Assembly (NCBI GenBank): GCA_963681505.1 | Contig: OY811972.1 | Span: 13,620,190 to 13,684,189 of the forward strand | Reading direction: 5' to 3' | Length of the DNA: 64,000 nucleotides | DNA from: Eunapius fragilis | Lineage: Eukaryota > Porifera > Demospongiae > Spongillida > Spongillidae | In this document: in pieces, positions 1-64,000 of the stretch | How positions within the stretch are numbered: position 1 is the first letter of the stretch | Layout of the letters: each line of letters begins with the position of its first letter | Program-made: the position numbers and the translations under genes | The notes under the pieces: model-generated | The model's database searches: none | Seen by the model: only the letters and a program-made list of their open reading frames with translations | Told to the model about the DNA's origin: nothing

Positions 1-247
1 TTTTAATTGTTTGGGTCATAAGGACTAAGAGATCTAATTAGCGCCATCTTGTGGAGTAGCTTCCATGGATACGGACATCATGTATTGAAATGGGTTACTT
101 AATAGTATACACACTTTGCTGCTAGTTATAAGTAAGTTAACTAAGGTAATCCGTTAACAATTCACATGAGGCATCTGTTCACATTATTTCCATACACATT
201 CACTGGTGCCCCTTTGCTCTGTGTTTAGTGCATCAAGTAAGAGTATG

Positions 248-416
248 GAGAGGTTGCAGTGTCATCCCGGGAAGAGCGGCAGCCATGTTTTTTGGTGTCT
301 CCAGTTCTGTTACAGAGTATTTCCAATCTGTAACAGATTATTTACAACCTGTAACAGAACTGGGGACACCAAAAAACATGGCCACTGCTCTTCCCGGGAT
401 GACATTGCAACCTCTC
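248..416. mobile_element. Foldback (hairpin) element, both arms present
   Basis: Two arms of about 67 bp (248-314 and 350-416) are near-perfect reverse complements around a short spacer. The arms contain CCCGGGAAGAGC and the string AACAGAACTGGGGACACC. A single right arm of the same family begins the second duplication unit at 4461-4533. There is no coding capacity, and no clear target duplication was identified. Confidence 0.75.
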
Positions 417-497
417 AATAGGCGATTTCGTCTAACCCCCTTTGTGTGTGCTCGTGTGTGCAGGTGAGTGCTAGTTGGGCTATGCCCAGCATGTGTG

Positions 498-530
<33 letters not shown>

Positions 531-531
531 T
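498..531. repeat. (TG)n microsatellite
   Basis: Run of TG dinucleotides, shortened at the equivalent position of unit B (about 4600-4625). Confidence 0.9.
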
Positions 532-1140
532 GCACACGTGTGCATGTACGTAATGCATGTGCACATCATTGAAAAGTATATAAGACACTTCATATGACTA
601 TTTTTTTTGCTAACTACTAATGTGTGGTGTATATTATGCAGGTACACTTTGGTTTATGCGTGTATGACTATCTCTCTCTCATTATATTGTGCAATGCCAC
701 ATGTACATGAGCAAAAGCACACATGCACCCAGATAGAATGTGATAACCAAAGCAGTGGCTACAATGATTTAGAGGGTGAACCCACATACCCTCTTGGAAA
801 CGACCCCTCATTGAAAACGTTATGCACATCATGGCTTCAGTCATCATTCATTTGGACTGTGAGCTGTGAGCTTTTTACAAGGTATCAGGTTGTAATCTTA
901 TATCAAGCTTCTAACTAGCAATTGCCTACAGCCTTAGCAACTGTACTCCAGTGCCTATGTAAACTCGATTTTAACCACAAATGTGATGGTTTCTGTGTTC
1001 ACTTCTACATGTATAGGTTGTCAGTTTGAAATGATGCTGGCCTCATGAAGTAGTGGAGGCTTACAACTGGCACTCAACCATAGCCTATTGCTGTTGACAT
1101 TGCCCACATTTGAATCTTGATAAGATTAAACACAGGAAGC

Positions 1141-1149
1141 TGTGTGTGT

Positions 1150-1195
<46 letters not shown>

Positions 1196-1212
1196 GCGTG
1201 TGCGCGTGTGTG
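1141..1212. repeat. (TG)n microsatellite
   Basis: About 70 bp of TG repeats with a few CG and TC interruptions, in the 3' flank of the unit A membrane-protein gene. It is matched by 5231-5332 in unit B. Confidence 0.9.
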
Positions 1213-1638
1213 CAGGCATGTGTGTATGCATTAGGATGTAAGGCATTTGCCCATTGTATAGAGTCAGTATGTGTGGGGGTGTGCAATTTTATTATAACAG
1301 CTTCATACACGTACACATATACATGCATACATTCAACACATCATCAGTATATGCTCAGGACCTATAAACACATGTGAAAAGTTGTACTTGTTGGTGTCCT
1401 CCATTCTCTTTTTTTTTAGACCTCACTCCCATTCATTTGGTAATCCATGAATTGGTTAGTGGCCATGGCTGTATATTGAAACGTTAGATGTGTTTGTGTA
1501 TTTTTAAATAGGACTATGACACATAGTTCAGACACCATTGTTAATAGTGACAACGCTTTATACGGAATTATTGCCAGTATGAAATAATTTATCTTGTGTA
1601 CAGGTTAATGTGACCTGTGTACAGGACATATATTTGAG

Positions 1639-2690
1639 TCACTTGGTGGAGGTGGTGGAGGAGTGGATGGGCTCAGTCGACTCCATGTGACTGAAGACGA
1701 AGGTCTGGGGACTGTGGAAGGTGGGGAGGTGGGTCTTGTTGCTGCTGAACCGCTTGATGCACACTATCACTGTTGTTAGGACGACAAGAAGCACTAAGGC
1801 TAAGGCGGTCACTGCCAAGGCTATGAGGGCAGGCTGCCATGAGTTGGATGGTACTGTGGCTATGTAGAAAGAGACATACATGCCTCTATCCAATCAATAA
1901 CATCATTACTATGACCATCACTGTAACATCACCATTATTGGGCTATTACATTCAATGTCTGTACAAGGGTACGGATGGAAAAAATAGTTATTAGCTTTGA
2001 TATTTGTAATGTTTATTTAACTGATTTATTGTAGCGTCCTGAAGGGTCATTAAATGGAATAGCCCATTATCTTTATCCACCACCATCCTCATCACCACCA
2101 TCATCACCATCACCACCCTCATCACCACCATCCTCATCACTACCATCCTCACCATCACCATCACCATCACCACCATCTCTATCCCACTTACCTGTATTGG
2201 TCGACAAGACAGAAGGTGTTGAACTGGGTACAGGCATGTAGGGCTGGATGGCATAGCTAAAAGTGATGTTGGCTGTGCAGTTGTCAGCATTGCATAAGCA
2301 GCTCACCACGCCTGCTTGTGAGTCAAGCAGGACCAGCTCGCTTGTCAAGTTCCCCCTCCCAACGCACGTTGGAGGGGTGGAGTCACAGTCAAAATGGGCG
2401 TCATGAAAGATGCAATCAGAGATGAAGACGTGGCCACTCCCACTGCCATTGACGTGATAGTAACTGGCGTAGCAGTGTAAGCCGGGAGTGTTGCATCTCT
2501 CGACTTTGCAGGTGGAGGTGTCACCCATGCAGGTCACTACCTGGGTCACATTGTCCACACTGCAGTTGGCTGGGGCGTTGTGGCAGAGGAGGCAGCTGTC
2601 GGTGGCACAGCCGAGGGGTCGTCCAGTTGGGGCATAGTAAAGGAGAACCACGAGTGCTGCATGCAGGGAAGAGCGTAAGACAGTAAATCA

Positions 2691-2752
<62 letters not shown>

Positions 2753-3335
2753 TCGCACACACACACACACGCACTCGCACACACACGCACACACACGCAC
2801 GCACACACACGTACACGCACATGCTGCGTGTATCCCTTGGCGGTTCCACTGCGCTCGCTTTTAGTGATAGGCCTATTGGGCTATTCCATCATTTAAAGAT
2901 ACACCCCTACAGATCGTTTACGTTTGCCATCTAGATGGCAAACACGTAACCCCCCGGGACAATATGTAAAATCACCCCTCGACAGGCGTCCATTTTCTCT
3001 ACACCCCCCGGGACAGGCTTTAAAGTATACCCTGGACAAGCGTATATTTTATTACACCTACCCTGGACAAGCGTATGTTTTATCTGCGGGACAGGCATTT
3101 ATACCACCAGCACCCGGGACATATTTCCAAAACTCCCCTGGACAACCTCATGTTTACAAACACCCCCCCGTGGACGCCTTTTGTTGTCATCTGTAGGGGT
3201 GCACGGCTAAATAGCCCATTGCGGTACTAGAGCTTCGGAAAATCGAGTGTTATACGCGCGGGCTGTTCGGGTTTACGTCCTAAGCGCTTACTCACTGGTG
3301 TATAACAGTTTTCTTATAGCCCCGATCGGTAGCAT
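1639..3335 (-). CDS. Ly6-like cysteine-rich single-pass membrane protein, paralogue 1
   Basis: I reconstruct three coding exons: 3335-3296 (ATG, start of signal peptide), 2656-2192 (ectodomain) and 1859-1639 (membrane helix and tail). They are joined by two phase-1 introns with GTGAGT and GTAAGT donors, giving a 241-residue type I protein. The ectodomain has 14 cysteines, including the motifs GDTSTC and C-x-C-NADNCT, and several N-glycosylation sequons. A helix of about 25 hydrophobic residues ([20 protein letters not shown]) follows, then a tail of about 40 residues rich in Ser/Thr. There is no kinase or other enzymatic domain. The ending recalls Ly6/uPAR or TGF-beta-receptor ectodomains, but the family is not one I can name. 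Surface receptor or adhesion function is inference. Intron 1 holds a TIR element and a CA repeat; intron 2 holds a CAC/CAT repeat. Confidence 0.8.
2085..2175. repeat. Trinucleotide (ATC/CAC)n array in intron 2
   Basis: Imperfect CACCAT/CATCAC repeats immediately downstream of the ectodomain exon donor. The same array is shorter in unit B at 6293-6335. The long apparent reading frame across it is intronic. Confidence 0.85.
2693..2815. repeat. (CA)n microsatellite in intron 1
   Basis: About 120 bp of CA repeats with CG interruptions, next to the acceptor of the ectodomain exon of paralogue 1. In unit B the same position has only a few CA units (6833-6900). Confidence 0.9.
2877..3218. mobile_element. 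TIR element with internal CCGGGACA-type array, in intron 1
   Basis: It is bounded by inverted ends (TGGGCTATT at 2877 and AATAGCCCA ending at 3218) that include a second matched block, ACCCCTACAGAT / ATCTGTAGGGGT. The interior holds about nine degenerate copies of C(C/T)(C/G)GGACA spaced roughly 25-35 bp apart. It lies within intron 1 of paralogue 1 and is shared with unit B at 6966-7285, so it predates the duplication. I do not recognise the superfamily. Confidence 0.6.
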
Positions 3336-3362
3336 GGTCGGTCCGCTTCGACTCGCGCAACA

Positions 3363-3376
3363 TACTATATTATACA
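3363..3376 (-). promoter_or_regulatory. TATA-like box of paralogue 1
   Basis: On the minus strand GTATAATATAG lies about 30-40 bp upstream of the ATG at 3335. The AT-rich element is partly kept in unit B (TGTATATTGG near 7425-7435). The short distance implies a very short 5' UTR. Confidence 0.35.
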
Positions 3377-3839
3377 CGGCCAATTTTCTACCTAATATAT
3401 AGGTTATTGTATGATCCACGCTTGAAAAATTTCCACTTCCGCAACGTCGGTGAAATTAGAAGTGAGTCGTATGAGTGGGTGGGGGGGGGGTTGGGGGGTG
3501 GGAGGGTATATTCATGGGCATTTGCACCATACATGGTGATAATGGATGAATAATATCCTCCCTATTAAGGCATTCCGCCGCCACTGCTCCGACTCGATGG
3601 AGTCAGCCTCATCATTTGTTACAAGGGCGTAGACATAGTTTTAAGGGTGGGTGGGTGGGGGGCTATTTGTGGTTACATTTGCGTGTGCGTAGTTTTGTTT
3701 GTGAATACGATGTCGTTGCTCTCCTGGCTTGCTGCAAAGAGCTGTACACTTCCAACTCAAAGCAATTACAAGCGTGCATGTGACGCAATTGTAATACGTT
3801 GTCACATGCAACCTTATTGAATAGCGCGCGCTTTACAAA

Positions 3840-3915
3840 CGACTTCTGAAATTTTAATAACTCAACTGCGGTGGGGCCGGGGGGGAGGGGGGGGGGGGGG
3901 AGGGGGGGGGAGGGG
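3840..3915. repeat. G-rich tract, unit A only
   Basis: About 60 bp of nearly pure G with a few A interruptions. It is absent from unit B. The proline-rich frame on the opposite strand is an artefact of this tract. Confidence 0.85.
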
Positions 3916-4146
3916 GAGGCATACTACTACGGGATCGCACGTCTGCACAAAGAGTACGGTTATACCAAGGCATAAGAGCAGTGCAGGGGCAAAATAAAAA
4001 TCCATTTCCATAAGTACTACGGTGCGTTATGCATAAGTTCCATGAACGCAAACCAGCAGAGCTGTACAGCGGATTCCATTTTAACATGCGGTACAGCCAA
4101 GAGACGCCCAAACTGACTCGATTGATTCTATGAATATTAAATTAAA

Positions 4147-4350
4147 GGGTCTATAATAAGAAGGGGAAATGTATAATAGTCCTATATTTCGCGCAACAAA
4201 CATAATGACCTACAAATGGGCGAAATATAGGACTATTATACATTTCCCCTTCTTATTAGACTCTTGTTTCCTTCCTTATTACACCAATATTGCCTTCTTA
4301 TTCCAATCCTATATGCCACCAACTTTCTTATAGAGAATGTTTTTATTACT
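4147..4350. mobile_element. Hairpin MITE, TTTAGCAC-type family, 5' end truncated
   Basis: An inverted core (GGGGAAATGTATAATAGTCC against its complement at 4222-4256) flanks a spacer. The outer right arm ends in AGAGAATGTTTTTATT. The complete relative at 61866-62151 defines the family ends. This copy lies between the two duplication units. Confidence 0.75.
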
Positions 4351-5228
4351 TATCCACACAGCAATATGAGTTTACTCAATGTCTTGTGCTAAGGATAGAT
4401 TTCCTTTATTTATGCAGTACAATTTTTGATTCTGTGAAACCATTTATTGCAGTGTACAACTGTAACAGAACTGGGGACACCAAAAAACATGGCCGCTGCT
4501 CTTCCCGGGATGACACTGCAACCTCTCTATAGGCGATTTCGTCTAACCCCCTTTGTGTGTGCTCGTGTGTGCGGTGAGTGCTAGTCGGGCTATGCCCAGC
4601 GTGTGTTGTATGTGTGTGCACACGCGTAATGCATGTGCACAGCATTGGTGCTAACTCTTGGAAACAAAAGTATATAAGACATTTCGTGTGACTATTTTTT
4701 TTGCTAACTAATGTGTGGTGTATATTATGCTGGTACGCTTTGGTTTGTGTGTATATATCTCTCTCTCTCATTATATTGTGCAATGCCACATGTACATGAG
4801 CAAAAACACACATGCACCCACATAGAATGTGATAACCAAAGCAGTGGCTACAATGATTTAGAGGGTGAACCCACACACCCTCTTAGAAATGACCCCTCAT
4901 TGAAAACGTTATGCACATCATGGCTTCAGTCATCATTCATTTGGACTGTGAGTAGTGAGCTTTTTACAAGATATCAGGTTGCAATCTTATATCAAGCTTC
5001 TAACTAGCAATTGCCTACAGCCTTAGCAACTGTACTCCAGTGCCTATGTAAACTCGATTTTAACCACAAATGTGATGGTTTCTGTGGTCACTTCTACATG
5101 TACAGGTTGTCAGTTTGAAATGATGCTGGCCTCATGAAGTAGTGGAGGCTTACAACTGGCACTCAACCATAGCCTATTGCTGTTGACATTTCCCTCATTT
5201 GAGTCTTGATAAGATTAAACACAGGAAG

Positions 5229-5230
<2 letters not shown>

Positions 5231-5293
<63 letters not shown>

Positions 5294-5332
5294 CGTGTGT
5301 GTGTGTGCGCATGTGTGTGTGTGCGCATGTAT
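5231..5332. repeat. (TG)n microsatellite
   Basis: About 100 bp of TG repeats with TATG and CGCATG interruptions; counterpart of 1141-1212. Confidence 0.9.
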
Positions 5333-5719
5333 GTGTGCATGCATTAGGATGTAAGGCATTTGATTGTATAGAGTCAGTATGTGTGGGGGTGTGTAACAGC
5401 TTCATACACGTACACATATACATACATACATACACCACATACATCAGTATATGCTCAGGACCTATACACACATGTGAAAAGTTGTACTAGTTGGTGTCCT
5501 CCGTTCTCTTTTTTTTTAGACCTCACTCCCATTCATTTATTAATCCATGAATTGGTTAGTGGCCATGGCTGTATATTGAAATGTTAGATTGGTTTGTGTA
5601 TTTTTAACTATGACACAGACACCATTGTTGTTGAAATAGTGGCAACGCTTCATACGAAATAATTGAAAAGTTGTCTTGTGTACAGGTAAACATGACCTGT
5701 GTACAGGACAATATTTGAG

Positions 5720-7402
5720 TCACGTGGTGGAGGTGGAGGTGGAGGTGGAGGAGTGGAAGGGCTCAGCTGACTCCACGTGACTGAAGACGAAGGTCTGGGG
5801 ACTGTGGAAGGTGGGGAGGTGGGTCTTGTTGCTGCTGAACCGCTTGATGCACACAATCACTGTTGTTAGGACGACAAGAAGCACTAAGGCTAAGGCGGTC
5901 ACCGCCAAAGCTATGAGGGCAGGCTGCCATGAGTTGGATGGTACTGTGGCTATGTAGAAAGAGACATACATGCCTCTATCCAATCAATAACATCATTACT
6001 ATGACCATCGCTGTAACATCACCATCATTGGGCTATTACATTCAATGTCCGTACAAGGTGGTAGTCTCGTACCCAGACTCTGGTTCCCACAGCTGCAGGT
6101 GGATTACATCACTGTAGCGGTGATGTAATCCACCTGCAGCTGTGGGAATCAGGGTCAGGGTACGAGACTAGGGGAAAAAATAATTATTAATGGTGGTTAG
6201 TTTTGATATCTGTAATATTCAGGGGGTTTATTAACTGATATATTGTAGCGTCCTCCATATCCCTGTAGGGTCATCAATTGGAATCTTTGTCCACCACCAT
6301 CATCATCACCACCATCACCACCATCACCATCCCATCCCACTTACCTGTATTGGTCGACAAGACAGAAGGTGTTGAATTGGGTACAGGCATGTAGGGCTGG
6401 ATGGCATAGCTAAAAGTGATGTTGGCTGTGCAGTTGTCAGCATTGCATAAGCAGCTCACCAGGCCTGCTTTTGAGTTAAACAGGTCCAGCTCGCTTGTCA
6501 CGTTCCCCCTCCCAACGCACGTTGGAGGGGTGGAGTCACAGTAGAAATTGGGGTTATCAATGGAGATGCATTCAGAGATGAAGACGTGGCTCCCACTGAA
6601 TTGGTAGTAACTGGCGTAGCAGTGTAAGCCGGGAGTGTCGCACCTCTTGACTTTGCAGGTGGAGGTGTGACCCGTGCAGGTCACTACCTGGGTCACATTG
6701 TCCACACTGCAGATGGCTGGGGCGTTGTGGCAGATGAGGCAGCTGTCAGTGGCACAGCCGAGGGGTTGTCCGGTTGGCACATACAAGAGAACCACGAGTG
6801 CTGCATGAAAGAGTGTAAGATAGTAAATCAGTACACACACACATGTACTAACTCACACACATACGCACTCTAAACACACACGTGCGCACACATATACACG
6901 TGCACGCACATGCTGCATGTATCCCTTGACGGTTCCACTGCGCTCGCTTTTAGTGATAGGTCTATTGGGCTATTTAAAAATACATCCCTACAGATGGCAA
7001 TAATTGCAAACGTAAACCCCCCGGGACATTATGTAAAATCACCCTGGTCCTGTGGACAGGCGTCCGTTTCCTCTACACCCCCCGGGACAGGCTTTAAAGT
7101 ACACCCTGGACAAGCGTATATTTGATTACACCTACCCTGGACAAGCGTATATTTTATCTGCGGGACAGGCCAGCACCCGGGACATATTTCCAAACTTCCC
7201 CTGGACAACCACATGTTTACGACACCCCCCTGGACACCTTTTGCTGTCATCTGTAGGGGTGTACGGCTAAATAATGAATAGCCCATTGCGATATTAGAGC
7301 TTCGGAAAATCGAGTATTATACGCGCGGGCTCTTCGGGTTTACGTCCTAAGCGCTTACTCACTGGTGTATAACAGTTTTCTTCTAGCCCCGATCGGTAGC
7401 AT
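5720..7402 (-). CDS. Ly6-like cysteine-rich single-pass membrane protein, paralogue 2
   Basis: Three exons exactly parallel to paralogue 1: 7402-7363, 6800-6345 and 5949-5720, with phase-1 introns. They sum to 726 nt including the stop, giving 241 residues. Signal peptide start, 14 ectodomain cysteines, membrane helix and Ser/Thr-rich tail are all conserved. The membrane helix is identical to paralogue 1 apart from synonymous changes. The stretch between cysteines 8 and 10 (coded around 6541-6605) is strongly altered and two residues shorter. A MITE sits in the intron between the ectodomain and membrane exons. Function is unknown; a surface receptor role is inference. Confidence 0.8.
6062..6170. 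mobile_element. TAGTCTCGTACCCAGAC-type hairpin MITE
   Basis: 109-bp near-perfect hairpin with ends TAGTCTCGTACCC and GGGTACGAGACTA, located in intron 2 of paralogue 2. Unit A lacks it at the matching site (about 1968), so it inserted after the duplication or was lost from A. Same family as 19301-19420 and 62194-62326. Confidence 0.85.
6966..7285. mobile_element. TIR element with CCGGGACA-type array, unit B copy
   Basis: Counterpart of 2877-3218, in intron 1 of paralogue 2. The ends (TGGGCTATTTA and TAGCCCA) and the ACCCCTACAGAT-like inner block are kept. The interior is slightly shorter. Confidence 0.6.
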
Positions 7403-7685
7403 AGTCGGTACGCTTCGACTCCAATATACACGGCCAATTTTCTACCTCAATATAAATATAGGCTACTATATGACCCATGCTTGAAAATTTTCCACTTCCG
7501 CAACGTCAGTGAAATAAGAAGTGAGTCGTGTGAGTGATTGCCAATTTGACCTAAGCGGTTTGAATCGATAACGCGTTTCTAAGGCGCTTTCGCACTCCAA
7601 CCCGCTTCAATATTGAGTTGCGGTTTGGGCATAACAAAATTATTAAATTAAGATGGCCGCCTGTGGAACCATACATATGCATGGC

Positions 7686-7807
7686 AGTGGCGGCGGAAGG
7701 CCCTTAATAGGGTGGGGTGGGGCTGGGGGTGGGGGGATATTATTAATCCATTTGCACCATACATGGTGATAATGGATGAATAATATCCTCCCTATTAAGG
7801 CACCACT
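7686..7807. mobile_element. Foldback element around a G-rich spacer
   Basis: Left arm AGTGGCGGCGGAAGGCCCTTAA pairs imperfectly with the right arm CTATTAAGGC...CCACTG near 7793-7806. In unit A only the right arm (3563-3590, ending in TTCCGCCGCC) is well kept. The middle contains an ATCC-rich palindrome around ACCATACATGGT. Confidence 0.45.
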
Positions 7808-8075
7808 GATGGGGGGCGGCTGACGTCCTATTCCGACTCGATGGAGACAGCCTCATCAAATTAATCTACCAGGGGATTGCACGAGTACGGTTATACCAAT
7901 GCTTGGGAGCAGTGCAGGGGCAAAATAAAAATCCATTTTCATAAGTACATTAGCCCGCTCTTGTTAGCTTATTCCTACGGTGCGTTATGCATAGTTCCAT
8001 GAACGCAAACCAGCAGAGCTGTATAGCGGATTCCATTTTAATTAACATGCGGTACAGCCAGCCCAAACCGACTCG

Positions 8076-8831
8076 AACCGGGCCGCTATATTCTTAGTGC
8101 GGATCGATCTATAGATCGATGCGGTTTGAAGTGTCTAGTGCAGAAGCGGCTTTATTATTGAATCGTGTATCACTGTTACAGACACGTCATGTGAGAGCAC
8201 GTGACTGAAACGGGATGCGTCATGGCGGGTTTAATTCTGCTCCTGCCGACTTTCAAAAGCAGATAGGAACGACACACTTAAGCCATCAGAGATTAAGACA
8301 GATACACCCTGTGTGTTGGAATTGCGGGTGTACAGTAAAATTGTATTTACGTCATATATCTAAGTCTTGTATGGCATCTCACACACGTAAGTGTACTGCA
8401 TCCGTCCCTACCAAAGTTTACTCACAAGCTCCCGTCAGGCTGAACAACCTATACACAATCTTCCATCTTTTGAAGAAGTCTGCGAGTGTGGTGATAAGCA
8501 GTGATGCGGAACTCGTCCAAGATGTTCCGCGTCGTACACGTAATCATGTGTGGGTACTTAGATGCTTAAAGAGATACACTTTCTCCAGTTGCACGTGGCA
8601 CACACGTGACCATGCGGATCCACCCTAATATGCACCCTAAACATCCCCTCCCTAATCAAAATGCTATATTATATACAATACTGTCCTACAAAGGTTTGAT
8701 TACGTGATGGTTAATGTCTATATTGTCCTGAGTGTCCACTCGGGAGTAAAAATGGACACCCGCGGTGGACAGCAAAAAAAGTTTTTGCCGTTCGGTCATG
8801 GAAGGGGCCTAATTGCATTTTTAACGGTACT
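8076..8831. other. No gene recognised
   Basis: Unique sequence with a short palindrome at about 8102-8122. A 137-codon open frame at 8215-8628 has no recognisable domain, signal or coding context and is not called as a gene. Confidence 0.4.
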
Positions 8832-9035
8832 GGCTTATAGAACAAGTCTTTTTAGGATCGGGCCCCTTTTGATGCTTTTGGTATTCATAAAACGAGCCGT
8901 GCTGGCGGACCTATCCATTACGCTCCGCCTCGCATACGAGCTACGGCGTAATGGATAGGTCCGCTAGCACGGCTCGTTTTACGGATCAAAAGGACTTATC
9001 TCGACCCGATCCTAAAAAGACTTGTTCTATAAGCC
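8832..9035. mobile_element. 204-bp foldback element
   Basis: The outer arms GGCTTATAGAACAAGTC... (8832-8862) and their complement (9005-9035) are perfect over about 31 bp. A second nested palindrome at about 8886-8985 contains ACGAGCCGTGCT and GGACCTATCCATTACGC with their complements. No ORF. It abuts a gypsy pol fragment. Confidence 0.8.
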
Positions 9036-9492
9036 ACAACCTTAGGGTTGACTCGCTGCCCAAGTGACTCGAATGTAATCTTCTCAGGTAGTCTGCATGC
9101 ATGCCCTGAGCGACTCGGGTACCACAACCTTGTCCCCTTTGTAGATGATTCCATCTGCATCACCGTGTTTCCAAGGTATTTCCTGGGACTTCTCGAATAC
9201 TGGATCTGGCCCAGCGTTAGTTGCTCATGGTCAGTTCCTGCAGCCTTCTTCACTTCTTCAAGTCTTTGGTCTTTATGCCAGACACTCCAGTTCAATCGCC
9301 ACATAGTATATATAACCTTGGATGCTGATGCCATTGGTCGACCTTCCTGTATAGAAGAGTGGCTCCTAGTCCTTCTGTACTGGCATCACATTGTATCACC
9401 ACTGGTTTCTTGACGTCATATAATATGCCAGAAGCTGATCGCTGCTGATCAGGTCCTTGGATGTTGTCGAATATGCTACATGCTTGTACAGT

Positions 9493-9524
<32 letters not shown>

Positions 9525-9735
9525 TGCAAACTCCATGGCCATGTTGCCCTCAGTCAAGCGCCTCAGCGGTTCACTAGCCTGAGAGCGGTTTGGGATGAAT
9601 CTTGCCAGATAGTTGCACATTCCTAAGAACCTCCGCACATCAGATGCTGACTTTGGAGTAACCATGCCCTTGGTAGCCACCACCTTCAATGGATCCGACT
9701 TCACACTGTTCCCCGATATCCGCCCACACACTATT
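9036..9735 (-). pseudogene. Ty3/gypsy reverse transcriptase-RNase H fragment
   Basis: Minus-strand fragments in more than one frame. At 9731-9560 the RT thumb/connection segment contains DVRRFLGMCNYLARFIP. At 9420-9360 the RNase H start contains VIQCDASTEGLGATLLY. A 29-bp C/G homopolymer at 9495-9523 splits the two, and the frame is broken elsewhere. This is a decayed, truncated copy without LTRs in view. Confidence 0.75.
9495..9523. repeat. C homopolymer (29 bp)
   Basis: Uninterrupted run of C inside a gypsy pol remnant. Confidence 0.95.
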
Positions 9736-9942
9736 CGAGGGTCTTTGGGGACGAGAAACTGAAGTCCAACAATACTGGCCTTACATAGTTTAGAATGGCT
9801 ATCGTTATGTACAATAGGTCTGAACGTCCGCTGCTGTAAAAGGGTCTGGGACCGAGACTAGGCAGGCAACAGGGCATTTTTAGGTGGGGGGCTAAAAACT
9901 ATTTCATCGCTGACCTTTACCAAAAGGTAAAGGTCAGCGATG

Positions 9943-9965
9943 CCCCCCCCCCCCCCCCCCCCCCC
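9943..9965. repeat. C homopolymer (23 bp) with adjacent hairpin
   Basis: Preceded at 9908-9939 by a perfect inverted repeat (CGCTGACCTTTACC and complement) and followed directly by the start of a TAGTCTCG-family element. Confidence 0.9.
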
Positions 9966-9967
9966 TT

Positions 9968-10711
9968 TAGTCTCGTACCCAGACTCAGGTTCCCAACAGC
10001 TGCTGGTGGGGATTGCATCACCGCTACGTGGAAAGTGGATCTGGCCCATTCAACTTTTTTGTTCTGTGGATCCTCGAGTGTTACGCAATCTTTGTGTCGT
10101 CACATAAATGTGGGTGTCGTCATATACTAATTTACCGTGTCGTCATAACTAATTATCCGACTGAAAACAGAGAGAACGTGCGTGCCACCGCACCTAGTAA
10201 GACTACTGTGCAAATTAGGAAGCACCCAACAGGCACATGTCCTTTTATGACTGTGGCATGAGAAACAGTTAACCCTAACTCCGTCTAGTTCTCGAAAGCA
10301 TGCAGGAAGCCAGCTGCTACAAAAGATAGAAAGGAACGTTGAGGCTGAGGTTTTTCGGGATGATAGGTGCAGGTGGTCTGGCTTCCCTTCGCCAATCCTG
10401 TTCTCATCGAGTTCATAGCCGTGCGCAGTCGCGGGCGCGTCCTTGTCCTTGTAACGCTCCTGCCCACGATGAAGGCTTGTTTGCTCAGACCCGAGCGGAG
10501 GTATTTAGGCCTTCAAAACAGTCACCTCGAGGAGAAAGCTCCAATTGGAACGCTCTATGGAATGCAATTACACTCCTTATAATCAAGTAGCGACCATGAC
10601 GTCATCAAGGGCTGCAGTCTGATTGGTTCTCCAATATCTAGGATCCACAGTCTATGCGCCAGATCCACTTTCCACATAGCGGTTATGTAATCCACCCGCA
10701 GCTGGAGACTA
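9968..10711. mobile_element. Long member of the TAGTCTCG family with about 100-bp imperfect TIRs
   Basis: The left end TAGTCTCGTACCCAGACTC continues into AGTGGATCTGGC and GGATCC near 10030-10072. The right end mirrors this from about 10640 (GGATCC, GCCAGATCCACTTTCCAC) to GGAGACTA at 10711. About 550 bp of unique interior shows no convincing coding region, so this is probably a non-autonomous, partly expanded relative of the 110-130 bp hairpins. Confidence 0.6.
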
Positions 10712-11184
10712 CCCCCCCCTCCCTCAAAAAAAAAAAGCGCCCCTGCCTATGGCCATGAGTCACCAGCTTTAGAATGCAGCATGGCCGGAACAAGCACACT
10801 TATATCTGCTAACCTTCTCAAAACCTAACCTAATGCACTTCAATTGGACGCACGTCCCATCCTGACTCCATAGCGTATTTAATTGGCTTCAGTGCGGAAC
10901 CCGTCTCGGTTATCCGGAACCGATCCTTTTGGTATTTAATACCATAAACATTGTATGGATGATTTGACGCTAGCGACATACCTGCAACGACCGTTGAATG
11001 CATGAGAGCGCCAGGCGTGTGATGAATCTTATGTGGACGGTTCGCATTGCACTTGCGGGTAAGTATATGTATGTAACGTGTTACACGCTGTAACAACAGT
11101 TGTATTTGAGCGCGCGTACTCCGTATATATCACCGCTGCAACGGTACTGCGCGCGCTGGCGGCATTTATTCTGGCATAGTCGTT

Positions 11185-11186
<2 letters not shown>

Positions 11187-11214
<28 letters not shown>
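11187..11214. repeat. C homopolymer (28 bp)
   Basis: Uninterrupted run of C about 90 bp before the assembly gap. Confidence 0.95.
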
Positions 11215-11215
<1 letters not shown>

Positions 11216-11300
11216 CGCTCATGTACAAACTGAACGTGCCGTTCTTCTTAAGAGAGTATTAATGTTTAATAATGGAGCCACGCCTTGTGTATTAAATTTC

Positions 11301-11500
11301 NNNNNNNNNNNNNNNNNNNNNNNNNNNNNNNNNNNNNNNNNNNNNNNNNNNNNNNNNNNNNNNNNNNNNNNNNNNNNNNNNNNNNNNNNNNNNNNNNNNN
11401 NNNNNNNNNNNNNNNNNNNNNNNNNNNNNNNNNNNNNNNNNNNNNNNNNNNNNNNNNNNNNNNNNNNNNNNNNNNNNNNNNNNNNNNNNNNNNNNNNNNN
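11301..11500. other. Assembly gap (200 N)
   Basis: Exactly 200 N. The 41 bp before the gap (11260-11300) and the 41 bp after it (11501-11541) are identical, which suggests that the contig ends overlap and the gap holds no sequence. Confidence 0.95.
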
Positions 11501-11541
11501 TAATGTTTAATAATGGAGCCACGCCTTGTGTATTAAATTTC

Positions 11542-11985
11542 GTGTAATAAACCTTCTTGAGAACCTGGCCATTCCCCATCTATACGGATACCATGTACGT
11601 ACGCGTTCGTACACGATATACGTACGTATTTATAATATGGACATTGGCCACACACTACTACATGCCTCTATATCGCGACCTCGTGAATCGAATATTTTTA
11701 AAAGCGATGTGCCAGTATTGAATTTAGTCCCACACCTCACACCACCTTGACTGGTTTGCCAGTTGTTTGCCGACAACGCTACAATAGGACTTTCCTGATT
11801 CCATTGTTAATTTATTTTGTGTTGTCTACATGTACGTGCCAGTCCTAATTAGAACACTTGTGCTATCCTATAAATTAGAAAGTCTGATTAGAGAGCAGAT
11901 GCATTCATACTAATTAGAGAACCAACATATACCCGTCTTGCTTACAAAGCAGGGGGTTGGGTTGGGTCCTGCGTTGTGCAGCACT

Positions 11986-12021
<36 letters not shown>

Positions 12022-12480
12022 TGTTGGCAATGTGAAAAGTCGGGTGACTTGATATCTACAAAGCCAAGTGATGCTGTATGCTTGCTCTTGCCACATTCCC
12101 TGAGTCTCACGCTTATGGTTACTGCTTATCCTAATGCTACCACACCTTACCACTGTCCTCCTTCTCAGATCCATAGAGGCCTCTGTACACACTGTTGTGT
12201 AATTAAATATTTTAGTATTAAATATTAATTTAGTACTGTCACGGGGAAAAATTTTCATGTTCCCATCCCTTTTGGATTTTTGATCCATGTTCCCAGGTTT
12301 GCAGTTATCTTAGCTAACCACATCTAAAGGTACAATGTTGACATAAGCCATTCCACCCTGGGAATGTGGATCAAATTCCCCAAAGGATGGGAGCGCAAAA
12401 CGTTTTCCTGTGTGTGACAGGTTTGATAAACTTCCTGAAAGGAGAAACAAAATGGCATTCACTTCATTCTTTAGTTTGAA
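11542..12480. other. No gene recognised
   Basis: Unique and low-complexity sequence containing a 33-bp G run (11988-12020). The proline- and glycine-rich frames here are homopolymer translations. Confidence 0.5.
11988..12020. repeat. G homopolymer (33 bp)
   Basis: Longest uninterrupted G run in the window. Confidence 0.95.
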
Positions 12481-12509
12481 GGGAGGGGGGGGAGGGGGGG
12501 GGGGGGGGG
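12481..12509. repeat. G-rich tract
   Basis: 29 bp of G with two A interruptions. Confidence 0.9.
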
Positions 12510-12625
12510 TTTGGGCATGTTAATAAATAACTATACATATACATATTTCTATACACACAGCATACACATGTACTTACAGCATATGGGTTTACTCAATGAC
12601 CTGTGCAAAGGACAAATATCCAATT

Positions 12626-13006
12626 TTAGAATGTGAGTTCTAAGCCATTTATTGTAATGAAGCCTTGAACTAAAAATGGCACACAATGGAGTTGGACCTT
12701 CTTGTGTACCTTTACATGTGGATGTAACGGTTCAGAAACCTTGGTTCCTGGTACTGTCCTTAACTGTCTTACCTTCAGGAACATAAACATAAGCAGAAAA
12801 GACTTTGCAGCTGTGCACAGCAGCCAGACCAGTAGTAGGACATTTTCCTTCAACAGAGAGCGTGCATCCAAGTTCATGGCCTGCTTTAAACGCATCTTCG
12901 AATATTGTGCTCCGATGAAAGGAAAAAGCTCAAATGTCATAACCATTAATATGACGACACACGTGTTATATAACATCATAAATTGCACAAAATTAGGACG
13001 ATCCAC
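12626..13006 (-). CDS. Hypothetical membrane-protein fragment
   Basis: A 126-codon open frame with two strongly hydrophobic segments (around residues 10-30 and 55-78: LLLVWLLCTAAKSFLLMFMF). I do not recognise the family. No splice context or promoter was identified, and its 3' end runs into sequence resembling 4370-4450, so it may be an exon or relic of a multi-pass protein, or chance. Confidence 0.25.
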   Translation of the reverse strand: MDRPNFVQFMMLYNTCVVILMVMTFELFPFIGAQYSKMRLKQAMNLDARSLLKENVLLLVWLLCTAAKSFLLMFMFLKVRQLRTVPGTKVSEPLHPHVKVHKKVQLHCVPFLVQGFITINGLELTF

Positions 13007-13490
13007 ATACGTGCCTTAGCAACCAACCAAAGAATTGATCTATTTCAGTTACAGACAATTTTCTCCAAGGATGTTAGCTGAAGATACATCAAACGAAAGT
13101 AATCTATAACGTTTCGGCCAGACACTTTCATCTCCACTTGGAAGACAACTGCCAGTTCAGATGAGGCTCAGGAGTCACAACATCCTCTATGTTTCTTGGA
13201 TCAACAGAGTCTAGTGAGGAATCCAATTTCCACCTACCTCTAATAGAATTGCCCTCACAACTTACCTGAGAGTCATCTGGTGGAGTCCTCTATTTAACAA
13301 CCTATCTCCATCCCTATTGTCAGCCCCCCTTTGCACACAGATGGTAGACTCAAAAATATGCATGTGTTTGCGCACACCGCGAGGGTATACTGCAGTCAGT
13401 CCCCCCTCCTGAAAATTCTGTGTTGGGCTCCATACTTTGCCACTCTTGTAACCAGACAAGCATTATCGCGTGTAGTATAATAATACGTAA

Positions 13491-13515
13491 GGGGGGGGGG
13501 GGGGGGGAGGGGGGA
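13491..13515. repeat. G-rich tract
   Basis: A run of 17 G followed by AGGGGGG. Confidence 0.9.
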
Positions 13516-14040
13516 TTGAGCAATAGATGTGATTATTGCTAATGATTGGTGATTTGGAATGGTGAGGAACACTGGGATGACCAAACATGGTACGCAACAG
13601 GTCCCAAGCCTCGTATAAATGGTTACTGGTTTTTACAAAGGCACAAAATTCTATATTGCAATGTGCTGAAATTCAATACCTGTTGAGCCTAAACACTACA
13701 TCAAACCTGAGAGTGCCTTTTCCTTTCGTTTACGTCCTTTTTCACTTAGGGACCTCCAAAATAGGTAATGAACACGCACATCCAGATTAGTTAAGCAATC
13801 GAGGGAAGTCTGAGACGAAAAGCTTATTTGCAGCATATCTAACCGGAGCACCAAATGCGTCCTTTACTTCTTGCGATGAACATATGAACCTTGAAACGCT
13901 CCTCCAGGCTATCATTAGAGTTCTAGGCCACCAAGCATGTGCACGTGATCATATTCTATTATCTATGATGTGATGATCAAATCGATCTTCTAGCTCTTAT
14001 TTGGTGGACGAGGATGATCAAAGGTGTATAGACTATCTTG

Positions 14041-14225
14041 TGTTTCCCATGGCTGTATTTGAAATGTTTGTGTATGGCACATAGTTCAGACGCCATTGTA
14101 GTTTGCATTGGTTTGCACAGCTGGTTGAAATTGTGACAACGCAAGCTCCATTTATACGGAATTATAATATGAAATAAAGTTGTCTTGTGTACAGGTAAAT
14201 GTGACCTGTGTACAGGGGTGTGACC
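14041..14225. repeat. Relic of a third duplication unit (3' flank of paralogue 1/2 type)
   Basis: Resembles 1463-1626 and 5562-5706 in order and content: CCATGGCTGTAT, GTTTGTGTAT, CAGACNCCATTGT, ATACGGAATTAT, then the inverted pair GTACAGGT / ACCTGTGTAC. The membrane exon that follows this segment in units A and B is missing here. Confidence 0.6.
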
Positions 14226-15330
14226 TGTGTACAGGGGTTAAACTATAAAATTTACAGCCAGGAGGGCAGGAGTTACCCCTGCCAGGATGGCTCATGGAGA
14301 TGGCATGGTGAACCAATTCACATTCAGCCTGCAGTAAATCTACTGGAGGGGAGGGGAGTGGAGGGAAGGAGGGGAGGGGAGGGGAGGGGAGGAGGGGTGC
14401 CACTGTATAGATGGTGTCACAAGTCTGTTGCCCCAATTGCCCACCTGTCTCTACTCCCAATATCTAGCTCAGTTTCACCAAGCAAAGGCATTTTTTCATG
14501 CAAGATTAAAATTGAATATGGTTTTGTTTCGTTTTGCGTATGTCCACAGGCAACGTGTCTCGTACAAGTTGCCTCATGTATTTCCCATCGTGTATAAGCC
14601 ATAGATGTTTCTTCTGTCAAACGACACGTACATGTACTAAATACAGTCCCCGATCAAAGGCTGCCGGCTGGCCCCCTGTATATTGATGGCACTCTGTTGT
14701 GCAAACTGGGCACGTCACGGCTCATAGCTATAACCATTGCAGCTGAGGGGGGTGTGTGTGTCTATACTTAGTATTGCAACGGTCCTATGTCACACCTGAG
14801 ACGAACTCCGCAAGTGGAATTAGCGGAAGTTATAGGCTACCAGCTTAATGCCGTACAACAGCAAGATCATCAGTACATGGACACAAACCTTTAAGTACTA
14901 CTACTAACACACATGACATCAGCAGCACAAGGGTCAATTAAGATATAATTGGACTACAGATGGGCTAGCTGAGACATCTCTCTCATGGGTGCACTCAATA
15001 ACAATTTAACTACTCAATAGACTCATCCATATCCCCAGTCCCTCATGTATTTTTGGCATCTGTAAGATGTATGCAGAGTACAGAACGTGAAATAAATAAA
15101 ATAATTTTTAAAAAATTTAATGGGAACTTGCTTAGTTTGTATGTTACCTGTGAACCTACACGTACATGTATACTTGTGTGGGTGCCCATATCTTTACGTC
15201 TGTAGTGGGGGAGAGGGGGGGAATGTGTGTGTGTGTGTGTGTATGTGTGTAAGGGTGGCCATTACCACCACACTTCATAAAACATTAACCCTCCCCCCCT
15301 TCCCCCCTCTCCCCCCCAACCCCCACCAAG
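14226..15330. other. Upstream region of paralogue 3; first exon not located
   Basis: Contains a GGGGAGG-type purine minisatellite (14346-14394) and TG and G-rich tracts. The family pattern predicts a 5' exon ending in phase 1 with the signal-peptide start. Candidates exist (for example ATG at 14577 with a GTATAA donor), but none is convincing. Confidence 0.4.
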
Positions 15331-16498
15331 CCTCAGTGCTGTTGCATATGCTGGTCCCCAGCCACCAGGACAACTGTCCCCTCGATGAAGACGCCAACGT
15401 CAGAGCGACGGGGAGAGGAGGGAGAGAGCTCCAAGCCTGCAGGTCCCGGAGCTGCCTCACCTGCACGAACCAGCCCGCCGTCTGCCGCGTGGACCCGACC
15501 AATCGGGTCGTGACCTGCAAAGGGGACACCTCCGCTTGCCGGGTGGAGGAGTGCGACCTCTGCAGCCGCTGTGTGGCCTACTACGGGGGTAACCTCACCT
15601 CCTTCAGGTTCGTGTCGGCCTGCATCTCGAGGGACTACCCTTACACCTGCGGCTCAACCCCGGCCAAGTGTTTCAGGAGCGACGCGGTGACGGGGGCGAA
15701 GGTGGGCGGGGCTAACGGCCTGTTCGATTCGGGCAAGCTGTGGTGCGGTTGCTATGGCGACAACTGCACGGCTGAGTTGGTGTTCCACTACATCGTCCGG
15801 AATGTCTCGGGGGTGGCGGTGGATACGTCAGCGGGTCCTTCAGTTGCACCCAGCACCGGCCATGATTGTAAGCTCATGGTGCTTGTACCGTTCTTACCCT
15901 GAACCATGCTTTTGTGTATGATGTGTGGCATGTGTGTGTGTGTATGTGTGTGTGTGCGTGTGTGCGTGCGTGTGTGTGTGTGCGTTTGCATGCATGGGGG
16001 TATGAGTTATATGTGTGTGTGTTTGTATGTGTGTGTGTGTGTGTGCATGTGTGTGTGTGCATGTGTGTGTGTGGGCATGGGGGTATGAGTTGTGTTGCAT
16101 GGGGGTATGTGTGTGTGCATGGGGTATGTGTGTGTATGGGGTATGTGTGTGTGTGCATGGGGTATGTCTATGTGTGCATGGGGTATGTGTGTACATGGGG
16201 GTATGTGTGTGTGCCCGCATGGGGGTATGTGTGTGTGCATGGGGGTATGTGTGTGTGCATGGGGGTATGTGTGTGTGCATGGAGGTATGTGTGTGTATTA
16301 GGATGTTGTGTGCACATGGTAGTGTTGCATGCGTGTGTGAACATTTGAAGTGAACACTGTTGGTATGAAGTCCTGTGTATTGCAGAGATGCCCACACTGC
16401 ACGCATGAGATCATATAATACATGCCATAAATATGAGTCATCTGTTATACATGTACCTGAGTGCAGAGAGATAGCAACACAATAGAAGGTGTGTGTGT

Positions 16499-16539
<41 letters not shown>

Positions 16540-16894
16540 TGTGTGTGTGTGTGTGTATGTGTCTGTGCGTGCGTGTGTTAGGGTTCATGTATGCATTACT
16601 TAGGTATGGGGTCCATCACTTGTAAAAAGTGTGACCCTCATCCGTCTGTCCTTTGGATTAATGCCCCTTCCCATTCTGTTCCCCTTCACAGCGCAACAGG
16701 TACCCGCGGAGGTGGGGACGGTGGAGGTACAGTTGTACGAAGTGGTCATAGCCATGCTCTCGTGTGTCCTGTTTGTTGCCCTTGTCGCAGCGCTCATCCT
16801 ATTGGGCCTGGGGACAAGGAAGGTATTCCTCAAATTCCGAGCCGAACGTGCAGAAAATTCGTTCAAATTTAAGAAATTCATTCCTTTGGAGTGA
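15331..16894 (+). CDS. Ly6-like cysteine-rich single-pass membrane protein, paralogue 3 (5' exon unresolved)
   Basis: Two exons are supported: 15331-15867 (ectodomain; acceptor after a polypyrimidine run, donor GTAAGC) and 16692-16894 (membrane helix, tail and TGA). Both junctions are phase 1 as in the paralogues. The ectodomain keeps the family spacing: SCLTC, GDTSAC, a CxxC before YY, ACISRD, then C-x-C-YGDNCT. The membrane segment is about [20 protein letters not shown], followed by a basic tail ending KFKKFIPLE. This is the only paralogue on the plus strand and has richer GC codon usage in exon 2. Intron 2 is filled by a TG/ATGGGGGT minisatellite. The start exon is missing from the model. 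Confidence 0.7.
15928..16310. repeat. TG microsatellite and GCATGGGGGTATGTG minisatellite in intron 2 of paralogue 3
   Basis: TG repeats grade into about ten units of roughly 20-22 bp built on GCATGGGGGTATGTGTGTGT (16085-16295). The many open frames across it, on both strands, are repeat translations. Confidence 0.9.
16491..16573. repeat. (TG)n microsatellite
   Basis: About 80 bp of TG with TATG interruptions, upstream of the last exon of paralogue 3. Confidence 0.9.
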
Positions 16895-18816
16895 ATGTAT
16901 GTCTTTTTGCATGGCTTCCATTGTTTCTGCTCAGCTCAGTGTAGTTGTTATTTGACATGCTACATACACGTGCCTTATATGGTATGTGTATTATTAATCA
17001 CTGCTGCAAAAGGCTTGGTGTGCGATTGCATTATATTATATTTGCACTTCTAAACATCAGAATGGGTTGCCTTGCGGGGGCAAAAGGCTGGAGGTTTGTT
17101 GATCAAATTGGTCAAGGAAGAGAAAATGGAGGGAGCATTATTGTGTATAATACGTGTTTGTGTTGCAAGCAACTCGTATTAATGTACTCAAAGAGAATCG
17201 TTTTAACAGTGAGGTGATTTGCCAGCATGTTAAAAGCCGTGGTGACCACCAATTTCTGTGTCATGGCTGTGGAAATGGGGTAACTACACAACGCTAGCTA
17301 AGTATTGCCACCCTAGCTTGGGGATGCATAGAGCAATACGCCCGCAATTTCAGAGCTATCACTTTTGTCACAGCACCCCGACTACCAAGTGCCATTATTC
17401 ATTGTGTCAGTACCTGTCTTTAACCTGTACCTGCTATATAGCTGGTGTTTCAGTATAACACTTTTAATAATTGGTGTAATGTGGAATGGTTTTATGTATA
17501 CTTTAAAACTGCAAGGGTAATCCAATGGCATAACTGTAAAAGGTTAATGAATTCAAAACCCTCATAAAATCAACATATTCAATTCATGAAGTCCTCTATT
17601 CTTCAAGACTAACGTTAAAATTTAAAAGTTGCTCAGTAGGCCATCAAAGTCACAAACTTCAATAATGATCATGAGTTATTGCTATAAAAGGTGTACAAGA
17701 AAGAAATACTGAGAATTAATAAATGAATAAGTACGGAAGCAAGAATAATTACGCTTGGCCTCTTGGACATTCCTTAAATATTTCCTATAATTGTGTATGT
17801 ATTGTTCATAAATTATAATTAATATTAAATATATTGCCATACCCATGAGGTTCACCAAGTCCCCAGGCCACTGCTGCCATTTTATGGCCGACTTGGCCTC
17901 ACTTTGGTGAGGTCCTGTGCAAGAGCCCTGCTATCAAGAGCTGGACCTTCATTTGTTGACAATAATAATGTACATTCATGTATTCATGCATTGTGTATCT
18001 TTATAAATAATAATAATATTGCGAGAGTGCACATCTTGCCAATAAGGCATACCTAGTCTAGAGCTGTGCCTTTTTAACGTTTACATTTAAGGTCATAATA
18101 TTTTTTATACGGTCATTATTTTTCCAGCTCTTAGCTGATAAAGACACACCTTTACTAAACTGATGAAATAAAACCATAATATTGAAAATTATTTATTTGT
18201 TCACCCTCCATGTGCATTTAGTCTTTTGGTGTTTTCAAGAACCACGCCAGTAATTATCGTATAATTCTCGTAAGTACCGGCCGGTATCAGCTAATTCGGA
18301 TTCTGTTGTTTTTAATTCTAATAACGCGATTTGTATTTCACTTTACAAAACTGTAAATGCAAAGATTAGTCGGTAATATAATCTAAAACCGCACCATATT
18401 TGGTGTCCGCGGTTATACAGACCTTATATTTTTCAGTGTTATAAAGTTGGCCCCAATAATCAACAAGCAATTAACAGATTAGCAGGGGCAGACAGAGAGC
18501 ATGCAGTTTTCTCAAACCTGGTCATAACGTTTACTAAGAAAATTAACTGAAGAAGAAATAAATCATCTTGTACATGTTATATATATTTTGCACACTTAAA
18601 TAATTCCCTGAGGATCGATACCTCACTGGTTGCCCCCTCCACGTAAACACATTTCGGTAATTACAAGTACTCTACCTTTCGTGGTCTTCAATATTTCTTC
18701 TTTACTCGATTACAGTAACTTTCAATGTTTTGTATGTGAACTCCTGTTGTGCTATTCACAAATTCTAGGCTATGCGTGTTAACTGTTGCGAGCTGGAGAT
18801 TAGTCGGGATTAGTCA
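16895..18816. other. AT-rich intergenic region
   Basis: About 1.9 kb without a supported gene, RNA or repeat. Short frames at 16945-17217 and 17258-17458 lack recognisable features. Confidence 0.5.
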
Positions 18817-19150
18817 ATGCTTTTAATTGAAATGGCGCGTTATTTGGAAGCTGCGATCAGTGAAGCTATTGGTGGGCTTCAGCATGGTTGGGGTACGGTG
18901 AGCTTCGAGAGAGTCACGTACTTCCTGAGAGGAAAAGACGTCTTTGTCAGTCTCCCAACAGGCAGCTATGTTATTATCTGCTACCGAAAGCTGTTGGCTT
19001 CCTTCGACGGGCTTGTGATGAACCTATTATAGTTGTTCTAAGCCCTCATATCTTTGATGAAGGATCAAGTGAAAGCTTTGACAGAACGCAACACGAAAGC
19101 CATCTGCCATTCTACCGAGCTAGCCGATAGTGACATGGACAATATATAGA
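18817..19150 (+). pseudogene. RecQ-like DEAD/DEAH helicase fragment
   Basis: Successive frames read as the start of a RecQ-type helicase: GKDVFVSLPTGS (Walker A region, with the GK of the P-loop damaged), then LLPKA, a strand motif IIVVLSPH, then KDQVKALTERNTKA. At least two frameshifts and loss of the P-loop lysine make it non-functional. Only about 110 residues of the helicase core are represented, so this is a retained fragment or transposon cargo. Confidence 0.65.
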
Positions 19151-19300
19151 GAATCTACGCACTTCTAGATTAAACTAGAACCATCGCATATATGGTCGTT
19201 CATATGATGCATGCTCAAGCATTTTTTCAGTCACTACTAGGGTCAGACATGACAGACCCTGTTGGGAGCATGGACCTGGCACGATATCGCTTAGTGGACA

Positions 19301-19420
19301 TAGTCTCGTACCCAGACCCACAGTCACAGCTGCGGATGGATTACATCACCACTACCTACCCTCGCATAGCGGTGATGTAATCCATCCGCAGCCGTGAGTG
19401 TGGGTCTGGGTACGAGACTA
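19301..19420. mobile_element. TAGTCTCG-type hairpin MITE
   Basis: 120-bp hairpin with ends TAGTCTCGTACCCAGACC and GGTCTGGGTACGAGACTA. The flanking 9-mers TAGTGGACA and CATTGGACA agree at 7 of 9 positions, consistent with a decayed 9-bp target duplication. Confidence 0.85.
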
Positions 19421-19832
19421 CATTGGACATGTATACTGCATGTACTACATCAAGTGTCAAGGACTCCATTCTACAGTCTTTTGCCAAAATCAACACTAAA
19501 CTTCGACTAATTATTGCCACTGTTACATTTGGAATGACATGGACATAAATATAGACATGGACGTAGACATAAAGTTTTTCTTTATCACTCACATTAACCT
19601 GATCCCCAACCCTTGATACCATTTCCCATAAGATGCTTTTGTCTTCCTGTGAAATGGAATACTGCTCAAGTGGCAGATAAATTTCTCTGAATACTTATGA
19701 ATGCATAGCAAGTATGATCTGAGACGTTGCATCTGTCAATGATACGTTTTTTTTTTTAAAATTTAAATGCGCTGGAAATTGGTCTGTCCATCATAAATCG
19801 TCTGAATTTAAGTTATGTAATATTACAGGGGA

Positions 19833-19932
19833 AGAGACGTGTGCATGCAGTTGTAATGTAAGCAATACAATACATTTCAATTGCATGCATTATATATATA
19901 TCACATACATTACAACTGCATGCACACGTCTC
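19833..19932. mobile_element. Foldback element
   Basis: GAGACGTGTGCATGCAGTTG... pairs with its complement ending at 19932 over about 27 bp, around a TA-rich spacer. It lies just beyond the 3' end of paralogue 4. Confidence 0.75.
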
Positions 19933-20005
19933 GCACCGATTAGGTCCATTTTAACGGCAAATTAAGATCTCATAAAGTAACAGTATCTATAGATTTCACA
20001 CAATG

Positions 20006-21053
20006 TCAAACTGGATGGGCATTACAAATGCTCTTCTTGATGGTGGCTACTATAATTGCCAAGGCAACCGAGAATGCAATAAATAGAACAATTGAGAGAA
20101 ATATGATGGCTATATTGTACGGCTCCAGCTTTGAGTCTGCTGCCGAAGTCACTATTGAACAAGAAATAGTTGTAGATACGACGGTGAACGATAATGAAAG
20201 AACAACAGTAGTGAAAAGCAAGTACTAGAAGCAATTTAATTAAGAAGCATGCAGTTTAAAAAGAAATAGCTATAGGATAAACATGCAGAGTAACACAACT
20301 AGCTTACTTATGGGATATGTAATCATCGTGGGCCCGGGAAATGATGTTGCCTGTGCGGGTTGGGTGGTGTTAACGATGTAAGTGAAGCTTAGATTTGCTG
20401 TGCAGTTGCTCGCTAAGCACGAACAGGAAATGGGACTGGATGAAAAAAGAGCGCTCTCATTCATTACGAGACCACTGCCAACACAAGCATAAGTGGACGA
20501 ATCGCAAGTGTACGTAGGGTCATTGGAAATGCAGCCTGACGTGAACCGATAATCGACGTGGTTGTCTGAACTCTTGAAATAGTAGGACCCGCAATGACTA
20601 CAGGAGTCACACGTGATCACGCTGCAAGTTGAAGTGTCTCCACTGCACCTCACAGTTCCGTTGGTTTGATGTACGGTGCAGTTGGCTGGGGCATTGGCAC
20701 ACGCCAGGCACTGTTTGGCCAGACAACCTTGCGAGGAGCCACTGTTCGAAGGGCAGGACTGCTGCTGCTGCTGCTGTACAGTTATAGAGAGTGTGCAAAG
20801 CACCACCAAAGCTGTGTGGAGGTGGGCATCAAATCAAAATAGCAATATAAATAATAATACCGCTTGAAGCATGCATCCACCTATATCGGTTTTCAGCGCC
20901 ACGGTGTATGCATGCATGTGTGAAAAAAAAAAAAGAAGGAATCTTCATATAGGACAAATGCATACGCGGTTTTAAATTCAGACCATATTGTATGATTAGG
21001 TGCAGTGGGAATACCGTACTACCCCAGCTCTTACTGCTAAGACACAATGGCAT
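20006..21053 (-). CDS. Ly6-like cysteine-rich single-pass membrane protein, paralogue 4
   Basis: Three exons: 21053-21035 (a 19-nt start exon, donor GTAAGA), 20811-20308 (ectodomain, donor GTAAGC) and 20151-20006 (helix and tail). Phases are 1 and 1, giving 222 residues. The signal peptide reads MPLCLSTLVVLCTLSI. A short poly-Gln stretch (CAG repeat at 20760-20775) precedes the ectodomain, which has family motifs QCLACANAPANC, GDTSTC, CDSCSHC, YY and C-x-C-LASNCT. The membrane segment is about IAIIFLSIVLFIAFSVALAI, followed by a tail of only about 14 residues. Compared with paralogue 1 the tail is much shorter and one extra CxxC cysteine is present. Function unknown. Confidence 0.8.
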
Positions 21054-21659
21054 AGATCAATATTTGGCGAGCCAAAACAATTGATTTTAATTAACTAACT
21101 GGTGAGGCTAGACCATTAAATTTATAATCAGCGTAAGCATAATAAATGCATTTATGGTTTGTAGAACAACAACAACAACAAAAAAAAAAAAAAAGAATAA
21201 TTCGATGCATATTATAGCGCGCTTCAGCAGCAGCGTGGAGATACCGCCGGGCCTCACGTAACAATGATTGGCGGATAAGACGTGGCATGGCCCGCATAGG
21301 GCGTAGCAATATTTGCCTCCGTCCTCGCTCGATCTGCCACCGAAATACGAAATAGCTTGTTGGCGCGGAGAAAATTAAATATTAAATTCATGGTGAAGCG
21401 GTTGGCCGCCAATTTAGTTATCGCCAAAAACGTCTTAACAGTATACGGAATATGATCAAATATATAACTGGCCACAGTACAGGGCCGTGGGCACGTTCGT
21501 GTTTTACAATAATCAATCGGGATATGGTTTTATTCGGCAATTTAAAAAAAAAAAGCATCAATTAAGACATTTCATGCATATTTGATGCACACGTACTGTA
21601 TCCTTCGACTGTGTGTTTGTAAAAAGGTGCATGCATTCATGCACGTATGTAAGCAATGC

Positions 21660-21790
21660 AATTGTGCCTGTGTTGTGTGCGTGTGTGGTGTGATTGCGTG
21701 CGTGTGTGTGCTGTGTGTGCGCGGGTGTGTGTGCGTGTGTGTGTGTGTGTGCGTGTATGTGTGTATGTGTGTTGTGTGTACGTATGTATG
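21660..21790. repeat. (TG)n microsatellite
   Basis: About 120 bp of TG/CG-rich repeats. No gene is supported between 21054 and 22896. Confidence 0.85.
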
Positions 21791-22269
21791 TGTATGAAGT
21801 GGCGCGCATATAACGTCCCTAACCTCCCCACGCACCTCAAACCCTTGACGTTCCGTGACCTTTTATACGTTCTCGCGCGGTTGACGTGAAGTAAAGCTAT
21901 ATAAGGCACCAACACAGAAGAGATCACAATATCAATGGTCCATATACCGTCTTTATATCAGTAGCAGCCACTGCGTGTTTGCATATGAACTCACCTGTGC
22001 CCATTACAAGGTCAGTTAAACACGCGGCTCTCGAGACCAGTGGTAACAACTAATATAACCGACGATAAAAACCACGCGTTATAAGGTAAACTGCGTTTAT
22101 GACATCATTCGTTAATTCAATCTCACTATATGCACTGATCGCCCGTTTTATACGTTGCCCACTATGGTGAACGAACGAACACAGACTCCTTATCAATATA
22201 GCGGCAGAATTCGTCATGCAAACTGCTAAAGGTGTCTTCGAGGTTTGTACGCTTCGGTGGCGAAGGAAG

Positions 22270-22295
22270 CCCCCCCCCCCCCCCCCCCCCCCCCC
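22270..22295. repeat. C homopolymer (26 bp)
   Basis: Uninterrupted C run in otherwise unique sequence. Confidence 0.95.
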
Positions 22296-22896
22296 GCATA
22301 TGTGCCCGCCCAGTGGGGTGCTAGGTAAACAAAGGTTGGAATTCGATAGCTCTCTTATCTTTGGTCGAAAGGCAATATATTCTACCTCAAAGCATTCCAT
22401 TCTACATCTTCCATTTCGTCAATCGTCTCGGGTGTCTAATTGGTCAATATAAGAACAAATCAAGTTACACGTCCGGAATTTGTTTAACCATGCCATGGCG
22501 ACTTTGGCTTAGTGTAAGCGATACCTTATGAAAGGCATTACGTTGTCCCCTAATTGCAGTGCGGCTCTATATAGCTTTTCCCGTTCTTCAGGCATAAATT
22601 ATATAGATTGTACTGATTATCGCATATAGTTCTTTCCACTCTTATAACCACAAAATTGTACGAACTCACGAATTATATTATACGTGCTATTGATGCATCC
22701 TTCTCGGATGGGGTGGGGCTGAGGTGCTGTTGGAACGCGTGACTGGAAAGGAGTTTAAACTGCCCAAGGTTCGCAAGCTAAAACTAATTGTTGTGAGGTA
22801 TTATACAGCCGTGAGAGTAATCAAAAACGTTGCCTTAACTTGATTGTTACATGTACGACGCCATGCAGCTCGGGGAGGTAAAAATGACCGTGAATT

Positions 22897-23163
22897 ATAT
22901 ATGGGACAGTGTCCAGCTAAATCACCCATATGGTACTTTTTCAAAATTTCCAGAACAAGCAAAAGAAAAGTAACGCTCGCATTGAAATGTATGGCTAATT
23001 ATAAATTCAGTGCCTAATAACTTTGTGATGGATAGTCCGATTTAGGATGCGTAAGGACCATTTGACAGAAGCTCATGGGTGTTCAAGGAAAATCAAAAAA
23101 TTTGAAAACTTGAAAAACTAGCCAGAAGGGTGATTCTGCTGGACACTGTCCCATATATATATA
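22897..23163. mobile_element. MITE with ATATATGGGACAGTGTCCAGC ends
   Basis: Terminal inverted repeats of about 28 bp: ATATGGGACAGTGTCCAGC at 22899-22917 against its complement at 23139-23159, with inner AAATCACC / GGTGATT also paired. They flank about 200 bp of unique sequence. The TA-rich ends could reflect a TA target duplication. Confidence 0.75.
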
Positions 23164-23291
23164 ATTATATATAATTCGTTAATGAATGTTAAAAATCCCT
23201 CTTGTGAAATCTATACAGAATTCTTATGCACTGACATGCAGAAGCTTTACGCAAGTGTGCTCACGCAATCATCTAACAACTTAATCTTAAT

Positions 23292-23294
<3 letters not shown>

Positions 23295-23332
<38 letters not shown>

Positions 23333-25130
23333 TACAGCAAATACACACACATACAGCCATTATACATATCACATAACTTATGAGAATTTTTAACCAATAA
23401 ATGGTTCAATGCATGATTGAGTAAAGAGCGGCCCCATCCTCAAAGCCCAGGCCACTTCTCCACTTTACTCTGGAACCCCTTAGGCATAAGCTGGCTGCTC
23501 TGATGATGGCAAATGAAAGCCTTGCTCTGATGTAGCCACATGTTTGTGCATAAGACTTTTTCCATTTGCTTGCAACACATGTGGCCATTCTCTTCAGGAA
23601 GTGCTCTGCTTCCCGGTGAAGGAGTCCATCAACTGAAATCACAAAGGGTGTAAAAGTACCTCTCCGATCTTCAACTGCTTGCCTGTAAATTCTCTTTTTT
23701 TCCTGAGCACCCGATTCAAGAACTGATTCTGGCGAGCGATTGCTGTATGATGGGGCATCTGTATCAATGACCTTGAAGTCAAAGAGCGCCTCTGCCTGAG
23801 GTTGCCAAACACCACGCACCCCCAAATCCAGCCTCAACCCTGAGTCATCCACTTGTGTTTCTGCCTCTCTAACGATTGGCTCTCTGACAACCTGTGTCCA
23901 CACCTGTGCTGCAATATCTCCAACGCAATCTCTGATCTCATTATGTCTCTGGATAACTAGGCCACCAACCTTACAGTCAAGAGCATGTTGCAATGTTAAT
24001 GAGGCTCCACAACCATCACACTTTGAAGGAAGGTCTGTCGGGTCACGCATATAGCGAACCGCTAACCCATCTCTAAATTGAGCTGGAGACAGGTCAAAGT
24101 GACAAGTAGCGATTGGAAGGACAGATAACCATGCCGATGTTTTGCCGGAGATAGCTCTTTTAATGGCTCTTTTTCGCCTTGATGTGAACTGCATTAAAAT
24201 ACTGTCAAGTGCAGATTGGTAAGTCTGTTCCTTGGTGGTAACATGGTGTTTTCTAGCATCCCAAAGAGTATCTAAATGTTGTACTGGATCAAAGACATCA
24301 ACTCCTTTCACTGCTTCAACTAACACTTTAGTTCCTTGTCTGGATGTCTGGTAAGCTAAAGTTGCTGTATTAGTGGGGTCAAAAATCCCTAGTCCTGCTA
24401 GAGATGTTGGTAAAGCAAACAAAGCCTCCTCTGCTTCAGTGACACCTGCACCAAGCATAGCTGGAAAGAATTGCTTCTTGATTTTCTCATTTAGTGGTGT
24501 AAAAGCATCTGCACAGTCTGGTACAACTCTCTGGAGGAAGTCCCATTCACACTGCAAAGACTTTGTCAAAGATGCAAATGCAGCCTGGGGTGCCTTGATA
24601 GCAGCTTTGGACAATTTATCCACACAGTCTACCCAAACATCAACCTTTTCTCTGACAAATTGCACACAAAATTCCCTTTCACCAACCACACCTCCAAGAA
24701 AGCGATGTCCAGTAACGACTTTCACTCCCACATTTTGAAAGGCACTCTTGGCAATTTCCACATACTTCGATGCTACTACCACTACACTCTTAGTGGGTTC
24801 TGGGAAATAACCATAAGTAGGACCTCGTTCGATTAGACGATCCAGCCAGGAATGGATTGAATTCAATGGTCCTGCACATGCAGAATCATCAGCATACCAG
24901 CTCTGTTGATATTGCTCTCTGCAGCGAAGAGAGTTCACCAGTGGCATCATTGCTACAGCATATAGTAACATGGACAAAGGGTCACCCTGTGTTACTCCCT
25001 CTCTGCTGTAAAGGAATTCCTCAGAATTCCGTAACAGCAACACAGCAAAACCTCTGTATGTGTTGAAAAGAAACCTACTGCATCTAGGCTTTCTCCCTAC
25101 ATGCGTCATATACCTAATATGATAATTAAC
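23295..25130 (-). mobile_element. 5'-truncated non-LTR retrotransposon with restriction-like endonuclease
   Basis: On the minus strand an intact ORF (25109-23406) is followed by about 78 bp of 3' UTR and a 33-nt poly(A) tail (T run at 23295-23327 on the plus strand). The 5' limit is uncertain: the RT begins at about the B/C motif region, so the upstream fingers and any N-terminal zinc fingers are missing. No target duplication was identified. Confidence 0.75.
23406..25109 (-). CDS. R2-superclade reverse transcriptase with C-terminal zinc knuckle and endonuclease
   Basis: 567 codons, uninterrupted. Residues 36-50 carry GVTQGDPLSMLLY, and residues 71-78 WYADDSAC, the catalytic YADD of reverse transcriptase. 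A C-terminal CX2CX7HX3C knuckle is at 364-379. It is followed by RHN at 388-390 and a PD-(D/E)XK-like stretch (LRLDLG at 425, FDFKV at 443), as in elements that use a restriction-like endonuclease (R2, NeSL, CRE groups). The frame lacks the N-terminal third of a complete element, so it is probably a truncated insertion, although the intact frame argues that it is recent. Assignment to a named clade is not possible by eye. Confidence 0.75.
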   Translation of the reverse strand: MTHVGRKPRCSRFLFNTYRGFAVLLLRNSEEFLYSREGVTQGDPLSMLLYAVAMMPLVNSLRCREQYQQSWYADDSACAGPLNSIHSWLDRLIERGPTYGYFPEPTKSVVVVASKYVEIAKSAFQNVGVKVVTGHRFLGGVVGEREFCVQFVREKVDVWVDCVDKLSKAAIKAPQAAFASLTKSLQCEWDFLQRVVPDCADAFTPLNEKIKKQFFPAMLGAGVTEAEEALFALPTSLAGLGIFDPTNTATLAYQTSRQGTKVLVEAVKGVDVFDPVQHLDTLWDARKHHVTTKEQTYQSALDSILMQFTSRRKRAIKRAISGKTSAWLSVLPIATCHFDLSPAQFRDGLAVRYMRDPTDLPSKCDGCGASLTLQHALDCKVGGLVIQRHNEIRDCVGDIAAQVWTQVVREPIVREAETQVDDSGLRLDLGVRGVWQPQAEALFDFKVIDTDAPSYSNRSPESVLESGAQEKKRIYRQAVEDRRGTFTPFVISVDGLLHREAEHFLKRMATCVASKWKKSYAQTCGYIRARLSFAIIRAASLCLRGSRVKWRSGLGFEDGAALYSIMH

Positions 25131-25279
25131 AGAACGCGCTGCATGGGAATATAAATTTTAATCGACATTTATCATACTGCTGGATTCCTATAGACCATTT
25201 TCATGTGTCACAAGATAATTAACTAGATCACGTGTAATACCGGTGGCGGCCATCTTGTGCACAGGAAGTGATTGTAACT

Positions 25280-25435
25280 ATGGTATTGTGTGCAGTAATT
25301 GGGTTTTACAAGCGTTCCGACCGTGACAAAGATGTCTCGTTCAATCGAATACCTGCTGTTATTAACCACATTAGAGGTGAGCGTGAACGGGAGCTCAGTG
25401 AACGACGAAGAGACGGCTTCCTTGCTGCTCTTTGA
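25280..25435 (+). pseudogene. THAP zinc-finger domain remnant
   Basis: 51 codons from ATG at 25280 to TGA at 25433. It reads as the N-terminus of a THAP domain: MVLCAVIG, then DVSFNRIPAV, GERERELSERRRDGFLAAL. The second zinc cysteine is replaced by Phe (IGF instead of GC) and a TGA interrupts the domain before its AVPTIF-type end. It starts about 30 bp inside the inner edge of the left inverted repeat, as expected for the start of a transposase gene. Confidence 0.7.
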
Positions 25436-25469
25436 AGGCAAGACATTATAAAGACGACGCTAGCAAATA

Positions 25470-25649
25470 TCTACCCTCGATAGTGTCCGCGTCGATACAG
25501 TCCATCCGCGATTATGTCCGCTATTTTTCTCTTGCCAACCAACCTTCGTAAGCTAAACTTCGCATCGTTACTATCCGTTATTTGTCCTACAGTCCGCTCA
25601 GTACATTTTTGGGGTTCCCGTAGCCCGGACTATGTATATCGAGGGTAGA
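25470..25649. mobile_element. 180-bp MITE nested in the THAP element
   Basis: The ends TCTACCCTCGATAGTGTCCG and CGGACTATGTATATCGAGGGTAGA are inverted repeats of each other. The interior contains several TGTCC-type and GTCCG repeats. The insertion lies directly behind the broken THAP frame. Confidence 0.75.
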
Positions 25650-26949
25650 CTGCATGTTCCATGCATTTTTTATCGGGAAAGCCTGCTGCCCAGTATGACG
25701 AGTTAAACCCAGATTGGGTACCGTTATCTTTTATTAGTTTCCTCCATTAAGGAGCTCTTGAACGGCACCCTGGCAATGGGAATAGGGGGAGCGGCTCAAC
25801 CGAGTAAAATTACTGGCGGCAATGGAGGGCCCGTAGTCTCCTTTTAGTCATCTTCATGCATAGGGGCTTTGGGAGGTTGGCCTGGAGTAGGGGAGAGGCT
25901 TCTTGCCAGTTCTCGTTCAACCTCCTTTGCTTTAACCATGTCATCTATGGGTAGGGATGGGACAATCAGTGAACCGATTTTTCTCTTTTTTGACGGCTGA
26001 TTGCTCTCTTCTTATTCAGAGCTCGATAGCCCTTTACCTTTATTGTCTGACATGACGTCAGCCCAGCTTTTCTGAGACTCCATCAACTTTAATGGATGCA
26101 TGTGGACAAACGCAAATTTGTAAATGCTCTGACTTAATAGCCATTACATCAAACCCTACGCGTTTCGTGGGGCCATGTGCCTCGCTACTCATCAGGGGTT
26201 TTGCATTCATCATATTATTATGCGTTTTGACAGCACCCGCCTATATATATCAGTACACGCCAAGCGCTAAGCTTAATAGCTTAATTTCAACATCTGAATG
26301 AGGCTATTTATTACCACAATGTATGGGTAATTATTTGAAGGTATATACCACTATGGGTATGTATACTACGGTCCTTATGGATCATTTTCCGCTCGGGTAG
26401 GGTCAGTGGTTGTAACTTATTTGCACTTCTCTTCGGAACCCAAAATCAAAATCAAATCAAAATCAACCGTTAATGATGGCAATATAGTGTTGACGTATCG
26501 TGCCTTAGCATCAGGGTCCAAGTTTTGAAAGAAACTGAAGCGGAATTAGACATCATCGCATGTGGTCTTGCGCCAGCTGTGCACCAAGATGGCGGCTTAC
26601 GTCATTTTTAATGTAACGTGGTCACATGATGAAAAAGGTCTATGTATATGGCACCTACTCCCGTAGGTTCCGATAATATAATTGCGCGAATTTAGACCTT
26701 ATTGATCACATGCTGTAAACCACGGCGGATCGCGTATAAAATTATACAGTACGGCGCTGACGCGTTCATGTATATGGCAGATTACGGAGTCGTCACGTGC
26801 ATGGTACACGATAAAGGGACATGTAATAATACGTGTTTATTCATACATGTAGTAAAAAGGAAAAGAATCCATGCAAACGCATCATGCATGCCTAACAAGG
26901 TTAAAATTGTACGATTAGTCCTCTTCTCCATCTTCGCCGACAGGATCGG

Positions 26950-28060
26950 CTACTGCTCTAATGTATAGCTTGCTTGAGTCCTTCTTACATACATGCCTGT
27001 ACCAAAAGCGACAGCAGCGGCAGCAACACAGAACAGAGAAACAACAGCAATAATGGTGATGTAATACTTCACAAGTCCTGTATATAGCGATTAAAATGCA
27101 GGTATGAAGAATCGAACTATGTAATTAATACATACAGCTCGCGAGCTTATTTGAACTCTGCATGTAGTATCCCTGTATAGTGCGAACAAAATTATCTTAT
27201 AAATACACATGGAAGACTGTATCCACTCACAGCTCACGCGACGCTGAATTGAAACAATGCGGGCGCGCAACTAAACCAATATACACAGCTTAGAAAATGA
27301 CGCGTACCGACTGTATTAATATTATACATAATTATAGTTATAATTGTATATTTATTAATTCGGCTCATGCATTAATTGCTCGCACAGCGTATAACCGGCT
27401 ACACATGCATGCAAGTACAATGAGTGAGTGCATGGACGAACCGTTTGCCACGTCGAACTCCGTGGAAGGTTCCAATAGAACAGAAGCGCTCGCTTGTGTA
27501 GGAAGCAAATGGAACTTGCTCAATGAAAGCGCTATTGATGGCGATGCTGACGGAGAAACATAATTAAGCTGCTGACTACTGGGTGAGATGCTGTAACGCA
27601 GCTCTAACATTGTCGTACAGTTCTGGCCATGACAGTTGCAATAGAAATAGCTCTGCTTAGCCGTTGTCGCACCTTCTCCGATGCAATCGCGACTGCTGGC
27701 GCTGTCGTCGCACGAACTCTGTGACGAAAGAGGAATGCAGAGAGACGAATGAGTGTATTGGCCAGTCGAGTGCGAGTGGATGTACACTCCAGAGCATATC
27801 TCGCAGTTTTTGCATTGGGCAATGGTGCAATTTGAAAAGTCAGCCGAACAGCGCATCTCCGGGGTACCGTCAGTTAAGGAGTTTCCGACGGCGCACGTAG
27901 CTGGAACGGAGGTGCACGTGATGCAGCTCTCGGCCCTGCAGTCCCGGATCCGCGCGAAGCTATTCGGACTTAACCCGCAGCCGCTGGAATCGTCGGGCAG
28001 AACGGCTGCGCAGGTTTCAAGCAGGAACGCCACAATGACCAGCAGCCGCGCTATCTTCAT
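26950..28060 (-). CDS. Ly6-like cysteine-rich single-pass membrane protein, paralogue 5
   Basis: The most divergent paralogue. The ATG at 28060 starts a clear signal peptide (MKIARLLVIVAFLLETCAA) in the same exon as the ectodomain; an upstream in-frame ATG at 28111 would spoil it and lies near the predicted transcription start. The ectodomain keeps ESCITCTSVPATC, the C-x-C-HGQNCT ending and most of the family cysteines. I propose a donor at 27442/27441 (AACG|GTTCGT, phase 1) joined to 27077-26950, which encodes a helix (YYITIIAVVSLFCVAAAAVAF) and a tail of about 17 residues ending TLEQ, for 248 residues. The donor is not a strong match. Read-through would give a shorter hydrophobic end instead. 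Confidence 0.65.
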
Positions 28061-28136
28061 TGCCCAAGCCGAATTTCTGATTCCTGTATGGGGAAATACA
28101 CCATGTGGCATTTTTGATATTGATATACGCTATAAA

Positions 28137-28146
28137 CTTTTATAGC
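28137..28146 (-). promoter_or_regulatory. TATA box of paralogue 5
   Basis: GCTATAAAAG on the minus strand, 77 bp upstream of the ATG at 28060, predicting initiation near 28110. This favours the second Met as start codon. Confidence 0.6.
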
Positions 28147-29211
28147 AACGAGTTAAGAAATTATATATAGAGCCGCTTGATGCATGTTACTGTATATACT
28201 CTTATTAATTGCACTTTACTTTGTTATACTGATCGGAAATTAGGGAAGTTGGCACGGAACATGTATTGAAGCAGCATCATCGCCTCAACCGCCAAAGCAT
28301 TCTCGTCTCTAGTCTGGCAAGTACAGAAATGAAGCTATGCAAATCAGCACGTGCAGCAAAAGCCCTTGCCAAATGAGACATATACATGGAACGAAGTCAC
28401 AGAGACGCAAAATACAATTTTATGCATGATTCAAATGGTGTCATTAGCTTGTAAGGATGGCCCTGCATGGTGTTTGCTTGCACAAGCGTGATGCCGAGCC
28501 TGCCATATATAGAACTCCCAAAACTTGGGATTTGCTGCGTGCATGCATATTATGAGATGGCTACACGCATGACTACTGATACGCTACCATATATATTTGC
28601 TTGTAAACTTTATCTCTTCAAACGCTCCCGGTTTTAAAGCCTCTGCGAGCAAAGTATACTGTGCACTAATGCCATCCTATCTGATTCTTGTGAACACCAA
28701 ATAAAAATATGTGATTGGTTGTTTTGTTTTATTCAAAAAAGAGAGATATTCGCAAATACCTATCCGTTCGAATACCAAAGTGATATACTATAAAATCGAT
28801 TGTTAAATATTATATGCCCGATAATATCAGTTTCTCCATTTGGAGGTACTTCGGTATCCGTCAATTGGAATTGAAAATTCAGTCGCTTATTATTCAAATA
28901 TAATTTTAGATGCAGTATCCGTGGATATCTGGGTAAAATTATAAATTGTGTATCTCGTTATTCGTTCGACCAGCTAGTGGATGATTTGGGCAGTGGCACA
29001 TGATACAATCATATATCTACCATGATACCATCGCCTTCGTCGGCGCAAGTTCAGCTTCTGCACACGATTGCTAGCCTTAATTATCAAAAGTGTGCATGGG
29101 CATTGGCTGAAGGTCCCTCACATGTAACCAATGAAGATGATTTTTGCCGTATCAGGGCCGGTGTCACAGGAAAAATGGAATCCCTGAAAAATTTGCACCC
29201 CCGTGCCTTTT
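28147..29211. other. No gene recognised
   Basis: AT-rich intergenic sequence. Short frames near 29022-29285 translate the following tandem repeat. Confidence 0.45.
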
Positions 29212-29392
29212 TTCCTAGGAATTTTGGCACACCCACTCCAATTTTGGAAACTGAGCATCCCTTTAGGAAAATAGGCATCCCTTAGCATAGCCATTTTCCC
29301 GGCGGCCTAGAATTTTTGGCACCCCACTCCAATTTTCCTAGGAAACTCAGCATCCCTATAAGGAAAATAGGCATCCCTTAGCATAGCCATTT
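29212..29392. repeat. Two-copy tandem repeat, about 94-bp period
   Basis: Units 29212-29294 and 29306-29392 share TTGGCACNCCACTCCAATTTT, GAGCATCCCT and ATAGGCATCCCTTAGCATAG. It lies about 90 bp before the GMR1-like insertion. Confidence 0.8.
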
Positions 29393-29485
29393 CTCCTAGC
29401 AATTTTGGAACACCCTCGGATTCCTTAATACAATAATGGAATCTAGAATACTATTCACTGGCCTTCTGGCATGTAAGAAAGCGGA

Positions 29486-29754
29486 TGTGGAAGCCCAGTC
29501 TTCCATGGAGGTGAATGAGACGATTCACACGCTGAATGTCGGGCGGGAGCGACCCCTATTCAAGTGATTCAGAACATTATTGTTGGTGTGCATAGTTTAT
29601 GTTGTTGTTACGCACTCACCATAGAGAGGTGTAAGGTTCTCAACCTTAGTCGCGTATAAATATGTACACGCTGTGCAATTGAGAGGAGAATAAGTCGAAG
29701 TATCCTTGGCGTAATACGGCGAGCGTCGTTGGCGCGATAACGGACTCTATCACA
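29486..29754 (+). repeat. 5' LTR of GMR1-like element
   Basis: 269 bp, TG...CA. It differs from the 3' LTR by two substitutions and one 3-bp (GTT) length change. TATAAATA at about 29656 may be the promoter box. Confidence 0.9.
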
Positions 29755-29755
29755 T

Positions 29756-29776
29756 TTGGTGGCAGCGGTGGGATCC
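29756..29776 (+). other. Primer binding site, complementary to tRNA-Leu 3' end
   Basis: TGGTGGCAGCGGTGGGAT lies 1-2 nt after the LTR. It matches the complement of the 3' terminus of animal tRNA-Leu (AAG-type, ending CCCACCGCTGCC plus CCA) as I know that sequence. Confidence 0.65.
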
Positions 29777-29837
29777 GATCAGTCGAACAGTTGGTTGACA
29801 ATACCACGCGGATCCCAATATTATCATTGAACGGTGG

Positions 29838-31835
29838 ATGACCACGCGTTCCGGTAAAGAATATAAAAGTCCGACGATAGCAGAGGGTATGGAAGAAATT
29901 CTCAAGGCGCTTATGGAAGACCGCCGCCGGTACGAAGAGGACGAGCGAGCGCGACGTAAGGAGGAGGCGGAAGAGCAGGCGCGACGGGTGCAGGAAGAGC
30001 GACAGCGACGTGAAGAAATAGAGCAAGCGCGACGTAAGGAGGAAGCCGGCGAGCGAGCGCGGCTGGAGGAAGAGCGGAAGATACGGGAGCAACAATTCGT
30101 GGTGGAACGTAGGGAGATGCAGGAGCGCATGGAGGCACTAGTCAGACTAGTGAAAACTCCGACTGAGACGCCAGGAGGATCTAAGAACCCAGTGGGGTTA
30201 AGTGTGAAGCTGGCCCCCCTTTCCGAGAAGGATGACATTGAGGCGTATCTGGTCACATTTGAAAGAATAATGACGGCTCAGAAGGTTGATAAAGGCCGAT
30301 GGTCGCAATTCTTGACACCGCAGTTAACAGGTAGGGCCCAGTTGGCATTTGCGGCTCTCCCGTCAGAAAGCGCTGCCGACTACGACGCTATCAAGGCTGC
30401 GGTACTGGCGAGGTATGATATTAACGAGGAAGCCTATCGGAAGAGGTTTCGCTCTTCAACACGGAGTGAGGGTGAAACTAATCGTGAGGTTGCGGTTCGG
30501 CTGATGGATTTACTCCAGAAATGGACGAAGACGTGTAAGACAGTCGATGACGTGCAGCAGTTTATTGGAAAGGAGCAGTTCTTGGAAACGCTGAGTAACC
30601 CCGAGCAGAAACTTTGGGTGATGGAGAAGAAACCAAAAACGAGTATCGCAGCAGGCGAACTGGCGGATGAATACGAGCAGGCGAGGCAGCCTGGCTTACA
30701 GAAGGCGCGGTATGGTCATCAGGTGGGTACCCAGAAACCCATGAGCCAAACCAATTCAACGCCAAGGTGCGATTTTTGCGGCTTGCTTGGTCACATGGAT
30801 AAGGAGTGTCGCAAGAAGGCAAGCACGAGCAAAGGAGGTGCAGAAAAGGCAAGACTAAGGTGCTTCAACTGCAAGAAGCAGGGGCACGTATCTCGAGAAT
30901 GCCCTGAAAAAGTGTTGATGTGTTTCGAAGATGCCGATATTACACAGTCGGGACCATGGGTAGCAGGTTTAGTGGAGGGACGGAAAGTGTCCCGAATACT
31001 GTTGGACACCGGTTGTACCCGAACAATGGTGAGGCAACAGTGGGTTCCCGCCGAGAAGATCATAGACGGGAAGATGGTGTCCATTCGTTGTGCTCACGGA
31101 GACACTAAGCTGTACAACCTAGCGGACATGACCCTACGCATACGAGGAGTCCCAGTTAAGGTCGAGGCGGCAGTGGCCGAACGTTTACCAGTTGACGTGA
31201 TACTGGGGACAGACGTTCCCGAGTTGGGCAACCTAATAAGGGATCAGACTACAAAGAGAGACAAGGCTAAGCCGGCGTGGCCTCGACAAGAAGACGTAAT
31301 GGTGGTGCTAACAAGAGCACGAGCCAGACAGCAGCTAGAAGAAGAAATGGTTCGAAGGGCACGGCAGGAACGGTCAGGAGTACGGCCAAACGCTATTCCA
31401 GAGGATGGCCAGGAACAGTTACGTTTGGCCGGGAAAATAGCAGAAGGGCAACGACACGAGGCTACCAACGTCGAAGCGGCGATTGGTCCAGCTAAGCGGC
31501 CGGACAGTACGGACCTGAACCAGATCGTGTTGACCCCAGATGCTCGAAACGAGGTACCAGGAGAAAAGGGCCTCAACATATCGTCAAGGGATCTTGGTCG
31601 TTCACAGCAGTGTGATCCATCGCTCCGGGTAGTGTGGGAGAAGGCTGAACAGTCTAACGGCCCTAATGTGGAGTTCTTCAAGAGAGATAGATGGCCTGCT
31701 TTATCGGAGATGGAGACCTCCAGGACGCAGCGAGGAATACGAGTGGGAGCAACTGGTCTTGCCGAAGCAGTGCAGGAAAACAGTGTTAGAGTTGGCCCAC
31801 GATATTCCTATGGCTGGTCATCAAGGCCGGGATAA
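29838..31835 (+). CDS. gag-protease of GMR1-like element (frame runs into a shifted integrase start)
   Basis: 665-codon frame. Residues about 18-110 form a highly charged coiled coil (repeated RRKEEAEE-type heptads). Residues about 125-280 resemble the SCAN-like capsid domain of GMR1 elements (IEAYLVTFERIM, RAQLAFAALP, YRKRFRS). Two CCHC knuckles are coded at about 30768-30811 (CDFCGLLGHMDKEC) and 30861-30902 (CFNCKKQGHVSREC). The aspartic protease has LLDTGCTRTMV and later VILGTD. From about 31679 the frame leaves the integrase reading frame after EFFKRD, so the last about 50 residues are out-of-frame read-through. Confidence 0.85.
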   Translation: MTTRSGKEYKSPTIAEGMEEILKALMEDRRRYEEDERARRKEEAEEQARRVQEERQRREEIEQARRKEEAGERARLEEERKIREQQFVVERREMQERMEALVRLVKTPTETPGGSKNPVGLSVKLAPLSEKDDIEAYLVTFERIMTAQKVDKGRWSQFLTPQLTGRAQLAFAALPSESAADYDAIKAAVLARYDINEEAYRKRFRSSTRSEGETNREVAVRLMDLLQKWTKTCKTVDDVQQFIGKEQFLETLSNPEQKLWVMEKKPKTSIAAGELADEYEQARQPGLQKARYGHQVGTQKPMSQTNSTPRCDFCGLLGHMDKECRKKASTSKGGAEKARLRCFNCKKQGHVSRECPEKVLMCFEDADITQSGPWVAGLVEGRKVSRILLDTGCTRTMVRQQWVPAEKIIDGKMVSIRCAHGDTKLYNLADMTLRIRGVPVKVEAAVAERLPVDVILGTDVPELGNLIRDQTTKRDKAKPAWPRQEDVMVVLTRARARQQLEEEMVRRARQERSGVRPNAIPEDGQEQLRLAGKIAEGQRHEATNVEAAIGPAKRPDSTDLNQIVLTPDARNEVPGEKGLNISSRDLGRSQQCDPSLRVVWEKAEQSNGPNVEFFKRDRWPALSEMETSRTQRGIRVGATGLAEAVQENSVRVGPRYSYGWSSRPG

Positions 31836-32932
31836 GACAAGGCAGCGTATTCTACGCAGGTTTTATTGGCCGTCCTTATTCAAGGATACGGAAATGTATT
31901 GCAAGAGTTGCCGGGTTTGTCAGAAGTCATCTAAGCGAGGGGTAAAGCCAGCTCCGTTGGTACCACTACCGGTCATATATATCGGAACCATTCAGCAGAG
32001 TGGCCATGGACGTAGTGGGTCCCCTTCCTCGCAACCAAGCGGGAAATCGTTATATTCTGGTGGTGTGCGATTATGCTACGCGCTACCCCGAAGCCATACC
32101 ACTGAGAGCCATCGACGCGGAACATATCGCGGAAGAACTAATCAAGTTATTCGCTAGAGTGGGAGTGCCTAAAGAAATCCTCACGGATCAAGGCAGTAAC
32201 TTCATGTCACAGCTGCTGGCGGAATTGTACCGACTGCTGGGGGTTAAGGCGATCCGAACTAGTCCCTACCACCCTCAGACGGATGGTCTCGTCGAGCGGT
32301 TCAATCAAACGTTGAAGGGAATGCTGAGGAAGACGGCACATGACGGAGGAAAATACTGGGACAAGCAAATCCCATAATTGCTATTTGCGTACCGCGAGGT
32401 GCCACAATCTTCTACAGGGTTTTCCCCATTCGAGCTATTGTATGGTCGAGATGTGAGAGGCCCCTTAGACATCCTACGTGAGACGTGGGAAGCGAGCCCC
32501 AAGAGTGAGGAAACGGTTGTTAGCCATGTATTGGAGACGCAGCGACGGTTGAAGGAGATGGCCGACATAGTAGAAGAGAACCTAGTGATACGGCAGGGAG
32601 CACAGAAACAGTGGTACGACAAGAGGGCACGTTTGAGGGAATTCAAATCCGGAGATCCAGTTTTAGTATTGTTACCTACGACGACAGACAAGCTTACAGC
32701 TCAGTGGCAAGGATCTTATCAAGTGCTAGAACGGAAGGGCAAGGTGACCTATTCGGTTGATATGCACGACAAAAGGAAACGAACGAGAGTCTTCCATGTG
32801 AACATGCTGAAGGCATTTCAGGTGCGTTCGGAGGAGACATGTTTTTTGGAGGAAGTTTTACAGGAAGGAGTAGACGAAATTCCAGCATGGAAGGATGATA
32901 TGGTGGGCGAGGCGAGTTTCGGTGAACAGTAA
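31666..32932 (+). pseudogene. Integrase of GMR1-like element, broken
   Basis: The zinc-binding HHCC segment (AHDIPMAGHQG ... CKSCRVCQ) is in one frame to about 31975, where a TATATA stretch shifts it. The catalytic core follows with Asp at 32009 (AMDVVGPL), Asp at 32186 (LTDQGSNF) and Glu at 32294 (GLVERFNQ). An in-frame TAA at 32375 interrupts the core end. The C-terminal module follows (LTAQWQGSYQVLERKG, then VFHVNMLKAF), ending at a TAA at 32930 in the same frame as the RT. No chromodomain is evident. Confidence 0.85.
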
Positions 32933-32953
32933 AGTCCTGACCAAACCTTACAG

Positions 32954-34377
32954 ATGAAGGGAGTGATGGATGAATTTCAGGAGATCTTCAGCAATCGACC
33001 TGGTAGAACCAACTTGATGCAGCATCACATTAGGACAGTAGATGCTCGTCCTGTAAGGATGCGTCCATACCGATTACCCCATGCATATCGCGAGACAGTA
33101 CTCGAGGAGTTAGAAGAGATGGAACAGCACGGAATCATCGAGCAGTCTACTAGCGAGTGGTCATCGCCAATTGTCTTGGTCAAGAAAAAAGATGGAACGA
33201 TGCGGGTATGCGTTGACTATCGCCGACTGAATGCCGTTACACAGGTAGAAGCATATCCCATGCCCAGAATAGATGAGATCATTGACCAACTTGGAAAAGC
33301 GAGGTATATCTCAACTCTCGACCTTACGAAGGGTTATTGGCAAATGCCTGTGGCCGTGAAAGATCGACCTAAAACCGCATTCGTCACACCAAGGGGTTTA
33401 TTTCAATTTCGGGTAATGCCGTTTGGATTGAATGGTGCACCGGCTTCCTTCCAACGACTCACGGATACTTTGGTGAGAGGCTGCGAAGCTTTTGCAGCAG
33501 CGTACCTAGATGATGTGGTGATCTACAGCAGCTAGTACCTGGAGAGGTCATATCGAACATCTGCGAACGGTTTTGCAACGCATCAAGGATGCAAATTTGA
33601 CTGTGAAGTTGGCTAAGTGTCAATTCGGGATGAAGGAATGTGTTTACCTTAGACATGTTGTGGGGAACGGTACAGTCCGACCGGAGACGAATAAGATCGG
33701 TGCTGTCGAATCCTTCCCTCGTCCTGAGACTAAGCGGGAGGTCAGAGGATTTTTGGGTCTTACGGGATATTACCGTCGATTTATCCCAGACTATGCTACG
33801 ATAGCGTTACCTTTGACAGACTTAACTAGGACGTCGCCAAACGTAGTACAGTGGAACGAGGAGTGCACCAAGGCTTTTGAAACGCTTAAAAGATGTCTAT
33901 GTTGGTGACCCTGTTCTGAAGAGCCCGGATTTCACACAACCGTTTGTTCTCCAAACCGATGCTTCAGATAGAGGAGCGGGAGCGGTCCTGAGCCAACGTG
34001 GAGCTGATGGGGAGGAACACCCTGTTGCGTATTACAGCAGGAAATTTCTACCAAGAGAGGAGCGATACTCGACTGTTGAGAAGGAATGTCTTGCGATTAA
34101 ACTCGCGATCGCGGCATTTCGAGTGTACTTGTTGGGACGAAGATTTACCATCCAAACGGATCATCGCTCACTCGAATGGTTAGATAAGCTTAAGGAGAGC
34201 AACCCCCGGTTATGCAGATGGAGTCTCTCACTACAGCCTTATCTGTACACAGTGGAGCATAGACCTGGCAAGGCTAATGGGAATGCAGACTGTCTCTCAC
34301 GATGCGCAACAAACAAGTTTGTTGTAGGAGAGGAGAGGAAGGAGTGTGGAAGCCCAGTCTTCCATGGAGGTGAATGA
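32954..34377 (+). pseudogene. Reverse transcriptase-RNase H of GMR1-like element, broken
   Basis: The RT has the gypsy signature VCVDYRRLNAVT, LDLTKGYWQMPV, MPFGLNGAPASFQRL and the catalytic YLDD at 33503-33514. A frame change at about 33530 follows the palm, then the thumb/connection segment (FLGLTGYYRRFIPDYA), then another shift near 33890. RNase H follows with QTDASDRGAGAVL, EKECLAIKLA, IQTDHRSLEWL and NADCLSR, ending 34377 just inside the 3' LTR. Motif residues are intact, so the breaks are few and recent or partly sequencing errors. Confidence 0.85.
34326..34344 (+). other. Polypurine tract of GMR1-like element
   Basis: Purine-only run AGGAGAGGAGAGGAAGGAG directly abutting the TGTGG start of the 3' LTR. 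Confidence 0.8.
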
Positions 34378-34610
34378 GACGATTCACACGCTGAATGTCG
34401 GGCGGGAGCAACCCCTATTCAAGTGATTCAGAACATTATTGTTGGTGTGCATAGTTTATGTTGTTACGCACTCACCATAGAGAGGTGTAAGGTTCTCAAC
34501 CTTAGTCGCGTATAAATATGTACACGCTGTGCAATTGAGAGGAGAATAAGTTGAAGTATCCTTGGCGTAATACGGCGAGCGTCGTTGGCGCGATAACGGA
34601 CTCTATCACA
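34345..34610 (+). repeat. 3' LTR of GMR1-like element
   Basis: 266 bp, nearly identical to 29486-29754, followed by the GCGGA target duplication. Confidence 0.9.
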
Positions 34611-34664
34611 GCGGAGGACAATTTCAAGGCTTTTAAACTGTTTCAGAATGTTGAAGTTAGTTAT

Positions 34665-35393
34665 CTATATGCCTTCATCTTGATGCAAGCTAAGCTTAGT
34701 TTCTCGTGGTGAATGCTTGAGCCATTTGAATGTTTCTCCACATTTGGCATATATATAAATTGTTGTATTAATCAATGATGCTGCTGCAATCACCTCCAAT
34801 TCTGTAGCCCAAGTGCCCAGAGTCTGCATACTTGATCGCTTCATATAGCTTTCCATAGAGCCAACAGGGGATCCAAGGGAGGATAACACTGGATCTGTTG
34901 ATTTGTGGATCATGTATGTTGTGATCAGCAGATGCAGTTCTTCATGAAACTCCTGTGATCCTGTTACAGCTAGAGAAACAGACCGAAAGAAACAATTTCC
35001 ACCTGCAGCAATCCTAGCTGTTGCTAATGGGCAGTGTGACACAGCAATCATTGATGGCTGTGTCAAATGAGGGTGATTCACATGGATGAATGTCAACCCT
35101 AGAAGAGCACACCTCTCCTCTTGCCACTCACTGCAAACTGGCTGGTAGTTGATATGATCATTCTGCTCTTCGTTGGTATTCTCTAAAACCCGAGATGATA
35201 TGCTGCTGCTGCTGCTACAATGTTCTTCATATTCTAGTAACCCATCAATGGTAAAATCCTTATCAATAAAAAAACTTCTTTTATATCCGACCCACTCACA
35301 CAATTCATCTGGATCATAAGGACTCATTAGAAAATAAATTTTCCTAAGTACATGAACAGGCTTCAACTGGGCTTTGGTGGATCTGCTCCACAC
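34665..35393 (-). pseudogene. OTU-like cysteine protease domain, C-terminally truncated
   Basis: 242 codons. The segment AGGNCFFRSVSLAVTG carries the nucleophile Cys (codon at 34992-34994) in the position of the OTU consensus DGNCLFRA, with Asp replaced by Gly. It is followed by HEELHLLITTYM and the typical GTWATELEVIAAA strand. The C-terminal catalytic His region is missing before the stop, and the GMR1-like insertion begins 55 bp further on. Upstream on the same strand lies a gypsy integrase, so the domain probably belonged to the pol region of that element. Confidence 0.7.
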
Positions 35394-35955
35394 TTAAAGC
35401 AGCTCAATTCCTTTAACCAAGCAATGTATAGTTCCTATGTATGATAGGACTTTTCCTTTGAATTCAGCAAACTCAGCATGCAGGTTTTCATTGACAATAA
35501 CAAAATTTCCACCCAGGACTTCTTGCAATGGAAAATTACCATGCATAAAACTCACGGAAGTCTATCCATAGAGAGACATCTATGTCTTTACTCAATGCAT
35601 ATTCCTCTTGCTGCAGATCCAGTTCTGCGTTCTGTAGAGAATAAATTACAATAAAAGAGTACATCACAACATTACAGCTAGATTTTACATCAAACTCTTC
35701 ATCATCTTCTTTGGCTTCATAATAGGATGTACATGCTCCTGACCTCCATAGACGTAAAATGTTCAGAGAATACAACTGCTCCTCGAGTTCTGATACATGT
35801 TCCATTATTTCCCGCTCTGGACTGTAAATTTGCTGTTCTTCGTTCTGACATCCTTGCTCCTTTTCATTATCCTTTTCTTCATGGTGAACCTTGTCACCCA
35901 TACCTTTTCCATTAGCTGCCTCTTGTTCACCTGCACACTCACTGTCACTGTTGTC

Positions 35956-37577
35956 TTATTCTTCAACTTCATCCACAATGATGTCGTCAACTACTGGATC
36001 AAGAAAATGCTTAAGGCGAGCAGAGTGGATGGTTTGCTTTAATGGTTTTCCCTCCATTGTTTTCAGACAATATCTAACCTTGCCCAGGTCATTTTGAATG
36101 ATGTAAATGCCAAGCCATGGTTTCTCTAGTTTGCCTCCCATTCTGTGCCTATTCCTTGGATTGGAATTCAACACCTTGTCCCCCACCTTAAATATACAAT
36201 TTGGTTGTGTTTTTTAAATCATAGTGTAGCTTCTGTCTGGCTTGTGCACAGAGAATATTCTGTGTAGCTTTGGCATGATATTGTTCCTGAAGATTGATAA
36301 GAGCATCAATATGTTTCAGATGCTCAGGTTCTGTGGCAATGAGCTACCACCCACAACACTTTCCACCTGCACATGAACTGGGAGCTTAGCCTCCCAAAAA
36401 TGCATTAGAAAAAAAGGGGTATAGGCAGTAGAAGCATGAATGGATGTCCTGTCATATTTAATATTATTATGCAAATACAGAATGCTTCATACTTAGCCTG
36501 TAGCTAAACATGATTTTCTCAATTATGATCATCCCAGTCGTTTTGTTTTTCATTTCCAACTTGAATCAGGCAACCTTTTAGTGTTTGGTTAAACCTCTCT
36601 GTCAATCCATTTGTCAGTGGATGATATGCACTAACAACTCTGTGCTCAGTGCCTGTTAACTTCAGAAGATGATTAACAACCTTACAATTGAAATAAATAC
36701 AGCATAAAGCCTACAAATACATAATAATGAATGTATAACTTGACAAGCCCAACAACCCCTGATGGAGTGGATAACCCTCCTCCTCTCATGTAATCCCTTT
36801 GACCCATGCAACCAGACAACCCTCCCCCTCCCACCCCCTCAAGACCCCTCATCTCATGTAATCCCTCTGACCCATGCAACCAGACAACCCTCCCCCTCCC
36901 ACCCCCTCAAGACCCCTCATCTCATGTAATCCCTCTTACCCATGCGACCAGACAACCCCCCCCCCCCCTCCCACCATGTAAGGATGATGACAACGCGTTA
37001 CATTTGTTTGAAGTGTTACATCTGTTTGATAAGACATACCTGATTACAAAACTCAGTCCCTTGATCAGATATTGCTACATCAGGGCACCCATGACGATAA
37101 TTGAGGTCATTAAGAAACTCAGCAACATTAATGGCTTCTTTTGTTGGAGATGCACGTGCTTCTGGCCACTTTGAAAAATAATGTCGCAGCTATCACATGC
37201 TTGTTACCATTTTTGTTTGTTGGCAGAGATCTATTTCTATCTGCTTCCAGCTACTGTTGGGAACTGGTACAGGGTGCAGCTCTTCAGCTGGATGACCAAA
37301 CTTTCTTTTCTTGATCACAATGCTGCACCTGGCATACGCAAAAATAATTTTTAAACAGAAAAAACACGAGATGCTGACAGTAGTAGAAATGACAAGATAA
37401 ATAACTTATCCAAATTCTCACATCCTTTGATAATCCTGGCCAGAAATACTTTTGCGCAATCTTTTCAAGCGTTCTGTCGCGACCTTCATGGTTTCCCGCT
37501 AGTCCGATATGGCAACCATTAATTATCTGCTTACTTGTCTTTGCGTCTTTTATAAATATATGTGCTTGGCGGGACAA
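35956..37577 (-). pseudogene. Decayed Ty3/gypsy integrase
   Basis: Reading from 37577 downward on the minus strand. A zinc-binding segment (HIGLAGNHEGRDRTL, YFWPGLSKDV) is followed by PAEELHPVPVP and W-KQIEIDL, then core pieces KWPEARASPTKEAINV and ISDQGTEFCNQ. After an intervening minisatellite come SAYHPLTNGLTERFNQTLKG and, at 36186-35956, the C-terminal module (GGKLEKPWLGIYII, LKTMEGKPLKQ). Frames change repeatedly. The acidic frame 35901-35536 links it to the OTU-like domain. Confidence 0.75.
36771..36960. repeat. 68-bp minisatellite inside the integrase relic
   Basis: Two complete units (36817-36884, 36885-36952) and a partial one before them, each with CCCTCCCCCTCCCACCCCCT and CATCTCATGTAATCCCTCT. 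It ends in a 13-bp C run (36957-36969). Confidence 0.9.
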
Positions 37578-37792
37578 CTACTGCTGCACAGCCTGTTTGA
37601 AAGACTGATCCGTGTTCCGGATCCCTTCGTAATAAAAGCAAAACAATACTATTGGGCGGATCCATACAGAACACAACTTCTAAGACTATTTAAACAGTGA
37701 TTGTGTTTATCGATGCATGTACTGTGTGGGTATATTCTTGACTGAGTTAAGCCATCAAGTTCGGGTTGAACTAGAGAAACAAGGGTATTACA
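37567..37792 (+). repeat. 5' LTR of gypsy element 2, probably truncated
   Basis: About 226 bp matching 41808-42033 at roughly 94%. It abuts the decayed integrase on its left. Confidence 0.8.
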
Positions 37793-37793
37793 C

Positions 37794-37809
37794 TGGTAGC
37801 AGAGAATGG
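37794..37809 (+). other. Primer binding site, initiator tRNA-Met type
   Basis: TGGTAGCAGAGAATGG, one mismatch from the complement of the animal initiator tRNA-Met 3' end, one nucleotide after the LTR. Confidence 0.7.
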
Positions 37810-38620
37810 AGCCTCAGCGACATATTAGCCTACCGAGTTGTTTTTCGCACGGGAACTTCGCCGACTGGTTGGAGCGCTTTGAGATTTGTGCGGCCGCGAA
37901 CGCATGGCAGGAGGATACGATGGCCTTGAAACTTCCCACGCTGCCGGAAGGGGAAGCTCTCGTCGCGTGGTTGGGGATTTCTGCGGATACAAGAACAAAA
38001 TACGCTGCTACTGACGAAGCAAGCCCTCACGAACGCGTTAAAGCCTACGTTGTTCTCAGCTTTCGCTGAATTTCAATCGCGCAAACGACGCCCTGGCGAG
38101 ACGGTTCACATGTATCTACATCATCTCATGCGACTCCTAGATGCAGCTACGCCGGAACTGGAAGAAGATAGCAAGAACAAAACACTGTTCCAGCAATTCT
38201 TAGCGGGTGTTCTTGAAGAATGCAGTCGCGTTTTGCGAACAAATCCTGATATCACGACCATCGATGCCGCAGTTACGAGAGCCAAGCTCCTATTAACCGT
38301 ATCAGTGGAGAAGTCCGCGTTGTCGGTTGCCGCAGTCACAGACACAGATACGTGTCCTGAAGTAAGAGCCTTGCAAGACAGCGTCCAGTATCTCAGAGAA
38401 CAAATGTCAACCTTGATGGAGAAACTTCAAGAACACACATTTACTGCTGCCGTTCAGCCCCCGACTTCAGTTTCTGTCAGATGCTATAATTGTAACCGCC
38501 CTGGACACCTATCGCGGAACTGCAGACAGCCAAGGTGTCAGCCAGTGTGCTACAGCTGCAATCAGCCTGGACATGTTGCAATTAAGAGATTGTAAGCACC
38601 AGGGAAATGGACTGGGAATG
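37806..38620 (+). pseudogene. gag of gypsy element 2
   Basis: The capsid part begins MEPQRHISLPSCFSHGNFAD and continues through WLERFEICAAANAWQ. The frame shifts near 38050 into FAEFQSRKRRPGETVHMYL and a predicted helical stretch. Two CCHC knuckles follow (CYNCNRPGHLSRNC, then CYSCNQPGHVA). The second loses its last cysteine to a frameshift at about 38585 (RDC is in the neighbouring frame). Confidence 0.8.
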
Positions 38621-38689
38621 ACCACTTCAAGGGCCATAGGTCATTCCGCTCGTGTCTAGGGGACCAAGAATTTATCACTGCCATTTCGA

Positions 38690-41675
38690 GTGAAAATGTA
38701 CCCATCATTGAAGGAAAGCTGGATGCTAGCAATGTAAAAATTATGGTAGATTCAGGTTCATCCGTTTCAGTAGTAGACAAGGCGTACCTTCCTTCGGCGT
38801 GTTTAGTCAGAAGAAGACAACAGTCGCTTCGTACAGCAGATGGACACGGGATGAGTATAGTTGGAATGGTCAGGCTTATGGTGCAATTGGGGTCTTATTC
38901 AACTGAACACGAACTCTTGGTAGCTGAACACACTTATTAATGCCTGTTATTCTGGGAGTGGACTTCCTTTCTAAGCACGCTGTCACAGTGGTTTTTGATC
39001 AGAGCCTAGTATACATTCGAATTGGAAAGGAAGTCATCCATACAGTTGGCAGGCAGGACAAGGCCAATGTGTGCTATGCCATTTCTACCAGCAGAGGAAA
39101 ATGATGGGGTGGATGAATGTGCTGTACCCAAGATTTGGTGAAACGCCATCATATGACATACCATCATGCCCAGCAGAACTGCAGGTGGTGGTTGAAGAGT
39201 ACAGGCAGCTTTTTTCAACAGTTCCTGATATCACAGATCTTGCTCACCATACCATTCCTACCGCTAACAACCCTCCAGTCTGTGTTCCTCTGCGTCGCAT
39301 ACCAGCCCAGTACAGAGAGAAAATAAACGTCAATTGCAGGAGATGCTAGATCGCAACATCATCAGAGTGAGCAGCAGTCCATGGCTAGCACCTGCAGTGT
39401 ACGTGCCCAAGAAAAGTAGTGAACTTAGAATTTGCATCTACTACAGGGAGCTGAACAAGAGGACAATGAAAGATGCATATCCACCTCCACTACCTGATGA
39501 AGTACAAGACAGGCTTGCGGGGGCCTCCATATTCTCAAAACTGGATCTGCAATCAGGTTACTGGCAGCGTCCAGTGGAATAAGAAGATTGTTTGAAGACA
39601 GCATTTTGTCCAGGCCCAGGCATGGGACTGTATGAGTTTTGTAGGATGCCCTTTGGTGTTACCGGTGGACCGAGTTCTTTTCAGCGGCTAATGGATAAAG
39701 TGCTTCATGGCCTTTCCTTTGTCACCAGCTACATAGACGATGTTCTAATTCACACCAGTTCTATGGAACTTCACCAATCCCACCTGCATCTTGTGTTCAA
39801 TCGCTTAGCGGAGGCAGGCCTGACATTGAGGGGTTCAAAGTGTAAAATTGGCCTTGACAAGGTGCAATACTTGGGTCATATCTTCTCCAAAAATGGTATG
39901 GCTCCAGATGCAGACAAGATCGCTGTGGTGCAGAACTGGCCAACACCAACAGACGTCACAGAGGTTCGGCAGTTCCTGGAGTTGGCATCATACTATCGAC
40001 GATATGTGAAAAACTTTGAAGATATTGCAGCTCCTCTTCTTCATCTCACACAAAAAGCAGTGGAGTTCAATTGGGAGGAGAACTGTCAGCAATCATTTCA
40101 GGTGCTGAAAGATGCATTGACTCAAGCGCCTGTCTTATGGCATCCCTGCTTCAAGAAGGGATTCACCCTACAGACAGATGCCAGTGCGGTGGGGATAGGA
40201 GCAGTGCTGGAGCAGGATGGCCAGTGATTGCTTATGCCAGCGCAGTCTAACCCCACCTGAAAGACAGTACAGTTTCATCGAAAGGGAATGCCTGGCTGTT
40301 GTCTTTGCAGTTAAACACTTCAGGCACTACTTACTGGGACGACCATTCAGCCTACACACTGATCATCAGCCACTACAGTGGCTTTCTGCTCAGAAGATGG
40401 AGGGCAGGTTGTGCAGATGGGCTCTTGCTCTTCAAGAGTTTGATTTCAAGATCACATACAGGCGAGGGTCATCAAATGCCAATGCAGACGCTCTCTCCCG
40501 TGTACCTGCAATACAAGTAGAAACAAGTGAATTATGCTCCACTACACTGATAACCCCAGAACTAACCACGCGCAGGATCCAAGAAGAACAACAGAGGGAC
40601 GCTGTACTGCAGCAAGTAATCCAACACCTTACATCATGGAACAGTACATCCAAGCCAAACTGGAAGCAGTTTCCTACATCTGGTTGATGGTGTCCTGTGT
40701 CGCAGATTTGTTCCAGGTCCATTAGAAGAAACTATCACTGTTCCGGTGATGCCCACTTCACTTCAGGAAGTGGCCATCCACAGCTGCCATGACATCATAA
40801 GTGCAGGTCATCAAGGCATTGAAAAGACCCTAGACAGATTGAAGCAGATGGCCTACTGGGTTGGAATGGCAAAGGCAACAGAGCTGTACTGTCAGAGTTG
40901 TAATGTGTGTCAGCAATCGAAACTTCCAATGCTACTAGCAGTACCTATGACTAATGTTCCAATAGGTCGACCTTGGCAAATGTTAGCTGTTGATGTTTTG
41001 AAAGTTCCAATGTCTGCATGGTCATGGAAATCGATATCTGCTGGTACTTCAAGATTATTTCACCAAGTGGGCTGAAGCAGTACCTATGCCTGACCAAACA
41101 GCGGAAAGGATAGTTCGAGCACTGATTGATATCTTCTCTCGCTTTGGCATCCCTGAGATCCTTCACTCTGATCAAGGAAGGAATTTTGAGAGCACAATCT
41201 TGTAGATAACCTGTGCAGCATTTGGCATTGTCAAGTCACGAACTACTTCATACCATCCACAAGGAGATGGTATGGTGGAACGTCTTAACAGACCTCTGTT
41301 GCAGCTGCACAACGGCAGAAAGCGTTTTATGACAGCACAACAAAAAGCAGAATCTTCAATGTTGGAGATGCTGTCTGGCTACATGTGCCAACAGCTGGCA
41401 AGCTGGATGCGAGGTGGGAAGGAGAATGGACTGTGAAGGAGGTGCTGTCTCCAGTAAACGTGCAGTTGAACACACCACAACAGCAAGGGCTCGAGTGGTG
41501 CATGTTAACAGACTCCAGCAACGTATTGTAAGAGGAGAGGTTGAGGCACATGGTGAAGATCATGATCAACATGGTGTACCGGTAGCTGACTGGGAAGCAC
41601 CTCGCATCGAACACTTCATCCTTCCACCTCAACAAGAGCAGCAAGCTGATGTAGGAAGGCGCTACCCTCATTGAC
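38690..41675 (+). pseudogene. pol of gypsy element 2 (protease, RT, RNase H, integrase)
   Basis: Protease motif VDSGSSVSVVD at 38743-38780, then VILGVDFLSKH. RT: CIYYRELNKRTMKDAYP, KLDLQSGYWQ, the YIDD box at 39730-39741, and connection FLELASYYRRYV. RNase H: QTDASAVGIGAVLEQ, IERECLAVVFA, HTDHQPLQWL, NADALSR. Integrase: HDIISAGHQG, CQSCNVCQQ, VDVL near 40990, SDQGRNF at 41169, GDGMVERLNR near 41275. Shifts or stops occur near 38938, 39345, 39580, 40225, 40687, 41075 and 41203. A deletion after MVERLNR removes part of the core end. Confidence 0.85.
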
Positions 41676-41742
41676 AACGTGTTCGGCACCAAGTGTTGAT
41701 ATACTAAGCTTGGGGTCAAGCTTAAAAGAATGGTTGCACGAA

Positions 41743-42033
41743 TGTAATGTCACGTAAATCTAGTCTGGGGACTTGTAGCTGACGTCAATAATTATGTTCT
41801 AAATATATGGGCGGGACAATAACTGCTGCACGGCCTGTTTGAAAGACTGATCCGTGTTCCGGACCCCTTCGTAATAAAAGCAAATCAATACTATAGGACG
41901 GATCCATCCAGAACACAACTTCTAAGACTATTTAAACAGTGATTGTGTGTATCGATGCATGTACTGTGTGGGTATATTATTGACTGAGTTAAGCCATCAA
42001 GTTCGAGTTGAACTAGAGAGACAAGGTCTTACA
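41743..42033 (+). repeat. 3' LTR of gypsy element 2
   Basis: About 291 bp if it starts at TGTAATGTCACG, which is the inverse of the TTACA end. The part shared with the left LTR starts at about 41802-41808. Confidence 0.65.
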
Positions 42034-42231
42034 TTACACATGGTCTTGAGGGGTTTTTGAATTGTAAAAACTTAATTAACAAACGTCCATAGACAAATCA
42101 GTAAATGTGTATTGTGTTTAACTGTTGCATTGCCCGACCTTAATGTGCAATAGTAGTCCGAATGTATTTCTTGCAAGTTTCTAAACGGCTTTCAATCACA
42201 CCCGCCTTTACAATTTCTACAAGTAAATTAA

Positions 42232-42395
42232 AACATTCTCTATGAGAAAGTTGGTGGCATATAGGATTTGAAGGCAATGGTGGTGTAAAAAGGAAGGAAA
42301 CAAGGGTCTAATAATAAGGGAAAATGGAATAGTCCTATATATTTAGCACACGGACAACATACTATATCCTATACATATAGAAATGTGCTAAATGT
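42232..42395. mobile_element. Hairpin MITE, TTTAGCAC-type family, 3' end truncated
   Basis: Left arm from AAACATTCTCTATGAG through GGTGGTGTAAAAAGGAAGG to CCTATATATTTAGCAC. The right arm stops after GTGCTAAATGTAG. Confidence 0.8.
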
Positions 42396-42815
42396 AGAAT
42401 CCGCTAGCTAGCGGTTTTTTTAATAAAACACCAATCGATTCTGTCCCCCTTCCGCAGAATTAGTTCCTTACTAAATTTAGCGCGCTTATAGGCAGCTTCG
42501 TTTGGTCTGACAGACTACATATATCACTCCTAGACATGTACGCTCTCATGAGGGTTGATTTGTCCTATACATCCTAAAATGGTCTATAAGACAGCATCAT
42601 GTAGGGTCGGGACAGTCTTCATAGGAAGTATATTATTACATAGTATGTAAACAAAACCAATTAAGTTTCACAATCCATTGTTGTCTTTGTGTGGCTGGAG
42701 ATAATGCATTCGGAATACGACACACCATGCAAAATCAAATGCATTTATTGTATTAGGCAAAATCCGGTATGCATGTATTGTTAAGGTAACGTTTTGCCGT
42801 CATTACTGTTTCACT

Positions 42816-43853
42816 ATGGCAGTAGTTTTCACGTACAATGCCACCACCGAATACAATGTCAGCGAGATCGACGCCTGCACCTTTACGACTGGATCTCCGC
42901 TGCCAATTTCGCTGTCAGTATTCGAAGGTTCATTTCTAGTACTGACGTTTATCGCCAGCTTGGCGATTAATGTTCTCTTTTCTGTTCTCGTGGTGACGCA
43001 GAGATCACTTCACCAGAGAGATTTGATACTAAACACGTTACTGGCTGTTCTACACGTCGCCTACGGCTTTGTCGCAAACATGACGCACTTGGCGGCTTTG
43101 ATAACTGGAAGTTGGGTGTTCGGTAAGTCGGCCTGCTACGTAGAAGGCAGCGCTTTATTCTTCATTGCTCTGCTGCGTTACGTTCTCCTCCTTGCTATCA
43201 CCGTCGACCGATTTGGCATCGTTATGTATCCGTTTAAATACCCGCGCCACAGTACAAAGGTCATCGCAACAGTCATCATGATTGGGTCTCTCTATTCTCT
43301 ATTGCTACCGATCTGTGTTTACATGGATGGCACCAACCTCTGCTACAATTTTGATCCCAGTTTCCACGACTGCTTTGTGCAAATCAACTGCAAGACTGTT
43401 TGGTGCTACGTGTACATCACGGCATCCATCTCCGTTCTCATCTTGTTTGGTGTCATAATACCCTTCGTCCTGTACGTCATTATGTTCCATCAAGCCAAGA
43501 AGATCCGCCGATCACAGCAGGTCACGTGTGGATCGCTAGAGCAGGCCCCCGCCGGCTCCGGCGCCGTCAAAAACCCGTCGTCGACCTCGCTGCAGCCGGC
43601 AGTGACCGGAGTGCTGCTCCTTGTCTCCGTCGTCATCCTCGCCACACCGCTACAACTCTACTTCATGGCGAGGACCATCCTTCACATAGATGGCTCTCTC
43701 GATGAAGTCTCCATCATTGCTGTGTTGATCGGCAACTTGTATTACCTCATTCCCATCGCAGATGGCCTCGTCATAATGAGACACAGAGACGTAAAGATGA
43801 GCTTGGCCGCGGTCTGCAGGAAAATGTGTAGCCGCGCATCATGTAAAAACTGA
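42816..43853 (+). CDS. Orphan class-A-like seven-transmembrane receptor
   Basis: Single-exon ORF of 345 residues. Seven hydrophobic segments lie at about 38-60, 70-95, 107-128, 149-170, 198-224, 263-286 and 296-321. The N-terminus has N-glycosylation sequons (NAT at 8, NVS at 14), and Cys107 can pair with an ECL2 cysteine. The DRY box at the end of TM3 is replaced by VDRFGIV. TM1 keeps an Asn (AINVLFS). TM6 has ATPLQ instead of CWxP, and TM7 ends in IPIADGLVIM rather than NPxxY. The fold is rhodopsin-like but the ligand and subfamily are not recognisable. Absence of introns is common for expanded invertebrate GPCRs. Confidence 0.85.
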   Translation: MAVVFTYNATTEYNVSEIDACTFTTGSPLPISLSVFEGSFLVLTFIASLAINVLFSVLVVTQRSLHQRDLILNTLLAVLHVAYGFVANMTHLAALITGSWVFGKSACYVEGSALFFIALLRYVLLLAITVDRFGIVMYPFKYPRHSTKVIATVIMIGSLYSLLLPICVYMDGTNLCYNFDPSFHDCFVQINCKTVWCYVYITASISVLILFGVIIPFVLYVIMFHQAKKIRRSQQVTCGSLEQAPAGSGAVKNPSSTSLQPAVTGVLLLVSVVILATPLQLYFMARTILHIDGSLDEVSIIAVLIGNLYYLIPIADGLVIMRHRDVKMSLAAVCRKMCSRASCKN

Positions 43854-44717
43854 GCACAATATGGTGTACTAGTTAGGGTGCATGTAACACATTACAGGGC
43901 CAATATTCAGTTTCAAAGTGGTCGTGGCTGTCCCCTCCCCTCGGTAAGCGTGGGGGAGGCCTATGAAAACAGTACAAAAGGCGGAGACCTTCCCGTGAGC
44001 ATTTGTGCCGTTAAACGACACTAGTGAGTAGAGTTCAGTGGTATAAGTACCTGCATGGGTGCATGCATGGGTCTGCTTGTGTTCGACTAATATCGTTAAG
44101 TGAACAACTAGCAGAATGTGACACGAGTGGGTGGCTATGCATAACATAATAACGCCTGTTAGGGTTAAGGCATCGTTTAAGGCACGGCCGTACGACCGCC
44201 ATCAATGAATAATTAATTAACCACAATTAGCGCATTCATTTAACTGTAATATTAACACCGCTTCCGTGAAATTAGACGACTTTTAAAGCACATTTTGTCG
44301 AACACCTAAAAATAAAAATTAGTCTCATATGGTCTGTTTGCGAAATAACCTGCTGAGTCTTGTACAGCAACTCTTTCACATGACTTTTTGCTAAATACCT
44401 GGGCCGTACTGATAACCGACCTTTACCTTCACGGGTTTAAAGTTGCGGGGTTTAGCCCGTAACTGAAATCGGTACACTTTTTTCCTACGCCTTTTGCACA
44501 CTCGATAATAAACGCATTTTTTTGGATTCATATGGAAATAACCGAATTCGTACTAAATGTGTCGTGTAAGATATACGCGTGCTTGCGTTACACAAGTGTC
44601 TTGCCTGTCGAGAGATTCAATGGGGGAGTCGCGGCTCTTCGCTCGTACCCAGACTTACTTACGTTAGCGATTATTACATCACAATGGCCCAAATAAGTAT
44701 GCATAATAAAATCAGTA
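43854..44717. other. No gene; one-armed TAGTCTCG-family remnant
   Basis: At 44640-44690 the string CTCGTACCCAGAC followed by TTAGCGATTATTACATCA resembles one arm of the element at 62194-62326. Nothing else is supported. Confidence 0.5.
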
Positions 44718-45715
44718 TCAGACTGTATCCATGTGTTGTCTTATACGAAGTACGAGATCAGGTTTGTTCCCACTTTTCTTCAGATTGTGGTGGATTAAGT
44801 AGGCCTGTAGCTCTTGTTTATTCCACATTGATATGTCCTTCTGCATATCACAGTCACTGTAGCACACCTTACCAGCAGCCGAGATCTTTACTTTGCCAAG
44901 TTCTTTGTTTTCTCCTGCTCCCCAGCACTCATGGACTACACTTTTTACCTTTGTAGTGAGTTCTGGGTGCATGTTTTTCTTTGTATGGGCCCAACCAGCA
45001 AAAAAGTTTGGCTCAAACGTTGCATATGGTGGTGTATCACCATCATCTAAAAACATGCTTGCAGTTTGGTCAATAGCACCAGTGATAGAGAAGTCCATCG
45101 TTAATTCTAAAAGCTAGGTGGTCAGCATGCCGCATGGCAACACTGAGAGCATCCCAAGATTCTCTAGTCCCAGTACACATGTGCTTTTCGAGGAGCTGTG
45201 GAGACTTAAAGTGGTACAAGCACTTGGCACACTGAGGGTAAATAGCTCGTATCATATCCAATGCTCTTTCATCCTTGCTTTGATTTTCAATAAGTTGCTT
45301 TCTACGCTTACTTACTTCTAGGCTACCCCTTTTGTACCTCTTTTTATCTTTCTTTGCTTGTTCATAATTACTGGTGTTATCACTGCTGAGGAGTACAGTG
45401 ACTCCCGTGAAGTTCACACTTTTGAATCCAATCTCATGTGATGCTTCACATGATGGAATGGACACACACTTGGATGGCACCTTCTGCCCCAGAGAGTTGT
45501 AAAATCGGACAATTTTATCTTCATTTACAGTTGTCACATACTGGGCTGCATAGAAATCCGAGATGCCTGAGATATATGGGACAACAGTAGAGCGATAAGG
45601 GTCCTTGAAATCAAGATTTAACAACAGCATTGTTGTGTTCATTATAGGATTCTCCATCAATGCCACAGCAAGTTGCTTTGGTGTAGGCACCTTTCTCCCT
45701 CCTTCTCCTTGTATC
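44718..45715 (-). pseudogene. Transposon-associated protein with C2H2-like finger and SAP domain, frameshifted
   Basis: Two overlapping frames on the minus strand. 45690-45070 carries KQLAVALMENPIMNT, then a zinc-finger-like CAKCLYHFKSPQLLEKHMC. 45098-44718 continues with MDFSITGAIDQTASMF, FEPNFFAGWAHTKK and a C-terminal SAP domain (WNKQELQAYLIHHNLKKSG, then KPDLVLRIRQHM). A one-base shift near 45110 separates them. The frame is open upstream of 45690. Proteins of this layout occur in multi-copy families associated with transposons in cnidarians and sponges, as far as I recall. It lies 0.5 kb outside the inverted repeats of the next element. Confidence 0.6.
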
Positions 45716-46209
45716 AGGAACTACGATAGGAATTGACCCGGGTCGTGAATATCATTAAAAAACGCGACCAGCGTATAACTCGCGTACCAAGAAACGGATA
45801 GTGTAGCTCTTTGTTCCTATATATCGAACCAGAAAGCAAAGACGGTCATTTGAATGTTTTGTTCCAGTCTTAAAACTGTTCGCTTCAAGAGGACAAAAAA
45901 GCTCGTGTGTTTCCACGTCCCCAGACCAATTCTTCTCCGTCGTCGTCGTCTAATTCTCGCGCGAGTACAACTCGGGATAGGAATGGTTTTAAAGAGCGCA
46001 AGTTATACCAATCGCTTTAGAATCTCCTGGAAGGACATCTTCAGGTATCAGATATATGAATAAAGCATAAAACTGATATACGTAATCATTACGTAATGCG
46101 TAGTGTTAAAAAGAAGCGTTCCCATGGCGACATTTGCGTATATTTAGAATTGCGCAAACAAAAGAGGGCGGCGAGGGGTCCGCCACTACCCTAAAAGCCG
46201 TACGAGACT

Positions 46210-46385
46210 TCGAAATCACGGTGATTTCGAAATCAATTTCAGATTTCTGTTTGATTTCCGGTGATTTCTAGATTTCTAGATTTCGAGATTTCGAGGTGAT
46301 TTCCGTGATTTCTAAATGATTTCCAGATTTCCGTGTGATTTCCAGATTTCCGACTGATTTCATGTGATTTCAACCGTAATAGGAC
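46210..46385. repeat. Subterminal GATTTC array, left
   Basis: About 15 GATTTC copies at 8-11 bp spacing, with variable TA/CC/CGTGT linkers, adjoining the left TIR. Confidence 0.85.
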
Positions 46386-46856
46386 TTGGATTTCAACATT
46401 TCTTTTGACGTAAAAATACATTCGTGACGTAGCTGGTCAGTCTGAGGTCTGAGGGAGGCGAGTGAGGTGACGGGTCACGGCGCGGCTGCATGCGGCAACC
46501 AATTCAACAATGGCATGATTTTAAAGCGTGCCATTCTACCTAGATTTTTTGGGGTGCGGGTGTGTGTGCTCGATGTGAACTGTACTGCCTGTATGTATTT
46601 TCTCGCGCATTATAGTGCTTGTTAGTGCCAACCGACATAATTTCGATGCCCAAAGGCTATTCTATTTTTGTTTACGTAATTAGAACGGGTCATAAACGGC
46701 TCGCTGTTATTGTAAAGCTACATTCTGATTTCAAATTGCTCTTTTGATAAATGACGCCCACGTAATTATAATGTAATAGTCATGGTTATTAATTCTTACG
46801 CAATCAACTAATCAATGCATCACAACATTTTTTAAATACAACTGATACAACAATAG

Positions 46857-48093
46857 TTATTGAACAAGTTCATTTTTGCGACAATTTGTGCATAACCAGG
46901 AACTATCCTTGCAATACGAATCATTGACACAAGCTTTGTGATGCCAAGCATCACAAAGATCACAGCAGACCATTTCGTACCCATCATCAGGCATCCTACA
47001 ATAACAATGCAGAATACATTCTTCAACTTTGGAAACTTTGTCAGCTGGTCTGCGGTGCTTTAGGACTGGAAAAGGCGCGATCTTCATTTCCTCAAAATTT
47101 GTGATCAAATGTGGGCGCATGGCTTGTTGATCATAAACTAATGTAGTGGGATCTTGATCAAATGCTAAACTTGTTATCACAGCAAGGGTGTATAAACTAC
47201 AATCTACTGCACCTCTCTGCTTAGATATATTCATAACTTGTATCTGGAATGATGGTTCTGCGCATTGTACTAGCCTTGCTACAACTTGAAAGGTATCAGC
47301 AGATACAGATGTGTATGCACTGTCGTACAAACGCACCTGGTTTTCATGTATAAGAACACATGCCCAGTGACATTCTCTGATAAAAAATGACCTGCATTAG
47401 TTTTGCAGAGGACTCCGGAAATCTTCTGATATAAGATTTGTTTTGCTCAAGCGTATTTCAGAACTGATGTTTCAGTAGAAACTGAGCAAAGTTGATGTGA
47501 GCATCTGATAGCTCATGTCCTCCAATCAACCGACCCTTATCTTGTTTTGTCCGGGTTACAATTCCACTTTTGACCCAGATGTGCTCACCTACTTCCTGCA
47601 CTTTTTTTTGGTCTATAGATATGTCTATGATGGCCTTTGTAGATTGTTGATCATCGGCACAGACACATAAGGTGGTGATGTGATCAAGAGCAGCAGTGGT
47701 AAGAGTTACTGTGTGAGCTGTCATTAAAGCGATTTTACCTTCATCAAGGGTAATGAACTTACTACTACTTGCTTCTGGGCAATCCAAAAATGCAAAACAG
47801 CCTTGTGACAGTGTGCATAAGTATGACTTTGTAGACAAAAAGGAATGATTTTCTATGGTATTTCTAACTACATTCAACTCAAACATTTTCGAATCAGATG
47901 AATTAAACCAAGAACACATGACTCCCGTCTGTTTTGCTTCAGAATTTTTGTTGTAACTAGTTTTTTTATACTGCCGTTTCATTTTTGTTTTCTCACTTGT
48001 GTAGCAAAATTGCAAAACTTTGCCAAGCTTCCATTTACACGGTTCCGGAAACTTAAACGCACATATGTCACCTATTGAAATCACATCGCACAT
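46857..48093 (-). pseudogene. Ulp1/C48-like cysteine protease with C-terminal PHD finger (element-encoded)
   Basis: 48093-47458 is an N-terminal region ending ELSDAHINFAQFLLKHQF, the usual entry into this protease type. After a stop and frame change (about 47380-47460) the catalytic segments follow: His in RECHWACVLIHEN (about 47345-47385), Asp in RLYDSAY, Cys in GAVDCSLYTLAV (about 47180-47210). A PHD finger closes the protein: CYCRMPDDG, CDLCDAWHHKAC, WLCTNC (about 47010-46870). The catalytic His-Asp-Cys set is complete but is split by the frameshift. Confidence 0.7.
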
Positions 48094-48207
48094 AGTCGGA
48101 ACAGTGGCATTGGAGTCACAGACCTTGATTTCGTTAGTAGTAACACTTGAATAAGGTTGCTTTTCTCTAACTATAAAAAGGCGATCTGATGAAACCCTTT
48201 CTCCTTC

Positions 48208-50420
48208 TTAAAATAGCCACACTGCAGTTGCTTTGTGGATGTAAATTGTGCGGCCAACGTGGCTTACTTCAACAAATCGGAAACACTTCTTTGATGCCTT
48301 AGAGCTTTGCACAGGATTTTTGGTATAAATTGGTAGAGATGTACCTGACTGCACCTTCTTGTAGGAGACAGCTTCCTGCATTTGTACCAACTGCTTTAGA
48401 AGGTCCCCCTTGACTAGTTTAGCACTTTTTAAATCATCGAGACTTGACACGACTTCCTCTTCATCAACAGCACAGCATGCATCTTTCAGCAACTCAGCTT
48501 CATTCACATCACTTCTTGGTGGCTCTTCATCATCAAGTTCTTCATCATCTTCTTCTGCTTCAGGAATTATACTGCCTGCCGATTCATTTTCAACTTCCAT
48601 GTTCCTTTCTAAAGATAACTCCATCCGAAGCATCTCGATATCTTTCATCGCTATTTTCCTTCCGCATTCGACAGCATCTTCAATGTTAGCATCAGTTACA
48701 CCCTGAAGGGAAAATGTAACTCGTGTATTAGATCCATCTTTGTTGTTATGCTTTTCACAGTGTGGATACCTAATGCCATTCTGTGCTGATTCAGCCTCAA
48801 GTCTAAACTGAATCTGAAGTCGGTGTAGCCTTCTTAATAACCCAAGCATTCCCACATTTATAACCGTGGAGAAAGTAGTGGTCATGCTGCGAACAGCCCT
48901 AAAGGTTTTTTCACATGATTGTGACCCAAGCTTCCAAGGACTGAATAGGGCAGCACCGTCCGAATAATGATCAGGCAATGTTCTCATGAAAATGATAAGA
49001 GCATGTGCATTTAGCTCTATACACAAATAAGAATTCCGCGTTATGAAGTTGTTGCCCAAGGAGTAGCTTGGAACAGACAAAAGCCATTGGCGCCAATATC
49101 GAAAAAAGAACACAGCATACCAAATGTTGGATATTCTATCAAGTGGACTAAGCTCTTTTTTTAAGTAACTATCTAAAACAGCTTTCAAAGCTTTAAGATA
49201 CACATGAGTACCCTTAGCATCCGGGATCTGAGAAATTTGTGCCATCACACTGCTGCTTGTAATGCGCAGCACCGAATCAAAGTTTTGCTTGTCCCTGCAA
49301 TCTATATCTCGCTCGATCTCTCAGGCCATGTTGATCTTTAGAATAAGTAGTTTGCACCAACTGCAAATGATGGGCACCAGCAACATACTTTCCTAAAGCA
49401 AGAATGATGGATGGAGTTAAGAGTCTAGAGCGCCGTTTTGTCCCCACATGTACTGTGTCTTGGACATATGCTACCTGTGTTGGTTTTTTAAGAAAAAACC
49501 ATGACTTCCAATGTGATGGAATGCAAGATTTCACATCTTTTGAAGCATGCATAGTAAATAATGCAGTACAATACTGCATGTTTTTTAGTTCTCTCGAGTC
49601 GCCATCTGAGCCAAAACTTAGCACAGAGATTCCTTTTTTTTGACACTCACTTGAAATATGCGACAATCGCTTTAAAAGAATATCTGTAGTGAACTTATTA
49701 TCAGTACCGATACAAGCTAAAGGAAAGGCAGGAACTCCTGGTGAAAGAGGCTGGGCTATGTAGACTAATGCATATTTCGATATCTTGGAACTTTTGAAAG
49801 AATCTTCAATAGATTGAAAAGAAATAGCTACATGAGCATCAATAGATGGTAAGCTATCCTCACCTTCAGGCAGCACAAACCCCACTAGTCTATTTGTTTC
49901 TGGACCGTAATCAACTCTTGCAACTAAACGAGTTGCATCTTCACCGATGACAATTACTCTTGCGCATTTATAGCTGTTAATGTGATTAGCTAATTGGTCA
50001 AATCTAAATTCCCCTTCATTCATAACCTCATACTCATGGTGGACAATTCGTTGGACAGTCCTAAGTGATGGCAGAGCTTGAGGCATGTTCTGATGAACAA
50101 TTGAATATGTAAGGGGCCCTGCATAAATGAACAATGATGTTGAAAATTTTTTCATGACGTGATCATGACGACGTTCTTTTGGTAACTTGTGTATATTTAT
50201 CTGTGCATTATCCACAAGGCTTTGAAAAAGTGGTGTGAATGTTCCTTTAAGAGCAGCTTGCCTAGTATCGATGCACTTAGCAATATTAGGATTATCAATG
50301 ATTAGGGTTTCTATGTCCTTTGCAACACTGAAATATGATGTTAGTTTAATCTGTGAAGGATCAGAACCCGCTTTATGAATGGACTGCTGTTTCCTGAAGC
50401 TTCTGCTTCAGTCATTATGC
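48208..50420 (-). pseudogene. Transposase-like protein of the 5.9-kb element, one frameshift
   Basis: The frame is open from about 50420 to 49277. It contains a helix-turn-helix-like LPSLRTVQRIVHHE, then FGSDGDSRELK and QDTVHVGTKRRSRLL, whose acidic residues could be catalytic. A shift at about 49285 leads to 49272-48208 with RISNIWYAVFFFRYWRQWL, SYLCIELNAHALIIF and the strongly patterned SQSCEKTFRAVRSMTT. An acidic linker follows (EEDDEELDDEE at about 48530). This pattern belongs to multi-copy invertebrate transposase-like proteins; I cannot name the superfamily with certainty. Loss of function rests on a single indel, so an active relative may exist. Confidence 0.65.
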
Positions 50421-50785
50421 ATTGCTGTACTAGTACTAGTTGAAAGGCTACCTAAGTCTACATGTAAAGAGGAATTTTCACTACCTCCTCCTACTTCTTT
50501 TGAACAGGAGGGGGGTTGTGAAAACCCTGATTGTTAGGGAGGCTGCTATGTGGTACTGAATGCAGATTAGGCTGACAATTGATGTGCATAGTGACAGCTG
50601 CAGGTGATGATGAGCTACATGTAGATGATGTCAGTGATAGTGATGGTGCAGCTGCTGATGAAGATGATGATTCTGATGATAAGATTTGAGACGACATTGA
50701 TGGAGATATGATTGGTGATGGAGGTTCAAAGTCAGCTATAGGTGTACTAAATTTATCAATTGGACTTTGTACATGTATGTGATAT

Positions 50786-50893
50786 TTATCTGCCTGAACT
50801 TGGTGCTATTTTGGCTTTGACATACAAATTGCTGACATAGCGACAGCTGGAGGTGATGATGAACTGGACTAGATGATGATGAAGTAGTAGATA

Positions 50894-50925
<32 letters not shown>

Positions 50926-51706
50926 GATGGTGATGCAAGTTAGTTGCTGAGTTGGCATACACTGTGGTGACAGTTGGAGATGTTGATGAAAGCAATGCTG
51001 AAGAATAATTGGATGGTACATTAGCTGATTTAGATGTGCAAGGCTTATCAGCTTGTGATGGTAGGTTCAAGAAGTATTTTTCAATGTGATTATGCTCTTT
51101 GGGAGCCTTGAAACATGTACTAACGTGACGTGTCCAATTGGACAAGATTAGCTTGTTGTGTTTGGAACTAATGAGATTTCTAGAACACAACTACAGCTTG
51201 TTCTTCTTTCATAGTCAACTCATAGTGTACATTTTCTTGCAAACTTCGCAGCCTTTCATCAGATAACTTTTTTGCCACGCATTGATCTGCTGACGAAGTC
51301 TCGGAATAATCGTCGAAGTAGTGCGGCTTTCCGTTAAAGCAGAAATTTCTCCAGCTGGAGCTTGTGCAGCTGCTGCTTCTGGTTCACTGTTTTTTTTCTT
51401 TTTCTTCGTAACAGGCCGAACAGCATCATTGAGGAGGTCGTGACATACGTGGCTTGAGCGCAGTTCTTGCACAAATCGCTCGATTCTAAAACGGTGTCCA
51501 GGGGGAAATTTGCACGTTGATCCAAGTAATGGAGCATGCATGTACCTGTCGTCGCCTGGAAAGTTGGAAGAGATGTATTCTTCAATGATCTGGATGGAAT
51601 TGCCCGGTTGGTTTCCAACATCCATGCGTGCCAAAGTGTCGAGTGTGTCGAATCCCGCAGCCAACATGCAACTGACTATGTAGCCTGGCAGCTTTGACCT
51701 CAACAC
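50786..51706 (-). pseudogene. N-terminal accessory region of the 5.9-kb element
   Basis: 51706-51215 encodes a SAM-like helical stretch (LPGYIVSCMLAAGFDTLDTL, then FPPGHRFRIERFVQELR), a Lys run, and a CEVCKKMY zinc-like half. 51190-50786 continues with a C-x..-W-x-RHVSTC finger-like segment (SNWTRHVSTC). A (ATG/GTG)n microsatellite at 50878-50940 was translated as poly-His. These probably formed the DNA-binding front part of the transposase before frame decay. Confidence 0.5.
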
Positions 51707-51894
51707 ACTGAACTTTTGATTCTTCTGATTCTGAATCGCAAGCTCCGAGCTCCATACTGATTATTTCGTACGAGGATAAGTATAATTATGTCATTATTTA
51801 AAGTCCATTGGTATAATTGGCATATAATTAAAAACATTAATAATTATTGCAAAAGTAGTTATAAATAATGCATTAGTTATTAAAGAAAATACGG

Positions 51895-52085
51895 ATGTGA
51901 TTTCTAAATTTACGGCTGTAAATTTACGGTGATTTCAAGATTTCAATGTGATTTCTACCGTATTTAAAGTGATTTCGTGATTTCTGACGGATTTCTAGAT
52001 TTCAATATGATTTCGTGATTTCTCCCGGATTTCTATTGATTTCAAGATTTCTATGTGATTTCTCACTAGAGTGTACGAGATTTCA
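51895..52085. repeat. Subterminal GATTTC array, right
   Basis: About 14 GATTTC copies in the same orientation as the left array, adjoining the right TIR. Confidence 0.85.
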
Positions 52086-52203
52086 ATGGTGGCGGACCCC
52101 TCGGAGGGGAGCTAAACAACGAGACGATGAGTTAGAATTCTCCCGCGTTCCGTACAGTGATCCCAAATAAAAGCGGGCGTCTGCTCGTGACGGTAATTGA
52201 AGC

Positions 52204-52221
52204 GGGGGGGGGGGGGGGGGG
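52204..52221. repeat. G homopolymer (18 bp)
   Basis: Uninterrupted G run about 100 bp outside the right end of the 5.9-kb transposon. Confidence 0.95.
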
Positions 52222-52284
52222 TAACTTCCCATAATCGATAAAAAATGATAATAAAAAAAAAATAGAGGAAAAAAGAAAAGAAAA

Positions 52285-52505
52285 ACATTCTCTGACGAGA
52301 AAGTTGGTGGGATATAGGAAATGGAGGCAAAGATGGTGTAAAAAGGAGGGGAACAAGGTTTTGAGAAAAGGGTAATGAAACAAAAATCCTATATTTAGCA
52401 CGTGTAGATGTAAGAGAACCAAAAGAAGTGCTAAATATAGGATTTTGTCTCATTACCCTTCTCTCAAAACCTTGTTCCCCTCCTTTTTACACCACCTTTG
52501 CCTCA
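52285..52505. mobile_element. Hairpin MITE, TTTAGCAC-type family
   Basis: Arms from AACATTCTCTGACGAG to ATATTTAGCAC, and GTGCTAAATATAGG back to ACACCACCTTTGCCTC. The right end lacks the outermost about 50 bp. Confidence 0.85.
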
Positions 52506-53599
52506 ATGTTCTCCAAAAGTTGCAAAGCCATGCATGTTAGACAGGCAGTGCTGAGCCACATATAAAATTTTGACGTGGGCTGGCTTGATGAAAAGCACGT
52601 ACCACATTTAAACACACAGGCTGCTGGATAACACCTTGGGCATCAACCAAAGTTCATAATATTTGAAGTGCATATACATTATGACCTTGGGAGTACGTAA
52701 ATCTGATCCGTTTCCCCGTAGTTCGAAGCACAAAAAAATCCTACTAAAACTAAAGGGTACATATTTTTTTACGCGCCAGAAATATTGAATAAAACGTTGC
52801 GAATAAACCAGAGGTGTATCACAGCATAGACAATGTAAGGACATACCGATAAATCCGAAACAGTTCACAACAGCGATCAAACCATCCTTCACTCGAATAT
52901 GATGTACCTCAACAAATTAGCAACCCGCGTCACAACTTTTACCTAAAATTGGATCACCAATTTTTCGGTACTCGTACGTGAAATATGCCCGTACCTACGT
53001 CTAGTTCAAGCGGGAGGGGGGGGTGGGAAAGTATTTGGGCGAAAACAACCGAGCTAAACACGGCCATGACTTGTTTCTTTTGGACGCTCTGGTATAAATA
53101 GACTTAAGCTTCATTGCTACTCCTACCGAGGGGGGGGGGGGGGGGGGGGGGGCACAGAAATCTGTATGGATCCCATCGTCCAATACTGTAGAGCTTGAAG
53201 AGAAGATTACGTATCTCCTTTTAAAATAAAAATCTAACTTTTAAGAGAAGAAAAGATACGAGGGATTTGAAAACGAGGGTGTAGGGGTAGTTAACATTTT
53301 AAGCAACTCATTAGCATCCAAGTACAATCTGTAGACCCTCGCTATAACCTAGAGCGATGTAGTTAACATTTAAACCCGGCCGTTCCAGAGATACGGGTGG
53401 TAGGTTTTATTATCAGGTTAAAACATGCTCAAGGTTTTAGCGAGGGCTTGCAAGTTGTACTTGGGTCCTAACTAGCTACTTTCATTGCGATCATTGTAAA
53501 TCCAATGTGAATCTGAAGCAAAACAAAAAGATAATAAAATAATGTAAGGAGCGTAGGGTGGTACGCCCTACGCCCTCTTTTTCAAATCCCCCGTATCTT
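52506..53599. other. No gene; G-rich tract
   Basis: Unique sequence. A 23-bp G run lies at 53130-53152. Two similar blocks describe an imperfect inverted pair around CTTGCAAGT/ACTTGGNTCC (about 53320-53475), not further resolved. Confidence 0.4.
53130..53152. repeat. G homopolymer (23 bp)
   Basis: Uninterrupted G run. Confidence 0.95.
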
Positions 53600-53958
53600 T
53601 TTTCTCTTAAGTCATACCATACACGGTTACTGATCGATTGAATGCAGGACTCAATTGTCGAATCCTGGATCTACCAAGACGTTGGTAGTGCATAGGAATC
53701 GCATTAAGAGATGTTATGGTCTTCCCAGAGGGAAGGAGGAAGGTCAAACTATTCCTCATGCACACTTCGAGGCAGCAAGATGGGATTTCAGAAGCGGCAC
53801 AGCCTATGGATCCAGTACCAGGAGATGGCAATGAAACTCAAGTTGGAGGCTATGTGGATGCTGACAAAAATGATGAAGGGATGGAAGAAATACAAACCGT
53901 TCGTCCGCAGCGAGTTAGAAGACCTCCAGAGCGTTATGGAATATACGTCGAACATTAG
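53600..53958 (+). pseudogene. Ty3/gypsy integrase C-terminal remnant
   Basis: Plus-strand pieces in changing frames: PYTVTDRLN (GPY/F-like module), VVHRNRIKRCYGLP, and a tail VRPQRVRRPPERYG that is typical of the end of gypsy pol. No upstream core or LTR is recognised. Confidence 0.6.
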
Positions 53959-54176
53959 AATCTTGCAAGGATGCACGTATACGTAATTATATAGGATGCG
54001 CATGCGCATGGTGACGGACATTCATTGCTTAGTTACGTAGTAGCGCTGTGTTGGAATTGTACTGTTCAGAAGCTGCTATTAACCTTGCTCGTTAACCCAC
54101 GTTACAAAATGTCTAGAAACTATAGCTAAATCTACTTGCCTCTACCGTTCTATAAGCAGCATTTCAATGTCATGGA

Positions 54177-56883
54177 TCAATCCGAGCACGAGTTGTAGAG
54201 AAGCCTGTTGGCGGTTTTAGGTAACCGACGACTGAGACCTCTTAAAACGTTCATTGTTGCCCTGTGAGGGACCAATAGATAAATATGCTTCACGCGGACG
54301 GACAACCTAACGAACTTTCCAATCAAATCATTTTTCATATCGGCTGGACTTATAGTCGAAGCAGACGAGCCCAGAAGGATTGCAATGACTCCGCTCTGCA
54401 GTGGACGTGGGTGTAGGGTTAAATGGTGACAAAAACAAACGCACGTACCACGTGAGGCGCAGCCATAGAAGTTCCTACAGGAAGAGCGGCAGAATGTTTA
54501 TTACGAAACGCATGCATGCCTATATGTACCTGTCATTGACACAGAACCGCCTGTGTCTGAAACAGAGGCAATGTCTACTCCCTTTGTTGGAACAAAGTAA
54601 AGCATAAAGATTATACTTCGTTGCGTAATGCATTTATAATTGTTGCATATTTGTGATCAATCAACGTTAAGGCATGCATGCACACTCACCGGGGCAAAGA
54701 TAGAGACACAAGCGCCATAGTTGGAGTCCACGTAGGTCCAATCGTATTCATCGCTGGCCCCCACCGTGATGCTATATTGTGCCCAACCACACAGACAGAA
54801 AATGCATATTACGCCATGGTTTAGTGCATACACCGTACTGCTCGAGCAGAAAATATTGATGTAACGAATCTGCTTACCCGTCCGGGGCATACGCAGGAGA
54901 CGTGGAGCACGAATCTACCGCATTGTTTCCAGCTGCAGACACCACGTGTATGCCCTATTAAGTTATAACAAAGCAAGATAATTATAACAGTTTATTTTTT
55001 TAATTTTCATTTTCAGGCTTACATTCTTTACAGCAGCGGCAACAGCATCAGCAATGGACTGGATTTTAGCCCTGAAGTTTAGTGACATGCTGTGCATGGA
55101 GCACACACGTTGCATGCATGTAACAAGTACTCTTTCGCATATAATAATGTGAATACTTTATCACATTCTTCGCTTTTTTGTTCTGCTGTACATAATTGAT
55201 ACCAGACAAGAGTGCACTGAAGCCATGGTGGAATATAGAGAGATGAAATATGCAATAATGTCAGTTGGTGTTGTGATTAGTTCATGATATGCACAAGTGT
55301 TCTTTTCACTTACTCTACAGTAACTCGGTTATTAGCGTCAATCACTCGAACGTCCACAGCGAAGGCTCTCTTAGCGACTCCATAAGGGGTTGACATAATT
55401 GTGCCTGAGGAAGACAGAGACAATGTCGGACACTGTATGATCTGGTAGCCTTTCGTAGTTTGATTAGTGCGTATACCTGCCACGTGGGTCCCGTGTCCTA
55501 AAGGGTCGTCTTTTAGAGCTGGAGTGCTAACAAAGTCTGCTCCCTATATAGAATTCATTGACATAATCGCGGGTCAAGAATCAGTCATTGTTCAAAAATT
55601 GTACATTGTAGTTCGCACCAATTGAAACAATGCATGCTGCATCCAGAAGTTTTTGCTCCTACACCTAACCAGTTCAACGATTGCTCGCATGAATAAGTAA
55701 TGACTCTTGTGTAAGTATTATATATATATATATTTATATATATATAAAATTACTTCTGCATATTTAACGTGATGTAATTTGTGCCGATTTTGGTTATACA
55801 AAGATGTTGCTAACATGCTCCTAATAGCTAACTTACAAAGGACACTCTACCACCAAAAGCAGGAAGGGTGTCCTTTATGCCACTGTGCAAGAGGAGAATC
55901 AAATAGGATAGTAAATTCCATTCGCAATAATGAGCGAGCTCTAAGGCTTGTTCCACCTACCTGTCAAGGACGAATACATGCACATCTTCGCCTCCTGTAG
56001 CTGAGGCGTAATGAAAACCTATAAACCTTATGCAACTCATTTATGGCTTCGTCCGCCTACCATCATGGATGTATCCTGTCGGAAGAGGTAATTGTCTTAC
56101 TGTAATTCGCTTCAGCCCCTGCTTGCGAGAATGAGATACAAAGGATAGTTCTAACATGTTTCACTGAAGCGTTATACAAAGCGTTGTAGCATTGAATAAG
56201 CCACTTAGACTACACATAAATAATTTCAACAACGTACCCATAAATCTGTATCAAGTCCGGTACATGTTGAAGAATGCACGGTGTCAGTGCTCGTTTCAAA
56301 GTGGAGGTCATTCAGCTGTTGCCCTTTTTCAAGATTCAGTTGGAACCTTTGATTCCGTTCAATGTATTTCACGCTCTTAAACGAGCGCACGTGATCTAGC
56401 AGCCTGCATGTTTAAGCGTATGCGCATATACACGCGTTTCATTGCTGACGCTGATTTTAGCTATCGCCAACACAATCTCCACTCACTCGTCGCTCATCTT
56501 CGCAAAGTAGGCCCTCATGCCCCCTGCAAGGTATGGTCTCACGAACGGTCGTTCATCCTTGGATAACTCAACTCCCATGGCCTGTGCCTCAAGCATGACC
56601 TTTTTGGTCATATACGTGACATGAGCTCGCGCTGTGGGCCGGGAAGAAATGAACAAACAAAAGAAAAAAAAAAACGTGCCTTCGTCCTCTGAAAGATGGT
56701 CTTGCAACTGGACAATGTACTCTCCTTCCAGCGCATTTGTGGCGTCTTCACCCAGTAAAGGTGCTGGAGAGTAAGTAACACCATGGTATCCAAGAACACA
56801 TGAAGCAGGCGGCGCATACCCAGCTTAGAGCAATATCCACCAGCAACAACCAGAAGTAGACCAAGAAATGCTGCTCGCCTCAT
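54177..56883 (-). CDS. Secreted proteinase-K-like subtilase (peptidase S8A) precursor
   Basis: Reconstructed from splice sites as exons 56883-56820, 56763-56680, 56631-56487, 56373-56238, 56118-56061, 56000-55961, 55882-55837, 55543-55477, 55404-55314, 55216-55165, 55089-55023, 54954-54878, 54771-54690, 54581-54530, 54474-54449, 54395-54307 and 54261-54177 (TGA), about 420 residues. Signal peptide MRRAAFLGLLLVVAGG and an I9 propeptide (GEYIVQLQDHLS ... MRAYFAKMSD ... VKYIERNQ) precede the catalytic domain: Asp in VFVLDSG, His in GHGTHVAGT, oxyanion Asn in AAGNNA, Ser in GTSMAAPHV; the end is NRLLYNSCSD. All junction phases agree except exon 10 to 11, which is out of step. Several exons are tiny (26-58 nt), the first intron is 56 bp, and intron 2 appears GC-AG. 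Confidence 0.85.
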
Positions 56884-56920
56884 TTTGTTGCTTGATTCTC
56901 ATCTCTATCTGCTGCAATGT

Positions 56921-56930
56921 TATTTATATA
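56921..56930 (-). promoter_or_regulatory. TATA box of the subtilase gene
   Basis: TATATAAATA on the minus strand, 38 bp upstream of the ATG at 56883. This predicts a 5' UTR of only about 10 nt. Confidence 0.6.
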
Positions 56931-57140
56931 GGGACTCGATCCCATAGGGTAGTTTCAATGGTTTCGACCGTGCAGTTAACCGATTACCACCGGGATACGC
57001 ATATCTGCGTCAAAAATGTGTTTACCGTTGCCAATGAATTCTTTACACCCCTTTGAAAAATTGCACCAATTAGAGGTAACGCATGTTCACGACTTCAAAT
57101 TATATTTTTGAAACCCCTGCTACCTAAGATTCCTCTGCTG

Positions 57141-57212
57141 CAGGGCTGCCAACGGCCAGCCGGCCTGACAGGCCAGAGACCTGGCCTGACCTGTCAGGCA
57201 GGATCAGGCCCC
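57141..57212. mobile_element. hAT-like terminal sequence
   Basis: CAGGGCTGCCAACGGCC resembles a hAT end (CAGGG...), followed by nested inverted GGCCTGACAGG / CCTGTCAGGC motifs. It lies downstream (minus strand) of the hAT transposase remnant. The partner end was not found. Confidence 0.45.
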
Positions 57213-57401
57213 CTCATTGTGCCAATACATTCATATAGTATATGACTGATTTGTACATGTACTCGACAGATCAAGCTTACTTCTTGTTCAGATATTACTG
57301 TAATGGTGAAGATGATATGTCGATTAAGAAATAATACTAAATCATACTGCATGAGATGCGAATAAATATGGTACATTTTATTATTTATAGCACATTGAGC
57401 A

Positions 57402-57626
57402 TTAGCATTGGCTTATTTCTTTCGAAGCATCTATGCATTGTGCTTTAGCATAATTGATGCCTCCAGCCGTTGGGGAAGTACATGCAGGCTCGTTCGCTGG
57501 AATAGCCAGGTACATTCGAGCAAGCTTTGCAATAGTGGGAAACTGTGTGTTGTGCATTTTACACCATTCCAAACGTTCTAAAGAGCCATGACATCTACTG
57601 CTCTGATCTCCGAGAGTCAAAGCCAA
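57402..57626 (-). pseudogene. hAT transposase C-terminal dimerisation region, remnant
   Basis: 74 codons containing LEWCKMHNTQFPTIAKLARM, YLAIPANEP and AGGINYAKAQC. These match the hAT C-terminal pattern W...FP.LA.LAR..L.IPA..A.SE..FS.AG. The SE/FS part is eroded and nothing of the catalytic core is visible upstream. Confidence 0.65.
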
Positions 57627-57629
57627 GCA

Positions 57630-59479
57630 TCCTTTAAAGTTAACTGTTAATTGCGAAGACTGTTACACACATGCCCATTGTCGTTCAATGTGTCTAGACA
57701 AGGTGGAGTGTTCCCTGGAGAACGGCCTGTGGCAGTAATCACATCACGCTTTATCTGCTCCTTTGATGTACAGTAGCGGCTCGCAATTTGCATGCCCCAT
57801 TCATAGTGATGTTGTTAGGTTAGGTGTTTGTGTTCCTAGTAGCGATCGCTAGTACCACCGCTAATGAGTTCACGTGGTGATGGTACTCATTAGAAGGTGG
57901 TTTATGTCAACTATAACCCTGTTGATATCCTCCCAGCAGATATTAACTGCATGCAAACGCGCCTTACCTTCATATTCCCTTTGGTTCGAATGAAAACAAA
58001 CTTCCCTGTACACACCTCACCCTTATACATAAAGGCTGGCTCTAGATGGGCAGCTGACGACAGATTGGCAGGTTGCGTATAAATGCCAGCTCCAACACCT
58101 TGGTGTGATACAGACAACATAAATGGCATGATTGAGATGAATTGACAAGCACATAAACCTCCTACATATGCATGATGTGCACAAAAGGTATGTGCATCTT
58201 GTTCAAGTGCCGGCCTGCATACAATATGATGTGACCTGCATACTATATGAGTGAAGGAATTACAGGACAATACAACAGCACCTTACCAAGCATCATGATC
58301 TACATGCTTCTCAGATGCCTGTCCCCAGCTGAGGATGCACATGTCATCTAAATGAATTACCCTGTACCACCAAACCAATCACAGTTAGCCATGGGAGCAG
58401 CAATGGCTATGAATCTGAGGAAGCTCAAGGGCACTGGGCGAATACCTCAGGTTGAGAGGATCAAGATTGATAAGGATGTACTTGAAATATTAACTCGCTG
58501 TAAGGTTCAGAATGTCTACATTTGGTGCATTAAGGGATAGGAGTTTAGTTAATCCTAATCCCAACATACTGCATGATAACTCATCTTTGTTTTGGCAATG
58601 AGCACACCATTTTCAGCTGTGCCAAGCTTGGTGAAAAGGAAAAGGTACAGTGTGTGGAGTGATGACTTTATTTAATGCTCATGCATTTACTACACATGTC
58701 AATGGATATGATGGTGATTTCGTACGACAAATGTGTATGGTTCCATACAATTTGCAGCATTACATTTCAAGAATTGGACATCATATTTTGGACAGCCTTG
58801 CCAACCATTCATACAGAGAACACAGATCAGTTGCGTTTAGCTCTCTGCATTTTTATTCACAGATGGATGTTGCAGACAAATGACTGTGCATGGAGTATGA
58901 TCAGGTGAGACTGGCTGCCACTGGGATTTAAACTACACGTAATGCTGCTCCTTTGTATGTGTAGAACCATACACACTTGAGATTAGCTCTGTATTTGCAT
59001 CAACTAATCTAAAACAGTACATATACAGTTGAGCATGCATGGCATGACATTCAATTATAAGTCGCGAAGCTGTTGCTTAGGCTTACTCACTCCTATACCG
59101 GCTGTAAACATGCATTCCCTTACCACCTTCATAGTGTCTCATCTTGCCACTTGTAGGCAAAGCCACGATTGCTGTCATGTTTAAATCTTCAGCTGAACTA
59201 AAAAATGAGCATAACTACAGTTGTGCGCTGTTGCTCGAGTTCTGCCAGAGGTCACGTTGATGATCGAAGCATTGCATATAAACTTTCCTGTGGCCCAGTC
59301 CTTACAATCTATTGAGATAGGGTTTCACTGCCGCTATCAAGGCCTCCTGTACTGCATTAACTAGTGAGACACACCCACCCATAATCAGAGCACTTGGTGT
59401 CATTTAAAGTAGGTTTCTGGATCACAGTGGCCACAGTGCCATTGCAATCCAGTAGGTACATCACACCTACAACATACCC
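57630..59479. other. No gene recognised
   Basis: Short frames at 57911-58270, 58352-58540 and 58650-58908 have no recognisable domain or splice context. A local inverted pair (CTAATGAGT / ACTCATTAG) is at 57860-57893. Confidence 0.4.
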
Positions 59480-59700
59480 GTCCAGTGCATACAACAGTAC
59501 ATACAACACACTTATATTCTTATGAGCACACCAGTCCAGTACATAAAACTCACTTGTCTAGAACTTTCTATACACCAGACCAACACATCAGTCCAGTACA
59601 TACAACACATGAGTCCAGTACATACAACACACCAGTCCAGTACATGCTTGTAACACGCCAGTCCTGTACATTCAACACACCAAACCATGCAGCACATACC
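59480..59700. repeat. Degenerate 20-25-bp tandem repeat
   Basis: About nine degenerate copies of CAGTCCAGTACATACAACAC with irregular spacing. No CRISPR-like constancy of spacers. Confidence 0.7.
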
Positions 59701-60222
59701 AGTCCAGTTAATGCGTTCTTAATCCTGTGTTAGTACGGACGAGTGTAAAGAGCTCACAGTGTATAAAAATAGAATGAAATATTGATGCGGCAATAAGTTC
59801 TGAAAAATGGGAAGGACGTGGGTTTAGCTTGGAAGATATGTGGGTTTGGAATTGATGCTAGTTTATAGTCGTTATATTTTATACACCACAAACCTGGTTT
59901 TGTCATAAAAACGTCCCATATACTAGGAGTATTCTTTCACACATTAAAACACACATGCACCACACACACAAATACCAATACATAAATAAACAAAGAAACA
60001 TGCGCACATACACATACACAAAGAAACACACACACACATACACACACATACACTCATAAATGCACCGAAATACACACATACTAAAATACACATGACTAAC
60101 AACAGCCTTAGTCTTACGTTCTGGCACAACACAATACTTTGTTTTGAATCATGTGCCTTCAGGCTCACTCAATCTGTCATCAGCATGCAGCGCCACCTTT
60201 GGGAGGGATAGAAAGATGGAAG

Positions 60223-60451
<229 letters not shown>

Positions 60452-60512
60452 GTGTGCATATTGCATACAGCGTGGTAACTTTATACTTTGGCAGTGGGGT
60501 GGGGAAGTTGGA

Positions 60513-60535
60513 GGGGGGGGGGGGGGGGGGGGGGG
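60513..60535. repeat. G homopolymer (23 bp)
   Basis: Uninterrupted G run shortly after the GA microsatellite. Confidence 0.95.
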
Positions 60536-60925
60536 TAGAACAATAGGCCTGAATGTCAAAGACTAGCTGGTATTTACAATTACTGCTCAATAACTTCAAA
60601 TTAATTCCATTTTAATTGCGCTTCGTTAATAAATTCTTATACTGAGGTGGATGCACAAATAACAAAACTCGGACTTTCGCCGTGACATATACCAAGGCAG
60701 TCTATTAAACTTAAGCGCTACCCCCTATAGCCTTGGGAACCCTTGCAATGCAGTAGTTCTCTATCAAGATATGTATGGCTACCGTTTTATTTTATTGTAC
60801 GCTTTAAGTGCTGTGACGTCACGTTGAGAACCTCATAGCAGGGCCTGTACTTTAATAACATAACCCTTGTTGTGTGGAAGTCCTGGTAGCATATCATGCA
60901 TGTAGTGATGTATATTCAGGGTCTG

Positions 60926-60926
<1 letters not shown>

Positions 60927-60990
<64 letters not shown>

Positions 60991-61046
60991 CGTGCATGTA
61001 CGCGGGTGTGTGTGTGTGTGTGTGCGTGCGTGTGCGCGGGTGTGTG

Positions 61047-61141
<95 letters not shown>
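60927..61141. repeat. (TG)n microsatellite, about 215 bp
   Basis: Near-pure TG with CG and CATGTACG interruptions; the longest TG tract in the window. Confidence 0.95.
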
Positions 61142-61143
<2 letters not shown>

Positions 61144-61265
61144 ATGTTGCATGCTCATATAAAGTTTCTTGACCACATCAAATCAGCAGCGGTCATGTTG
61201 TGTAAACAGGTCCCAAATTGTAGCCAGGCAGAGCTAACTGCAGACTCGGAAGAAAAAAATTGACT

Positions 61266-61480
61266 AGCTGCTCTCGGATTTGCAATGTGGGGACTAGTTG
61301 CCAAATTTTGTGTAGTTTTTTGCAACTTAAGTACCTATATCCGCATTTCCACATTAATTATGCAAGGTTTCCAGCTGCTCTCGGATTTGCAATGTGGGAA
61401 CTAGTTGCCAAATTTTGTTTAGTTTTTCGCAACTTAAGTACCTATATCCGCATTTCCACATTAATTATGCAAGGTGGTTT
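61266..61480. repeat. Two-copy tandem duplication, 107-bp period
   Basis: Units starting AGCTGCTCTCGG at 61266 and 61373 differ at only a few positions. Both end in ATTATGCAAGG. Confidence 0.9.
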
Positions 61481-61648
61481 CCAATGTCCATTCATCATTT
61501 CCTTATTCAGTCATCAATAGTTACCAAATGAAATGATATTTTCCTTACCTGCTCACGGATTTCATGAGAGTAACAATATTCTTCAGAGCTTAGGGCCTTC
61601 AAGTTCCACTTCCCTTGTATGGTTAGTGAGATACACCCCACATTCAAT

Positions 61649-61778
61649 CAGGGGCGGATACAGACAGGCGTGGTTATAGGATATAATCGGATATATCGAC
61701 GTAAATTTTTATTTTACGTACAAGTTTCCGATAATATTCTGTTTACCGTACAACCACGCCTGTCTGTATCCGCCCCTG
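61649..61778. mobile_element. hAT-type MITE with 8-bp target duplication
   Basis: 130-bp element with ends CAGGGGCGGATACAGACAGG and the exact complement, flanked on both sides by CATTCAAT (61641-61648 and 61779-61786). CAGGGG ends and an 8-bp duplication indicate hAT mobilisation. Confidence 0.9.
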
Positions 61779-61865
61779 CATTCAATGTGCCTACCACGAT
61801 CATCACGTGCCACCCTATCGTCATCAGCCGTGCCCAGACCTGGTTGTTTTTGATGTTGTATATTA

Positions 61866-62151
61866 ACAAGTAAATAAAAACATTCTCTACGAGAAAGTTG
61901 GTGGGATATAGGATTTGATTATGACATTGGTGGTGTAAAAAGCAAGGAAACAAGGTCTTATCAGAAGGGAAAATGTCATAGTCCTATATTTAGCACATTT
62001 CTAGGACATGTGTTGTTTGTGTGCTAAATATAGGACTATGACATTTTCCCTTCTTATAAGACCTTGTTTCCTTGCTTTTTACACCACCAATGTCATAATC
62101 AAATCCTATATCCCACCAACTTTCTCGTAGAGAATGTTTTTATTTACTTGT
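61866..62151. mobile_element. Hairpin MITE, TTTAGCAC-type family, complete copy
   Basis: 286-bp near-perfect hairpin. The ends ACAAGTAAATAAAAACATTC and its complement are joined by a roughly 20-bp loop between TTTAGCAC and GTGCTAAA. It defines the family found at 4147, 42232, 52285 and 63446. Confidence 0.9.
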
Positions 62152-62193
62152 TTTCTTTATTTTTTTTCATACCCATTTAATTATACAAGACAT

Positions 62194-62326
62194 TAGTCTC
62201 GTACCCAGACCGTCTATGACGTAAGCGATTATCGCTGTAAACAGTATAATCACTACGTCCATACGTATGGACGTAGTGTTTACAGCGATAATCGCTTACG
62301 TCATAGACGGTCTGGGTACGAGACTA
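62194..62326. mobile_element. TAGTCTCG-type hairpin MITE with 9-bp target duplication
   Basis: 133-bp perfect hairpin (TAGTCTCGTACCCAGACC ends) flanked by identical 9-mers ACAAGACAT (62185-62193 and 62327-62335). Nine-base duplications are typical of Mutator-like elements. Confidence 0.9.
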
Positions 62327-62886
62327 ACAAGACATAGGAGGCTGATAGTCGATTGTTTATCAAAGTATTATATTATATAAAAGCGAGTCCTCCAGCCGAT
62401 TCTGAAGCTATTGGTGAAATTTTCATCGCTTAGAAATGTTCCTGTCCTGAGTTATGCGTGGGCAAGAAGAAGGAGAAGAAGAAGAAGACGACCCGCCCCT
62501 TGTTCCGAGACTGGGTACGAGGACGGGCAGTACACTCTTGTTCTCAACAACCACGCGGTTCAGCGACATGAAACAAAAACGAAACTACTCATTTTTGACT
62601 TCTAGATCGATTGCTAAAACAAGCTACACGACCCGATCGTCGGGAGTGTTGTTACAGACGGGTCGCGTTTTTTTAATGACATTCATAGTCGGGGTCAAAT
62701 CCTATATGGAAGTTTCTAACGAAACTTCCGATGACCAACACAACAGACTTACTAGCACGACCTCTTGTAAGAGTGGGCACTAATTAGGATAATATGTTGC
62801 AAAGACGGAGGTGGCGATTGCACAGAGAAGTCTGCCACTCATAGAATCAACACTGGATTGCCTGGGCATAACGACCAATTTGTCTT

Positions 62887-62997
62887 CTTACAGAAGCATC
62901 TTGCCAGTCTCAGAGTCATAGGTTAGCATGAATGTGACACGTACATTCATGCTAGCATAGCTAGGGGACTCTGAGACTTGCGAGATGCTTTTGTAAG
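62887..62997. mobile_element. Foldback element
   Basis: CTTACAGAAGCATCTTG and CAGTCTCAGAGTC pair with GACTCTGAGACTTG and CGAGATGCTTTTGTAAG. The centre contains GCATGAATGT / ACATTCATGC. Confidence 0.75.
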
Positions 62998-63445
62998 TAC
63001 TCTTACTTTGCCCAGTGGCTATATCTATAGCTCTTATGAGCTAGTGCTTGTCTAATTAACCTATTCGATCGTACACTGCTCTACTTACTGCCTAAACTTA
63101 AACGGTGCAGTGGTCGACATGCAACCGCTATGCTAAGTCACCATACTTGCATGCAAAAAAAAAAAAAAACCTTTTTTTATTTGCCGGGATGAAATTGCGC
63201 TGTGGCTTTTATTGCAAGCAGTGCTTATCCATGATCCAACCTATATTACTATAACGACCAGTCCCACCCTAGTTGTTTATAATAAGACAGTACTGCATGG
63301 AAATAATGCTTACGTATACGTTATAATGCAGGCGATGGCTTTCGTTGCTAGGAGTACTTATTCAACCTATAAAACCACAAACAAATGCCACAGCTTGTCC
63401 TATTTAAAACAAGGCCTTAGTTTTTTGTCGTTGCAAGAATTGAAA

Positions 63446-63652
63446 GCAAAGGTGGTGTAAAAAGGAGGTGAACAAGGTTTTGAGAAATAGATAATGAGAC
63501 AAAAATCCTATATTTAGCACTTCTTTTGGTTCTGTTACATGAACATGTGCGGAGGATTTTTGTCTCATTTTCCTTTTCTCAAAGCCTCTTTTTTACACCA
63601 CCTTAGCCTCCTATTCCTATATCCTAACGAGAATGTTTTTCTTTACTTGTTA
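63446..63652. mobile_element. Hairpin MITE, TTTAGCAC-type family, partly eroded
   Basis: Arms GGTGGTGTAAAAAGGAGG and TTTTTTACACCACCTTAGCC, inner CAAAAATCCTATATTTAGCAC. The right core has lost the TTTAGCAC complement. The outer right end ATGTTTTTCTTTACTTGT is kept. Confidence 0.85.
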
Positions 63653-64000
63653 CAATGCATGAACGGAATAATGCTTGAAATAAACAAGGTATCATATCCA
63701 GAAATGGCCCATACATAGGCGGTCATCTTGCTTCTTTTTTCAAATTGAATTTTAAACCAGTCTATAATGTACTATAAATCGGTCCGATTATCGTATATGT
63801 ACTTCAAAAAATTGTGGCATTAACCATTCCGTAAATAAATTCAAGACAAAATATTAATTTCTACCGCGCATAATTTATTCATAAAGTCTGTCATTGCGTA
63901 ATCCATTCAATAAAATTTTTAAGAATGGCGGGAGCTAGCTCACGAGACCTATAGGATGTCTATACTTTTTATAATTATGCCAATACATTTTTAATAAATG

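Follow-up and report, generated by a model that had tools for sequence, protein, structure and literature searches.

Gene models in the window

Five neighboring genes of the freshwater sponge Eunapius fragilis encode cysteine-rich membrane proteins, and they raise the question of which family they derive from and what their products may do. The genes, named P1 to P5, lie in the window, i.e., the whole stretch of 64,000 nucleotides that was analyzed. All five paralogues were found at the coordinates of the initial annotation, and their terminal bases fit the codons and splice sites read there (Table 1). Its picture of a cluster of single-pass membrane proteins rich in cysteine, with exons of the shuffling type and a receptor-like ectodomain ending, was borne out, and the phase-1 introns said to flank the ectodomain exon were present on both sides in P1–P4. 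Frames were open in all five copies, and splice sites were canonical where resolved. Exon 1 of P1 has a nearly identical counterpart in P2 and in P6, a further copy outside the window. Part of the 3' end of the P5 open frame is probably intron.

Table 1. Exons and open frames of the five paralogues, in window positions.
Feature	Positions	Strand	Basis
P1 exon 1: start codon plus beginning of signal peptide; phase-1 donor A/GTGAGT	3296..3335	-	sequence reading
P1 ectodomain exon resembling type II TGF-beta receptors, with 14 Cys, phase 1-1	2192..2656	-	P6 identity and ACVR2B alignment
P1 transmembrane and juxtamembrane exon, ends in Ser/Thr linker	1639..1859	-	tblastn against P6 transmembrane exon
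P2 exon 1: start codon plus beginning of signal peptide	7363..7402	-	sequence reading
P2 ectodomain exon, phase 1-1	6345..6800	-	82% identity to P1
P2 transmembrane and juxtamembrane exon, without kinase	5720..5949	-	tblastn against P6 transmembrane exon
P3 ectodomain exon, phase 1-1; P3 model starts here	15331..15867	+	
P3 transmembrane exon, short tail, without kinase	16692..16894	+	
P4 candidate exon 1: start codon up to phase-1 donor A/GTAAGA	21035..21053	-	by-eye reading
P4 ectodomain exon, phase 1-1	20308..20811	-	
P4 transmembrane exon, very short tail, without kinase	20006..20151	-	
P5 open frame from start codon: signal peptide and ectodomain, single exon	27368..28060	-	
P5 transmembrane exon, very short tail, without kinase	26950..27077	-	

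A kinase-bearing sister gene

The sixth copy, P6, was located at C2:13615629-13615976, ~4.2 kb beyond the window, and its ectodomain is 81% identical to that of P1. The transmembrane exon of P6 stays open into a Ser/Thr kinase, and more kinase exons come after it. The best PDB match of this kinase was ACVR2A (activin receptor 2A) with an E value of 1.3e-56, and the top seven matches were all chains of ACVR2A, BMPR2, ACVR2B, and TGFBR2, above every type I receptor listed. A stretch reading LDPTL...ANSGQVGT is common to the P6 kinase and TGFBR2, and the kinase tree split the type I receptors from a type II group containing P6 with support of 99/99. Counting against the type II reading, the best match of the P6 kinase exon within the genome was a type I kinase. 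The GS box (PF08515) had 12 matches in the genome, six of them over the cut-off, and none at the P1–P6 locus. P6 resembles the type II receptors ACVR2A, ACVR2B, BMPR2, and TGFBR2 in kinase sequence, tree position, and the lack of a GS-box match, as well as in its single ectodomain exon and single helix.

Given the type II kinase on P6, the genes are not an isolated Ly6-like family without known relatives, and the cluster largely fits a named receptor family. That placement was reached through the kinase, while the ectodomain alone matched no Pfam or PDB profile. The claim that enzymatic domains are lacking holds for the five window copies and fails for P6.

Absence of kinases from the window copies

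A search of the 64 kb window with the P6 kinase returned no match at E values up to 1, and P1–P5 were therefore classed as kinase-less paralogues, not receptors proper. The transmembrane exons of P1 and P2 matched that of P6 in tblastn with 61% (E 2.8e-24) and 68% (E 5e-29) identity, respectively. Both genes retain the P6-type transmembrane and juxtamembrane exon and stop within the Ser/Thr linker, before the kinase. Descent from type I receptors was not found, since P1 and P2 have this exon in common with the type II kinase gene P6. A kinase gain in P6, instead of loss elsewhere, was also considered, and the ectodomain tree, with no starred branch, does not discriminate between the two; loss is favored, as the helix of another type II gene in this genome also shares a single open frame with the beginning of the kinase. 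Kinases hidden by an assembly gap were considered as well and rejected: the sole run of Ns in the window and the stretch L044 (11301-11500) sits upstream of P2 and P3, each read along its own strand, and not between P6, P1, and P2.

The window copies could instead be alternative cassettes, with the ectodomain exons of P5, P4, P2, and P1 spliced in some transcripts to the transmembrane-kinase exon of P6 to vary its ligand-binding heads. These four of the five copies lie upstream of P6 on its strand, and the phase-1 donors of P1, P2, and P4 would fit the phase-1 acceptor of the P6 transmembrane-kinase exon. However, every window copy has its own stop-containing transmembrane exon, P3 lies on the opposite strand, and separate start codons are present in P1, P2, P5, and P6, with a candidate start in P4, so that P1, P2, and P4–P6 look like complete genes. 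Cassette splicing is accordingly regarded as highly improbable.

Ectodomain composition and affinity

Fourteen cysteines were invariant in all five window ectodomains, and P3, P4, and P5 have 15. Among the motifs initially described as diagnostic, only the C-x-C-x3-NCT ending occurred in five of five, and the others were confined to subsets. The strict form SCxxCxNxPAxC was found in three of the five window ectodomains (CxxCxxxPAxC in all five), GDTSxC and CISxD in three each, and CxxC or CxxxxxxC preceding YY in four.

No Pfam family, PF01064 included, matched the five window ectodomain frames at E values up to 10, and the family profile had no match in the PDB. Ectodomains a–c of another type II receptor of this genome likewise fell below the PF01064 cut-off. 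In alignments to the ACVR2B ectodomain, P1 and P2 beat 500 of 500 cysteine-fixed shuffles, while the real score was reached by 387 of 500 shuffles for P3, 250 for P4, 26 for P5, and 52 for P6. Low counts were likewise obtained in this test with some type I ectodomains, e.g., 11/500 for P2 and 21/500 for P1. At the level of sequence, the P1 and P2 ectodomains thus appear to resemble the activin type II ectodomain beyond the cysteine pattern, and those of P3–P6 weakly or not at all. The family profile scored 7.8 bits against ectodomain b, above 1000 of 1000 shuffles, but neither ectodomain a or c nor ACVR2B itself yielded a signal; ectodomain b itself matches ACVR2B at 1e-5. A C-x-C-x4-C ending recurs in ectodomain c (CECEGDFCN). 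Comparison by hhalign with type I and two type II ectodomains was weak (best E 0.0026 across 18 columns), and AlphaFold models of the ectodomains were mostly strand in the first half, with pLDDT of just 52.9 and 52.2. Type II receptors share with P1 and P2 an ectodomain alignable to ACVR2B and differ from the window family in that the latter has 14–15 cysteines, with more toward the N terminus, and no kinase in its five copies.

The Ly6/uPAR proteins are similar in having a small, cysteine-rich ectodomain, and a three-finger fold is common to Ly6/uPAR and TGF-beta receptors. Membership (PF00021, PF16975) was rejected, as none of the five ectodomain frames had a Pfam match; the window family also differs in its kinase-bearing sister gene. 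A PF00021 search across the genome had no hit either, but it is uninformative because the control genomes gave none. Any kinship to Ly6 could go no further than the fold. A weak resemblance to PF16975, below the cut-off (0.0043 and 0.01), was seen in ectodomains a and b of the other type II receptor.

Copy number, divergence, and selection

The five members of the proposed cluster are real, but the count is too low for the family, as P6 lies outside the window and a seventh ectodomain (P7) was found at C2:9885368. A genome search with the P4 ectodomain recovered P1 (E 1.1e-19), P2 (1.4e-19), P3 (9.7e-22), and P5 (5.4e-7), and one with the P1 ectodomain recovered P5 at just 0.0123. A degenerate DNA pattern for CxxxxCxxxNxPA matched 13 times, compared with once for the reversed pattern; two of the matches fell in P3 and P7 and six were copies of one identical sequence. 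In total, seven ectodomains of the P1–P7 family were found in the genome, with a kinase in one, in the stretch read.

Among P1, P2, and P6, all 14 cysteines are unchanged while 25 of 115 columns are variable (P 0.025). Their dN/dS values were 0.55–0.83, and in none of the four tested comparisons was the value significantly lower than 1, as would be expected if the copies were functionless, truncated duplicates in decay. P7 also fits such decay, with a frame that apparently shifts past the last conserved cysteine and no kinase match within the L045 stretch. Decay of the window copies nevertheless appears distinctly improbable, given their open frames, splice sites, and complete set of 14 cysteines, the lack of any cysteine change among P1, P2, and P6, and the intact state of P3 and P4 despite their age (dS of P3 against P1, P2, and P6 1.29–1.41; P4 saturated).

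The same open frames at high dS in P3 and P4 are consistent with lineage-specific surface receptors that departed from TGF-beta signaling and reused the ectodomain for self/non-self recognition, microbes, or adhesion. P3 and P4 have no ACVR2B-like signal over shuffles, and the short tails of P3, P4, and P5 differ from the tail of P6. On the other hand, receptor juxtamembrane sequence persists in P1 and P2, and the seven ectodomains found are few for a diversified recognition family. No feature found here supports the immune, allorecognition, or adhesion role suggested initially, and the Pfam scan of the frames returned no immune or adhesion domain. Such a departure is judged unlikely.

Predicted role of the kinase-less copies

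With moderate confidence, the cluster is read as a tandem type II TGF-beta receptor family in which P6 keeps the kinase and the window copies are membrane decoys that alter signaling. Signaling-dead decoys are considered likelier than a new immune class because the ectodomains appear to copy the ligand-binding half of the receptor and the kinase-bearing sister adjoins. The window proteins, composed of signal peptide, ectodomain, one helix, and short tail, would be located in the membrane, where they may bind TGF-beta-type ligands or enter receptor complexes. As they are presumably unable to phosphorylate the type I receptor, signaling would be lowered, buffered, or shaped. Most likely, the copies are membrane ligand traps or pseudoreceptors, acting like BAMBI yet built on a type II rather than a type I scaffold.

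The BAMBI pseudoreceptor is described in PMC2657120, PMC3169577, and PMC11226491, and in PMC2657120 it is type I-related, with one copy among the table rows listed. BAMBI and the window copies both have a TGF-beta receptor ectodomain and a helix without kinase, the ectodomain identity of the latter resting mainly on P6, and the membrane inhibitor role of BAMBI is predicted for the window copies. The window family differs, with BAMBI set apart by its description, in being type II-derived and multi-copy. That the kinase-less cluster forms the sponge's membrane-level TGF-beta antagonist system, of BAMBI-independent origin and with heads perhaps also spliced to a shared kinase, is quite unlikely.

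Context in sponges

According to published accounts, the known diffusible TGF-beta antagonists are absent in Amphimedon, a sponge, and Mnemiopsis, a ctenophore (PMC3169577), and the sponge Halisarca yielded no inhibitory SMAD (PMC8235796), although a Chordin orthologue in the sponge Oscarella (PMC11226491) speaks against a general rule. Kinase-less type II receptors in sponges were not reported among the open-licence literature matches listed. If the decoy reading is true, such receptors would be another sponge means of restraining the TGF-beta pathway, and the cutting down of receptors to pseudoreceptors would have happened on the type II side as well as on type I. Sponge receptor ectodomains may also escape Pfam and pass for orphan Ly6-like families. 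In this genome, cluster C5, with type I-like ectodomains, likewise consists of clustered receptor ectodomain exons; unlike the window family, it is recognized by PF01064, with 11 ectodomain exons over the cut-off and one GS-box match among them. Phase-1 ectodomain exons were readable in three other receptor loci of this genome.

Kinase-bearing relative of the window genes

What family the five window genes belong to is decided mainly by P6, a kinase-bearing copy outside the window. Its ectodomain exon is followed by a transmembrane (TM) exon, joined in the phase that P1 and P2 also use, and this TM exon is open through the juxtamembrane sequence common to P1 and P2 (including HSSTT) into a protein kinase. 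More kinase exons follow downstream, and the kinase was read except for its very end. The query joined by eye from these exons matched the Pfam family Pkinase with 6.1e-26. In the PDB, the best match was ACVR2A (1.3e-56), and the top seven matches were chains of ACVR2A, BMPR2, ACVR2B, and TGFBR2, with all type I receptors ranking below these seven type II chains among the matches listed. The stretch LDPTL...ANSGQVGT is common to the P6 kinase and TGFBR2. A kinase tree of 11 rows placed the five type I rows on one side and P6, together with the remaining type II rows, on the other (99/99); the branching order within the type II side was not resolved and the P6 branch was long. Counting against a type II identity, what the P6 kinase exon matched best elsewhere in the genome was a type I kinase on contig C6; this is read here as a consequence of the other type II kinases of the genome being split over more exons.

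Positions of the family members, other receptor loci, and further window features (C2, chromosome 2, with the window at C2:13620190-13684189; C5, C7, and C9, other contigs of the genome)
Feature	Position	Strand	Description	Stretch read
P1	window 1639-3335	minus	14-Cys ectodomain, hydrophobic helix, short tail	
P2	window 5720-7402	minus	14-Cys ectodomain, hydrophobic helix, short tail	
P3	window 15331-16894	plus	ectodomain with 14 invariant Cys, hydrophobic helix, short tail	
P4	window 20006-21053	minus	ectodomain with 14 invariant Cys, hydrophobic helix, short tail	
P5	window 26950-28060	minus	ectodomain with 14 invariant Cys, hydrophobic helix, short tail	
P6	C2:13615629-13615976		ectodomain, ~4.2 kb outside window	L044
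P7	C2:9885368-9885706		ectodomain	L045
Ectodomain cluster	C5:1999963-2210614		eleven PF01064 exons above cut-off in ~211 kb	L009-L018, L051, L063
Multi-ectodomain receptor	C2:14029500-14038300		putative gene model	L062, L060
Kinase exons	C7:9855566, C7:9906266, C9:3180229		type II-like, nearly identical	L061
Frame between P4 and P5	window 23409-25157		583 residues	
LTR-retroelement-like	window 29799-34374		adjoins cluster	
OTU-like domain	window 34668-35393		cysteine protease, 7.7e-07	
LTR-retroelement-like	window 37930-41072		adjoins cluster, by eye only	
GPCR frame	window 42705-43850		382 residues, open	

Gene structure and family size

The initial annotation had placed five genes in the window, and all were present at these positions, each with 14 invariant cysteines. 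Its single helix and short tail were borne out for all of P1-P5, and the phase-1 introns it described around the ectodomain exon were found on both sides in P1-P4. P1 and P2 form a tandem repeat of ~4 kb (aligned pieces 73-89% identical) with nearly identical first exons, and a candidate first exon was read by eye for P4.

Exon-by-exon genome searches that used the ectodomains of P4 and P1 as queries recovered seven strong loci, P1-P5, P6, and P7; these counts are lower bounds. Two P4-search matches with internal stops (E 0.284 and 1.41) and one P1-search match (E 2.07) were left out. Compared with P3, P7 has an apparent frame change past the last conserved cysteine. Its surroundings gave no kinase match; the P6 TM exon matched there just once, poorly (E 0.005) and over an internal stop.

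The TM and juxtamembrane exon is common to P1, P2, and P6, with 61% identity to P6 in P1 (E 2.8e-24) and 68% in P2 (E 5e-29). Both P1 and P2 terminate within the Ser/Thr-rich linker, immediately before the kinase position of P6. No match to the P6 kinase was found in the whole 64-kb window at E up to 1, and no N runs lie between P6, P1, and P2. The tails of P3, P4, and P5 are short and differ from that of P6.

Ectodomain comparisons

No Pfam family matched the P1-P5 ectodomains, and the five-member ectodomain profile found no match in the PDB. In shuffles of all residues but the cysteines (500 for each of P1-P6), the real score against the ACVR2B ectodomain was reached 0, 0, 387, 250, 26, and 52 times for P1 to P6 respectively. 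Against ectodomain b, one of three ectodomains (a, b, c) of another type II receptor of the genome, the counts were 2, 0, 113, 12, 13, and 1. Low counts also occurred against some type I ectodomains (e.g., 11 for P2; 21 and 24 for P1). The seven-member profile scored 7.8 bits against ectodomain b, more than any of 1000 shuffles, whichever kind was used. It detected neither ectodomains a and c nor the ACVR2B fragment nor any of four type I ectodomains. Ectodomain b itself matched ACVR2B with 1e-5. The support for a relationship of the family ectodomain to type II receptors is therefore mixed, and the main evidence for this putative kinship is P6. Two AlphaFold predictions on the five window sequences placed strands in the first half at low confidence (pLDDT 52.9 and 52.2).

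Selection and age

Across P1, P2, and P6, all 14 cysteines are unchanged, against changes at 25 of the 115 columns without gaps (P 0.025). The dN/dS among these young copies was 0.55-0.83, and in the four of six comparisons given a Fisher test, P lay between 0.13 and 0.50; dN/dS therefore does not establish purifying selection on them. In the same comparison, which covered P1-P4 and P6, P3 differs from P1, P2, and P6 with dS 1.29-1.41 and dS is saturated for P4; P3 and P4 are old, with frames still intact.

Comparison with known receptors

BAMBI is described as a type I-related pseudoreceptor that has no kinase and interferes with receptor complexes (PMC3169577, PMC2657120, PMC11226491). If the window proteins act in a similar way, they would bind ligand or receptors at the cell surface and pass on no signal. 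The window family differs from BAMBI by its type II descent and its copy number. For comparison, Amphimedon has two type II receptors and three of type I if the second column of the table in PMC3169577 is that of Amphimedon, and Halisarca is described with two of type II and four of type I, every one with a kinase (PMC8235796). The kinds of part are already known; among the open-licence papers listed in literature searches, none described a cluster of type II genes, most of them without a kinase, adjoining the member that has one.

Other receptor loci and window features

The cluster of PF01064 (activin receptor) ectodomain exons on C5 contained one GS-box (PF08515) match. Some of its exons resemble recent segmental duplicates, and its one kinase has two ectodomain exons ahead of it. 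It is possibly a type I-side counterpart of the kinase-less receptors. On C2, a type II receptor kinase lies downstream of three receptor-like ectodomain exons and an EGF-like exon (by eye), which suggests that several ectodomains may be combined in one type II receptor. For the three kinase exons on C7 and C9, no ectodomain was found in the one upstream stretch read, which consisted mostly of simple repeats.

Within the window, the first LTR-retroelement-like region carries zinc knuckle, protease, and reverse transcriptase matches (Pfam). The frame between P4 and P5 weakly resembled a reverse transcriptase (5.9e-05, short of the curated cut-off), and the GPCR frame belongs to the rhodopsin family (7tm_1, 2.4e-16). 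The OTU-like protease domain perhaps belongs to a mobile element.
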